A stretch of 64,000 bases of DNA from Poecilobothrus nobilitatus. Lineage: Eukaryota; Arthropoda; Insecta; Diptera; Dolichopodidae. The notes beneath the pieces were generated by a model. That model was not told where the DNA came from, did no database searches, and worked only from the letters and a program-made list of their open reading frames with translations. The stretch spans positions 166,792,438 through 166,856,437 of the forward strand of contig OX352773.1 in assembly GCA_947095535.1 (NCBI GenBank), given 5' to 3'. The position numbers and the translations under genes were made by a program. How positions within the stretch are numbered: position 1 is the stretch's first letter; each line of letters opens with the position of its first letter. Positions 1 to 64,000 of this stretch are shown here, piece by piece.

Positions 1-1384
1 TACGATTATAAATAAAATACAAAATTGTGTTTGTATATTTTATACTCTAAAATTCACATGCAAAGAAAATATGGGATTAAGGTTTTTTGATCATTTTAAA
101 GGTAGCATTTTACATTTTCGATGTGATGTAAGTAAAACGATTTCAACGGCAATACTCACAAGTCCGATTTATTCACGCTGCACTCCAATTCTGTTTACCG
201 TTACTGCATGAGTAAATGATCACTTATATGAATGCACCAACCATTCTTTGGAATATAACACTTCTAAACCTCAAATGTTTTTTTTTCAGACTACGGAATA
301 TGTCTTAAAAAAAGGGAGGTCAAGAACGGTAAAACGGTAAAATATAAAAATATGTATAGCATAGAGAATAACAACGTTATGTTTTCAACTCTATTCTAAA
401 AAACGGAATTAAAAATTTTGAACACATTTTTAAAAGATGCTAAGATTAGGAATAGGAAGTAACAATTATATTAAGATCTTGTGACTATCTTCGATAACTT
501 TTCATTTTTGTACACCCTGTTGTATTAACGTTCCGTTTTATCTAAAATAATAAATTTTATTTTTAATAATTATTATTCACTTTCATATTTTTATTTAATA
601 CTTACAAACAATAAAACAATTTCAGAATACATACCATTAAAATTTAAATTGTACAATTTGTATTTTCTTAGGGTATTTTTGGTTTTTTTTTTCGGGAATG
701 TCTCACGCACTTATTTATTATACAATTTTTCTTTTATTTCATAAACTTTATTATTTAAAAGCAAATCAATGAATTCCCAGATATTTTCATTTAGTTAATT
801 TAACTATTATTAAGTTTATCCTAATTAGGTTAGGTTACTTCTTTAATAGAATTGATTTATATTTGCAATATTTTGTGTTTTTTTTTTTTCTTTTGGTTAA
901 CTTTAGGATAGCAGTACTTTTGTTGTGGTATTTCGTCACATTTTTTAGTTCAAAATTATAAAATTAAATTCTTATTTATTACATTTTGATTTTTTTCTCT
1001 TTAAACAGTTGAATAGGTAATTTTCAATTAAACAATTACTTAATACTTAAATTTATTATATATAAATTTAAAATAAATACTGGAAAAACAATCAAGTAAT
1101 TTGTTTTTAAATCCCCACTTAAAGTTAATTAAATTTAAATCAATTATCATTTAAATATGGTACATATTACAAATTTATTTTTTTTTTTTTTTTGGCAATT
1201 ATAAAACAATTGAATCTGTTTTAATTTTACATAATAATTTTAATTTAACAATTGGATATTAATTAGTGTGAATTTTAATAATTTACAAAAAAGAAAGATT
1301 ACACAATAATACTAGGAAAAATTATAAAGCAGTAAAAATAAAAGAAAATGATCGAAAAATATAATTCCGCCGATAAATATGCAA
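1..1384. other. Intergenic AT-rich DNA, no gene seen
   Basis: Mostly A/T homopolymer runs and low-complexity sequence. No open frame with coding character, splice pattern or RNA gene was recognised on either strand. Confidence 0.5.
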
Positions 1385-1725
1385 TCATAAATTAAGCGAA
1401 GCAAACGAGATTATCTCCAAACCAACAAAAGTATAGAATTTTAAAATTTGGTACAAGGATGTACTTTCATGTTTTATGTCTCTGAAGTTTGAGAGGATTT
1501 GGGCCATGAGTTCAAATTTGAAAGAATTTGGATCATGGGTTCGAATTTTAGAAGCTTCCGAACGAGCCTCAGAGTAAACGAGTATATCTCCAAAATCAAC
1601 AAAGATAGATCCTTGGGTGAAGAGCAAGTGTGTTCTGGCATGTTTTCTTTATGTCCCTGAAATTTGAGAGGATTTCAACCATGGGTTCGGATTTTAAAGG
1701 CTTCCGAACGAGCCTCAGAGCAAAA
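1385..1725 (-). repeat. Composite dispersed repeat, internal tandem units
   Basis: Read on the minus strand, this holds about two to three copies of a ~150-base unit with the landmarks 'GTTGGTTTGGAGATA', 'CTCGTTCGGAAGCTT' and 'CGAACCCATG'. The same units recur in plus orientation at about 14860-15290, where they run into a conserved GGACGGACGGAC-containing end. The open frame across 1385-1627 is simply this repeat read through, and the same peptide-like phrases recur in the other copy. The class is not identified. Confidence 0.6.
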
Positions 1726-2197
1726 AAAAAAAAAGGAAAAGTACATAGGTAACTTTTTAAATTAAAATTTTCTTCCTTTGTAACAAATATCCTTGTATCT
1801 TATGACTAAAGTAAAATCCATTGAAAAATAAATGATAATATAAGATTTTTTTTCGTTTTTTTTTTAAATTTTAATTTAAGTAAGCTTATAATAGCGATAG
1901 TAGCGGCCCTGGATAAATACTGATTTTACCTATAATTTATTATGTATTATTTTAGCTAATTTAGAATTATGATTAATTTTATTTTAAAAAAAGAAAAACT
2001 TTAACCTATATTTATTTGTTTTATTCATTGTAACAATAAATTAAGTAAATTTACTTTACACTTCAAAAAGAAAGAATTACTAAAACTAATAAAAAAGAGC
2101 TTTAAAAAGTAAATTATTAAAATACTAACACTTAAAATTATATTTTATTTCAAAAATTTTTAAGAAAAATCTTAATATAGATTATAATTTTCTAACA

Positions 2198-2390
2198 GGG
2201 GTCCTCGGTGGCCTAGAGGGTAAGAGCGTATAAAATACGCTGTAAGCACCGAGGTAGTGTAGGTTCGAATCCCACACACGTCGTAAGAGTTATTCCTCGT
2301 TAAACATTTACAGCCACGCCTGAAAAGGAAAGGTAGTGTAATAATTTGTTCACATTTATGTGGCTGAGAAATGCACTAAAAAAAAACAAA
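2198..2390 (+). mobile_element. tRNA-derived SINE with 12-bp target duplication
   Basis: The head has an A-box-like 'TGGCCTAGAGGGTAAGAG' and a B box 'GGTTCGAATCC', as in RNA polymerase III tRNA-type promoters. It is followed by a non-tRNA body ('ACAGCCACGCCTGAAAAGG') and a short A-rich tail. The 12-base direct repeat 'AATTTTCTAACA' lies immediately before (2186-2197) and after (2391-2402) the element, a clear target-site duplication, so this is a fairly young insertion. Related copies lie on the minus strand at 7262-7443 and 52015-52195. Confidence 0.85.
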
Positions 2391-2402
2391 AATTTTCTAA
2401 CA

Positions 2403-3587
2403 TTTTGTATATTATTTAATTTTTTAGGACTATATAAGACAATACATAAAGAAATTTTTTCTAAAAAGAAATTTTAAGCGCGGTAATTTTATTGAAAAGA
2501 GACCAACTATAAATTTTGTTACATTATACCAACCTTTCGTACAAGGATTAGATATATTTTTTTATCTCCCACCTAAATATTTACCAATTTATTCTTATTT
2601 AATGTTATTTTAGAAAATTATCTTTTTTTCTAATCATTGATTTTAAATTTTTTTTAAAATCTTTCTCTTGACTTTTTTCTTTCACAATTACGGAATGTGA
2701 AACCGTTCCAATATATATGATGAACAGGTTGCACACATCTTATTAAAGAAAATTTTACAATAGAACCAAAACTGGTATAAAAGTGGATAAATTTTTACCA
2801 ATATTTAACTGCACAACAAAAAATTGTAAATGATACAAAATTAATAAAAAACTTTAAAACAAAAATTGAAATAAATCTAATAGTAAATTTGAATGACTTT
2901 TATTTTCAATAACATGCAAGAAATAAATTTAAAAATATTAAAAATCTAAAAGAACCTTAAATCAAAAAGAAAACACTTTTATTATACTTATCTTCAAAAT
3001 TTTATTACAGTATACATACATATATAAAATTACGATATACAAACATTAAAATATTTATCTTTCATAACAATTCCGATTTCAACATCTTCAACAATTTCCA
3101 TATTTTCAATATTTTGTATAACCACCACTTCTGTATCCACTATATCCATTACGTTTATATGAACTCCCAGACTCAATTTAAAAATAACCTGCATATTTAT
3201 GTTTTCTAACATTTTATTCTTATTTTAAGTTGAACTCATTTTGTCTTTAACTATATATTTAATCTTTTTTTTTAAATTTATTAAATAATTAATTAAAAAA
3301 TATTTAAATAATTGATTGATGTCAGTTTAAATCAATCCTATAATAAGAATACAACTAAACTGATTAATAGAGCAATAAGTATTAAAATTGTATTCATTTC
3401 TTTTAATTTTTTTATGTTACAATTAAATGATTCTGAACGATTGAATATTAAATTTCATACTAAATAAATATTATGAATTTAATTTTTTCTTTTTATAGAA
3501 TATTGAAAAATTTTTATTTGTAGAAAGTTTTATAGACAGATTAATTTTTTTTATTTATAGAATTATATAACTTTATAAATGAGTATA
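2403..3587. other. Intergenic AT-rich DNA
   Basis: Low-complexity A/T DNA. A 60-codon minus-strand frame (3030-3212) was not accepted as a gene: it has no splice context or recognisable family. A second frame there reads Gly/Tyr-rich for a short stretch before stops, which is too little to support a cuticle-protein exon. Confidence 0.4.
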
Positions 3588-5055
3588 CAGTCAGTTTCAA
3601 TATTATTTACACATCGTAATAAAAAAGTAAAAAAAATGTAATTCTGGAAACTAAGGAGGCATTTCTGATTTAAGTGAAATTAATTAATATTTTGTATTTC
3701 CGCCCTTTGCAGCTATTACGTTTTGAAGACGTTTCGGCATAGAGTCCATTAAATTTCTGAATATTTGGGGTTCTATTTCATTCCAAGCCTTCAAAGCATC
3801 AGCATGTGCCTCTTCTTTTAAATTTGAAATTTTTTAAGGAATTGTATAGACTTCATCTTATGTCAAGCATTTGGGATTATGTGAAGATCAGAGCTCTGTG
3901 GAGGCCATTTTAACACATTTTGTTCAATACCCGATAAAAATTACGTTATGCATCTAACTTTATGAATAGAAGCATTGTCATGTTGCAAAATAAAATCCTG
4001 GTCAATCAATTGGGTACCTGCAACAAATGCAACATCATTCATAATATGCAAATAATCGGCTGCATTCATTATTTCTGGACATGCGACAAGTGGACCAAAA
4101 CCATTATAAGAAACATATCCCCACAAAATGATTTTTCCACCATTTGAATGCCGTGCCAGAATATTTACAACTCGTTTTTCCTTTTCACTTCGGTAGGAAT
4201 GATAAAAGTGCTTACCATAGGTTCCATCTAATGAAACAGCTGTTTCGCCTGTCCACAATATGCCCCTTCAAAATTCTTTAGGTTTATTTTTATACTCCAA
4301 ATCGAAGTTTTTCGTTTTTAGCAGAAATGTAAGGCTATTTTCGAGACACGTACGCTTTAATTTCTTTTCTTTGAGCCTTCTACAAATTGTTATTTTGCTT
4401 TTTTCTTTCTTTTTGTTACGGTTAACATTTTTTGAATGTTTCTCAAACTTTTGGTTGGGATTTCGCTTTACATATCCAAAAATATAATTATCTTCTTTTT
4501 CATTTGTTACCGTTTTCTTGTCACTTTCAGGTACATTTAGAAGAATCTTTTTATTGAAAAGTTGATAATAAACCGTACGCTTGTACATTTGTATTTTTTT
4601 GAAAGCTCAGGAGTCGAAATTCCATTTTTATAATTAGCAACGATAGCTAAACGTGATTCCAAAGTTAACTCTTTACTTCGTGGCATTTTTATTCTTTTTA
4701 ATTACTTTAAAAATGGCTATAAAATCTCTATTTCAATAAATACGCTAGCTGATGTAGTCACACATGCCTCATTAGTTTCCAGTATTACATTTTTTTTTAC
4801 TTTTTTATTACGATGTGTAAATATTATTGAAACACTTAACAAGTGTGCAAAAAATTATGAAATTTTTGTTTTGTGTGTTATTATTTTGTTTTTTAAACTT
4901 TTTGTTGTCATTTTTTTGTAGAATTATTAAAAAAATAGTAAAGAATTTATAAATAAAATATGAGTTCATTTTCATAATAATTATAGAAGATATTTTGATT
5001 TCAGTTCATAGTTCCAACAAAATTGGTAGCGAGTAAATAATATTGAAACTGACAG
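3588..5055 (-). mobile_element. Degenerate Tc1-like DNA transposon
   Basis: The left end starts CAGTCAGTTTCAA directly after a TA dinucleotide. About 65 bases of it are repeated inverted near 4767-4834, with landmarks 'ACACATCGTAATAAAAAAG' and 'CTGGAAACTAA'. A second inverted copy of the extreme end ('TATTGAAACTGACAG') lies at about 5040-5054, so the right side may be duplicated or contain an insertion. A transposase relic on the minus strand lies between the ends. Confidence 0.8.
3830..4686 (-). pseudogene. Broken Tc1-family transposase
   Basis: The start at 4686 reads MPRSKELTLESRLAIVAN, matching the N-terminal paired-like DNA-binding helix region of Tc1 transposases, whose role is cut-and-paste transposition. 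After frameshifts, a catalytic-core piece at 3941-4258 contains MWTGETAVSLDG and LQHDNASIH. The first corresponds to the WSDE-type block with its Asp replaced by Gly, and the second holds the middle catalytic Asp. Further on, WPPQSSDL matches the WPxQSPDLNPIE block, but the frame and final Glu are lost. The copy is inactive by several criteria and has decayed inside its own inverted repeats. Confidence 0.8.
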
Positions 5056-7261
5056 TGGACAGTATAATGGTGTAAAAGGTTCTGCATAAAATCCCCTAAA
5101 TATCAAAAGTCCTAACAATTTTTCCGTACAAATTCAGGAATTTATAAAATTGTGATTTCCAAATAGTAGGTGATATGTCACAATTGTTAGGAGTTTTGCC
5201 ATTTATGTTAGAAGCTTTGTCATTTCTGTTAAAATTTTGTTTTGTTATGTTAGAAGTTTTGTCGTTCCTTAAAAATTTAAAATTTTGTATTTTTTGCAAC
5301 TTTTGTGAATTACATTTTTTGACAAAGCTAAACTGTTTCTGATTTCATATGAATGCAATTAAAGTATACTTATTACTTACAAAACAACAATTTGATTTTT
5401 GCACAAGAAGACGGAAGAGTGTTATGATCATTTATTTAAATTTATAAATGACAGGCGATACAAAAGGCAAAAGCCTCGGGGGTTTTATAACTGCTATGTA
5501 AAACGACCAAAAGTTCCTTGGGGACTTATAACTTCATAATCTGAAATATTTATAATTTAGTATTAAAACAATCAATTATGTGCGAAATTTATAAAGTTAG
5601 TATAATAATTATTGAACTCAGTATTTTTTTGATAACATTTTACAGTTGGATACGAAATCATGGTATTCATTTTTTCCAGAATTATAAGATTTTAGAGTTG
5701 ATAATAAAATCAGGGTATTCTCTTTTTCCATAACAAATACATAAATACTCTGCAAAAAGGGGTAACCTTAATTTTGTAGCCAACTTTAAAATTTCCCCTA
5801 ATATAGAATATCGCATGGACGAATATTTGAATACATAATTTTATGGGAAATTATATCTTTTTTTAGGGGACTTTTGATTCACTCGTTAAAGTTATAATCT
5901 CCCAGGGAGTTTTGGCTCGTTTTTGAGCTATAAGTCTCTATGGGACTTTTGACATATCACCTAAATAATAAAATATTCAATCTTCAATGTAATAAATTTC
6001 ATGACGGATTATGAAAGAAGCTTAAGAAATGCTTTAAAAAAAGTGGTTCGCAATGCTCGTATTTCTTTATGGATGTTGGTTTAATTTTTGTCAACCAACT
6101 GTATATTCTCGGTGTCAGCCGGTACTTGGTTTTAAATAATTTCCTAAACACCTAAGCCGATAATCTATAATTTGCGTTTTTGATTTTGAATGATAATTTG
6201 AATCGTTTTTTATGAATAGTAATGTATTTAATAAAGAACACAAAATCTAAAGATAATATAAAGCTTACAAATAGTTCCTTACAAAAATCCTTCATGTTTG
6301 TTTATAAAAACCGCGGCTATATATATGTTTCATAAATTATTTTATAACCACTTTTTAATGCCACTTTTTAATATCCAAATTAACAACAAAAGAACAATAC
6401 TATAAAAAGTATTTGGTAGGCCTAAATCGAATTCGAATAATTCCAATTCAATACTAAAGAAAATATCCCCAGAAATTAGTGTGATTGATCACAAAAACTA
6501 TGAAAAACTAGATTAAGTTGCGGGCATAAAAGTCATGTGAATCAAGTTTAAAACAACACTGGTAACTTATAAACATCGATATGATTTTGTGCCCTAGTTC
6601 TCCAATCTAGATTTGATATCGGTAATATATAGAACAACATATAAATATGATCATCATAATTTACAAAATTTTTAAAACTAACCCAAAATAAAAATACAAA
6701 TAATCAAAACTATATAAGACTTAAGCAAATAATAAAAAGAAAACTGTAGTTTTAAGATTTAAAATTAAAATTTTCATATAGACACCAATCATATATCACC
6801 AAAAGCACACCCGAGAGAGGAAGGTTGAAAACGGGAACTACTAAATAAATTAATAACTGAACGTTACAGCTTTTTCTATAATCAAGTATTAAGTTATGAT
6901 AAAACACATCCTATACAATTTGAATACAATAACACAAACTATACAGAATAAATCTAGAAATGATACAAAGGGCAAAGGTATAATATCGGAAGACATATAA
7001 AAAAATATACAGGATGATCCTCTTCTGGTCTTAAATATATATTTATATAGGGTGTATTTGGGGGACCAAATTGTTCTGTTGAGTGCTGGATCTATTTCTC
7101 TCAGTTCTTAAGATAATGAGACGTAAAGTTTGTTTTAAGCTTTAATTAGTCTTTACATATTTCAGATAATTTCCGTTCAAAAGTTTATCAAGATAAAAAA
7201 ATTTAAAAAAAAAAAAACAAGTTTTTAAGATTTTTTTTATTTATTTCAAATTTTTTTTTTT
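5056..7261. other. Intergenic DNA with short dispersed repeats
   Basis: No gene seen. 5430-5960 carries phrases such as 'GGGACTTTTGA', 'TTGGGGACTTATAAC' and 'GTGATATGTCA' in both orientations; related text recurs at 62250-62300. A short repeat core around 5640-5790 ('GTTGGATACGAAATCATGG') is one of several copies listed in the findings. The remainder is low-complexity A/T. Confidence 0.4.
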
Positions 7262-7443
7262 TTAGTGTATTTCTCTACCACATAAATGTGAACAGGAAAT
7301 TACACAGCCTTTTCCTTTTCAGGCGTGGCTATAAATGTCGTAAGGGGGAATAATTCTTACCATGTGTGTGGGTTCGAACCAACACTCCCTCGGTTTTTAA
7401 AGCGTATTTTATACGCTCTTACCTACTAGATCACCGAGGCTCC
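7262..7443 (-). mobile_element. tRNA-derived SINE, minus-strand copy
   Basis: This is the reverse complement of the SINE at 2198. The body ('CCTTTTCCTTTTCAGGCGTGG'-like text near 7310), the B box on the minus strand ('GGTTCGAACC') and the head ('GATCACCGAGG' on the plus strand) appear in the expected reverse order. It has diverged by several substitutions and no clean target duplication was found. Confidence 0.75.
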
Positions 7444-8690
7444 TTCTATTTTAAATTTAAATTTTATCAAGGTATTTGGCATTTTTCAATTATTTGGACA
7501 AAAACTCTTTAATTTTGTGTAAAATGGTTTTAAAAAAAATTATTTTCAAATAAGAAATGTTAAATTAAAAATTAATGTAATAACAAAAAGATGAACCATA
7601 AAGAAAAGACCCCTTATATTAATAAATACATTCCATGTAACTAACAAAGTAAAAATTCTAAATTCTAACTTTTTATCCCTATTCTTTCATGTCTTATTTA
7701 ATTCTTAAAGATTTAAAATTAATAATAAAAAAAAATTTTTTTAAACACTCTTAATACGAATGAAAAAGTTAAACTAATTTCATTATATTCCAAAAAATAA
7801 ACAAATTGCATATACATTTAACTTTTTTATTGTCATATTACTCATTTTTTTTTTATCATCATTTTCAAAAATTTTTATTCATATAGCAACAATATTACTT
7901 TTAAACTTCCAATATAATAATAGTTAAAACAAAGTATAATCTAATTAAAAAATCATTATAATTTAATTAAACTAAATAGTAAAAAAGAAAAACATGATCC
8001 GCCTAAATATATGCATTGAAAAGTCATATAATATTTTGATTAAAACATTCAATTGATTTGTAACTTTAACAAAATGTGTGTTAATATTTTAATTTATATT
8101 CTAATTTCAAAAAAACAATAAAAATGAAATGACTAAAATAACAATTCAATATATTAATTATTTAATATATAAACTTATCTTATCTTTATTAGAACAAATA
8201 TGTAGGTATTAAAATTATAAACTATTCAATATTATTTGTTTATGATCTAAACCTATATATTATTATTTATATTGCACATACATATGTTACTTTTTCTAGG
8301 CATAACACCAAAATACTTATACGTAAACAAGAAAGACTGTTATATTGAAAATATAAAAATACTTACAACGTGTTTTAATATTGTTATAAAGTTTATAATA
8401 TATGGAAAAAATTAAACGGTTAAAATAGGACATTTATACAAAGGATTTATTAAAGAATGTATACTATTTAGCTATTTTGGTATTTTTCTTAGAATTTTGG
8501 CTATGTCTAAATATTATGTTTCAAATTTTCAGAAAAACAAATTTAAAATTTTTTTAAAAATTTTATTAACATTCTTTTATTTTTATATGTATTTCAAGCA
8601 ATACACAATATAGAAAACTTATCAGATTGATGTCAACCCCCCTTCTTATTTTAACAAAATATTGTTGAAATCTGAAGATTTTTTTGTTTA
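7444..8690. other. Intergenic AT-rich DNA
   Basis: Homopolymer-rich low-complexity DNA. No open frame, RNA gene or recognisable repeat family was seen. Confidence 0.5.
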
Positions 8691-8699
8691 TTTACCTAG

Positions 8700-8816
8700 A
8701 ATGAACCACCTAGTTTCATCCTAGGTGGTTCATTGATTTAACTTTCGTTAATCATGATTCAACCTTCCTTAATCATGATTCAACGTTCGTTAATCATGAT
8801 TCAACCTTCGTTAATC
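8700..8816. repeat. Perfect 14-bp hairpin plus four 20-21-bp tandem repeats
   Basis: AATGAACCACCTAG (8700-8713) and CTAGGTGGTTCATT (8721-8734) are exact inverted repeats separated by 7 bases. Directly after them, a unit close to 'TTAATCATGATTCAACCTTCG' is repeated about four times to about 8816. The unit itself contains the palindrome AATCATGATT. The block borders the hAT relic and may be its subterminal sequence. Confidence 0.75.
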
Positions 8817-9180
8817 AGTCTTAAAGTTTACTGATTTGGATTCATTTGCATTTGAATGTTTTGCAGTTTTTCTGCCGCCACAATACTTTTTTGAAATTGT
8901 TCTACTATTGATTTTACTTTAGTTTTTATTACTTTCATCATATGAAAATTTAAATAATCTTTGACTACTAAATTTAAAGTGTGTGCCCAATACAAGGCCA
9001 GTGATACCACATAGTTAATCTACAGCAGCAGCTACAATATTTGCTGCCTTTTTTATTGTTACTATTGAGTGTATTTTGGATTTTATTTTCCAGTCATCAG
9101 CGATTCTAAAAAGTCAATCTTTAATATTCTCAGTTGTATGCCTTTCAAAGAACTTAGTCCAATAAGCATATATGATTGCA
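8817..9180 (-). pseudogene. hAT-family transposase fragment
   Basis: On the minus strand, pieces in different frames read in the order of a hAT catalytic region: FFERHTTENIKD, then DDWKIKSKIHSIVT, then AANIVAAAVD, then ALYWAHTLNLVVKDYL. The last corresponds to the conserved CxAHTLNLVV block of hAT transposases, and the third to the TDNAANI block. The Asp/Asn of the latter are replaced and a stop and frameshifts separate the pieces, so it is a dead fragment. Confidence 0.75.
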
Positions 9181-10196
9181 TTTTCCAATTAAATACAAAA
9201 TGAGCAGTAATGACAATGTAGTTTTCAGTTGTTACGGATGTTCAAGAATCCGTTATAATAATAATGAATTCAACTACAATAAAATTCTGCATTCTAAGAT
9301 AAAATGTCAATTAATGTTAAATTTCACAATTTTAATACCACTACCAATTCATGTTACAGTAATTTGATCTTATATCTTAAGAATTTAAGAATTTCAGATA
9401 CGAAACTTAAGAGTTTCAGATACGAAACAAAATGAAATCAATCAATAGATTTTATATTTTACGAGTTTGCTAAAATTATTAAAGAAAAGATAACTGAGTG
9501 AAAGAAGTTTAATTACAGCTAGGACCGGAAACTTGACAAAAAAATGTAGGCAAATGTTTCGCCTTTTATCTAATTTGATTATTTGATTTTCCAGTATAAA
9601 CTGCAGATCCTATAGAAAAATTATTGTAGAAAATATCCTTTCGACCATATAAGTGACTATAGATGAGTGACCTATAATGATTAACACAACCTTAGCAACA
9701 CATTACTATTAGATTAAAAATTAGATTTTTTTTTTTTATTATATTTTTCATTTATTTGAATTTTTATCTATCCCCATTTTCCTTTTGTTTTTTTCCTAAA
9801 CATTATTAGTTATACGGAATTTTTAATATTCAAAAAAACTTTGACTTTAGTAAAAAAAAAAAAAACTAAAAAAAAAAAGAAAGAAAAGATATTTTTAGTG
9901 GTTTTTTTGACTTTTATCTTATCATTTTTGTACAATAAATTTGAAAAAAAAAAATTTTTTATTAACTGATATCAAAGTGTTAATGATATGGGCAGACCTT
10001 TAAATCTGTATCAAATGAAAATAAATTTTGAAATTTTAATTTAGTTTTTGATTATAATTTGTGTTGTAATTTGATTCTTTATTAGTTTTTTTTTTGTTAT
10101 AATAACCTTATATTGAGCACAATTTTTTGTTTTTTCTTTTTGTTTTTCCTTAGTTTTAAAACAAAAAAAAAAAAAAATCAAACATATAAAACAATA
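9181..10196. other. Intergenic DNA upstream of the first PY-motif gene
   Basis: Low-complexity DNA with long A and T runs. It must include the 5' flank and promoter of the gene starting at 10197, but no confident TATA box or initiator could be told apart from the A/T background. Confidence 0.35.
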
Positions 10197-11288
10197 ATGT
10201 TTACAACATTTGTTATTGTATTTATTACAACATTTGTTATTGTTTTTATAATAAGGGTATATATATAAAATTAAAATAAAAATAAAATATTAATTTTTAT
10301 TTATTATATGTATGTATGTATAAATTTTTAAAAATTTTTTATACATTTTTTAGATTGCAATAAAAAGATTTTCTGATTTAAATGAATCAAGAGAACGACG
10401 AAGACATGCAACAACAACCACAACATCATCAGCAAGACAACAACAAACAGATATAGGTTCAATTAAAAAAAAAATTTTTTTATATTGCTACAGATTTATA
10501 TATATAGATTCCGATTCAATATTAAATTTTCAATTTATAAATAATCGATTTGAATGATCGATTAATTTTCTTTATATTGAGATTTGATCGGCTATAAAAG
10601 AAAAAAAAATATAATTGATTTTCTTTACGTAAAGAAAAAAAAAAACCAAAAAAATAACTGATGTCAATTTATTATATCGGAATCTATATATGTATATACT
10701 ATACATTATACATATATACATATGTATATTTTTTTTTAATCTTTAAAATCAATTTTAATTAACTTGTATTGTTTTTTTTTTTTTTTCTCTCTCTCTCTCT
10801 CTCTAGGTACAACTCGTGTATTTACTATTAATAGACAAACATCTGAACCAATACTTAGTTATCATAGAACACCACCACCCCAATACAATCAATCAATATT
10901 AAATAATTTGCATAATTTTACAATATCAAATCAAAATGAACGTAAAGAAATTATTATAATAAGTGATAAAGATTTACCAAGTTATGAAGATGTAATTGCA
11001 CAAAAAACAATTGAAGTAGAACAAACAACAGCGACACAAACAAACACAACAACAACAACAACAACAGAATCAATACAAACAACAAATACAACTGAAATAC
11101 AAGCAATAGAACCAATAAATACAATAACAACAGATATACATATAAATAATAGAAATAGTAATAATAATAATAATAATAATAGTAATAATAATAATGATAA
11201 TAACGGTATAAGAATTAATAATACAACAATTGTTACAATAACACCAATGATTAATACACCATTACATGTACCAAATCAACAATGTTAA
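10197..11288 (+). CDS. Small single-pass membrane protein with PPxY and LPSY motifs (PY gene A)
   Basis: Exons at 10197-10256, 10354-10456 and 10807-11288 give about 214 residues. Exon 1 is 20 codons, almost entirely hydrophobic, ends in Arg and ends in phase 0. Exon 2 is basic then Thr/Gln-rich and ends in phase 1. Exon 3 carries TPPPQYNQSI (PPQY at about 78-81), DLPSYEDVI (LPSY at 111-114), then Thr- and Asn-rich low complexity. No separate signal peptide is seen; the short N-terminus suggests a lumenal or extracellular N-terminus and a cytosolic tail. PPxY and LPxY motifs bind WW domains of Nedd4-family ubiquitin ligases; Drosophila Commissureless uses a comparable PPxY plus LPSY pair. An adaptor role in ubiquitin-dependent sorting is therefore inferred. 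AATAAA lies at 11360. The family is not otherwise recognised. The splice model is strengthened by PY gene B, which has the same phases. Confidence 0.8.
10779..10806 (+). repeat. Poly-T plus (CT)n tract at a splice acceptor
   Basis: A run of T followed by about eight CT units ends directly in TAG at the acceptor of exon 3 of the PY gene. The microsatellite serves as the polypyrimidine tract, so length changes could alter splicing efficiency. Confidence 0.7.
11146..11209 (+). repeat. (AAT)n microsatellite inside coding sequence
   Basis: Imperfect AAT repeats, interrupted by AGT and GAT, encode a polyasparagine stretch in the C-terminal tail of PY gene A, downstream of both PY motifs. Confidence 0.8.
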
Positions 11289-12200
11289 AAATTTTAAATA
11301 TTTAAAAATATTCTTTTAAAGAAATTTATTATATTATTATTTTTTTTTTTTTTTTATAAAATAAACATAAATATAAACTGTGATTTTTAAATAATATGGT
11401 GTTTTTCATTTTTAATTATTTACATACATACATATATATAAAACTTAAAATTTATTTGAAAAAAAAGAGAAGTTGTAATAAGCAAATTTAAAAACAAAAA
11501 AAAATTTTTTTTTTTTTTAATACATATACTAATTTTTAAAACTTCAAACTTATAGATTAAAATTAAATGAATAATATTGTCTTATCAAATAATACTTTTA
11601 GATTCGATTTGGCACCAAAAATTATGAAAGTCATTGAAATTCTTCTTGATATAAAATTAATTAATTATAAATACATAATTGTTTATTATAGGGGGGGTTG
11701 TGCGAAATTATCCTAGAATAGTAAAGACACAAGTAAAAAATTGTTCCTCGAAGGAGTCGAATAAATTCGACAAAATAACAAAAATTATTAGGAGAGATAT
11801 TAAAGTTGGATAGAAAATCAATGGTATAAATGTATAATATGTCAACGGAGGTGCTCGGTGCTCGGAAGTGCTCGGTTCTTCAAATATGTACATATGTATG
11901 TAATAAAGAAAAATAATTAAGAGGGATTTTAAAGTTCGCATTTAAAGGTTAGTTATATTCTTTTTCCAAAATATGCATATATATAAACATATTCCAAATT
12001 CTAACTGTAATTTAGACTTTTTAATGTGTGGATTTTGGACCTTTGAATTTTTATTTATGAATTTTTGTTTGTGGATTTTATCACTCAGCCTTAATTTGAA
12101 CATTTTAAAATCAGTTTTATTTTTCATTTTAATTTAATTTTAACTTAGTTAAACTTTTTTCATTCTATCACATTATTTCAATTTTAATTTTTATCGAATT
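11289..12200. other. Intergenic DNA, short dispersed-repeat core
   Basis: A/T low complexity follows the 3' end of PY gene A. At about 11790-11830 there is one copy of the dispersed core resembling 'TTAAAGTTGGATAGAAAATC'. The minus-strand frames 11708-11941 and 11942-12127 are not credible genes: they have no homology cue or splice context. Confidence 0.4.
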
Positions 12201-12414
12201 TATTTCATAGTGAAAAATGAAATAATTTCGAACATCGAATTTATTTTATTTTTATTTTGTCGAACTTATTTCATAATGAGTAAGTTCGATTCGATTCGAA
12301 CAAAGTTCCATAATAAAATAAGTTCGATAAAATTGTTAAATTTAAATGTGAAGAAATTCGAAAACAAAACCAAAATATTTTCCATCGGAATTATTTTATT
12401 TTTTGTTTTGAACT

Positions 12415-12533
12415 TATTTCATAGAGCTGTTCTTGAGCCTGGACCTATTATAGCCTTATACAATAGGTACATTGGAGTAATCAACGGCATAGTAAAACCA
12501 CATGAAACTAATGATTCCAGAAGCAAAGCTTAG
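12415..12533 (+). pseudogene. Probable piggyBac transposase fragment
   Basis: The end of a plus-strand frame reads EPGPIIALYNRYIGVINGI, which resembles the conserved block of piggyBac transposases in which a Pro-rich turn is followed by YNxYMGGVD. The Gly-Val-Asp is degraded here (GVIN) and the sequence leaves the family after about 15 residues. No flanking TTAA ends were identified. The upstream part of the frame, from 12210, is A/T-driven with no family resemblance. Confidence 0.45.
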
Positions 12534-12749
12534 TCAAATATGAATAATAGTAGATGCCTTAGATATGACTGAGTGATGTCCCATACTCTTTCTTATAGAA
12601 GTGGAAACAAAATAACCAAGACAGAATGTAAGCCAACGGTTTTTAAAAGTGCACATTTCGAAAAGATAATACAAACTGTTTAGAATTGTGACATGCATTA
12701 AAATTTGAAAATTTCATATAAGGAAAAATGTATAAATAGGACTTTTTTG

Positions 12750-13290
12750 CAATTTTGAGCTGTAAGTTCGGAACCCTATATAACTAAGAAAAATCGTTAG
12801 CACGCGTAAATATATATTACTGAAGCTTTAATTTTTATGTCTTGCCAAAGAAAAATTTGTACAGGTGGCTTAAGTTACAGGAGTCTAAAAATAACAAGTT
12901 TTCAATTTTTGAACCCTAATTGCTCTTAAACAGGTGGCGGTACAAAAAATTTTCTGAGAAAACTTTTACTCATTCTAGAAGTTCTTTCTTCTCTCAAAAT
13001 TCAAGTTTCTATCTAAACGCGTACCGGAGTTATGAAGGAAGAAAAATCAAGATTGAAAATATGTTAAACAGAATATGAGATATACGCATTTAAAAATAGG
13101 GTTTTTTCAAAGTTTGAGGGGCTGTAGCTCCGTAATGTAGGGGGCTACATGAAAAAGTTTTTCTACAACATTAATTTTTTTATGAGACCTACTCATGGTT
13201 AAAATTTTTTTTCTCTATCTTTAACTATGTAGAAGTTTTGTAAACAGACGGACGGACAGACGAACGGACGGACAGAGTGAAACTAATAGG
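12750..13290 (+). repeat. Dispersed repeat ending in GGACGGAC motif
   Basis: Moderately GC-richer sequence ('AACCCTATATAACTAAG', 'GGGGCTGTAGCTCCGTAATG') ends in 'CAGACGGACGGACAGACGAA' at about 13245. The GGACGGAC signature is shared with repeats at 15360 and 47245. No protein coding is evident. Confidence 0.55.
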
Positions 13291-14790
13291 CACATTTTTT
13301 CAAATTTTTTTTGGGAATGTGTTAAAAATGTACAAATTTTATTTCAGTTTTAAATTTTAAAACAAATATGTGCCTTTGCCATGTGGTATTTTAATACACC
13401 GTTATGTGAAACTCAATTTTTGCACAAATTTGGATCCCTTCTATCTTTCAAACATACTTAAAAGCTTGAAATTTTGAGAGAAGTTGGATCTTTCGAAATA
13501 AGTATTAGTCAATTCAGGACATATTTTTGTGGCCCCCTGTTTAGGAGCTATAAAAGATCAAAACACATGTCAACATTTTTTTGAAGTAATATACAAATAT
13601 TAAAGCTCCAACATTATATTTTTGTTTGTGTTCATAATTATTTTTCTCAATAACATAGGGTTACCTTATAATTGACAAATGTGTGATTTGATGTTTCTCA
13701 AAAGTTTTTTTATTATTTTCTCAATTTTTTCTTACCAAAAAAAAATCAAAGAAATTTATTTTTTAATATATGTATGTGTATCTACTCTTTACTATAAGCT
13801 TATTATGGAATATGTTTGGAAATGTGCTTTTTTGAAAACCCTTGGTTTTTTCCCTTGGTTATCATAATATTATACTTTACGATTTTTGAAATAATTCAAT
13901 ATCAACTTGCTCGCTACTCCAAATAAAATTTTATTAAAACCGTCCCTCGATCTCCCTTATCTAAGGAATTATGTCAGGTTTATTCAGAAACATCCTGTAT
14001 ATTATAAATTTAAACGATATTGAGTTGGTGTTTAGTGTTTTAAAATTCCGCACGTTAATAGAGAAATCGTTGTTTTATTACTACTCCTTAAAGTCTTTCG
14101 ATGATTTCCACCTACAAAAAAAAAATAATAATGACTCTGATATCGTAGTAATAATAAATTTCCCACAATAATATTCAATAAAACTCATTAGTTTAGAACA
14201 GATCCCGTATAGCAAAATTTAACGTTACTATTAATTCACCCCAATAAAATTAGTTATAAAATGTTAAATTATGTAGGTTGGAAAATAAGATCGCTCACTT
14301 AAAGTAAACAAAGTAGAACATAATAAATCCGTACTTAGAGTGCAATAATTTTCAAAAAACAAAAAAAAAACTATTCTATTTCAAAATAAAAATATGTAAA
14401 GAACATATTGTGACTAATTATTTTATAAAATCTGTGCAATCAACTGAATGTGGTATTTTCCACTACTTAAAAATAAAAAAAAATTTTAAGGAAAAAGTAT
14501 AAAACTTCCCCTTGATAAAAGTGAACAAATAATCACATATGCATGTAGATATATAGATATGTATGTATGTATATTTGTGAAATAACTATTATGACTCAAA
14601 GATTTTCATTTGAATTTACAATAAAACAATAACAACGATTAAAAAATGGTAAAAATAACATAATTTATTCTAATTCAAGCTAATTGCAATTTAAAATAAA
14701 ATAAAAATTTCATCAGATATGATAAGACCCAAAAAAATTGTAAAAAGAATTCAGGTAAGTATGAAGATTGTTATAGTTTCGAAGATTGTT
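13291..14790. other. Intergenic DNA, no gene seen
   Basis: Mixed low-complexity DNA and old repeat debris. Short frames (13679-13867 and 13971-14171) show no conserved motif and no splice context, so none was annotated. Confidence 0.4.
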
Positions 14791-14839
14791 ATAGTCCTTG
14801 GGAGGTGTGTGTCAGGTACACGAGTTGCCACTCCAATTC

Positions 14840-15515
14840 ATCTAAAGTACTAAATTTAAAGGTTCTGCTTTTGTTGGTTTTGGAGATATGCTCGTTTGCT
14901 CTTGTGCTCGTCTGGAAGTTTCCAAAATACGAACACATGGTTCAAATTCTTTCAAATGTCAGTTCCCAATTTTACAGAAAAAGAAACATAACAGAACACC
15001 CTTGTACTAAAAATAAAGGTTCTATCTGCCAAACTTAAAGGTTATATCTTTGTTGGTTCTGGAGATATACTCGTTTGTTCTGGGGCTCGTTCGAAAGCTT
15101 CCAAGATCCAAACTCATGAATCAAATCCTCCCAAATTTCAGAAACATAAATAAAACGGGAGGGAACATCATTGTAAAAAATTTAAAGGTTCTATCTTTGT
15201 TGGTTTTGGAGATAATCTCGTTTGCTCCGGAATCATTCGGTAGCTTTCAGAATCCGAACCCATGGACCGATTTTGTCCAGATTCGAACTTAGCCTCATAA
15301 TTAGTAACCTACTATATAAATTTCATCAAGATAGCTTATTACTAGTTTTTGAGTTATCGTGCGAACGGACGGACGGACGGACATCGTCAAATCGCCTCAG
15401 GAGGTGATCCTGATTCACAATATATTTACATGTCCATATCTAACTCGCTTCCTTTTAGTGGTTACAAACACTACACCAAAGTTAATATACCCTATACTTT
15501 AGGTGTAGGGTATAA
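14840..15515 (+). repeat. Full composite repeat: three tandem units plus GGACGGAC end
   Basis: Three units starting at about 14863, 15040 and 15187 share 'TTGTTGGTTTTGGAGATA', a 'CTCGTTTG' box and 'GAACCCATGG'-type text. They are followed by 'GTTTTTGAGTTATCGTGCGA', 'ACGGACGGACGGACATCG', 'AGGAGGTGATCCTGA' and finally 'TTTAGGTGTAGGGTATAA'. The terminal ~220 bases recur at 47155-47390 and the internal units at 1385-1725 inverted. The structure, a variable internal array with a constant end, suggests a non-autonomous element of unknown class. Confidence 0.7.
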
Positions 15516-15538
15516 ACACCAAGAATAAAATAGATAAC

Positions 15539-15619
15539 AAAATTTTAGGAGTGTTTCGCCCTACAACATTGGTTTCGTCTTACAGTAATATTGTAGGACA
15601 AAACACTCCTAAAATTTCG
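15539..15619. repeat. Inverted repeat with ~28-bp arms
   Basis: AATTTTAGGAGTGTTTCGCC (from 15541) is repeated inverted near 15592-15617, with two or three mismatches and a short loop. A second inverted pair follows, GTAGTATATTTAACAG (about 15639) and CTGTTAAATATACTAC (about 15747). These are probably remnants of small hairpin-type transposons. Confidence 0.65.
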
Positions 15620-15899
15620 ATAAAATTGCTTACCACTCGTAGTATATTTAACAGCCTTTTTATTTATATTTTTATAAGTTTTTAAAATAAATTTAAGTAT
15701 GGATAATTTTTTTTAATTTTGATAAGGCTATTTGAACTACAAAAACTGTTAAATATACTACAATTTTTGGCCTACCCCTAGGTTAACGGCTTTTTCAATT
15801 ACAATTCAAGCACATGTTTAAAAGCAACCATTATTCGTTATTAATTCAGTTAATAATAAAGGTTTAATTACAAGATACTATTTTCTTGCAAAAAAAAAA

Positions 15900-16440
15900 A
15901 AGAGTCCCCGGTGGAGGGGCAGTAACTATTGGTTTAAGAATATACCTCCTCAACTATCTTAGGGAGGTGAAGGGTGAAAACTAGTCCCGTGTTTGAAAGA
16001 TTCTAGCATACTCTACCTAATTTTCAAGTTTAAAGAGTGTGTCTTAAAACCTTTTGATTGTATATCAGAATTTTAATTGAGAGCCCCAATAGTAGGGCTA
16101 GAACTTACTGAAATTTAATGTTTTAAATTATTTTAGCATCAACTATATCATAACATTTTTACATCAGCGTAAGACCAACCCGTATACCAAATTTCATTGA
16201 AATCCGAGACTTCTTTTTTTTGTCTGACAACATGGTTTTTTAGAACCAATCATATTTTATTCAAACATTATGAGAGGGTTCCACTACACTTTCAGACGTC
16301 AACGTATTTTGCAAAGATCCCAACCACAACACTAATCTGTATAACAAATTTCATTCTAATCGGATAAGAATTACATGAGTTATTCTGATAACAAGTTTTT
16401 GCGGACGCGGACATGGACGCAGGATTTTCAAAAAATATTT
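15900..16440 (+). repeat. Old dispersed repeat with GCGGACGCGGACATGG tail
   Basis: Two sections open with similar text ('AGAGTCCCCGGTGGAGGGGC' at 15901 and 'AGAGCCCCAATAGTAGGGCT' at 16080), and the region ends in 'GCGGACGCGGACATGGACG' near 16402. It is non-coding and resembles the other GGAC-ended dispersed repeats in the window. Confidence 0.45.
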
Positions 16441-17744
16441 TCTATTTTGTTTTTTTTTCAGATTCTACAACCTTAAAAACCTTCAGAAATAAGTGAAAGC
16501 GTTTCAGCGTATTCTAATTTTTTTTTTCGAAAACCCATCACAATACTATAGTATTTATACATACTACGAGTAAAAAATATCCTTAATCAGGAGGTTCAGG
16601 TATAGTTTTTATTTAAACGAAAAATTTTTTGAAAAAAAAAAAATTCATTTTTATTTTCAAAAAAAAAATAAAATACCCTGAATACATACAAAAAAACAAC
16701 CGTATCGACTGTGGTGTCCTTTTTACTATATATATACATACATACATATATATAACATAGATAATAAATGCTCTAAAATTCAACAATTAATATTCTTAGT
16801 AATACATATTATTTATTTTGATTATATGATAAATGCCCCAACTAAATTTTACACTAATATTTAAAATATTTTCTTTGAATAACCAAGCACAAAAATACAC
16901 TTTCACTTCGTACAACGAACTAACCCAGATAACACTAAAGAATAAATTTAATGAAAATTGATAATATGAAAGACGATTTATGAAAGACTACACTGACATT
17001 TTCGAAACAAAACTTTTCGACACAGAATATAAAAAGAAAAGAAAAACCCTCTTAACACTTATCTTTTATAAAATATGTTCTGTACAGTTCAATATATTAT
17101 TAAAAATATTAATCAATCAATTTAAAGGTTCGACCTTCAGATTCTTAGTTATCATAATAATAAATTCTTTGTTTAAATTTAATTCTCAGAATTGAATTTT
17201 CTAAAATAAAATAATCCAAGAATTATAAAAAGAAAAAGGTTTTAAAAAGACAAAAAATAAAATGTAATTTTCATTTGGAAAATATAATATTAATGTGTTC
17301 GCTTTTTTTTATCGTCGACCGAATTGAGGTGACTGCTCTAATTAGTTTAAAACTATCACAAAGTGATTCAAAAAAACCTTCAAATTAAAAACTTTTATAT
17401 TAATGAATTTTTAAATGTCAAAAGAATTTTTTCTTATTATGCAGCTGTTTAATTTTGTCAAAAACATCAAAATTAAGAAGTTTCGCTTTTAAATGAGTCA
17501 ATATTGTTGTGTTGGATTGGACCCCAGTTGGATTAAACTTGTAATATAAAAATAAATTTCAAACAGGTGACCAGAAAAAGTGACATCAAAAAGCGAGTCG
17601 AGTGACTCTCGTAATAAGCATAATATAAGAAATTTACTCTAACATAAAGTAAAAAGTTCCATTTTTTTTTTAAATAATTTTTACAAAATCAAGAAAGTCG
17701 TTCCTCAATTTAAACAAAATCAATAGGTATTATATACTATACCC
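16441..17744. other. Intergenic AT-rich DNA
   Basis: No gene or clear repeat family recognised. A 71-codon frame at 16980-17195 has only A/T-driven composition. Confidence 0.4.
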
Positions 17745-18037
17745 CTTTTTTTAACTGTTGATGGCTATAGACACTGTTAGCAAAATAGTAATAATAATAA
17801 GCGGACTCATTATTCACTTACAGTCCCATTCCCAATTAAATGTTTCCGCTTCCTTACGATATCCTTTCCTATCCCTACTGCCTAGCCAATATACTGCGTT
17901 AGCAGATAGGGGTTTCATCCCATTATATTGATTAAAGAGTGAGGTGAGTTTAGTCAGTAAGAATCTTCACTACCAAGGGGAAATTCGGAAATTCTTGGTG
18001 TCTTTGGAAGATTCTCAGCTTCCTTAGTAAAAAAAAA
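17745..18037 (+). mobile_element. LINE-like 3' end, copy 1
   Basis: It shares 'CACTGTTAGCAAAATAGTAA', 'CAGTCCCATTCCCAATT'-type text and 'TTGGTGTCTTTGGAAGATT' with 30480-30737, and both copies end in an A-run. This is typical of 5'-truncated non-LTR retrotransposon insertions. No reverse transcriptase coding is retained. Confidence 0.55.
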
Positions 18038-18524
18038 TGTATTTAGAAGAGCGTTTTATATATTTAATAAAATAAACAATTTTAATTTCACGTCTCATCT
18101 AAAAAAAAAAACAAATTGCGAAATCGAAAACAAATTGCGTAATCGATCATTTCAATTTTATATCCACATCTCCTCATATGATCTCATCTAAAAAGAAAAA
18201 CAAATCGTAAAAAGCTTAGAAATTTTAAATTAATATTTAGAATCTATCATTCACTACAAGAAAAATTTTAAAATATAATTAATTTTTTCCAAAGATATTT
18301 TACAAATTTTCTAGCTTAAAACCGAAAATTGTGCCAAACTTTGTAACGGTAAATTTCGAAGTAAAATTAACAGGTAACTGTAGTCTGCTAAAGAATGGGA
18401 CTTGACAAAAAAATTATTCCAAAAAATTTTTAATATACATACATCTACATATGTATGTATATAAGCAGTTAAAAAATGTATTGCTTTAATGTTTTATTAA
18501 AATTAAAAAAAAAAGTTTTCCAAA

Positions 18525-18735
18525 CAATTTCCTTTATTCCTATTCCTTTAATCTTATTTTCTCCAATCCCCAAACCAAACAGTACATTGTACTATTTGAT
18601 TCTAACCTAATGTTTGGTTTAAAAGAGAGGTGGCATTTGATTTGTTCAAGTGAAACACTACCAAAGAGAACTCATTTATTAATCTCATTGGTGTCTTTCG
18701 AGATTCCTACATATGTAGGTATGCTCGCATAAAAA
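18525..18735 (+). mobile_element. LINE-like 3' end, copy of the 48.9-kb family
   Basis: 'CCCCAAACCAAACAGTACAT', 'TTTGGTTTAAAAGAGAGGTGG' and 'AACACTACC' match, in the same order, the 3' untranslated part of the non-LTR fragment at about 49180-49335. It ends in an A-rich tail. Confidence 0.6.
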
Positions 18736-19212
18736 AAAATAAAAACATACGTAAGGACTGTATAAAACTACAAAAACATTTTTTTTTTCAAAGTTCATTT
18801 TTTTGGGAATTAGCTAAAAAAAAAAGTGGTTATAACTGCGTTAATTTTTGCCAAAAAATTTCAAAATTTCTTTTATCAATTAATTTTTTATAGTACCTAC
18901 ATATTTATAATTAATTTATTAATTTTATCTAGTAGATTAAAACAATCAATATATAATATAAAAGAAAAATTACTTAGTAAATACATTTTTTACTGTTTTA
19001 AATTTTTTCATAATTACATACATATGTACATATGTATGTATGTATGTACTTCAAATTTACGTTCCTTTCCTATATGAAATTTAGTTAAATTTTAATCAGT
19101 ATTCAGTAAACAAGAAATTTTGAATTTTTTAATTTTTAAATTATTTTATATTTATTTTATAATTAATTATTGCTTGTATTAAAAAAAAAAATTAGGAAGA
19201 ACAAAAAAAAAA
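18736..19212. other. Intergenic DNA upstream of the second PY-motif gene
   Basis: A/T-rich with a TATGTACATATGTATG microsatellite near 19015-19045. The promoter of the gene starting at 19213 must lie here but is not recognisable. Confidence 0.35.
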
Positions 19213-20141
19213 ATGTTTACAATTTATATTTTAATTGTAATATCAATTTTGATGCTTGTATTGATTGCAAGGGTATATAATATCTAAAAAATTCCTAAAT
19301 ATGTACATAAATTAATTTCAAAATAAATACATAATATTTCCTTTTTAATTTTTTTTTTTTTTTTATAAAAAATACATATGTAATCTTTAGAATGCTGCTA
19401 ATAAATGGTATGAAAACAATCAAACTTCTACTTGTACTCAATCCGATACTCGTACTCAACAATCAGGTGAATACACAAAACAAATTTGATCCATATATTT
19501 CAGAGACACAATATCCTTTTTAAATCCTTCCTTTTAATTTATGTATTTGATTACCGAGTATTTTCAGTGATCCAATCTGAAATGAGTCGAAAAAAATGCA
19601 AATTTATTCGAATTTCACTAATATCAATTTTATACAGACTGCATCGATCAATACAATATAGTCATAATAAATGTATAGAAATCATATTCAAACTAAAATG
19701 GAAAACGGGTCGCTTACGGTGTTCGATTTTATAATTTTACTTAAATATCTAAAAAAAAAAAAAAATTGATATTCGTTAATCATAAAAATAAATTTAAATA
19801 AACTTTTTTTTAAAAGAATTAGAATATTAAATTTTAAAATTTTATTAAACAAAATTTTAGATGCAACACAAATTTATGCAATTGAAACAACAACACAATC
19901 TGTAATTTATGATAGAGAATTAACGGCACGACAAGCTCCACCACCAAATTATAATCAAGCAATAACTAAAAATGAAATACAATATCAAGTGCCACCAATT
20001 TTAACAAAACAAATCCGAGTAGTTTATGATAATGATGGTTTACCAAGTTATGAACAAGTGATCATAGAAAAAACTTCAGAAATTAATGGAACAAATCATC
20101 AGTATTTAAATACAATTAATATAACAGAAACACGAACTTAA
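19213..20141 (+). CDS. Small single-pass membrane protein with PPxY and LPSY motifs (PY gene B)
   Basis: Exons at 19213-19272, 19391-19466 and 19861-20141 give about 138 residues. Exon 1 has the same 20-codon length and phase-0 end as PY gene A, starts MFT and ends in Ala-Arg after a hydrophobic stretch. Exon 2 (NAANKWYENNQ...) ends in phase 1, as in gene A. Exon 3 carries APPPNYNQAI (PPNY at 73-76) and GLPSYEQVI (LPSY at 106-109), aligned with TPPPQYNQSI and DLPSYEDVI of gene A. The inferred role is the same: a membrane-anchored WW-domain/Nedd4 adaptor. After the stop at 20139, another frame stays open to 20236 and encodes an Asn/Thr-rich tail like that of gene A, so the C-terminus may have been lost by a frameshift. 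AATAAA lies at 20263. Gene A and gene B are tandem paralogues about 9 kb apart on the same strand. Confidence 0.8.
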
Positions 20142-20236
20142 CAAAGGGAAATTGTAATAATAATGATCAAATTTCAATTCCAAAAACTGGAAATGAAACA
20201 AATAATATAAGAACTACACCTATAGTAAATAATTAA
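20138..20236 (+). pseudogene. Frameshifted C-terminal tail of PY gene B
   Basis: Thirty-two codons open in a shifted frame read through NCNNNDQISIPKTGNE and then NNIRTTPIVNN before TAA. This resembles the Asn-rich end of PY gene A, which contains GIRINNTTIVTITP. The change falls after both PY motifs, so core function could survive. A sequencing error is also possible. Confidence 0.55.
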
Positions 20237-22028
20237 CTTTCTGTGACAACTTAATGTTAATTAATAAAAATCAATTTAATTAAAAAAAAAAAAAAAATTT
20301 ATTTATGTTAAGAAATTTTTCAATGTATTGCTAGAGTATTTCATTATTACTCTTCTCTTAATGGCTCTTCTATAATTAAATATATATAAAAATTATCCAA
20401 GTTTTTACCTCCTAATTTTTAATTTTTTTTCAGTTAAATTTATTTCAACTCACAAATGTCTATTATTCAATATTTGTTATCAATATTTCATTCTTCTAGA
20501 AACTTAAAACAAGCCAATTTAAAAGATTGTCTATTTGTTTTAAATAAATATGTATGTACACTATATGTGATTTTTTAGATTTTGATATTCATTTCAAGAT
20601 ACATTTATTGTTTAATTCATTTGTTTTTTAACTAATTAATCTTGTTGTAAGTCATTAAAAATAAATATTGAATTTATGAAAATAAAAAATTAACTTTTAA
20701 TTAAAATAAGGCTACGTGAAAAAGGCCTGCAATATCTCATCCCCAAAAAAACAAATTATACAACACACCAACTTTAAAAATCTTATTATTTTTTATTAAT
20801 TACAATCATAAAGAAACTATAGTGAAGTTTATACTATAGTTTTTTTTATAGTGAAGTTTATATTATAATTTTTCTTTATAGTTAAAGAAATTATAGTTGA
20901 AATTTGAAGGTAAAGTATAGTTTCTTTGTTACAATTTAAATTATAATCAACAATTATGATAAGCACTAGCTGAGCAGATCGGCTTGAACTTTAAAATAAA
21001 ATATTTCGTTAGTGTATGAAAATAACTTACGAAAATGAGGTAAGAACCCTAAAAATCGCTTCTAACTTTAAATTGTACAAAATTTGAAAATATTATAAAC
21101 ACTTTTTCTACCGAAATTTTGAATGGTTTGAGTTTCTGCAATTCTAGAAGTATACATTTTAGAAACTAGAATTTTTTTAACAAAGGAAAATTTATAAAAG
21201 GTCTGCAACAAAAGTAAAATCTTAGAATTTAAATTTCAAAATTAAAATTTTAAATTGTAAACTCTTGAAATCCAAATACATTAAAATATAAACTTTGAAA
21301 ATCTAAAAAATTTTAATAGGTAATTGCATTATGTATGTAATAAAAAATAAATTGTTTTATACGGGTAACAATGAATTAAAAATGGAAGGCTATAAAATCT
21401 TGCATATAAATAAAAAATGGTATAGCTCTGATTTTGTACCCAACTATAAAATCCATATCAATTAATTTTTTACATACATATTACTACAACAGAGTAGTTT
21501 ATAAATTTTTTGGAAATAGAAAGTGAAAGAAAACAACGAACTAATGATATAATCCTCAAATTTCTTCAGATTATTTTATTGTGCCTCGTTTATATATGAT
21601 ATCCGGAAATTATTTCCCCAAATAAATTTTGTGAATGTTATTTTTCCTTTGAGATTTATTTGGGTGGTTAATTTCTTGCGAACTTATTTCCTAACACATT
21701 AAAATTATAAAACAAAATTTTAAATTCTTAAGTTATATTTATATATATGGTATTAAGTGATTTCATATCAAATATACATATATATTTAGGTACAAAAAAA
21801 TTAATATTAAATCAAAATTTACAAAAAATTTTAAAATTTTGTGATTTAAATTCAAATTAATATTAATTATAAAAACCAAAAATATTTCAATCTTTTAAAA
21901 ATTAATAATTTAATTTAAATGAATATCACATTATTTTAATTTATTTTATTTTTTTTTTTTTATAATTTAATTATTATATTATTAAATAATAAAATAAATT
22001 TTTAAATAAATTATTTAGTTATTTATAT
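20237..22028. other. Intergenic DNA between convergent genes
   Basis: It contains the 3' flank of PY gene B, a cluster of 'AAGAAACTATAGTGAAGTTT'-type repeats with an inverted end (20812-20925), and one copy of the 'GATTTTGTACCCAACTATAAAATCC'-like dispersed core at about 21430. No gene is seen. Confidence 0.4.
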
Positions 22029-24424
22029 TTATTGGTGCTTTGCTGCATTTTGTTTTTCTACAGTCTGTTTTTCAGCATTCTGTTGTTCAACATTTCTATT
22101 TAATATAAAATCTAATGCTGGTCCCCTTTTTCCATATGGATCTTTAGCAACAATAAATAAATCATTACACCATGTATATGTAATAACACGATTTTCAATT
22201 AATTTTTTAAATCCAGGATTTTCATTAATTAAATCCCTATAATTATCATTTGATACTATAGCTGCGTCAAATTCTAATGCCAGTTGTAAAACAAATCTAT
22301 AATTAAATATTTTATTAATAGTAACTATAACCTACACAAGAAAAAATAAATAAATATTTTACCTATCATCATAGCTGGAAGTTCTTAAATCAGGTAAATT
22401 TTTACCAGGTGTAAAAACAATTTTACCAGAACGATATAATTCTTTTAATTTTTCACCATCTGATGATCTATTATAATTTACACGAAATTGTGGTACAACA
22501 GCTTTAACTTCATGTCCTTTATTTACAAAAAAATTTATAGCGATTTCAAGTCCTTTACTTGAAAAATAATTAGAATTTCCATGACTATAAGAATATAAAA
22601 TAAAAAAAAAATAAAAATTTTTGTTACATAAAAAAAAAAAAAAACTAAAATTTACCCAAAAGCAATATTACTTCCATCAAGTATAATCATTCGTTTTTCA
22701 CAATTTATTATATTTTCATCTTTATTTGGATTATAAGTATTTGAATTATATTTTTCATTTTTTTTCTTTTCCGAATGTGTAAATTCTATTTCACCGGTTG
22801 GTTTTTTATTTTTAGGTGTACTCATTTTATTTGTTTGTTTATTTTCCAAATCAATTTTAAATCTTTTAAAAGGATTTAAAAGTAATTGTGGTGAATTCTA
22901 CAATATTAATTAACTAAATTATCTAAATCGCAAACAAAAAAAAAAACTAATATTCAAAATAAATATTTAAAAAAATACCTTTACTGATTTTTTTCTTTTT
23001 TTCTTAGGTGTTCCATTATTATTATTATCAGATGACAGTGGAATAAAATCTAAAGCTTTTGAAGATGATGCTACTTCACTAACAAATACAACTGATTCAT
23101 CATTTTCGGTACTTAAATCATCATCACTATCAATATCAATTTGTATTATACTATTATCAATATTTTTTGAAGTTTTTGTAACTGAATTGCCCTTTTGAAT
23201 ATCCCAATTACTTTTAGCTGTTACAGGAATAGGCATAGGTACACTTGGTTTAGTTCTATTAATATTTATCGAATTGGTTAAATTCTTGGGTTGATTACTT
23301 TGATGAGTTTTATAATCATTTTTTTTTAATAAATCAGATAATATTTGAGATTTATCAGAAGGTATAGATTTTTCTTTTAATGTTCCATTATTGATTTCTT
23401 CCGTTATAACTACTTCAATATTATTCAAATTTTCATTGTATACATTTATTACATCATTGAAACTATTGAAATTATCAGAACCTAAAACATTTACATTTGA
23501 CTTTGAAATTTCATATAGCGGCGGTTTAATATAATTATTATCTCCAAAACCAAATCCAGAATTAGTTGAAACATTTTCTGAATTCGTCGAAATTTCAATT
23601 ACCGAATCCGAAATATTACTATCAGTGTCTAAATTATTGTTATTATTTATTTTTAATAAATTATTATTTTCAATTTCGTTAAATTTTGGAGGAATTCTAG
23701 CTGATATATTTGTATGTAAGATTGTTTCACTTAAAGTTTTCATATTTGAATCATTTATATTTTTTATATTTGAATCATTTAAACTTTTTAAATCTGAGTC
23801 ATTTAAAGTTTCTAAATTTGGATTAATACTAGTATTAGCAGTACAATCAATAGTAATAAAATTAGATAATAACATTGTATTAACATTTTTGGTGGTATTG
23901 TTATTAGTATTTGTATCACAATTATCAATTAAATTTTGATTTTTACAAACTTTTATTGGAATTTTCTCATCTTCCGTACCTGTCATGGGATCATCTAAGG
24001 GATAATTTTTTGCATTATCACGTGATGTTTCTATATCATCATCAATTACAATAACTTCACGCGGTATTTCAATTAATATACAATCATCAGATATTGATGT
24101 ACTTTTATTATCAATTGTTCTTCTTTTAAAACTATTTGATGCCGCAAGTCTTAATTGTTGTTTTAACTTACGAGTACTAAGTTTTTTTAAATTGATATTT
24201 TTAGATAATAATAAAGATTTTTTCTACAAAAAATAAAAACCGTATATATATTATAATCAGTTGTATTCCAAAAATTTATTTTTTAATAATTGTTAATATT
24301 TATAATATCATACCTTTTTTCTCCTTCGTGCAATTGATAAATTTAACGATTTAGAAATATTATTAGATTCTTCTGAAGTTGTTGATGTATTTTCTACTTC
24401 ATTTTTTGTCAAATTATTAAACAT
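22029..24424 (-). CDS. NYN-domain ribonuclease, Regnase (Zc3h12a)/N4BP1-like
   Basis: Five exons on the minus strand: 24314-24424, 22979-24223, 22656-22897, 22363-22584 and 22029-22296, about 695 residues. The start is the ATG immediately after a good acceptor (TTTATAATAG), so a non-coding leader exon is expected upstream. Residues 1-~500 are disordered, Asn/Ser-rich and with basic patches (IARRRKK, PKKKRKKS) that could be nuclear signals. The C-terminal ~200 residues form a PIN-like NYN domain: MIILDGSNIAFG, SKGLEIAINFF, GKIVFTP, SYDDRFVLQLA, VSNDNYRDL and YTWCNDLFI. The four acidic residues of the Regnase active site (Asp of LDG, both Asp of YDDRF, Asp of SNDNY) are all present, so an active Mg-dependent endoribonuclease acting on RNA is expected. 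No CCCH zinc finger follows; the protein ends in a Gln/Lys/Ala repeat, so it is closer to N4BP1/KHNYN in layout. AATAAA overlaps the stop. Confidence 0.9.
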
Positions 24425-24516
24425 CTATTATAAAGGAATAAAAATATGTAAAAAAAAAAATAATTCAAAAACCGATGTATTGTTTGAATCTCAATAAACA
24501 TCTTTTAAAAAATTTT

Positions 24517-24548
24517 TACTTACCCATATACTTACCTGGATACTTACA
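24517..24548 (-). promoter_or_regulatory. Three tandem consensus 5' splice sites, 12-nt period
   Basis: On the minus strand GTAAGTA occurs at 24547, 24535 and 24523, exactly 12 bases apart. An acceptor (TTCCTTTATAATAG) lies directly before the start codon of the NYN gene at 24424. The likely reading is a non-coding leader exon with three alternative donors for an intron of about 100-120 bases. Confidence 0.55.
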
Positions 24549-24559
24549 TATTGAAGTTA

Positions 24560-25857
24560 TGTATCAAAATCAATCTTCATTTAATATCCAAGGCTAGTTA
24601 AAATGTATGTATACTTGTATATTTAAATTATAATATGTGCATATATTTTAAGTGCATATAAAATTTCAAATTTAACAAATCTTTAAAAATAAACAAAATA
24701 AAATAACGAAAACATTTTATATTTCGTTATTTTATTATTACCTTTTTTATATTCTAAAGGTTTAAATTTTTCAATTTTTGTATTTCGTTTTTACTTTATT
24801 ACAATTCTTATGTTAATTTTTTTTTATCTCAGATTCAAAGCAAAAATGGAATCTTAATGTTGTGAAAATGAGACTAAGAATGGCCAGTACTAGAAGTGAA
24901 ATAATTCTCAGGATAATTTTATAGTCATAATAAACTATGTAAAAAGAAAATTTCTGAACAACGAATAGGTACTTTAAATGCATTTTATTTATAAAGCACA
25001 ATTTAAAGAGATTATGCGATAAAAGATTTCATTTAAAACACGAGAAAAGAAAAAAAAAAATGATTAATTTGTGCATCTAAATAGCGTGATTTTTTTTTTT
25101 TTTTGAAAAAGAATATGGAAAAACTTTGATTTTGAAAAATTATTATTAAATTTGAAGCAATATATACATTTATATGAATATTATTATTGATTTTTAGATT
25201 ATATTTGATATTTAATAAATAATATATTTTGTTAAGTCTAGCCTTGCAGTTATAAATATTCATATATTAAATATATCTACATATAGATTATAGATTATAA
25301 AATATTAAATATGATATTATCTATAGTTCTGATTTTTATTTTTAAACGAGAAAACCTAAATTTTAGAAAAGGTTTTAGATTTTTATTTTTTAAACAAGAA
25401 ACCCAAATTTTTGAACACTATCATTTTTTAGCTAAAAATTTCAATTTGCTTGAGTTTAAAATTTTTTAAAATTAATAATAACTCTCATAACACTCAATAA
25501 CACAGCTGAATAAAAGAAAAATAATTTTTAATACTAAAAACAAAAAAAAAAAAAAACACTATAAATTAGAACAGAAAATAATTTAAAGATTACAAATATC
25601 TTCATTATTGTTTTGATTTGTTTTGTTTTGTTTTATTAATTAAAATACATGTTTTTTAATACCTATTGAAATTTTCGATTTTTTTTTTTTTATTTAACAT
25701 CAAAATTTTTACACGTTCACAAAGAAAGCTTAAATTTTTTTTTAATATAAAGTTAAATACGTTTGTGTGTTTCTACTATACATGATCCTAAACAATTGAA
25801 ATAATAGATCAATTACTACATGTATATATGTACATAATATGTAAAAAAAAATAAATT
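24560..25857. other. Intergenic DNA between two minus-strand genes
   Basis: Low-complexity A/T. It must hold the leader exon and promoter of the NYN gene. The minus-strand frames at 24813-25001 and 25033-25263 lack coding character. Confidence 0.4.
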
Positions 25858-26929
25858 TTATTGATTTGCTTTTAATTTTTCAATTTCATTTTTAACATTT
25901 TCTCTAGCTTTTGTTTCATACTTTGTTAAGTATTCCGGAGTTTGATATATCGATGGTAAAGTTAAAAATGTTTCCAATATCTGAAAGAAATATTTAAAGA
26001 AATTTTTGTTTACACAAAAAAAGAACATCGTAGAAGATTTTTAGCCAGTAGAAAAATAAATGAATTAAAAATATCAAGAACGATAATTAAACAAATATTA
26101 CTAATGAAAGAAACAAAAAAAAATTATGCAACTTTTAAAATTAATAAAATTAAAAAAAAAAAATAAAAAAAATTAAACCAAAAATATAAATATTTTTTTG
26201 TATCACAAAAGCAAAAAACATTAAAATCCTATACCTTTAATCTCATTGAATTATAAGATAAATCACTTAAATAACTATATTCCTTTCTTATTAAATCACA
26301 ATAAACCTCATATTCATCAGGTGAAGATCTAAAATTTAATTACAAATCTAAAATAAATATTAACTTTATTAATTTTTACAATTGCAAATATTTACGAGAG
26401 CATCAACAAATTTAAATCCTGTATCAAATTATTATCTTCATGATATCCTGTATATTCTTCGATTGAGTCATCACCTAATAGTTTTTTAACTTGATTAATT
26501 ACCATTTCCTGTAGTTTTAAAAGGATGTTAATATATATATATATTTATATATATATATCGTATATATAATTTATATATATAGAAATAAAAAAGTTATAAT
26601 TGAGTCATTTTGAATATTTTTTTTTTTTTGTTCTTTAAACTTACATCAGAAAAATTTGCTTCATTACAAAATTCCAAAAATGCTGAACAATTTTTTTCAG
26701 TAAAATTGTGCTGAACATTAAATTCATAATATTGAAAAAATATTACCAATAGAATAATTGGTTTAACATTTTTTAAATGTTCTTCTTTTTTTATAATCAA
26801 TTCATTCCACGTATGAAAAAATCTATAAGATTCATTTTTTAATTTATTTTCAATTTTATGAAACCATTTTTTAGCTATTTCATCATTAATATTTAATTGA
26901 ACACAACTGTTTAACCAAAAATGGTCCAT
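25858..26929 (-). CDS. COG4339-like HD-domain protein with altered metal site
   Basis: Four exons on the minus strand: 26645-26929, 26396-26508, 26235-26328 and 25858-25980, about 204 residues, the usual family size. It starts MDHFWLNSCVQLNI. The motif order fits the COG4339 family of predicted metal-dependent HD phosphohydrolases: SYRFFHTWNEL (family R-x-YH-xxH-I), IILLVIFFQYYEFN (family AxxFHDxVYD), EKNCSAFLEF (NExxSA), LIQDLNLLML (FLDxDLxIL), EYEVYCDLIRKEY (YxxYxxxIRxEY), KILETFLTLPSIYQTPEY and KARENVKNEI (ARxNLxxEI). The structural motifs are kept, but the HD doublet reads Gln-Tyr, the second His of the first motif is lost and one Asp of FLDxDL is Asn. Catalysis is therefore doubtful and a non-enzymatic role is possible. 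Family assignment is from motif order only. AATAAA overlaps the stop. Confidence 0.75.
26526..26580. repeat. (AT)n microsatellite in intron
   Basis: An alternating TATATA tract with ATTTATA and ATCGTATA interruptions lies inside the first intron of the HD-like gene. Confidence 0.8.
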
Positions 26930-27560
26930 AATTAGTAAATAATTTTTTTTTTTTTAATTTTATTTAATAAAACAAGTAATATTTTATCTAATGTCTATTA
27001 TCCTTCTATTATGATTTGAGAATTGAAAAATCTGAATTGTCATTTTTTTCTCTTCTTTTTTCCCTCTTTTGGTAACAGTGGGTCAAGTACAATTCTAAAG
27101 GACCATCTAGACTTTAAGCATAAATAAAATGTCATGCGCAGTATTTTTATCAGAGTCAGTATTATTAGAGTCAGAATTTTTTTTTCTTTATTTTGCAAAA
27201 AATTTTATATTTTTATCATTTTTTAAAATAAATAATCAAAACATTTCTTTTAAAATATAAATATGATATTTATAGAATTTTAATTAAAAACAAAAAACAG
27301 GAAATGATATTTTTAGTAATCAGCTAAAAACTTAGGGATTAAACTCTTTTTATTAACTAAAAAAAAAAAACCTAAATAAAATTAATATAAACACAAGCAA
27401 ATCGATATCGTAGAATATTTTTGTTCAAAATAATTTGTACGCTATTTTTTTTTATTTTGAACAATTTTGAACCTAAATTTTCGCCAACAGTTATTTTTAA
27501 TACAAAAAAAACAACTCCTAAAAAAAAATAAGTAAAAATTAATAAATAGAAAGTTATTAC

Positions 27561-27776
27561 CTCGTTATGTTGATTTGATGTAGCTGGCTCTTCTTCATTC
27601 GGAAATTCAATTGTATGTTGTGAATTTCTAATGCTTTGTCTAAGTTTCTTACGACTCGCTGTAACTTTCTTTGTATTTTTAAAATTTTTTGATTTCCTTT
27701 TTTTATTTGAATTTGGAAAGTTGGAAACAGATTGTTGATTTTTTTCTTTATTGTAATATCTTTTGCGTGCTTTCAT
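27561..27776 (-). CDS. Lone basic exon, unknown protein
   Basis: An ATG at 27776 opens 72 codons rich in Lys, Arg, Asn and Ser (MKARKRYYNK, KKRKSKNFKNTKK, SRKKLRQSIRN), ending in an acidic, Pro-containing stretch (FPNEEEPATSNQHNE). A plausible donor (GAG|GTAATA) follows in phase 0. Read without splicing, the frame runs to 27372 and becomes hydrophobic, which looks like intron. A short acidic reading NSDSNNTDSDKNTAHDI at about 27100-27175 could be its terminal exon, but the phase does not fit directly. The composition suggests a nucleic-acid-binding or nuclear protein. No family was recognised. Confidence 0.4.
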
Positions 27777-29090
27777 TTCATATAAATTTTAATTTTTTTT
27801 TCCTAATAATATATCTAATATATAATAATAAATACAATATTAAATTTCAATAATTTGTTAAAATAGATTTAAATAAACTGGGTTATTCCCAAAAAGTTAA
27901 AGAAATAATATTATCAAAACTCTACTGTTTTTTTTTTTAATTTAAATACTTTGCTTTGTTTATTACCATCCATATGACAATTTTGACAATTGCTACGAAT
28001 GCTTTATGCTAGGTGCTATATGTCATTTCAAAATAACATGTGTTACTTTAAATGACATTTTATAATGTACGTTGTCGTTCACATGTTTTTGTAAAACTAA
28101 GAGATAATATGTAAACATAGTAAAATATCAATTGACTGTATTTATGAAAAAAATAATTTAACAATTAAAACTACAACTTTTATTTTTTTAACAGCAATCA
28201 GCACCCAAATTTTTAATATAAAGTCTATCTATTAGATGAGTACATAATTACATACTTTAAAAAGCCAAACAATATTTTTGTTCTAAGTTCTACTTTATTA
28301 TTTTTAAAATCATCTAAATCCAACGTATAGTACTCAGTCTTGCCGTTTACCCCATATAAAAAAACGCTATTTTGCCAAAATATTCTATTTAAAAAAAAAA
28401 AATTTACTTAAGGCTAATTTTCATTACAGCGATTTACCTACGCCACTGTTATAGCAGATACAAAAATGGCATCTGTGTAAAAGAGAAAACTCTATAAAAA
28501 TCGTCCAGCGATATTTTTATATTCCGAAATATCGGTCATAAAATTCAGCAAAATCGCACATAAATTGTTTGGAGTTGGATTTTTTGCTGAATTTTATAGG
28601 CTATTTTTCTGAATAATGCACATGAAAATTTGAATGTCACAAAAAAAATCCGCACACTACTTTATATTTTTATTAAAAGTTGATATTTCAAATTTGAAGT
28701 GTCAAACTAAAAAAAAAAAAAAAATACATATTGTAATATTGTTTCTATTTTAATTTTTTTTACAATTTGCACTTGAAAGTAGGAGTTTTGTGTGCGTTAC
28801 ATGAAGTTTAAATTTTTAAAAATAATAATTAATGGTTATATTTATTAGTTATTAATAAAATAAATATTTACTATTTTAAATTCGAAATAAAATTTCAATA
28901 TTTTGCATTGGAAAATATAAACATAAAAATAGTTTATGTAAAAATAGGTTACTTTATCTGTCAAAATCTTGTCAGAAAAGTGCTGAATACCATAATATTT
29001 TTTCTCCAACTTTCTATTAATAGTGTACTATATTTTGCTCTTTCTTTAACGACGATAAATAGCCAATAATTTTTCGATGAAAATCGGCCT
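27777..29090. other. Intergenic DNA, no gene seen
   Basis: Mixed sequence with old repeat debris. No coding or RNA feature recognised. Confidence 0.4.
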
Positions 29091-29099
29091 TCATACGCC

Positions 29100-29590
29100 A
29101 CTTTTTATACCTGTACGATAAGTATCGGGTATAATAAAATTACACCTTCGTTTGTAACACCTCGAAATAAGCAAGCTAGATATAACTTCAAAGGTATGGA
29201 TCGGATCAGAATCAAATTCTGAGTCGATTAAGATTTGTCCGTTCGTCCGTCAGCATGCTAACTCAAAACCTAAGGAAGCTAGAGTATTGAAATTAACACA
29301 AAATATTTTTGGATCAATTTGTAGGTCCACTTTTGTTTTGGTTGAGGTCCGACCAAAACTTCGGGTAGCTGTCTAACTTTTTGATCTCCAAATTTTTCAT
29401 ACAAATTTTTTAAGTTTTTAATCTGAAAATACCAAGCGATAGGCAGTTATGAGCTTTACAAATATGTATGTATATAATAATATGAATATGTATATATGTA
29501 TAGTTTTTGGTGACAGACTATGAACATAGTAACGGGTTCGTACGTGTATCTAAGAGTTGACAAAGGCAACTGTATTCTTCCTCGTTTTTT
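29100..29590 (-). repeat. Dispersed repeat with 'gtacgataagtatcgggtata' type end
   Basis: The left border reads 'CGATAAGTATCGGGTATAAT', and 'TTTGTCCGTTCGTCCGTCAG' follows at about 29235. This is the GGAC-type signature in inverse orientation. It is non-coding and belongs to the same general kind of repeat as 14840-15515 and 47110-47390. Confidence 0.5.
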
Positions 29591-30027
29591 TTTGTAATCT
29601 ATAAGAAAGATTGTCTAACAAAATGTTAAATTTGATGAAGATGAAGATCTATTATTATTAAAATCTAAAGAAATACATATTTGTAAGTTAAAAGTCATAT
29701 GTTTTATATTCTAAGGGAAATTTTTATTTTTCTTTTGTTATAATTAAACTTATTTGTAATTTTCATTTGGATAATTTAAGAAAATAATAAAACTAATTTG
29801 TAAATTTTGCAATGTAAAGTTAAGTTCTTGTAAAAAAATCTGCTCTAATTCAACACATGACTACAAGAAAACACAAAAGCTTCCAAAATACATACATATA
29901 TACATATGTATAGGTAACAAAATTGCAAAGAAGTAAATTATTACACGCAATTCCTATTTTCTAGTTACATTTATTTAGTACTACGTACATAAAGGACTAT
30001 TTTTAAATGAATAGAAAATATAAAATT

Positions 30028-30120
30028 TGATGGCCTAGTGTTAAATTACGACATTACGTGGATTTGATAATCGAGGTTAACGGAAGGTCGGGTTTAATTC
30101 CTGCTCAGGTAGCAAAAGTT
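30028..30120 (+). mobile_element. tRNA-derived SINE-like head
   Basis: 'GATGGCCTAGTGTTAAA' (A-box-like) and 'GGTCGGGTTTAATTCCTGC' (B-box-like) are correctly ordered, about 75 bases apart. The cloverleaf cannot be completed, so a SINE head is more likely than a tRNA gene. Confidence 0.5.
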
Positions 30121-30284
30121 TTTAATTGTAATTTAACTGAAAAAGTAATTTTTGCTTAAAAAAATCCCGCTTCCTACCAAATACAGAGTTAAATATATAA
30201 TATAAATGATATATAATATTAAAATAAATCTAACTGTACAAATTAATTAATAGTATTTAACCTATAATGATTAATGCCTAATGG

Positions 30285-30415
30285 CCTTCGTAGCCGATGG
30301 TTTAGTAATATTTAGCATTATCCTAAGTCTTATATCTGACTCAATGCGTAGTGGAATCGCCAGTCTTTCAATTGGAGGGTCTTCGGTTCAAACCACGGTC
30401 AGGTCATTTAAATAA
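30285..30415 (+). mobile_element. Second tRNA-derived SINE-like head
   Basis: 'GGCCTTCGTAGCCGATGGTT' opens the unit and 'CTTCGGTTCAAACCACGG' provides a B box. An A-run starts soon after (about 30412). The type differs from the neighbouring copy. Confidence 0.5.
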
Positions 30416-30479
30416 AAAAAGTATGTATGTAGCAATTTTATAACGTAATAAATATATCGTATAAATAATAATAACTGCT

Positions 30480-30737
30480 AGAGTGACAGTGGCGCGGTTG
30501 CTTTCAATAGTTAGCTCATGCATGCTGGCAGGAAGGTGTTATATTCTACTGTATGTTCTAACTGTTGTAACGGAACGGCTATTACCACTGTTAGCAAAAT
30601 AGTAATAATAATAGGGTCATTCATTGTTTCCTTACAATCCCACTGCCAATTCATTGTTTCCGAATCCATATTCCCTAGTATTAGGAATTTTTTGTGTCTT
30701 TGGAAGATTTCCACCTCCCTTAGAAAAAAAAGGAAAT
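30480..30737 (+). mobile_element. LINE-like 3' end, copy 2
   Basis: The same family as 17745-18037: 'CACTGTTAGCAAAATAGTAA', 'AATCCCACTGCCAATTCATT' and 'TGTGTCTTTGGAAGATT', ending at an A-run after 'CTCCCTTAG'. The 5' part ('CATGCTGGCAGGAAGGTGTT') is absent from copy 1, so this copy is longer. Open frames here on both strands are incidental. Confidence 0.55.
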
Positions 30738-30739
30738 GT

Positions 30740-31335
30740 TATTTATAATATTAATGGAGGTAAATATAAATAAATAAATATTGGGTAAAATAACTTGAAA
30801 GCCCAACTACTTATTAACAACTTTCTTATTTACAACAATTTAACCTTAAGTTACAGAAAATTAAACTATTAAGATGTTTATACATATATGTACATATGTA
30901 TGTACATATGTCTGTTTGTACAATAATTTGTATAAACATAATTTGTATTGTATCTTGTCCTTCTAAATGTTTTACTTTTATTTTAACTATATAAACAAAT
31001 ATGTACATATCAATATATGTATACATATATTTATATACAATATTACAAACATACATAATTTATTTATTTAAACCTACATAATATGTACATATGTAAATAT
31101 ATAAAATTTTTATTTAGTTAAGTAAAGAAAAAAAAGGAGACAAAAAGGCGCCAACCAAATGATGCAGCATAAAAATTATTTAAAAAAAAACAAAATCTGT
31201 CGTAAGATTTTCATATCTATGTATTTTAGTCGGTTTTGAACTTATAAACATTTAAAAGTGTTTTAAATAAAATATATAAATAATATAAATTTAATTTTTT
31301 TTAAATATATTTAATTAAAAAACAAAAAATTAAAA
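30740..31335. other. Intergenic DNA with ATGTACATATG microsatellites
   Basis: Several TACATATGTACATATG stretches (30880-30920, 31000-31030, 31085-31100) and A/T low complexity lie upstream of the first exon of the membrane-anchor array. No promoter element can be singled out. Confidence 0.4.
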
Positions 31336-31447
31336 ATGTCATGGTATATGCTTTTTTTTATTTATTCAACATTTTTATTATCAATGTTATTATTGTGGCA
31401 TAGTTATTTTGGTGTTAAAAAATGGTTAAAAAGGATTCAATATATAA
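31336..31447 (+). CDS. Array exon 1: membrane-anchor first exon (partial gene)
   Basis: The ATG opens MSWYMLFFIYSTFLLSMLL, one hydrophobic segment, followed by WHSYFGVKKWLKRIQYI. It ends at a strong donor A|GTAAGT in phase 1 after 37 codons, and translation past the donor stops within two codons. The basic residues after the hydrophobic segment favour a cytosolic C-terminal tail. No downstream exon was found before the next member 1.5 kb away. The phase suits joining to a PY-motif exon like those at 10807 and 19861. Confidence 0.55.
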
Positions 31448-32905
31448 GTAAGTAATTTTTTTTGTTTTAAATATTTTTATATTTAAATTTTTAGATATTA
31501 TTATGTATTATTATTTGTATACTAAAAAAAAAAAAAACTATTAGACAGAATTTTAATTTGAATATTATAATAAAATACATTTTATTGATCGTTAACAGTT
31601 AATACAAAATATTTTCAAAAATCTTAAGAAAAAAAAAAGATAAGAGATTGTGCGAGGCATATTATAAAATGGATATACATATAGGTACAAAACATACAAA
31701 TGTATGAGTGAAAGTAGAAAAAATAAGGAATTCGTTTGAAATTGTAGACATTTATAATATGTTACTGTCTTTTAAAAAATATTGTGAAAGTGGAATAAAC
31801 ACTTTTAAATTATTTAAAAAGTGCAACAGGTGCACAAATAAAGAAAATAAGAAAAAATTGAAAAAAAATATTGCACTTGCGCATATACTCTGAAAACAAT
31901 ATAATATCGAAACCATAAACTACATAAATGTTTATGTAGTTTATGATCGAAACTATGTTTTTGTTTATCGTAATTTAAACGTTATTTTTCTTAAATTATT
32001 TTAAACCGTATAATTAACAAAATATATACTTAACTTTTGATAGAAAAAAATATTGAAATTTTTAAATAAATTATGAAAAAGAAAAATTTTATATTTATAT
32101 CTGTATGTACATTGTACATAATGTAAATATGTATATGTACTTACTTCATACCATTATTTTTGTGCAAAAATCGCTATAGATATATTTTTTAATTAATATG
32201 TTTAAAATTTATTTTATTAATGACCATTTGAATTAATTAATACATATTTAAAATAAAATGGTTTATTATAATAAAAATATTTATAAAAATTTTATTTAAT
32301 TATAAATTAGAAAAATCAATGCGTTTTTATTTTTTTTGATTGTGTTTATTTCTTTATAAAATACGATAACGATTATTTTACGATAAAATAATCTTATGAC
32401 AGCTTATTGCTATAAATATTTAAGAATAAATTTGACATTTGATAATTATTTTGACATAAAAATATCTTGTTTACTAAATTATTTTTGTATTTTCTTTCTT
32501 TGTTGTTTTTTTTTTTTTTTTGTCTTTTGAAGCTTTTAGTAGTTATAATAATTCTCTCATGTTTTGATGATTCAATTTTTGAAGTTTTACAATTTTTTTT
32601 TTGTTTATTTTCGTGAAGTTTTCAAACTTGATTTTCTGATTAGACTTTATAATTAGTTTGTGGCCTAAATGAAGTTTTATTTTTAGTTTAGTATTATTAA
32701 TACATATTAAATTTTCAAAATTAATTTTAAGTGACGAAATTTTGTTTTTTATAATTTTGGTACATAGTATATCTAATAATTAAATGTTAATTTTAAAGTG
32801 ATCAAATAAATTTCTTTTTCTTATTGTTATTGTTTTGTTGTTAAGAATTAAAAAATTAAAGATAAATAAAAAATACAAAAAAAAAAAATAAAAATAAAAA
32901 AAAAA

Positions 32906-33008
32906 ATGGACTGGTTTACAATTCTTATTATATGTATTATTTTATTTGTGGTATTCTCATGCTGCGGTTATACATGTCAAAAAAAAGAGCGTGGAGCAAT
33001 TTTTCAAA
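32906..33008 (+). CDS. Array exon 2: membrane-anchor first exon (partial gene)
   Basis: ATG opens MDWFTILIICIILFVVFS, then CCGYTCQKKERGAIFQ, and the exon ends at A|GTAAGT in phase 1 after 34 codons. The Cys pair after the membrane segment, with Lys/Arg and RGxI, resembles array exons at 52547 and 54928 (CRKRQIRGRI and CRKKQRRGQI). Juxtamembrane cysteines of this kind are often palmitoylated; that is inference. Confidence 0.6.
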
Positions 33009-35269
33009 GTAAGTAAATATCTACATAATTAATTAAAATTGTTTTTATAAAAATATTATTTAAATAACTAATGTTAAAATAACAGTTAATTAAGTTATTC
33101 TATACTTAAATATTTAAAATAATATGCATACACCATGAAAACATTGAAAACAAAAGCATAGTCATATTATAGGATATAATACTTGCATATGTATGTTACA
33201 TATCATAATTCATAGTTATTTTTAAATTGTATTGTTCATATTATTCTTTAGTTATTCACATTTAATTAAGGTTTTTTTTGTATTAATTTTGTTTTTATTG
33301 GATTATATATCACTTGTAAATTGTAACTAATAAAGTATGATCAAAAAGGTTATAAATTTTTTTTCATGATTATAGAATTGAATTTAGCAAATTTAAGTTT
33401 TTCTTAAAATTAAATTTTAATTAAGTAGTTACTAAGTAAAAGGTTTTTCAAAAAATATTTTTATTTGGAAAAATTAATATACCTACTTATATAACGTTAT
33501 AAATACTTATCATAGTCAGTTAATTAAATTTTGTAAGATAAAAAAAAGTTACAGGTACATACATACATAATTTTGATTTTTAATTATACTTTCCTAAATA
33601 ATGTATACTTAAGTATACTAGTTAAAAAAAGTAAAACACAATATAAAGCCTATGTATAACTGATACCGCATTAACGTTATACATATGTATTTGTAATATG
33701 TACATACTAATATAAAAATTTGATTGATCCTTTTAATAATACATATTTATTTTAGTTAGATTTAATGAAGATGATGTTTCGTTTTTTAATAAGATTAAGA
33801 TTATCATGCCTTATTTTATTTACTATGTTTGATTCTTTATATTAGTTTAGTTATTTACTAATTTTGGAAAATTTTATATTTAATTGTGATGTGATTCTGG
33901 GACAGGATGCGAGTTTATTGAATTTATGCCACTCTACTTTGTACTTTTTATATATTTATTTGCAATAACTAATAAGTATTTACTTAATTTTTCAATAATT
34001 AAAAAAAACTTTAAATCGAAGGTTTTTACAAAGTTAGAAATTAATTCAAATTTCTATAGTTAATAAAATTGTTTAACTGTCACAAAATTATTTGAATTTT
34101 TCTCAATATTATTTATGTACTTAACTGTTACTTATAATAATCTAATCCGAATAAATTTGTTCAGGAATCGTACAAATGTGTCTACAAAGTTCAGGAGTCG
34201 TACGCAAATTGCCAAGATAAACTATTTTCAAGTATCAAATTTAAGTAGTTAGTGCACTTCCTTAGTGCACCTTTTAGTCATAAAAATGTTAGATATTTTA
34301 AAAAGTAAAAACTTATTATAAGTAAGTATGTAAGTATTTTGGAAATGTACGTATAACTATTAACTATAAAGATATAACTACTTACTTAATGTGGAAATTT
34401 TATTGCAAAGAGCAAACAAATACTTAATCTACAGTTCAATTTCGTTATCCAAAAATATTTCCCAAGCAAATATTATTTTATTATTTTAGGTTATTCACGT
34501 GTCAGAGCATTCATTTTTAATTATGTAATTAGTTTATTTATGTTAGTTACTCAAAGGTTCACATTATCCATATTTCACTGTAATTATTTTACCAGAATAA
34601 GTAACTACTTATAATTTACAACTAAATATATTTACTCATAAGGTAAGTAAGAAAATAAGTACTTACTTAATTAAAATTTTTTTTTATAAGTACTTACTTA
34701 GATTACTCAGATTTTATTGTTTAATTCGTAATAAAATGATTCTAATGTATATGTAATTTAAATATTGTTTATTTTTTCAAAAAATTTAACTAAAATAAGT
34801 ATTTCAATTAAAAATTTTCCATAAGCAACTATTTATATATTCATTTTAAAAACTTTGTAATATAGGTAATACGAGAATATATTATGCATATTAAGTAGTT
34901 AAATTATAAAATTATATTTTGTAAAATACCAAGTAAAAACAAAATTAAGTACTTACATATAGAATTTTAAAATTTTGTGACTCATTTTTAAATGCTTATC
35001 GTTGTTGCATTGTTTGTTTTTAATTCTATAAAGTCATAAGTACTTATTAAAATTTATATAATTAACGACATTCTGATAGAATACAGTAGTTATATAAAAT
35101 TTTAATACATAGGGAAAAAATGTTTTTCTTTTTTAGCAAAAGAACAAGCATAAAGTAAGTATATATTTGAAATTAAGTAAGTATTTTAAATACTTAAGTA
35201 AGTAACTATACGATAATGTATTTTTAAAATGAGAAATCGTTCATTTCTACTTAAGTATATCTATTTTTT
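33009..35269. other. Putative intron/intergenic DNA rich in AAGTACTT motifs
   Basis: No coding exon was found. 34300-35220 has an unusual density of TAAGTA, AAGTACTTACTTA and related palindromic words. Otherwise A/T low complexity. Confidence 0.45.
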
Positions 35270-35274
35270 TTTAT

Positions 35275-36140
35275 TCCGTTTTGTTGAAAAGTTACATTAT
35301 GCCAATATGTATGGAAAATAACATCATTCAAATGACCACCACGACTTCTCCCTTCGTCCTGCTTTCTGTCAGCTCAAATTTTCATCACTTTTTCACATAA
35401 ATTTGGCTGTATTTCATCAATAGCATGTTCAATATTGATTTTTAATTGCTCAATTTTTGTTGGATTATCAGCATAAACTTGTGACTTAACATATCCCCAA
35501 AGAAAGAAATCACAAGGTGCTAAATCACACGATCTGGGTGGATAATTAAGTGGACCAATTCTTGAGATAATATCATCACCAAATTTTGTTTTCAATAAAT
35601 CTATTGTCAAGGTGGCTGTGTGACAGATGGCACCGTCTTGTTGAACCCACATATCTTCCAGATTATTCTCAACAACAGCAGGAAAATCATTTAACATTGT
35701 TCTGTATCGTTCTCCATTGACTGTTACTCTTCGACCATTTTCGTCAAAGAAATATGGTCCAATCACTCCACCAGCACGAATTGCACACCACACAGTGACT
35801 TTATCTGGATGATATTGTTTGAACAGTTTCGTGTGGATTTTCATCATTCCAAATTCTACAATTCTGATTGTTTACATAACCATTTAACCAAAAATGAGCT
35901 TCATCACTGAATAAAATTTTTCGATAAAAATGTTGAAATGAAATGAGCACTAATTTTGATAAAACAATTTAATAATTTCTAAACGTTGTTGAAGCGTGTA
36001 TCTTTTCATGATTAAATGGCATAGCCTACTGAACACAAATGATATAAATGTCTAAAAATAATACGCAGTGTTGCCATTATAACTATTTTAAATTGTATCA
36101 TTCCCCTTGTAAAACCCTTTACTTATGTGTATTGGCAAAT
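35275..36140 (-). mobile_element. Mariner-like element relic
   Basis: A transposase relic is flanked by moderately complex DNA on both sides. The ends were not delimited exactly: no clean inverted repeats were found, so the borders are approximate. Confidence 0.55.
35374..36010 (-). pseudogene. Broken mariner transposase, DD41D spacing
   Basis: The N-terminus at about 36009 reads MKRYTLQQRLEIIKLFYQN and is cut by a stop and deletion. Then SDEAHFWLNGYVNNQ (first catalytic Asp) appears in one frame, and the rest (VTVWCAIRAGGVIGPYFFDE, WVQQDGAICHTATL, YPPRSCDLAPCDFFLWGYV) in another. I counted 41 residues between the second and third catalytic Asp, the spacing of the DD41D group of the Tc1/mariner superfamily. 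The internal deletion and frameshift make it inactive. Confidence 0.8.
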
Positions 36141-36169
36141 AAATTTTCAAACGATAAGTATGTATATAT

Positions 36170-36500
36170 ATATACAGCTATGGTCAAGTAAATAGCACAA
36201 TTACTTTTTTTTTTTTTATTTTGATATATTTTTACAAATATTGATATTACATTGTAATATTTTTTGATTTTTAATTAGTAAATATACTGCCTTATCAGTT
36301 CCCAGTATAAAAAAAATGGTTCTTTTTAAAACTAGAAAAACAAACAGTAATTTCAATTTGATAAAACTTTTACCTACACAATGTGTTACTGATCTTCATA
36401 CAAAACGTATCAATATACAAAATGTTACTGACTTTCATACAAATTTTCATTTCACGTGTATATAACGACAGTTTTCTAATTAAGTGCACTGTTATATATC
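36170..36500 (+). repeat. Possible Tc1-type terminal relic
   Basis: 'CAGCTATGGTCAAGTAAATAG' near 36175 resembles the CAGT-xxGGTCAA start of some Tc1-like elements. Only the end-like stretch is recognisable and no transposase coding follows, so this is tentative. Confidence 0.25.
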
Positions 36501-36873
36501 TCTGCATATATATTTATGAGTAAATAAATTTTTTCTACGGGAACTAAGCTAGGGCTCTTCTAGTTTTCAAGATATTGGGACTTGAATAAAATTTAATTAT
36601 TTCTTTTTACCGTTTTCATAATTTTACATATTTAACCCTGTTTCTAGACTATATATTTATGAAAATTTTGTAAATTGTATTCAAAAGCTTAAGAAATCTA
36701 CTTTTAAACAAGTACCTATATTTAATTTTCTATCTTTTACAGTTTTAAAATTTTAACAATTTATTTTTGAAAAAAGCATAAGTATTTACGCCATGACGTA
36801 ACATGAAAAATAGATGTACTCATAAAGTATGTATGCAATGCAGTGATATATAAGTAGCATTGCATTTTCTTAG

Positions 36874-37036
36874 GAAACATCCTGCATATGTGGCTCTCAC
36901 GTTCACAGTAGAAAATTTTTGGATTCCAAAAAAAAAGAATGGAACCCCAACCACAAATTTAGTTTATAAGGAAGAGGAAATAAAATGTAAAGTAAAAAAT
37001 TGTATTCAAGAAGAACCGTGGAGAAAAACGGATTAA
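36874..37036 (+). CDS. Orphan exon-like open frame, unknown
   Basis: After a pyrimidine-rich acceptor (TTGCATTTTCTTAG) an open frame in phase 2 runs 53 codons to TAA. It includes KHPAYVALTFTVENFWIP, then NGTPTTNLVYKEEEIKCK and NCIQEEPWRKTD. Codon choice looks more coding-like than its surroundings. The phase does not match the phase-1 anchor exons and no upstream partner was found. It may be a terminal exon of an unseen gene or a transposon scrap. Confidence 0.3.
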
Positions 37037-37467
37037 ACATATTAAAATCTAGCAATTACTATATATACATATATGTATATATATATATATATTGCCATTA
37101 TTGAAACAAACAACTGATTAATAAATAATAACCATTAGCAATTTAATGATAGTATTGAATTATTATTATTATAATATAGAAGTTACATATTTTAAATAAG
37201 TTCTGCTGTAATTACACGTAAGTATAAATAAATAAATACTTTAAGTCGTAAAAAAATTAAAGCAACAAAAAAGAAAAAACTCAAAATAATTAATATAGAA
37301 ATAATTTATGTATATTATTGATAAGATATAATTTGATCTTATTATCATTTAATTAATATTTTATTTTTGGATTTTTTTTTTCTTTTTAATTTAATTATTA
37401 TAGTTATTTTAATTAAAAATTTAGTTACTTATTCACTTTACGAATATATATACATAATATTATAATT

Positions 37468-37588
37468 ATGGGGCTTGGAGTTGTACCGATTTTAGCAATG
37501 ATATTGTTATCATTATTTTTTTTATATTATATTATTGATTCATATATAAGATATAGAGTTAGAAATTTAACGAGATCAGCAATAACAG
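37468..37588 (+). CDS. Array exon 3: membrane-anchor first exon (partial gene)
   Basis: ATG opens MGLGVVPILAMILLSLFFLY, a long hydrophobic segment, followed by basic IRYRVRNLTRSAIT. It ends at G|GTTTGT in phase 1 after 40 codons. It lacks the cysteine cluster of several other members but shares size, topology, strand and phase. Confidence 0.55.
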
Positions 37589-37689
37589 GTTTGTACTTAC
37601 ATATATAAAAATTTACTTACTTAAACTTTTATTAAATAATATTTCGGAGATTGGGTTCGAGCATTATAGATTTGTCTTTATACTTAAGT

Positions 37690-37957
37690 AGTACCACAGA
37701 CTAAATAAAGTATACGTAGACGATCAGTTAAATTTTTAGTTTTTTTTTTTGGAGCCAGACCAAGCAGTTTAGAATATTTAAATTACAAAAATAAAAAATA
37801 CAAAAGAATATTCTATAAATTTTTATTTTTGCTATTTAAATATTCTAAAATATTTAGTCTGGCTCCAAAAAAAAATTTTCATTCTGGCTCCTATAAAATA
37901 CTTAAAATTTTTATATGAAACTGTTAGTCTGTATAGTCTTTAGTCTGTGGTAGTACA
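37690..37957. repeat. MITE-like nested inverted repeat
   Basis: The outer ends GTACCACAGACTAAA and TTTAGTCTGTGGTAGTAC are inverted. The inner pairs 'TTTTGGAGCCAGAC' and 'GTCTGGCTCCAAAA' are also inverted, flanking an A/T centre. About 270 bases, non-coding: a foldback or MITE in the region just after array exon 3. Confidence 0.65.
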
Positions 37958-39605
37958 TAACTATTTTTTGTTCTTAAGATTTTCTTTATACTATTTATAG
38001 GTATATGAATTAACTAATCTTAAAGAATAAAGAATTAATAACCTATTTAAGTAGTAATTGAATATTAATTATTTTATTAACTATAATTTTTATTTTGCAA
38101 ATAATTTAAAATTACGTATTAAATATATTAATAGTTTTTCTCTTTGTTTTTGTTTGTTTAATTAATCATCGTTATTAAGTTTACAGTAAGATATGATTGT
38201 ATATGTATATAGTCGTATATGTATTGTATATTATTTAGTTTTTTCTTTTTAAGTAATGGTACAGGTACATTTTGGTTTAACATTTCTGAGGTTACCAAAC
38301 GAATACGGTTTTTTTTTAATAGCACATTTCGAGACTTATTACAACAATACATAATTTTTGCGTTCCTTTTATAGAGTAAAATGTTCATTTCTATTTCCAA
38401 CTACACCAGCCTTTGAGAAAGAGTAAATAGGAGTAAATATGATTATGTTTAATTAGCGTCCCTTTTTGTCAACTACTCCCAACTACACTCAACTAAGTAC
38501 TCTTTTCGTGTACACAAACAATAATATAACTTAATTAACCATAACTTATTAAAAATAAGGTAAATACTTATTGGATCAACAACCGCATTTATTTATTTAT
38601 TTTTTTTTTAATTTTCTTTAACAAATTCCTAGTGACACATAAGTAGATATTTACTAATATATTTTCTACATAAATATATGTATATCTTCCCTTAGAAAAT
38701 TTTAACTTTCGAATTTTTTATTGGATTAAATAAAAGTTTACTATAAATATAATAACTGTACTTACTTATTATCTATAAATAATACATATTATATGTGTAC
38801 TATTGGATTATGTATATTATGTATATAAATATAAATATAGATAATACATAATACATAATACTTAATCATATAGTATATAGTCAATCCTTAATTCATTTAC
38901 CATTTACTTATAAGTACATAAAAAATAAAAGTCAATATCAAACATAATCAAACAAGTAACTGACCTAAATAACAACGTACGATATAATATAACGTCTGTC
39001 AAAATACGCGACAATGAGCATTTGAATTTTCAACGTTTTTTTTTACTGTCAAGGGAATTTATTTTGTTTTCCTTTGTTTTGTTTCTCATTTTGTATTGAT
39101 CTTTGACGCTGATTAGACGTTCAGTTTTTCAGTTAGTGCTTCAGCACTGAAAACATGAAAAGTGGTTATAATTACTATCAGTTTGAACTAAAAATAATTT
39201 TGTTCATGAAAATTATTGTAATACGACGATACTGCATTGATCAAATATTTTTTCATTTAAACTTGGAACTTTGGTTGCGAAATTTGAAATACTTAATTGG
39301 AATTCATATAACTAAAGAAAAGTTTATATTGTTTAAACTTTTTTTTATTCTTTCCATTTCGTATTTTACAACAACAAATATGGATCTTTAGTTAAAACTG
39401 ACTAAAAATTGAACGTGTAATTATCGCCTTTAGATGTCATATTGATATAAATTTCAAATTTTTATAGAAATGTGTAAAATTATTTAGTATTAAAAAAAGT
39501 ATTAAGTATCCTATAAAAATAAATAAATCTTTGTTTCTTCCATATTTTTCAATATAATAGGTACATATTGTAAAAACTGTATTCTTTAAATAAAAAATAA
39601 TATGT
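37958..39605. other. Putative intron/intergenic DNA
   Basis: A/T-rich with microsatellite-like ATACATAATACATAA text near 38790-38870. The short frames (38158-38400 on -, 39155-39391 on +) have no family cue. Confidence 0.4.
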
Positions 39606-39609
39606 AAAA

Positions 39610-39990
39610 AAAATATTTTTTAAAATATGCTTTTATCGAAAGCAAATTCGCCCCCTAAAAAGTAGAAAATAAAATTGATTGCAAAACTTTAGCTTTTTTG
39701 ACTGTTATAATATAAAAGTGAATTGCTAGTGCAAGCATTTTGGACTGTTATAATATAAAAGTAAATTGCTGGAATAAGGTTAAATAAAAATCTAGGAAAT
39801 TTGAGGTTCGTGTTTCTTTTTTATTCCAGCAATTTACTTTTATATTATAACAGTCCAAAATGCTTGCACTAGCAACTCACTTTTATATTATAACAGTCCA
39901 AAAAGCTAAAGTTTTGCAATCAATTTTATTTTCTACTTTTTAGGGGGCGAATTCGGTTTTGATAAAAGCATATGTATTTTAAAAATTATT
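39610..39990. repeat. Long near-perfect foldback, ~165-bp arms
   Basis: The left arm (about 39610-39777) and the right arm (about 39826-39990) are inverted copies with only a handful of mismatches, around a loop of ~48 bases. Shared landmarks are 'TTCGCCCCCTAAAAAGTAG', 'GATTGCAAAACTTTAGCTTT' and 'GCTAGTGCAAGCATTTTGG'. Within each arm a ~30-base unit containing 'GACTGTTATAATATAAAAG' occurs twice. If transcribed, it would form a long hairpin RNA. It could be a foldback/MITE transposon or an hpRNA source of siRNAs. Confidence 0.85.
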
Positions 39991-40444
39991 TTTTTTACTT
40001 ATTATTTTATTTTATACTTTTTAGTTTTAAATGAAACACATAATTTTAATTAAAAAAACAAAATTTAAAAATATGGGATATTTTTTATTCATACATACAT
40101 TAATTATTGTTTCTGATATAAAATACGTTTTATTTTACACCAAATGTTTAAGTAAATTAAGAGATGTTAAATCGATTCCATTACAGCAAGAGTAAAAATT
40201 TTTTATTCCAGTATGTAATTCATAAATAAAGAAAGTACCTCGAAGGGTAAAATATGTACCAAAATACTGTGATTATATAAATATTACAATCCAACAACAT
40301 AACTCGAATGAAAATGATATACATAAATGTACTTTACTGTATATTTCTATAGTACACTATTAGTAGTATATCGTATATTCAAACAAACATCAAACCTTGT
40401 ACACCTACCTAGTACCTACCTAATCGCTTAATAAGATCATGCAG

Positions 40445-40540
40445 TAAAAAATGTTGACAAATATCTTGATTTAAATTATAAACAAATGGAGCGGAACAAA
40501 ATAATTTAGGAAATTAGTTTAACATAATATTATGTGCATC
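40445..40540 (+). repeat. Truncated copy of the 41-kb repeat unit
   Basis: 'AAAAATGTTGACAAATATCTTG', 'TAAACAAATG' and 'CAAAATAATTTAG' match the start of the two longer units at about 41070 and 41475. It is interrupted by the SINE at 40541. Confidence 0.55.
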
Positions 40541-40790
40541 CAGCCATTGGTGCAGTGGTTGACGCACCGCTTCTCATTCATAAGGGAATGAGAGGTCTCG
40601 GGTTCAATTCCCGGCTGGGTACAATAATTATAATATAAAAAAAAAAATATTCATATATCGCAATATGTAAATACTTTATAATATATCATTATATCACGTA
40701 CACATTCCTACCAGGAAACAAGGGTTATAGCTACCTGGCACATTTATGTACCACGGTACCTGAATATAAATAAATAAATAAATATTATGT
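40541..40790 (+). mobile_element. tRNA-derived SINE with near-complete cloverleaf head
   Basis: The head pairs CCAGCC with GGCTGG like an acceptor stem. It has a D-arm/A box (TGGTGCAGTGGTTGACGCACC) and a T arm/B box (GGGTTCAATTCCCG). The anticodon hairpin is abnormal: CTCATTC pairs with GAATGAG around a six-base loop, so it is not a standard tRNA. A body and an AAATAAATAAATA tail follow to about 40790, marking a SINE. Confidence 0.75.
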
Positions 40791-41069
40791 ACATACGTAC
40801 GTACATATTTACAAACGTAGTTTTAATTTTTTGTGTTGACAAAATTTTGTTTGTAAATCATAATGCGTAATGCGCAAAAGCATAATTTTGATCTTTACTT
40901 TTTATATTCTTTTCTATGTACAAAAATAATATTATGTATGTATGTAGTTTGAATTTGGCAATTGGAATTATTTTGAATAAAATTTTATTTGTATATCTAT
41001 ATACACAATATACATAATAAATGTTCCTAAATAAAACACATAAAACATTAATTTTTAACGACATGCATA

Positions 41070-41410
41070 TTCAATATGCAATAAAGAATGTTGACAACAA
41101 ATATTCTGATTTAAATCCTAAACAAATGTTTTAAAACAAAATAATTTAGCAACATAAAAATATTGTACCTATATATTTTGTGTTTTGCTAAATCCTAATA
41201 CAAAACAAATGTACACATCAAGATTGATTGAACTAAATTATTATAGGAGGAAAGATCAAATAATATGTGTATATTATACATAAAATTTTATTAAAAAAAT
41301 GTTGATGAATACAGTTAACAAAAAAAAAAAAATGTACGTACACGAATTGGATTTGAACCAAATCACTCTTACTTTCAAAACCTGTACACTCTCCTCTGCA
41401 CTATACAACA
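41070..41410 (-). repeat. SINE-containing repeat unit, first long copy
   Basis: A unit running from 'ATTCAATATGCAATAAAGAAT' to an A-run, then a minus-strand tRNA-like head: B box GGTTCAAATCC and A box TAGTGCAGAGGAGAG when reverse-complemented. The next unit, at 41475, repeats it in the same orientation. Confidence 0.65.
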
Positions 41411-41474
41411 CTTAAATATTTAATGAACATATTACGAACATAAAATCAGATAAAATCTTAATTTTTAACCATGT

Positions 41475-41850
41475 ATATTCAATATGCGTTAAAGAATGTT
41501 GACAGCAAATATTTTGATTTAAATACTAAACAAATGTTGTAAACAAAATAACTTAGCAACATACATAAAAATATTGTATGTATGGATTGTGTTTTGCTAA
41601 TTATGCTAATACAAAACACCAGGAAAGATCAAAAATATAATGTGTATGTTTGTATGCATGAATAAGGGATAAAAATGTAAGTTTTAAATTGATATATACA
41701 AAAATGTATACATATTTTACTCAAAAAATGTTGATGAATAGATAGATAAAAAAAAAAAAATGTTGCATGTGAACTGGATTCGAACAACATGATGCCCACT
41801 TTTGAAACCTGTACACTATCCTCTGCACCATACTACACTTACATGTTGCT
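41475..41850 (-). repeat. SINE-containing repeat unit, second long copy
   Basis: It matches 41070-41410 in order: 'AAAGAATGTTGACAGCAAAT', 'CTAAACAAATGTTG', 'TTGTGTTTTGCTAA', 'AAAAAATGTTGATGAATAG', an A-run, then a minus-strand tRNA-like head with B box GTTCGAATCC. The direct tandem arrangement shows a local duplication or repeated insertion. Confidence 0.65.
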
Positions 41851-44800
41851 AACAGATTACGAAGATAATAAAAAGCGTGACAGAATGACAAATAAATAAA
41901 TAAATAAATAAATAAACCGACAGCGACGAGTTAATATAAAAGCTGATAAAAGCATATAAAAAAATCGATTTTAAGTTTATTTTTCTCTGAAACCATATAT
42001 ACATAGTTATGAAATTGCCAAACGTAAGCATTTAATTTTGATAAAGACCACGTATCGGCGTATTAAGGTCATTTCTCTAATACTGACGTTGGCGGCTGGC
42101 ATGTAACTTTTTTAAAGTTGAATTTGAGCAATGTTCAAACCTGAACGATGATCACTGAACTATTTGACAGTTTGATTAAATTGTCACTTCTTCTTTGTGT
42201 TTTTTTTTTGTTTTTTTTTTGTAAACAATAAAAAAAAATATTTAAAGTACTTAAAGACTTACTTTAAAGTCTTTACTATCTTTTACTAAATTTAATAAAT
42301 ATTGATATACAATAACATTTTAAAGTTCACTGACAATTGAAATTACGCCAGCATTGAAGACTGAAATAAAAAACAACGCTGGAGTGAAACTTTTTTAAAG
42401 TTAAAGTTACACACCAACGCGAGAATGGTTTTTAAATACGTCTTACGTTCTTATTTAGGTCAGAGTGTTAGGTCGATAATTATCTAACCATCTTATATGC
42501 ATTTTATATGGTTACACTATTAACTGATGTTACATACTTATAGATTCATTTTCTTAATTTACCGTTGCATTTGTATTTAAAAAAATCATCTTAAATAAAA
42601 ATTAATTATTTAGTCTTTTTGTTTTGGTAACCATATATAAGTGAGTACTATGTTCATTATTATATTTATTTTATTTTGTCTAGACAGGGTGCTTCCTTTG
42701 AATTTTTCTCTTCAAATTATTTTATTTTTTTCTTTTATTTTTTACTCCACTGCTGAATTAAACCAATGGAAAATTAATTAAAATAAAAATATAAAATAAA
42801 ATTAAAAGTTATTAATTTCAAAATTAAAAATGTTTAATAATTAATTAATAATAATCAATAAATAATTGAATTAATATTTATAATACCTGGAATAGTTAAT
42901 TAATAATACGAAAAACGATGATTCGAGAAATTTTCGTTATAAAATTTATTTTCAATTATTTTAGCTTGAACTACATATATAGCATACGTATACCCGCTAA
43001 CTATATAACTATAATTTATATTATGAAATAAAGCTCACCATAAAAAATGAAAAAGTATTTGGAGATAAAAAAAAAACATTTTTTATTTATCAATTATCAT
43101 ATTAGTACATAAGTACATATATAATATAAGAACACAGTTATGTGTTAATTAATGTATAGGTATAGGTGATATTTAAATTATATTTAAATTATGATCAAAT
43201 AATTGGGTATACTCACAAATACTTCTTATTCAAAATGAAAACAAATTTAGTTAACAGTTAATTATGTAGAGTTAGACCAACCTTTAGATTACAGTTACAT
43301 AATATAATATATATAATTATGCTTCCTATGGTAATTTATTATTTATTAAATAACATCTCGTTATTAGTCTTAAGCGTAAAACAATCGTTTGTTTTAAGTA
43401 CTTAACGATTGTAACTGACGATACGATTTAAATGTTGTACTTGAATGCAAAAAATACCTAAAGGATTTTCCAAAAAACGAATTTTTCCACTCGAACACAC
43501 ACTAAAATCTTCTTGTATAGAGATATTTTGTTTCAGTTAACACTTGTTGACTTCGACTAAAAGTACTTATTCCAAAGAGAAACAAAAAAGATCTACAGAT
43601 ATGATCATTAGTTCCATTAAAATTATGACAATTTTGTTTGAATCATAAGTTCTATTCAACGAAATAAAGTCAAATATAAATTTTGTAATATTTCTGAAAA
43701 AAAAATATATATACATATATCCGTTTATGTCTTATATGGATGTATGTATGATGTATGTATGAAACTTTACTGAACAAATATCCCGAATTTAAATTTTGTT
43801 GAAAAAAATCGCGAATGCTACAAAATCGGAATTGGATTCCTTTTTCCAGAATCTAAATATATATGTATATACATAAATGCATATGCGAAATTTAGAATTA
43901 AAAGGGATTTTTGAGTTAGATTGAAAATCAGAGAATTTATATATCCGTATTTGCGAGATACTGAATTAGGAGTGATTTTAGAGTTGAATTCTGAAAAAGG
44001 GTATAATCCTGATTTTACAACCAGCTTTAAAATCCTCCCTAATTATTTTTTTTTATATATACATATTAGAAAAGTGCAACTATGGCCATTTTATTTGAGA
44101 TATAACTTCCAGCAAAAAAGTGCGGAACTTATGATCATTTTATTTGACACTTAGTTTCCAACAGAAAATTGGTTAGAATCTATGTGGAGGTAATAAATTC
44201 ATTTCGAAATGGACTTTAATTTAATTGAAATTCCATTTAAGAGGACATTAGTTTCATGACACTTATGTCCGTGGAAGTTAAGTTATCCCTCTCTCTTAAA
44301 TTATATATGTATAAGTAAATTTTTATATGCACGACATTTAATTTTGTGTTTTTTTTTTTTTTTTTGATTTTAAGCTCTAATAAGGAGTGTACCTATACCT
44401 GTAATTGATTTACATGAATGAATTCTTAATTTATTTCATGGAAGTAATTATGATTTCTTTGAATTATAAATTTCTTATAAAAAATGTATATAAGAAAATA
44501 AGTATCGAAATTTTTGAATGATACTGTATTAGATTTTTAACGAAAAATTCACAATTAATGTTTATAATATTAAATTTTATCAGATTTTTACGTGAAAATA
44601 AACCCTTTGTATAATTAATGTCAACTTTTTATGGTTGAAATTAGAGATTAAAAAATAATAGTCAGTACTATAATGTTTATATATATACAAATGTATATTA
44701 AAGTATAAGTATTTAAAAGTCATTGTATTTTGAAAAAAAAAAAATAATAATAATAATAAAAATACATAACTTATACATAACAGTTTTTAAGATTAGTTTT

Positions 44801-44953
44801 GTTTAAAAATTCTTTAGAATAACATCTAAGTATTTTTTTTTTTTATTATTAAAAAAAAATTTTTTTCTTTCAAAATTTAATAAATTTTTACTTGCGCATA
44901 AATATTATTTTCGTGGAAGTTACAATTTCAAAGAAAAGTTTTTTAAATAGAAA
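41851..44953. other. Putative intron/intergenic DNA
   Basis: A/T-rich with AAATAAAT and ATGTATG microsatellites. One copy of the dispersed core ('CCTGATTTTACAACCAGC') is at about 44010. The frame at 43921-44154 runs through this repeat and is not a gene. Confidence 0.4.
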
Positions 44954-45083
44954 ATGGATTTATTAGATTGTTTTAGTTGCTGTGATTTATGCTGTGTGGC
45001 AATGGCAGTTGGTGCATGTTTTTGTTGTGCACAATCTGTGAAAAATGATTCAGCTCATCAGGGACAAATAATAAACCCACCAC
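44954..45083 (+). CDS. Array exon 4: cysteine-rich membrane-anchor first exon (partial gene)
   Basis: ATG opens MDLLDCFSCCDLCCVAMAVG, followed by ACFCCAQSVKNDSAHQ and an end in INPP. It ends at C|GTAAGT in phase 1 after 43 codons. Eight cysteines fall within the first 25 residues, in pairs on both sides of a short hydrophobic core (VAMAVGA). Such a segment could be a heavily acylated membrane anchor rather than a classical helix. No downstream exon is visible before 52.5 kb. Confidence 0.6.
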
Positions 45084-47105
45084 GTAAGTTGTTTTAATAC
45101 AAACAAAAATTGAAAATTTTTTAACAAAAATTTAATTGTCAAAAAAAAAACAACATTTGACATTTTCTTAGTTTAATTTTTTCTTTCAATAGTGACAAAC
45201 AAAATAAAAGCTGTAATATTAATTTTTATTTACATACTTATATAAAAATTTTTTATTTTTATCTTATTTAAATTTTAATTACGTTGTTTAAATTCATTAT
45301 CAGCTATTAATTATATAGTTCTTTGATAAATGAAATAGCATTGCCCAATATTAATAATTTTTATGCTGAATAATAACTGAAAATGCTTTTTAGCGCATTT
45401 TTTATAAAAAAAAATTGTAAAATTTACTTTTTAGTTTCGATCGTTTGTGTGTCCGTCTGTCGCTTGTCTACCTGTTTCTAAAATTTCTACGCCTTAGTTT
45501 TAAGAAATTTAAGCTTTAACAATGGTTAAGTTTCTTAATTAAAACAATTATGTAATGTTGTAAAACAACTTTTTTATGTAGTGTCATCTATTACGCATTT
45601 GCAGCCTCTTAAAATTTTAAAAGCTATGTCAAATACTTATGTATATCTCAAATCCTGCTTATCATTTTTTGAGTTTAACTACCGCAAACAACAGGACATT
45701 GTTTTAGCTTTATGGATCAATATCAAAAGTATACCTACAAATTTTTGCATTTAGTATTTAAATTTACCGTTATATGAAGATAACGCTTTTCCTCCTTCAT
45801 ACATACGACATGTTTTGAATTATAACATTGATTTGAGAGATGAAAGATTTTTTAGAATTAAGTATAAGTTACCTCAGAAATTTTTTTTTGTAGCTATTAG
45901 GACTCAAAAATTGAAACCTGTATGATACACACTGTACAAATTTCTTTAAAGTAAAACGTAAATCTTAAAGTTTTGACCTATAATTATGCATGGTTAATAG
46001 CTTTTCTTAATTAAGTATAACTATATAGGGTTTCCTGAAAATAGAAGAAAGTGTCTGTTTTTAGTACAAGTTTTTGTTATTATAAAATTCTAAGAAAATT
46101 TAAAAATTCTAAACTATTTTTATTTCTTTTGGAAAATATGGTCGTTTTTAGAAGACAACTTTGGTTTACATTTTGCCTAGTTCTTCTTTCCATTCCTACC
46201 TATAAGGAGTAATAAGATATCCACTAAGTTTATTTTTATTTATATTAGAATTAGACAAAGCTTTAGCTTTTCAAATTTAACTCAGTATAGTTTCACAAAG
46301 CCATTTGTTACTGGGCTCGGTTGCTATTGTTAATCTATTTCTAATACCAGAATTATTTATTTATGTATACTTATTTTTAAATGTCATATTACCATATAAA
46401 AATGGCAACTACCTATTAAATATTATGACCTAATCGAGCTTGGAATCTGAAACTTTTCGATTGAAACGGTTTAAATCGGAAACTTTTCGGTTGAAAGGCC
46501 ACTTATTAAATACTAATACGCCATTGGTCAAAATAAATATACGAATTACTTATAAAATTCAATAATGTTTAATAATTAATTTAAGTATGTATGTATTTAC
46601 AGTTTAATAAAAAATTAAGGATTTTAATGTTTAAATAAAACGCTACCCTTATATTATATTTTTATTTATACATATATGTATGTATAACAAAAATTATACA
46701 AACTTAAATAAAAAAATTAAAATTTACAATTTTTATACCTATTACCTACCTATGTTTAAACAAGTTTCCATTTTAATTAAATTATTTATTCACAATATTT
46801 TAGCCACAATTGTATACATATGTATTTTGCATATTCATTTAAACTAGTTAAAAACTTTTAAAACAAATAGTTATGATTCAGTTCAATAAATAATAGTATA
46901 GGCATCACTAAACAATAGCATTTAATGACTAATAAGTAAGTATATAAAAACACCGCAACCCGTATATTTTAGTTTTACTTTTTTTTAAATTTGATTCATA
47001 TCAAAATTATATTTTTTTTAATTAAATTTTTAATTTAAATTTTTACATTAAAAAAAAAATTAGAAAATTATTTCCTCCATTCTATTGAACAATAAAGACA
47101 ATGTG
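45084..47105. other. Putative intron/intergenic DNA
   Basis: A/T-rich. Old repeat debris near 45430-45930 ('CCGTCTGTCGCTTGTCTACC') recalls the GGAC-type repeats. No exon was recognised. Confidence 0.4.
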
Positions 47106-47109
47106 AGAA

Positions 47110-47390
47110 TGTATCAGAATCCTTCCAGAATCCGAACCCCATGAACTGATTTTGTCCAGATGCAATCCCCGCCTTCCTTTCGTAATAAGTAACCTACTAT
47201 ATAATTTTTATCAAAATAGTTTTATTAGTTTTTGAGTTATCGGACGAATGGACGGACGGACATCGTTAAATCGACTCAGGAGGTGATCCTGAATATATGT
47301 ACATGTCCATATCTAACTCGCTTCCTTTTGGTGGTTACAAACACCATATTAAAGTTAATAGACTCTATACTTTAGGTGTAGGGTATAATA
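47110..47390 (+). repeat. 3' end of the composite GGACGGAC repeat
   Basis: It closely matches 15235-15510: 'CAGAATCCGAACCCCATGAA', 'AGTAACCTACTATATAA', 'TTTTTGAGTTATCGGACGAA', 'GGAGGTGATCCTGA', 'ACTCGCTTCCTTTTGGTGG' and 'TTTAGGTGTAGGGTATAA'. The internal tandem units are missing here. Confidence 0.7.
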
Positions 47391-48839
47391 AAATTAAAAT
47401 AAATTACTTTTAGTATGTTTGAGAAACTATCAAAGGCTTGTTATAAAATTATATCGCCACTATACCCACTTTTACCGTAATCCATATTTTATTCGTAATT
47501 TATATCTAGTCCATATTTTGTTTATATATACTTTCCTTGACCAAGAAGCTAATACATTTGTACTAAATGTTGGCACATATAACTTAATATTTGATTATAA
47601 AAGGGAGGTCGTGGTGTATAGTATGTAAAGTTTCACACAATCATGGAGGATTCATGCTAATTTTACTGCTAAAGGGTCTTTCGTTAATTCCCTACTCTCG
47701 CAAAAAAATAGGAGTTCTTATTTTCAATTGTAACTTATACGAAAAAAGGAAATTAAACCTAGTAGCGTAAACTACGACATAAACATACCTTGTAGTTTAC
47801 ATGATATAAACATATACTTAATTGCAGTTAGTCACCATAAAAGTAAAATATATTAGTTATTTAATTTGTTAACGAATGTTAAATAATCATATAGCACAAT
47901 CATGAAATTGATAATAGTTCTAAAGAACACAATCTTATCTTTATATTAATTTTTTTTTGTTTTTCTTGTTTTTTTTTTTTTTGGAAGTTAATTGTTTATT
48001 TTAGTTTTTTTACCCTTTAAATTAATTTGCAATATTAATGATAAGATAACTGATAAGATAAGTTTTGAAAATAAATACATATATATAATTAGTTATACCT
48101 AGTCATACTTATTTATAGTGTTAAATATTTAAAATTACGTTTGTGACAAAATAAAATGTATACTACTTATATACTATAATATTTACTACTAAAATTTTTA
48201 GATTTTTCTGTTTGAAACCTAATTAAGATAAATCATATAAGTATATAAATGTTTATAGTACCACTTTTTGATTTTTAATCTAATTGCTTAGTTTTGTTGC
48301 ATTAATTATAGTGATGACTATAAGGTGACTAAAATAAGGAAGTTAAATTAAAAAGTTGCTTTTATTTTTTAAAATATTTTTGATTAATTTAAAACATTTA
48401 TTTAATTTATTTAATTTAATTTTTTAAAGAAATGCTAAGAAACATGACTGTTTACCTACATAATACCTACATTAGATTAGGTTATATTGTTATTTATGTA
48501 ATATAAATAACACTGCGGCCTTTTGATGTAGATCTATTGTGCTCCCCCTGTTAATACGTGCTGTGAATTTTTCCTCCACTTATAATACTTCTGTCAGCCC
48601 TACTGCCTCTAAGAAAATAAAGATTTGAATATAGGGTATATTGCTTAAAGTACTTCTACTTCATCTTCAGCAATATGCTTTGAGGTGACACTGTTTACCT
48701 ATTCATAACAAAATGATTATACAAGATGAAAAACATAAACATTTTCTTTAATACCGAGGATAGCACAAGCTAAAATTGAATAGCTTTGTTAATGATTTAG
48801 TTAAACATTAAGATTTTGCTTTATAGATATCTCGTAGGG
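47391..48839. other. Putative intron/intergenic DNA
   Basis: No convincing gene. The frame at 47419-47628 lacks a recognisable motif. GC-richer text at 48510-48620 ('CACTGCGGCCTTTTGATG') is probably transposon debris. Confidence 0.4.
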
Positions 48840-48844
48840 ATTAA

Positions 48845-49345
48845 CACCTGTTCCAATGAAATAAAACAGTTAATGTCTCCACTCAAAGTTTTCCAACTAG
48901 AAACAAGGAGCACAACACAAGCTCATCCCTACCACGTATAGAGTTATCAGATGGCGAAATGCAGCTTATGGAAATTTGTTTGTCATACGCACGTCTCGTT
49001 TATGGAACCATATACCATCGCATGTGTTCTCTAAAGTTGGTAATCCATATGTACGTACGATTTACTTAAATTTAAGAAGAACAGTAACATCTTTCTTCAA
49101 AATGTGCCTCCAAATTTTCCTACCTATACCCCATAATCTAAATTTCCTAGTTCTATTTTCCCAATTATCCTTCCCACATTCCTATCCCCAAAACCAAACT
49201 GTTCATTTGTATTAAAGGTTTCATCCTCAAGTTTGGTTTTAAAAGGGGGGTGGTTTTGGTTGGTTAAAATCCAACACTACCGTGAGGAAGCACGTGAAGT
49301 TTCTCTTGGTGACTTTCAAATTTTTACCAACCCTCGTAAAAAAAA
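48845..49345 (+). mobile_element. 5'-truncated non-LTR retrotransposon
   Basis: In two frames the sequence reads TRSTTQAHPYHV, then VIRWRNAAYGNLFVIRTSRLWNHIPSHVFS. This matches the C-terminal end of Jockey/R1-type LINE ORF2 proteins, in which (F/Y)xxRTSRLWNxLP is a hallmark. A 3' untranslated part ('AGTTTGGTTTTAAAAGGGGGG') and an A-rich tail follow. The frameshift and truncation make it dead. The 3' part is shared with 18525-18735. Confidence 0.8.
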
Positions 49346-50847
49346 ACATAAAAAAAAAAAAACAACGTATTGGTAGTAACTAAATAATAATTATAGTAGA
49401 AGGTACATAATATAATATAAGTATATAATATAAATAATTAGGAAATAAATGGATTTTTTTGTAATAAAATTTTAAATATTCAGGGAAACCTGTTTAAGTT
49501 GGACACTTGCGGTTGAAAAATGTTTGGTTAACATTTACAGGTGACCAACTTGTAAGAAAATTTTTATTTATTTTTTTTTTTCATGGAAATGGAAAGTTTT
49601 TTTTGGTTAATGTAAAGAAATGTCAGCAAAATAATTAATTATATAGGTATTATAATATGCATTTTCTTTCATAATCAAAATTGATTTAAATTTAAGGATT
49701 TTATTTTTCCAAACTTAAAAAATTCAAAAAATTAAACAAAACAAAATTTTAATAAAAAACATACATCCAAATAAGATATGCCTGTATAATCAGTATTCAA
49801 TGCTAATTGCTAATTAAATTAAATTCGGGGAATATGATATGAGTAACTGACATTGATTGACAAAGCTACGTAACAAAAAGTAACAAAACAATAACCAAAA
49901 TTTTAATGCTTTTATAATAAAAAATTTTTGTTATGGTCAACTTTTATTGGTGTTTTACTTACAAAAAGTTCATTAACATAAGGAAAGAAATGATCCAAGT
50001 TGTAAGATGTACTAGTACAACATAAACAGGTATTTTGAATCATTTTTATATATGAAATTTTCTTCGTTTTATATTCAAGCATAAATTTTCATTAGTGTCC
50101 TTCTTATAAGAGTGGCTAACATCAGAGGTTTCATTGTATACTGCGTAATTCCAAAAGGTTGTTGTGCCAATAATTGGAGTTATTTTGACTAATTTTAAAG
50201 ATATAAGTATTTGGATATTTTATTTCACCTTTTACCAAACTTATTTAACAAAACATAAAATTTTATAAAATTTTCTAAAAATTAATTGTTTTAAAAAACT
50301 ACCAACTTTTTTATATTTTTTTTATATATGTAGACCTAACGATCTATATGTACGAGTATTTTGTTTAGATATTTTCATCAATATTTGATCAAACTTTTAC
50401 TCTTTTTTTTTTATCATGTTTAAGTTTCAGCAATTATTACTTAAAATTCAACATTATATGTTACTTTTTAATTTAGGTTAATGAATATTAATATTGAATT
50501 TTATTCCAATGATTGTAGGGGATCACTTGCCTAATTATTGCAGTAAATTTCAACAAAAAATTCCTTCGAGTGTTTTTAGATTGATTGATTACATACTGTT
50601 CAAAAAATGACATGATAAAATTTTGTATAAAAAATAAAATTAAATAAGTATATCCTATATATATTATATAAATTATAAATATATTTAAGAAATATCCTAA
50701 AATTGACTTGGCCAACTAAAATTATCTTGTTCATCATAAAGTGTATTATAATTTTTTAATTTCTTATCAAGTTATGCAGTATAATAAAATATTTGTATTT
50801 TGTTTATAAAATAAAATTTAAATTAAAACATTTTAAAAGAATTTTTA
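49346..50847. other. Putative intron/intergenic DNA
   Basis: A/T-rich. The minus-strand frame at 50488-50715 was not accepted. No RNA gene or repeat family recognised. Confidence 0.4.
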
Positions 50848-50929
50848 ATGAATTTTAGTAACAATTTATATTTTACCGGAATATTTATAATTATTATAAT
50901 GATTATTTTTGTAACATCATTTATTTTTA
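50848..50929 (+). CDS. Possible additional membrane-anchor first exon
   Basis: ATG opens MNFSNNLYFTGIFIIIIMII and continues hydrophobically through FVTSFIF to a candidate donor A|GTAAAT in phase 1 after 27 codons. Size, strand, phase and position suit the array. Against it: there is no basic or cysteine patch and the composition is almost pure A/T. About 33 bases downstream, TTTTTTTTTTGTCCAAATAG precedes a 27-base, phase-1-in, phase-1-out segment (to 50988). The gap is unusually short for an intron. Confidence 0.3.
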
Positions 50930-51112
50930 GTAAATTTTACATTTTTTTTTTGTCCAAATAGATAAAATTGGGCATTATGTATTAAAAGGTTATAGATGTA
51001 TGTTATATAAAAATAAAAAAATATATAAAAAATAGATATTTTTCTTATTACTTACATATAACTATTTATAAATAATTGTTTTAATTGCAGGCTTTTTATT
51101 TTAAAAAAGTAC

Positions 51113-51193
51113 ATGTATGTATTTGTATTAATCATATGCTGCACTGTTTTAGATGTTGCATTGGCTGCAAGAATACATTTAATTTTCTATTAA
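51113..51193 (+). CDS. Possible micro-ORF with signal-like sequence
   Basis: MYVFVLIICCTVLDVALAAR, then six further codons and TAA. It looks like a short hydrophobic leader with a small-residue end (ALAA), but it is only 26 codons and has no partner exon. It is included because it lies inside the anchor array. Confidence 0.15.
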   Translation: MYVFVLIICCTVLDVALAARIHLIFY

Positions 51194-52014
51194 CTTATAT
51201 AAAAATTTGAAGAGCACTTTAGTGATATACTTATAATTTAAATAACAAGAAAAAAAAATACTTTAAATTTAATATAGATAATAAAAATAACCCGAAGTTA
51301 TTTCTGCCTTTCAAAGAATCGATTTGAAATACTAAAAATATTAGTTATATATGTATTTAAGTAAAAAATATTTGTGTACATTCGAAACGCGTTTAAAATT
51401 TCCCTCTGTCAATTATTTATATACTTAGGTATATTTACTTAATACTTTTCCAGCTAAATATTTTGAGAAATGATTTTAAACCAAGTCTGAAGAATCACTT
51501 TTGAGATATGACCATGTTTAATGTCTCCGTTATGTCCGCAACATTTTCTGTCTTTTTTTTAACACAAATGTATTTTTTTATATTTTATTTCATTTTTCAT
51601 TTCCTGTGGTTAAAATTTTTCCCATTCATGTATATATATTGCATTCAATATGTTATCAAAAATTAATTACTTTACTGAAAATTAATTTACTGAACCATCC
51701 TTGTGGAGGCTCTTAAACAAAAAAAAAAAAAAAAACGTGTCGAATTCAAGATAATGTTCGTTCAACATGTATTCAATATACTTAAGCAGATATTTAGGTT
51801 TTTAAACTTAAATAAATTGTGATATTTTAAATTCCCTTAAACACTATTACCGGGTACCACGAGTACATAATTGATGCTTGAAAATGTTAAGATATCTTTA
51901 GTACCTAAAGATATTAATTAATAGAAAGTTTCTATATAATGTTTGTATGTATAGAAATATCGAATATTTATTAAATGATGATATAATCAAAATAAATAAA
52001 ATAAATAATTTTTT

Positions 52015-52195
52015 TAATGCATTTCTCTGTCACATAACTCTGGACAGGAAAATACACAGCCTTTCGTGTTCAGGCATGGCTGTAAATGTCGTAAGGGGGA
52101 ATAACTCTTACGACATATGTGAGATTCGAATCCACACTTCCTCGATGTTTACAGCGTGTTTTATACGCTCTTACCCACTAGGCCACCGGGGCCCC
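52015..52195 (-). mobile_element. tRNA-derived SINE, third copy
   Basis: It has the same family order on the minus strand as 2198-2390: the body 'AGGCATGGCTGTAAATGTCG' (plus-strand text), the B box reverse complement 'GATTCGAATCC', and the head 'CACTAGGCCACCGGGGCCCC'. It is moderately diverged. Confidence 0.75.
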
Positions 52196-52546
52196 AATTA
52201 AAATTTAATTTAGATTAATGAATCATTTGTTTAAATGAGATCATAGCTAAATACCTAAACAAAATTTATATGTTTTAAAAATAAGTAAATCTATAAATAT
52301 ACATTTTAAATTTTTTTTTTTTTGTAAAATTAAAAACTCCTATAATTGACATGATCAACTAAATTTTAATCTCAATTTTTTTTTTTATCACTTATTTACT
52401 TACTTTTCTTATCAGACAATTTATAATTTTGCAATTTAATTTTTTAATAAAAATTAGATCCGTAATTTTTAGTTCTTTTTATATTTTAATTATATTTGAC
52501 GTTAAATTAATTCTATATAGTTAATTTAAAAACAAAAAAAAGAACC

Positions 52547-52679
52547 ATGAGTAATTCTTACGAAGTTGAAGCTGTAATTTATACAATTATTTTGCCAATT
52601 GTTTTTTTAATAACATGCATTACAACATGCTGTTTAATATGTCGAAAAAGACAAATACGAGGTCGAATTTTATTTGCAG
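52547..52679 (+). CDS. Array exon 5: membrane-anchor first exon (partial gene)
   Basis: ATG opens MSNSYEVEAVIYTIILPIVF, continuing LITCITTCCLICRKRQIRGR and ILFA. It ends at G|GTTAGA in phase 1 after 44 codons. It is clearly paralogous to the exon at 54928: same length, MS-x-x-Y start, LITC-x-x-CC-x-(I/L)CRK and RG-x-I. The pattern is a short polar N-terminus, one membrane segment, juxtamembrane cysteines and a basic cytosolic patch. Conservation of the protein pattern between the two copies supports real coding function. Confidence 0.7.
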
Positions 52680-52838
52680 GTTAGAAAAAAAAAAATTGTT
52701 TTTTAATTTTTTATTAAATTTAAAAAAAAAAATTGTGTTTTTTTTTTGGAATTTTTGTTTTAATTACTTAGGACAAAAAATAGAGTGTGAATAAAGAAAT
52801 ACATAAGGATATTTTTTTTACTTTTTATTTTTTTAGAA

Positions 52839-52872
52839 GGGCCCTCGATGGCGTAGTGGTTAAGAGTGGTTA
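52839..52872 (+). mobile_element. SINE head fragment
   Basis: 'GGGCCCTCGATGGCGTAGTGG' followed by 'TTAAGAG' is the A-box end of the 2198-type SINE. The copy breaks off after about 35 bases. It lies just downstream of array exon 5. Confidence 0.5.
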
Positions 52873-54927
52873 AAATCAATACACGAAAAGATTAAATTAT
52901 TTAATTATAATATTATATTAAATAAAGATTATTCATTCATTCTTATAATTTTTATTTATTAAAAAAAAACAGTTTGGTCTAAAATAATGGAATTGTTGTT
53001 ATATATTATTTTAATTGAAGTATAGTTACTTATTTAATTTAGTTTTAATCAATAAATGCGTAAAAAGTAATAACAATAAATTAAATATTTAATATTTTTA
53101 AGTGTTGAATACAGGACAATAACTTTTTTTAATTACAAAAAAGTTTTAAATAAAATAAAAAAAAAATTGAAATATAAAAAGGTGATTAGAAAATTCGTGC
53201 CGAAAAGTATGCAAAAATTTTGTTTAATAAGAAACTTCTGATATACTATAAGAAAAACCAATAATAGCCTTAATAGCCTAATATTTGAGTAATATTGTAT
53301 TATCCTATGTGAGTAAAATAAAAATTCTGTAAATAAATAAAATTATGTACATGCTACTCGTATATACATAATATATAATTTTCGTATAGTTGTATCTGTC
53401 GAATTTTATATGGTAACTATAGCATAGTGCTGCCTAAATACATAAATAAGTACATAATTTTTTTTATTTATTTATTTTTTTTTCTAAATACCTATAGTTA
53501 TTAGTTAGTTATTTTAATAACTAATATAAAATTCATAATATCTGACAGTCTCTTTTAAAAACTATTTTACTTTTGGTTTCGCGATAAAAATTAAACTTAA
53601 GTCAATTAATTTATTAACGGAGAATAAAGTTTATTTCATCATGATGATTTTTTGTTGTCAAAATTATTACATATTTGTAGAACAGCTGATTTTGAAATTT
53701 CGTTTGTTTATGTTTGTTCATTATTTGAAACATAAATATGAAAAATGAAAATATAAATATCAAAACAGAACAACAGATTATATTCGCAATAGGAACCTGA
53801 AGAGGATAAACATTTTATTTTATGGAGTTTATTAATTTTGAAATAATTAAATTATTCTAATTCGGTCTTTTAAACCATTTGTTTGAAAAGTTTAAAATTA
53901 AGTATGTTGTTTTTGCAATTTTCTGATTTGCCGAGACTGCTAGACAGTTTTATATTCGAACGGAATGAAAAATCAGTTGTTTGTCAAAAAAGTTAAAAAT
54001 TAAATTAAATTATTATTTTTATCTTGTAAATGGACCTTATAAATTATTTAGTTATATTTTAAACTGTGATGAAATTTAGTGAAGACACAAACCATATAAT
54101 TTTGACGTTTTCTTCGATTACTTCATTATATTGTGAATTTTTTAAAATTCAAGACAAAAATTAAAGAAAAACCATCTACTTATATTAAAAAAAAAACACT
54201 TTAATTGTACATAAAAGATGATGAAGAAAAGGATGAAAATCTTTATTTCGCTTTTGTTTTTTAAAAGGTCTAAGAAAAAATTTATATAAGTTATCAGGCT
54301 AATTAAATAAAATAAATGTTATTATGGTAACATTGCTTATTATATATCATAATTTCTTTGAAAATTTTGCCTCAGTCACAAATAAACAAATTTTTCATTT
54401 CCGACACCAAAACTTTTAGTTTTTAACTCTATTTCAGGAATCGAAATTGATATTTTTTTTTTTAGTTGAATTTTATTTAATATTTTTAATATATTATGAT
54501 GTTTTTGGTATGATAACTTTTTTTTTTTTAACTCAAAACAAAGTTATATTATAGTTAAGTACTTAAGTATTTAAAGAATCAAACTTTTTAAAATAAATAT
54601 CTACTTAGTACTGTCATCAAACTTTTTTGTCGTTTACTGTTCTATTTGTAATTTTTAGCTTTTAACGTGATGAAATATCTTAAAATTATTATGATTAATA
54701 AATTTTTTTTTTTTAAATATAAGTGTATAAGAAAAACTAATTAACTTTTTGTTTTTATCATTTAATTTTCTTATCATACAATTATAATAAATAAATTGCA
54801 ATAATTTTGGGAAAAGATCTTTGTTCTCTATTTCAGTCATATTTGTATTTTAAGTGTAAATTACGTTAATTAAATTTTGTTATAAATTTTTTATGTATTT
54901 TAAAATTGTATTTAAAAAAAAAAAAAT
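52873..54927. other. Putative intron/intergenic DNA
   Basis: A/T-rich. No exon, RNA gene or clear repeat was recognised. The minus-strand frame at 54655-54840 is not convincing. Confidence 0.4.
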
Positions 54928-55060
54928 ATGAGTGATACTTACAAAGGACCTTTAATTATTATTATAGTTACAATTATTTTATCATTTATTTTGTTAATAA
55001 CATGTACAATGTGTTGTATTTTATGCCGAAAAAAACAAAGACGAGGTCAAATTATAGCAG
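54928..55060 (+). CDS. Array exon 6: membrane-anchor first exon (partial gene)
   Basis: ATG opens MSDTYKGPLIIIIVTIILSF, continuing ILLITCTMCCILCRKKQRRG and QIIA. It ends at G|GTTAAC in phase 1 after 44 codons. It is the closest relative of the exon at 52547, with exactly the same length. It is the last array member in the window and no PY-motif exon follows in the remaining 9 kb, so its 3' partner must be more distant or missing. Confidence 0.7.
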
Positions 55061-56880
55061 GTTAACATTTTTATTTTTTATTTTTTTGTTTTTTAATATA
55101 TTATAAAAATATTGTGAATTTTTTTTTGCTTTTTTTTTTTTTTTTAAAAAAGAATTTAAAAAAGTTTTGAAATGAAAAATAAATTCGGAAAGGAAGTTGT
55201 TTAATATTTTCAGTGTTTTGTTCATGGAATTACAGTGTAAACATAATAAATAGATTTTATACCTTAATATTAAAAGTTTATTTACAACAATTGAGTGTAT
55301 AATATATAGAGTTTTGGATAAAATAAAATAAGAGATTTATGAAATTCAATCAAAATGTCAAAAATTTGTTATATATGTTTAAACTCGAATTGAAATCATT
55401 TCTATATGTAATCATTTTTATGTATATATTTTCAAATTTGTATATTCTTTTCCAATGGGCTAACATTTATACATAATACGTTTCATATTTTTTTGTTATA
55501 CTTTGATGATTCACTTGATTCAGATGATTCAATTACCCTATAATCGATTAAGGAGGTATATATGAGATAAATTCTAACCAACTGATAAAGAATATAATGT
55601 AATAATGTAAAAAAAATCACTTTATACCATTATCCTTTCAATATTATTTACCGTTTTTTATTTAAAAAAATATAAAATTCGAAAATTAATTTTAAATAAA
55701 AATCCGCTTAATTGTAGTTTTTTTTTTGCCAACAAAATTAATTCGAAAAAAAAAATAATTAATTAGATCCTAACATATATTTCTAAATCCTTGAAATCCT
55801 CATTAATAATAACGTATAATCATATCACCTTAAAGAAGGATTTATTATATTTATCGACTTATATAAATATAAAAATTAAATTTTACATTAGTTATTTTTA
55901 AAATTACGATCATAAGTGGTACAATTTCATTTAAAATACAATTTTATATGCTTTTAGTAATAATAAAATAAAATAAAAAATGTGTTTTAAAAAATATAAA
56001 AATGTTGGTGTGACACATATTTTCTTTTTTTCAATAAAAAAAAGAAAAAAACTTTTTAACGTTATAAAATTTTTTAAATTTCATAACGAGCGAAACTTTT
56101 GGCTCTAATTTTTTATTTTTTTCCCAATGTAAAAAAGTTCTGGGTTTTTTTTTTTTTTTTTGTTTTTTGACTTTAAAAAGTTTTATCAGTGTATATCTTA
56201 TCAGAAACCATTTTTTTTTTTTTTTGTATTGTTGTTAAGTGATAAAAAACAAAATAAATAAAAAAACAAAATAAGGGAAAATTCAAAAAAACAAAAAACT
56301 AAAAGTTTTTAAAGACTATAATCTGTTTTTTTTTTTTTTTTTTGGAAGAAAATTTTTATGTAAAATCGAATAGTTTATTTGCCTCTTTCTTAAGGACAAA
56401 GATTTTATTCAACTTAAATCTTCATTTGCTGGTGTTTGGTTTTGATTAAAATTCTTAAAGATTTCAACAAAAAGAAAAAAAAATAAATAAATATACTTAT
56501 GTTAATATTTTTTTATACATATGGAAAGTTTTATAATTTGAATTAACCGCAAAGTTTATTCATATATGATTTTTTGATTTTACTTATTAACAGTATCTAA
56601 ATAAAGATTTGAATTTATATAATAGTATAAAGTTGTTATATTTTTTCAACAATAAAATGTTTTTTTGTTTTTATTGAGTTACATACTTATATATGTAAAT
56701 ATATAGTTATGTTTGACTTTTGATGTTTAGATTTTTCTTCATTCGAAGTTTGTGTTTTTCGTTTGATTGTGAAATATGTAATTTTTTAAAACTTTTAAAG
56801 TAGCGTTGATTTAAACATAATTTCAGATTTTTTTTTTCACAGCTGTTTTGTATATATGAATCTTTTTATTCTCATATATA
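55061..56880. other. AT-rich DNA, no gene seen
   Basis: Long poly-T and poly-A runs and old low-complexity sequence. No exon recognised. Confidence 0.45.
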
Positions 56881-56951
56881 TGTACGGTCCTCTTGGCCTG
56901 CTTTTTTTAAACTTTTGTTTTTGAGTTATCGATGCGTCAAGCTTTGCTTCT

Positions 56952-57071
56952 ATGAAATCCCTTTTTGTTATAATTACTTTAGCTATTTTGTTAGCGGGCT
57001 GCTTTTTAGCTCAGCTATACTTAGGGTTTTATTTAATTGGATGCTATTTATTTCGCCTAATTATGGTATAG
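56952..57071 (+). CDS. Possible short hydrophobic ORF, unknown
   Basis: MKSLFVIITLAILLAGCFLA is followed by QLYLGFYLIGCYLFRLIMV and a stop (39 residues). The surrounding 190 bases are less A/T-biased than the neighbourhood, and a second frame is open across the same stretch. A donor-like ATG|GTATAG at the end would be phase 0, unlike the array exons. It may be a micropeptide, an exon or transposon debris. Confidence 0.2.
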   Translation: MKSLFVIITLAILLAGCFLAQLYLGFYLIGCYLFRLIMV

Positions 57072-58960
57072 TCATCTTAATATAGTTTTCCATTTAATTT
57101 AATTTTTTTTTTGTTTCCTATTATATAATATGTACTTTGCAGATGATTATTTCGTACTTAATTAAGTTTCGCCGCTATAGTGAATACTAAAAAATTATTC
57201 TAACTATTGATTTATAAATTTTTTCCTTTAGTTTGATCAAGAATTTTTTTGTTATAAAATATCTTAGATATATTGGTGTCTTCTATTTGAGTTATCCTGT
57301 ATTTATTCGACTTCATTATTATACATCACCATAAACTTTGCAGTTTGATGAACCAAGGTATTTAAAAGAGTTTCTTATTGACACTGGTTCATGCTTTATT
57401 TTCAATGTGTTAATAAAACCTATGTGTGAAGTGTTTGGAAATTATAACATTATAAGTATATTTAATTTCATTACATAATTTTTATCATAATCATAATTTT
57501 AAAAATGGAAAAAAATTCAAAAATTTTTTTAAGTTAATAAACATTGCTAGGAGTACAAAAATTAACTCTTCCAGCTTCTCAACATACCATAAAATTAAAA
57601 AGCATATACGTGGGTTTATCATGTGTTATAAATAAAATTCTATAACATATATTCTTTATACATATATATATTAATAAGTATGTTAACAATACTTAGTGTT
57701 TTTATGATAAATATGTCATTTTGTTTTTGTATTTAGAGAAATTCAATATAACTATAACTAATTTCGACTTCTTTCTTTAGAGACTTTCGATCTAAAAAAA
57801 AAAACTCATAACGGGAAAATTTTGATTAATTTAATTTAAAATTAATTTTTTATTTTGACCATAAACATAATGAAATAAATGTAGTAGTAGTATTTTACAA
57901 CTTGTTCTACATTTATCATATATAAGTGCCAACCCTTTCTATCATTTTTTACTCAATAATATTATGAATGTGCTTTAATGAATCATCCTGTATTTTATCT
58001 TTCAAAGAAAAAAAAAAAACAATACAATCTATAAATTTTTATATACTCTTATTTATATAAATAAATATATGGGCACATACATATGCATTAGCACATATAG
58101 TGTTAGATAAAAATGCACAGTTATAAAAGTTAAAAAGTAACAAAATATTTATATACAGTGCTTTACCATATCTTATAAAGTACATAATAGACCATTAAAA
58201 ATTTCTTTTCTTATCTTTTGACATTCATTTCTTTCTCATCCTTTAATTTTTCTCACTCTTTTTCTCTTTTATTTTCTCAGATTTTTCTCTTACAGTCTCT
58301 CAATTTGTTTTTTTTTTTTTTGTTATTTATTTTATTTATTTATGTTGATATTTAATTCAATGATAGGGTACATTGAATGTAAAATTTACTGGTCTAGCTA
58401 GGTAGGTACCTACTAGGTACTTTACTATCTTTGAATATGTATATGTGTACGTGTTTTATAAGTATATAAAATTTTTATACAAAACAATAAACATTCTTAA
58501 CCTAACCTACAATTACTTAGTTAAATATATGTATATTCATAGTGACATATATACAAAAACAATTTAAATGAAAGAAAAGCTTTACGTTAAAAAAAAGTTT
58601 AATTTACTCATTTATTTTGAATTGAGAGCGAAAATATTCTCATGATATAGTAAAATATAGGTATATGGATAAAAATTTGAATGGAATTTTTAATCTGAAT
58701 GAAAAAAAAAACAATAATACAAAAAAAAAAAAAAAATGAAGAAAGTGTGATAAGGAAAATGAAAATGAAAGGAAAATAAAAAGAAACAAATAAACAATAG
58801 GATAACATTTTGTAGACCCCCTATCGTATCTATAAGGAAAAAATAGATGGTGTTAAGGATGTTATGCTAGGATAATAAAGTTCAGTGTTGCTTTTTAAAT
58901 GTTTTTTTCGTTCTTATATGTTTATGTGTACATCTCTTTACTTGTCTATAATATATACAT
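57072..58960. other. AT-rich DNA, no gene seen
   Basis: No convincing gene. The minus-strand frame at 58608-58808 is a poly-A/T artefact. Confidence 0.45.
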
Positions 58961-58975
58961 ACATACATACATACA

Positions 58976-59103
58976 GTTTACAACTCTGGAATCTTCGGTA
59001 TATTTTTTTTGTTTTTATTCTTTTTATATATGTATATATGTATAATTTTGCTTTTTACAACTCTGGAATCTTCGGTATATTTTTTTTGTTTTTATTCTTT
59101 TTC
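58976..59103 (+). repeat. Direct duplication of ~50 bp
   Basis: 'TTTACAACTCTGGAATCTTC' and the following 'GGTATATTTTTTTTG' occur at about 58976 and again at about 59055, essentially identical. This is a recent tandem duplication with a short spacer. The overlapping plus-strand frames here owe their similarity to it. Confidence 0.8.
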
Positions 59104-59229
59104 TTTTGTTACCCATACAGAGTATCCTTTGTTAAAACGATTCTGTAAATTTATTAATGGTAATTTGGAAACTTATTTTCTGTTTAAAAGAAATTTGATA
59201 CGAAGTCATTTAAGATACTTAAGTATTTA

Positions 59230-62150
59230 TTAAACAACTGAATTATAGAACTTGGTTTATTCAAATTTCTTTACTAACTGTGTGAAAAGTTAGTTAATTC
59301 TTTTTCATTTTAAGTTTGCATAATAGGATTCTTTAATAGTTGTTTAAATATGTTTAAAAACTTTAAAAATTTTTTTTTTTTCAATCATTGTTAGAGCGAT
59401 ATGTGTCTGCAGGATAAAAATTACTTCTCATTGTTATAAACTATTTATAAAAATTAATCATAGTTATTAACCCGAATAATTAATATTACCTGGGGTTATA
59501 TGTATCGGAACTATCATGAGTAAAGAGAAAATTTTTATTTTTTTTTTAAATTGTTTTATAAATACAAATTTTACTTTTATAAGTCTAGAACAAATAAAAT
59601 AAATTAAATAACTTATCAAGAAATGACTTCACATTAAGACAACAAATAAATCCGCAATTTTTCTAAAATAAATTCTGCACAAAATAAACTACTTAAGTCC
59701 GCAAAATTCAAATTAGATTTATAAATAAGAATATGTAACATATATGTATATATAAAAACAATTTTACTCTAAAATACCGCCTAATTCAGAATCTCGCATA
59801 CTAATTAAGGGTATATACAAGAAGTATGAAAAAAGTTAATTTGAAGGAATTTTAAAGTTGGTTAGAAATTTAAAGTTTCAATAATTTTTTTAGGAGAAGT
59901 TTTTTAAAGGCTTTTTGATGTTGAAATATATTTATGTGTGAAAAGAAATAATTAGAAGGGATTTTAGTTGATTAGAAAATTAGAATTATACGAATTTCTC
60001 ATATAAATAAAAATTAGAAAAAAATTAAGAAATAAAATGAAAAGACAAATAAATGAAATAAATCCGCAAAAAACGAATAACTCCGCATCAAAAAACAGAA
60101 AAAATGTTTGTGGAATTATTTCATTTTAGGGTTGCGGAGTTATTTCATTGCTGCCGTATAAACCATTATATATACATACTTATTTAAATCAAAACTTGGT
60201 TAATATAATTTAATTTATAAGATTTCAATAAAATAAATAAACCGAAATATTTTTAAATTTACATATTTGAATATCTTAAAATTTTATTTTAGGTGTCGTG
60301 TTATTAAATGGATTCCGGTATTACTATTTATTGTATAGAATTTTTGTGTCATGTTTTTTTTTTTTAAGAATTTTTATTTTAAGAATTTTAAAATCTTTTT
60401 ATTATTCATGATAGCGATTAAAAATGTATACAATCAACTTGCATTCTATTCAATCATAGTTGAAAACCAGAATAAATTCAATACTATTTAATTAACTAAG
60501 AACAAATCATACAAATAGGATTTTTTTTCCGTTTCTTTTTGTAGGTTTCGGCTTATTTACTTTTACATTTTAGAGAAAAACCTTTTAAACATTTCTTTCC
60601 AATTTTTGGTTTTTTTTTTTGTTTTCTTAAATTTAACCTTGAATAATGGGGTATATGATAAAATTTTAGCCAGTTTATATAGATATTATGTGGTTTTCAA
60701 GAAATTTAAAAGAAAATTTCTTTATTCGATTTATTTAATTAAAAATAAATAAAATAAACTTAATTGAATTTATACAGAGGAATCCTACTTCTTCCAAAAA
60801 TTTTTCTTGTCTATATATATATTAAAATTATGTTTTAATTTTTCTTAAATTATAGACACATAATTACATATTTAATATATTATAAAAAAAGTAAAAAAAA
60901 ATATATAAAAACAATATTTACAAAGTTTGTCGATAAGAAATTCAAATATAAATTTTGAAATTAAAGCGTAATTTACACGATACAAAGATTGATGGAAGGT
61001 TGAATCAATTTTTAAAAATCAAACTACTGTTGAACAACCGTTCTATTATAAATTTGCTATTGTCAACAGTTGAAATAATATTGACCTGTTGAATTTTTTA
61101 AATGTCGTCTGTTATATACTTAATCGTCAAATGGAAATCGTATCGTATATTTTTAATTGTTAAACGATTGAAGTGATTTTATTATTATTTAAATTTTTTA
61201 ATGTAAATTTATATGTATGTTTTATTTTTATATAACTCGTAAAATATAATATTGCAAATAAAAAACTAGCATTTACTTCCACTTTTATAAATATTTTTCC
61301 GTACTTCCCTTCAACACAATTTTCATAGTAGTTCCATGCGTAAATAATGCTTATATTTACTTATTTTAATAATTTTTAAAATAATGCTTATAATAAAATC
61401 TGTTTAGAACCTTTGTATTGAAAAGTTAAGCAATGAATATATGAATATTTTTCTTGAACTCAAAATTGTTATTAAATTAAATTGCGTGTTTTAACAATAT
61501 CACCGATAGAGATTGTGATCAAGAATTCTCGAGAGTTTTGTAAATATTGAATGTATCACTTGATAGTCTCTGAAAATTTAAATGATTAAGATTCGGGAAT
61601 TCTTGTTTCTCGAGAAAAAATGCTTTTTGTCTCGAAAATTCTAAATATGTATAACAAAATTGGCAAATTTCTGTGTTCCTTTACTTAACATTAAAATTTC
61701 GATTTTAAAACAACTTGACAAAAAAAATAATAACTTGTTTTATGATAATAAAATATTTAAAATTGTATATTGGCTATTGGCTATGGCAGCACTGTCGTTG
61801 ACAAATAAAATACATAACCCTATCGGGAAAAAATAGTATACACTCTAAATTCTGAATGGACTTCTTGCGAATACCAGTCCAGTCGTACGAAAGCCTACAG
61901 ACATTGAATATTGGAGAGAAGATTATAATTTAATTACAATAATTTATGCTTTATGTATACAGTATCAATTGTCATACTGCATACATAAAACAAAAAATGA
62001 TTAGGTATAATTAAATTATAATCTCATAATATTTTTTATTCTTTTGACATTTTAAGTCAAATATTTATTTTTTATTATGGAACAAGATTCTATGTACTGA
62101 ATTATTTGTTTTTTTATTTTTATTTTGTTGAATAAAGTTTTATATTATTT
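59230..62150. other. AT-rich DNA with dispersed-repeat scraps
   Basis: It contains copies of the 'GGAATTTTAAAGTTGGTTAG' core at about 59855 and 59955, and 'GCGGAGTTATTTCATT' text at about 60135 that echoes 12260-12420 and 21660. An acceptor-like TTTATTTTAG at 60290-60299 precedes a 40-codon open stretch of no recognisable character. Confidence 0.4.
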
Positions 62151-62159
62151 CGAAAAAGA

Positions 62160-62830
62160 ATTAAAGCCCACTGAGTAACACAAAGGTTACTATCAGATCA
62201 CGAGTCTGTATTTCATTTGACAGGATTTTATTTGGTGACATGTCAGAAATCCTATGGTCAAAAGTCTCATTGGGACTTTTGACTCACTGGAATGAGCCAT
62301 TGGAATTTTTGTCTCATTGTCAAGACCTCAAGGATTTTGAAAGGGATTTTGAATTCAAAATCAGATTTATACGCCTTTTATTTACATATATGCAAATGCG
62401 AGTATTCTGAATTATAATTAAAAATTTACTAATAATTAATAAGTAATTTTTAATTCAATTCTAAAATCCCTCTCAAGATCTCTGACTATAGTAGTATTAC
62501 TTATATATATATTTTCGAAAAATTTTATAACCCTGATTTTGTAACCAACTCTAAAATCCCCTCTTAATTCAAAACCTTGTACATATACATACATATTAAT
62601 AAACATTCTGGAAAAAAGAAATAGCCCAATTTTTATCCGAAACACATCCCTCCTAATACGTTTGCTCTACATATTCTATTACTCTCTTCTTTTAATAACA
62701 AAAAATGTGGGTGGGTGTTAATTTCAATTCAAAAGGAATTAAAGCCTGCGGGTTTTACAAGGAAATAAAGCCAATTTAACAATGTTAATTAAGAACAGTT
62801 TCAAGAAATTAAAGCCAGCAGGCGTAATAA
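62160..62830. repeat. Cluster of short dispersed repeats
   Basis: 'AAAAGTCTCATTGGGACTTTTG' is a local inverted repeat at about 62259. 'AACCCTGATTTTGTAACCAAC' at about 62530 is a copy of the dispersed core. 'AATTAAAGCCTGCGGGTTTTA' and 'AAATTAAAGCCAGCAGGCG' at 62735-62825 are related to each other. No coding. Confidence 0.5.
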
Positions 62831-64000
62831 ACAGTTAAAATTAAACGTATGTATATGTAAGTATTTAAATTAAATTTTATAGTGTTATTCATTCAAAGTA
62901 GAAAAAATTTTTTAAAAAGTATAAATTTATAAGCGAATTTTTAAATTAATAAATCAATTTTTATATATGTATCTACAGTATATTTTTTTTGCTGCTATTG
63001 ATTAACCTTCATCAACGCATCAGTAATCACTAGACTCATATAGTATAACTTACAATATATCTAGTATATGTATATCTAAGTTGCTCTTGTAGTTATATTA
63101 TATAGATATACTTATTTTTAATAAATATTAAACAAGAATCTGTATAACTGATAGCTTTTAATATTTTTATGTTCTATATACCACACAGTATTTATTTTTA
63201 CAAAAAAAAAAAAATCTAAATCAAATTTTCAATTAGGTGAATTTTTACAAAATCACTTTACGCGGTTGATTTAATAAATTTCTTCCATTTTTAAGACACC
63301 CTGCTCTTAATTTAACCGAGAATGTCCTTAAGTTGTCATAATTTGTTATTCTTTGAAATAAATGGACAGTTTTGTTTTATTAAAAACAAAAAAGAAAAAA
63401 AACAGATACAAGTCACATAAAATACAAACGATTACTTATTACTTTCTTTATGGTTACTGATTTTTATTTTTTTTTGATAATTGAATTGACATATTCTATG
63501 ATTAGTTCTGATATTTTAGAGTTTTAACATTTAATAAAGTTCCAAGTTTTTTTTTTATAAATTAAAATAAAAAAAATTAATTAATATAAAATTATTAATA
63601 TATTAATATAATTTATTAAATTTAATTTTTTTGAGATTTTCTCGATTTAGTAATTGTGTAACTAATAATTAACTGAATACAGGCCCTCCATAAACGGAAA
63701 TCCTATTATATGATTTTATAGTTAAGGATCATTTGTTTTGATGAAATTTAAATTTTAAATTTCACTTTTATTTCACTTACAGTATATATGTTTAAAATTA
63801 TTATAGTCTATCCTTTTCTAAATAAATTTGGCATATCGAGTGGGATGCATTTGTTTTAATCAAAAACTCTTTTCCGTATAAATGCACCAAAAATCTAGCT
63901 TCAATTTATATACATGCATAATATTTTCTGACAGTGAATCGAATACACAAAAACTTAACTTGAACTCAAATCTCATGTTTTCAAATAAATTCCGCGAGTT
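62831..64000. other. AT-rich DNA to the window edge
   Basis: No gene, RNA or repeat family recognised. Any shared 3' exons of the anchor array would have to lie beyond this edge. Confidence 0.45.

Follow-up and report, generated by a model that had tools for sequence, protein, structure and literature searches.

At least 26 short exons, each with its own ATG and one predicted membrane anchor, lie on the + strand over about 310 kb of an AT-rich insect genome, and every one of them ends at a phase-1 GT donor. The array (C2:166,823,773-167,133,010) begins in the window, the 64,000-nucleotide stretch C2:166,792,438-166,856,437 of a 944-Mb, 84-contig assembly. Coordinates above 64,000 continue the numbering of the window (C2 position = 166,792,437 + x). 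The DNA examined was the window together with 200, 40 and 40 kb (280 kb) downstream on the same contig, 344 kb in all, and the exons occupy 31-341 kb of it. A first-pass annotation of the window had described at least six such exons; that count was too low, the six being the upstream end of the larger array. The array itself is confirmed as real and larger than first noted. We propose, with somewhat less than even confidence, that it represents a cluster of alternative first exons, protocadherin-like in layout and joined to one or more constant exons.

All six frames reported within the window are present, each with a phase-1 GT, and the statement that each encodes one hydrophobic segment in 34-44 codons holds for all of them. 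They are located on the + strand at 31336..31447 (37 codons, donor GTAAGT), 32906..33008 (34 codons, GTAAGT), 37468..37588 (40 codons, GTTTGT), 44954..45083 (43 codons, Cys-rich, GTAAGT), 52547..52679 (44 codons, GTTAGA) and 54928..55060 (44 codons, weak donor GTTAAC). The last two are paralogues (50% over 44 amino acids, E 1.7e-12). The blind scan outlined below recovers three of the six (37468, 44954 and 52547) at a score of at least 3, and misses 54928 because of its donor score of 0.8. Exon 32906 scores poorly on synonymous codon use (-5.0) and has a fair donor (3.1) and weak similarity to 54928 (E 8e-4) and to 70377 (E 0.003). The weakest member is 31336, with a hydrophobicity of 1.73, a whole-codon score of -18.1 and a donor score of 1.6; its synonymous score is positive (6.2), its protein matches no other anchor, and it could be a chance frame. 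A loose scan restricted to the window finds 16 such exons on the + strand and 6 on the - strand, and single members are therefore unsafe when taken alone. By eye, the ends of 52547, 54928 and 32906 carry a nearby RG-x-I pattern.

The blind scan looked for frames that start with ATG, contain a 19-mer of hydrophobic residues, resemble genes 1 and 2 (see below) and the NYN gene in their choice among synonymous codons, and end at a donor, whatever its phase, with a donor score of at least 3. Across the 344 kb, at a score of at least 3, it returned 20 rows on the + strand, among them one nested duplicate (298345 inside 298204). The 19 distinct exons left, against none on the - strand, comprise 18 in phase 1 and a single one in phase 0. 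Tandem 5' exons on a single strand and a single splice phase (18 of 19), two features expected of a clustered first-exon locus, were both seen in this blind scan. Twelve order-3 Markov control sequences gave 0, 0, 0, 3, 2, 2, 0, 0, 0, 0, 1 and 0 exons, with at most one phase-1 exon per sequence. At a score of at least 8, the + strand still holds 16 exons, 15 of them in phase 1. The weaker members of the list of 26 were added by eye, on the strength of coding segments and paralogy, so that the word blind applies to the scan counts only. Besides the six exons in the window it contains + strand anchors with phase-1 GT at 70377, 88977, 143928, 147465, 188467, 198751, 237530, 253944, 275804, 278894, 281532, 284305, 286173, 290507, 298204, 304336 (start codon uncertain), 310106, 313108, 324496 and 340252. 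Three extra anchors without a phase-1 GT were left out: 219835 (phase 0), 264878 (GC at the donor) and 307444 (no donor). Several exons are labelled below by their start in kb: a52 (52547), a55 (54928), a276 (275804), a279 (278894), a281 (281532), a284 (284305), a286 (286173), a290 (290507), a298 (298204), a304 (304336), a307 (307444), a310 (310106) and a340 (340252).

The predicted proteins are of two sorts. The first eight exons (31-89 kb) have 34-62 codons and only 1-23 residues ahead of the hydrophobic core; 14 of the other 18 have an N-terminal region of 40-128 residues, the remaining four (147465, 188467, 198751 and 304336) having 1-28 residues before the core. The count of N-glycosylation sequons ranges from 0 to 4. 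Behind the core, the C-terminal flank carries a net positive charge in 24 of 26 anchors, whereas the net charge of the N-terminal flank is zero or negative in 21; judged from these charges, a topology with the N-terminus outside and the C-terminus inside is therefore likely. No Pfam model, and with it no cadherin or Ig ectodomain, was found above cut-off in nine proteins, namely 8 of the 26 anchors and exon 70377 joined to the frame at 91,900 discussed below.

Several members are clearly paralogous. At the protein level the strongest pairs are a276/a281 (E 4e-26), a284/a286 (8e-20) and a52/a55 (2e-12), followed by the weaker a298/a307 (4e-7); a290/a310 match over 189 nt of exon DNA (E 2e-29). 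Crude Nei-Gojobori dN/dS ratios, which are rough given the codon bias, are 0.83 for a52/a55, 1.33 for a276/a281, 0.90 for a284/a286, 0.99 for a290/a310, 0.72 for a298/a307 and 0.87 for a276/a279, and show no strong constraint. Searched against the genome, a55 matches itself and a52; a281 matches itself and a276, then nothing better than E 0.04 (a279 at 0.14); and a340 matches itself, the next match having E 6. The junction pattern occurs at one exact place in the genome (a290) and at two with one mismatch, while a reversed control pattern gave 2. Searches of a protein database with 7 and 1 candidates found no relatives elsewhere, a result of little weight as the database seems poor in insects.

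The first-pass annotation had further linked the anchors to two genes upstream whose last exons carry PY motifs. Both genes are present as predictions on the + strand and both tails accept phase 1. Gene 1 (10197..11288) consists of exons 10197-10256 (TM), 10354-10456 and 10807-11288 (tail with PPPQY and LPSYE), and gene 2 (19213..20141) of exons 19213-19272 (TM), 19391-19466 and 19861-20141 (tail with PPPNY and LPSYE). The arrangement of a PPxY and LPSY tail behind one TM is found in these two predicted genes. They do not belong to the Commissureless family (PF15957) by its cut-off (gene 2 reaches 11.4 bits against 27), and the Comm model exceeds its cut-off at 6 places in the genome, all on C8.

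According to the earlier proposal, the anchors would share a distal PY tail and serve as interchangeable anchors of a Nedd4-type ubiquitin-ligase adaptor. Genes 1 and 2, with their phase-1 acceptors, are indeed close upstream neighbours of the array and share its strand, and most anchors, like Comm, appear to be N-out and C-in by charge. It had also been noted that no PPxY/LPSY exon lies among or after the anchors, and this is borne out: between 31 and 344 kb, PPxY occurs 8 times on the + strand and 10 times on the - strand, never with an in-frame LPxY after it, and the suggested search downstream for an exon with PPxY followed by LPSYE was equally empty as far as 344 kb. LPSYE-type motifs on the + strand are confined to genes 1 and 2, and one LPTYE on the - strand, at 264,388, lies inside a frame of 40 codons. 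An LPLY at 45764 followed by PPSY at 45791 (45764-45802) has the motifs in reverse order and belongs to a dispersed repeat that is present several times within the 344 kb. At the sensitivity of the search, the two PY tails have significant matches in the 944-Mb assembly only to each other, so that neither has a third significant relative; a weak match on C1 (E 0.94) looks retroelement-like by eye. With Comm itself located on C8, we consider the shared PY tail very improbable. Of the layout first described, the many phase-1 anchor exons without a nearby 3' exon stand, and the ubiquitin-ligase tail is left unsupported.

A constant exon of any other kind was sought as well. Internal phase-1 exons are absent from 31-92 kb, and from 92 to 344 kb only pieces of anchors were found. 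Among 303 phase-1 terminal frames of at least 30 codons on the + strand beyond 31 kb, the top ones are again anchor pieces. The best other frame lies at 91,900-92,027 (whole-codon score 8.5), followed by 319,014 (8.4), 310,770 (7.2) and 36,909-37,036 (7.1). An unassigned terminal frame on the - strand reaches 8.8, and therefore none of the + strand candidates rises above chance. The 91,900 frame reads, after the G of the junction, GSYIPPDTPPSHNDSTISENNKAFLATDYLQPINALANISII and then a stop; it has a synonymous score of -11.1, a poor acceptor and no PY motif, was absent from an earlier scan, and finds only itself in the genome. The frame at 36909..37036 (+ strand, 41 codons, no PY) is a weak phase-1 terminal exon candidate whose score is of the order also reached on the - strand. 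As far as 344 kb, then, no shared constant exon stands out from the chance level.

The main rival to a shared tail is a family of tandem two-exon genes, in which each anchor would be followed, a few kb downstream, by a private last exon holding few codons and the 3' UTR, too short for the coding scan. We regard this as a serious possibility, though well short of probable. The members are indeed paralogues in tandem, and genes 1 and 2 each own a private tail. Private last exons of this kind would be expected to survive as downstream matches between related anchors. Four related pairs (a52/a55, a276/a281, a284/a286 and a290/a310) match in exon DNA, and their downstream DNA shows nothing or a single piece of 34-54 nt; pieces of at least 40 nt are seen downstream in 4 of 21 unrelated control pairs. 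The match of a276/a281 extends upstream as well (378 nt), and the similarity of a52 and a55, when aligned locally, continues for about 80 nt beyond the donor in T-rich sequence. The pair a298/a304 matches over 107 nt upstream and also downstream, over 73 nt at 84%, 136 nt at 72% and 94 nt at 73%. These downstream pieces include a shared acceptor-like TTTNCAG/TAATTTAAGG, and a phase-1 join there would give Val-Ile-stop in both. This acceptor is absent at every other anchor, so that it was rejected as a general micro-tail, and the downstream match may represent a duplicated intron. Four further comparisons (a276/a279, a279/a281, a298/a307 and a304/a307) show no downstream match, and with little or no match in exon DNA they carry little weight. 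As far as sequence comparison goes, the related pairs lean towards a shared tail; the match downstream of a298/a304 leans the opposite way, as does an excess of early stops.

This excess fits unspliced small open reading frames: 15 of the 26 frames stop within 5 codons past the donor, against 97 of 353 (27%) and 87 of 332 (26%) for random donors. Each frame could then be a complete gene with its stop just past an apparent donor, and a52 and a55 both end in Ala-Gly-stop, a284 and a286 both in Gly-Gly-Met-stop. Nevertheless, the other 11 frames continue, by up to 62 codons (a304). The hexamers past the conserved G (GTATGT in 12 exons, GTAAGT in 4, GTGAGT in 2, and eight singles) vary as expected of splice donors and not as a peptide would. 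The coding score, moreover, drops beyond this point for 12 of the 13 exons tested, the exception being a307, which has no donor. We therefore think unspliced genes improbable, though less so than a PY tail. The least credible account of all is that the anchors are chance hydrophobic stretches from translated AT-rich DNA. The loose scan of the window (16 against 6), the exon 31336 with little beyond its frame, and dN/dS near 1 in several pairs speak in its favour; the strict scan, with 19 distinct exons against none on the other strand, and pairs at E 2e-12 to 4e-26 speak against it. A chance origin of the whole array is unlikely.

If the exons are alternative first exons of a single locus, each of at least 26 would contribute its own ATG and one membrane anchor and end at its phase-1 donor, and each would probably have its own promoter. 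The anchor would consist of an N-terminal region, short or up to 128 residues long and probably extracellular, followed by a single TM helix and, on the inner side, a basic stretch. Its transcript would be spliced at phase 1 to one or more constant cytoplasmic exons farther downstream, situated past 344 kb or corresponding to the weak candidates at 36,909 or 91,900. Promoter choice would determine the outer part together with the anchor and leave the inner part fixed, giving many outsides and one inside, as in protocadherins. In this account the open frames, their common strand and phase, their clustering and the paralogy of several members are observed, whereas splicing, a shared tail, promoters, topology and function are inferred. 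Were there no downstream tail, the anchors might even acquire, in trans, the PY tails that genes 1 and 2 carry. In its fullest form the proposal is that an insect independently evolved a protocadherin-style locus with at least 26 promoters over 310 kb, fast-changing N-out anchors and one or two constant tails, the variable unit being the entire outer part plus anchor of a minimal one-pass protein, and to this we attach a more doubtful degree of belief than to the general layout.

Clustered first-exon loci are, to our knowledge, rare, and the best-known of them, the protocadherins and sDscam, generate cell-surface diversity. In the clustered protocadherins of vertebrates the constant exons are known and the variable exons encode large cadherin ectodomains; in the array the joining is presumed, the constant exons were not found, and a minimal anchor has 1-128 residues in front of it, with no Pfam match above cut-off in the anchors tried and no sequence match to adhesion proteins. 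The mod(mdg4), lola and Gr39a genes of Drosophila resemble the array in having many alternative exons at one locus with a common part. In mod(mdg4) and lola, however, it is the 3' part that varies, and the first exons of Gr genes encode multi-pass receptors. Same-strand first exons, apparently with own starts, and one junction phase are shared with the clustered protocadherins as treated in sections of PMC4835542. The chelicerate sDscam genes (PMC4835542) are likewise arthropod tandem 5' variable units; each of theirs is preceded by a promoter, as each anchor exon may be, but their cassettes span two or four exons and code for Ig domains, while the array has single exons without Ig. Commissureless, as described in part of PMC12101832, is a short one-pass protein like the anchors and shares PPxY and LPSY with genes 1 and 2; the Comm-model matches are on C8, however, genes 1 and 2 score under the cut-off, and the array lacks a PY tail. 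A comparable insect locus was absent from the papers listed by the literature searches, as judged from the starts of their abstracts, so that novelty in print is weakly tested.

If the proposed layout is true, clustered first exons can evolve for membrane tethering itself, without a recognised ectodomain, and the role of the fast-changing outer peptides comes into question; speculatively, peptides of this kind would be well suited to recognition or immunity. A plain tandem family would still amount to at least 26 clustered one-pass proteins without a Pfam name, which gene predictors could readily overlook because of the short first exons and their unseen partners.

The regions upstream of the anchors, where separate promoters would lie, hold one recurrent motif. 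AAGCTTT precedes 13 of 29 starts at a distance of 100-600 bp, whereas 2000 random draws gave 2.6 on average and 9 at most, an enrichment that is optimistic because the motif was chosen after a k-mer survey. It precedes 10 of the 26 listed exons, and in reverse orientation it is found at 7 of 29 starts. An enrichment of GATA suspected by eye was not borne out (1.39 against 1.43 WGATAR per 500 bp), and a search of Rfam gave no match. Some frames of the window resemble, by eye, mariner and Tc1 transposases, which together with the Comm exons elsewhere in the assembly would fit an insect, probably a fly. Measured in steps of 2 kb, the GC content of the window lies between about 18% and 30%.

The coding scans were trained with a gene on the minus strand (22029-24424) that carries an NYN ribonuclease domain and includes a long exon of 418 codons. 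The piece of this gene at 22029-22331 gives a domain match to RNase_Zc3h12a, scoring 68.1 bits against a cut-off of 23. On the plus strand, a coding-like frame of 32 codons (20138-20233, score 19.0) starts right at the stop of gene 2, a predicted PY-tail gene at 19213-20141, in a different reading frame. Gene 2 may continue into this frame, either through a shift of reading frame or because of an error in the sequence.

Two motifs resembling the PY-tail pair in reverse order, LPLY at 45764 and PPSY at 45791, share one frame within a dispersed repeat at 45700-45920. Its copies (about 70%) are found at 248, 302 and 327 kb, in window coordinates continued past 64,000 along the same contig, and a further copy lies near 13 kb on the opposite strand.

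Other repeats were noted. The anchors are the plus-strand exons that encode one hydrophobic segment after their ATG. Directly downstream of the anchor at 37468-37588 there is an inverted repeat (37742-37875; 84% over 136 nt) that resembles a small mobile element. Inspection by eye revealed a fold-back at 39669-39930, composed of two mutually reverse-complementary stretches. Judged in the same way, an open frame of 165 codons on the minus strand (35374-35871) is mariner transposase-like, with more such copies at 174-175 kb and 195 kb (continued numbering), and two minus-strand frames at 3941-4606 resemble a Tc1-type transposase. Also by eye, GC-rich repeats at 2191, 40531, 52111 and elsewhere seem to stem from tRNA genes; they are scattered across the 344 kb formed by the window and 280 kb downstream. 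Near-identical blocks around AAAAGCTTTTTGTTCTT at 305069 and 306237 (continued numbering), spaced 1.2 kb apart, present a small tandem duplication upstream of 307444, an anchor lacking a donor.
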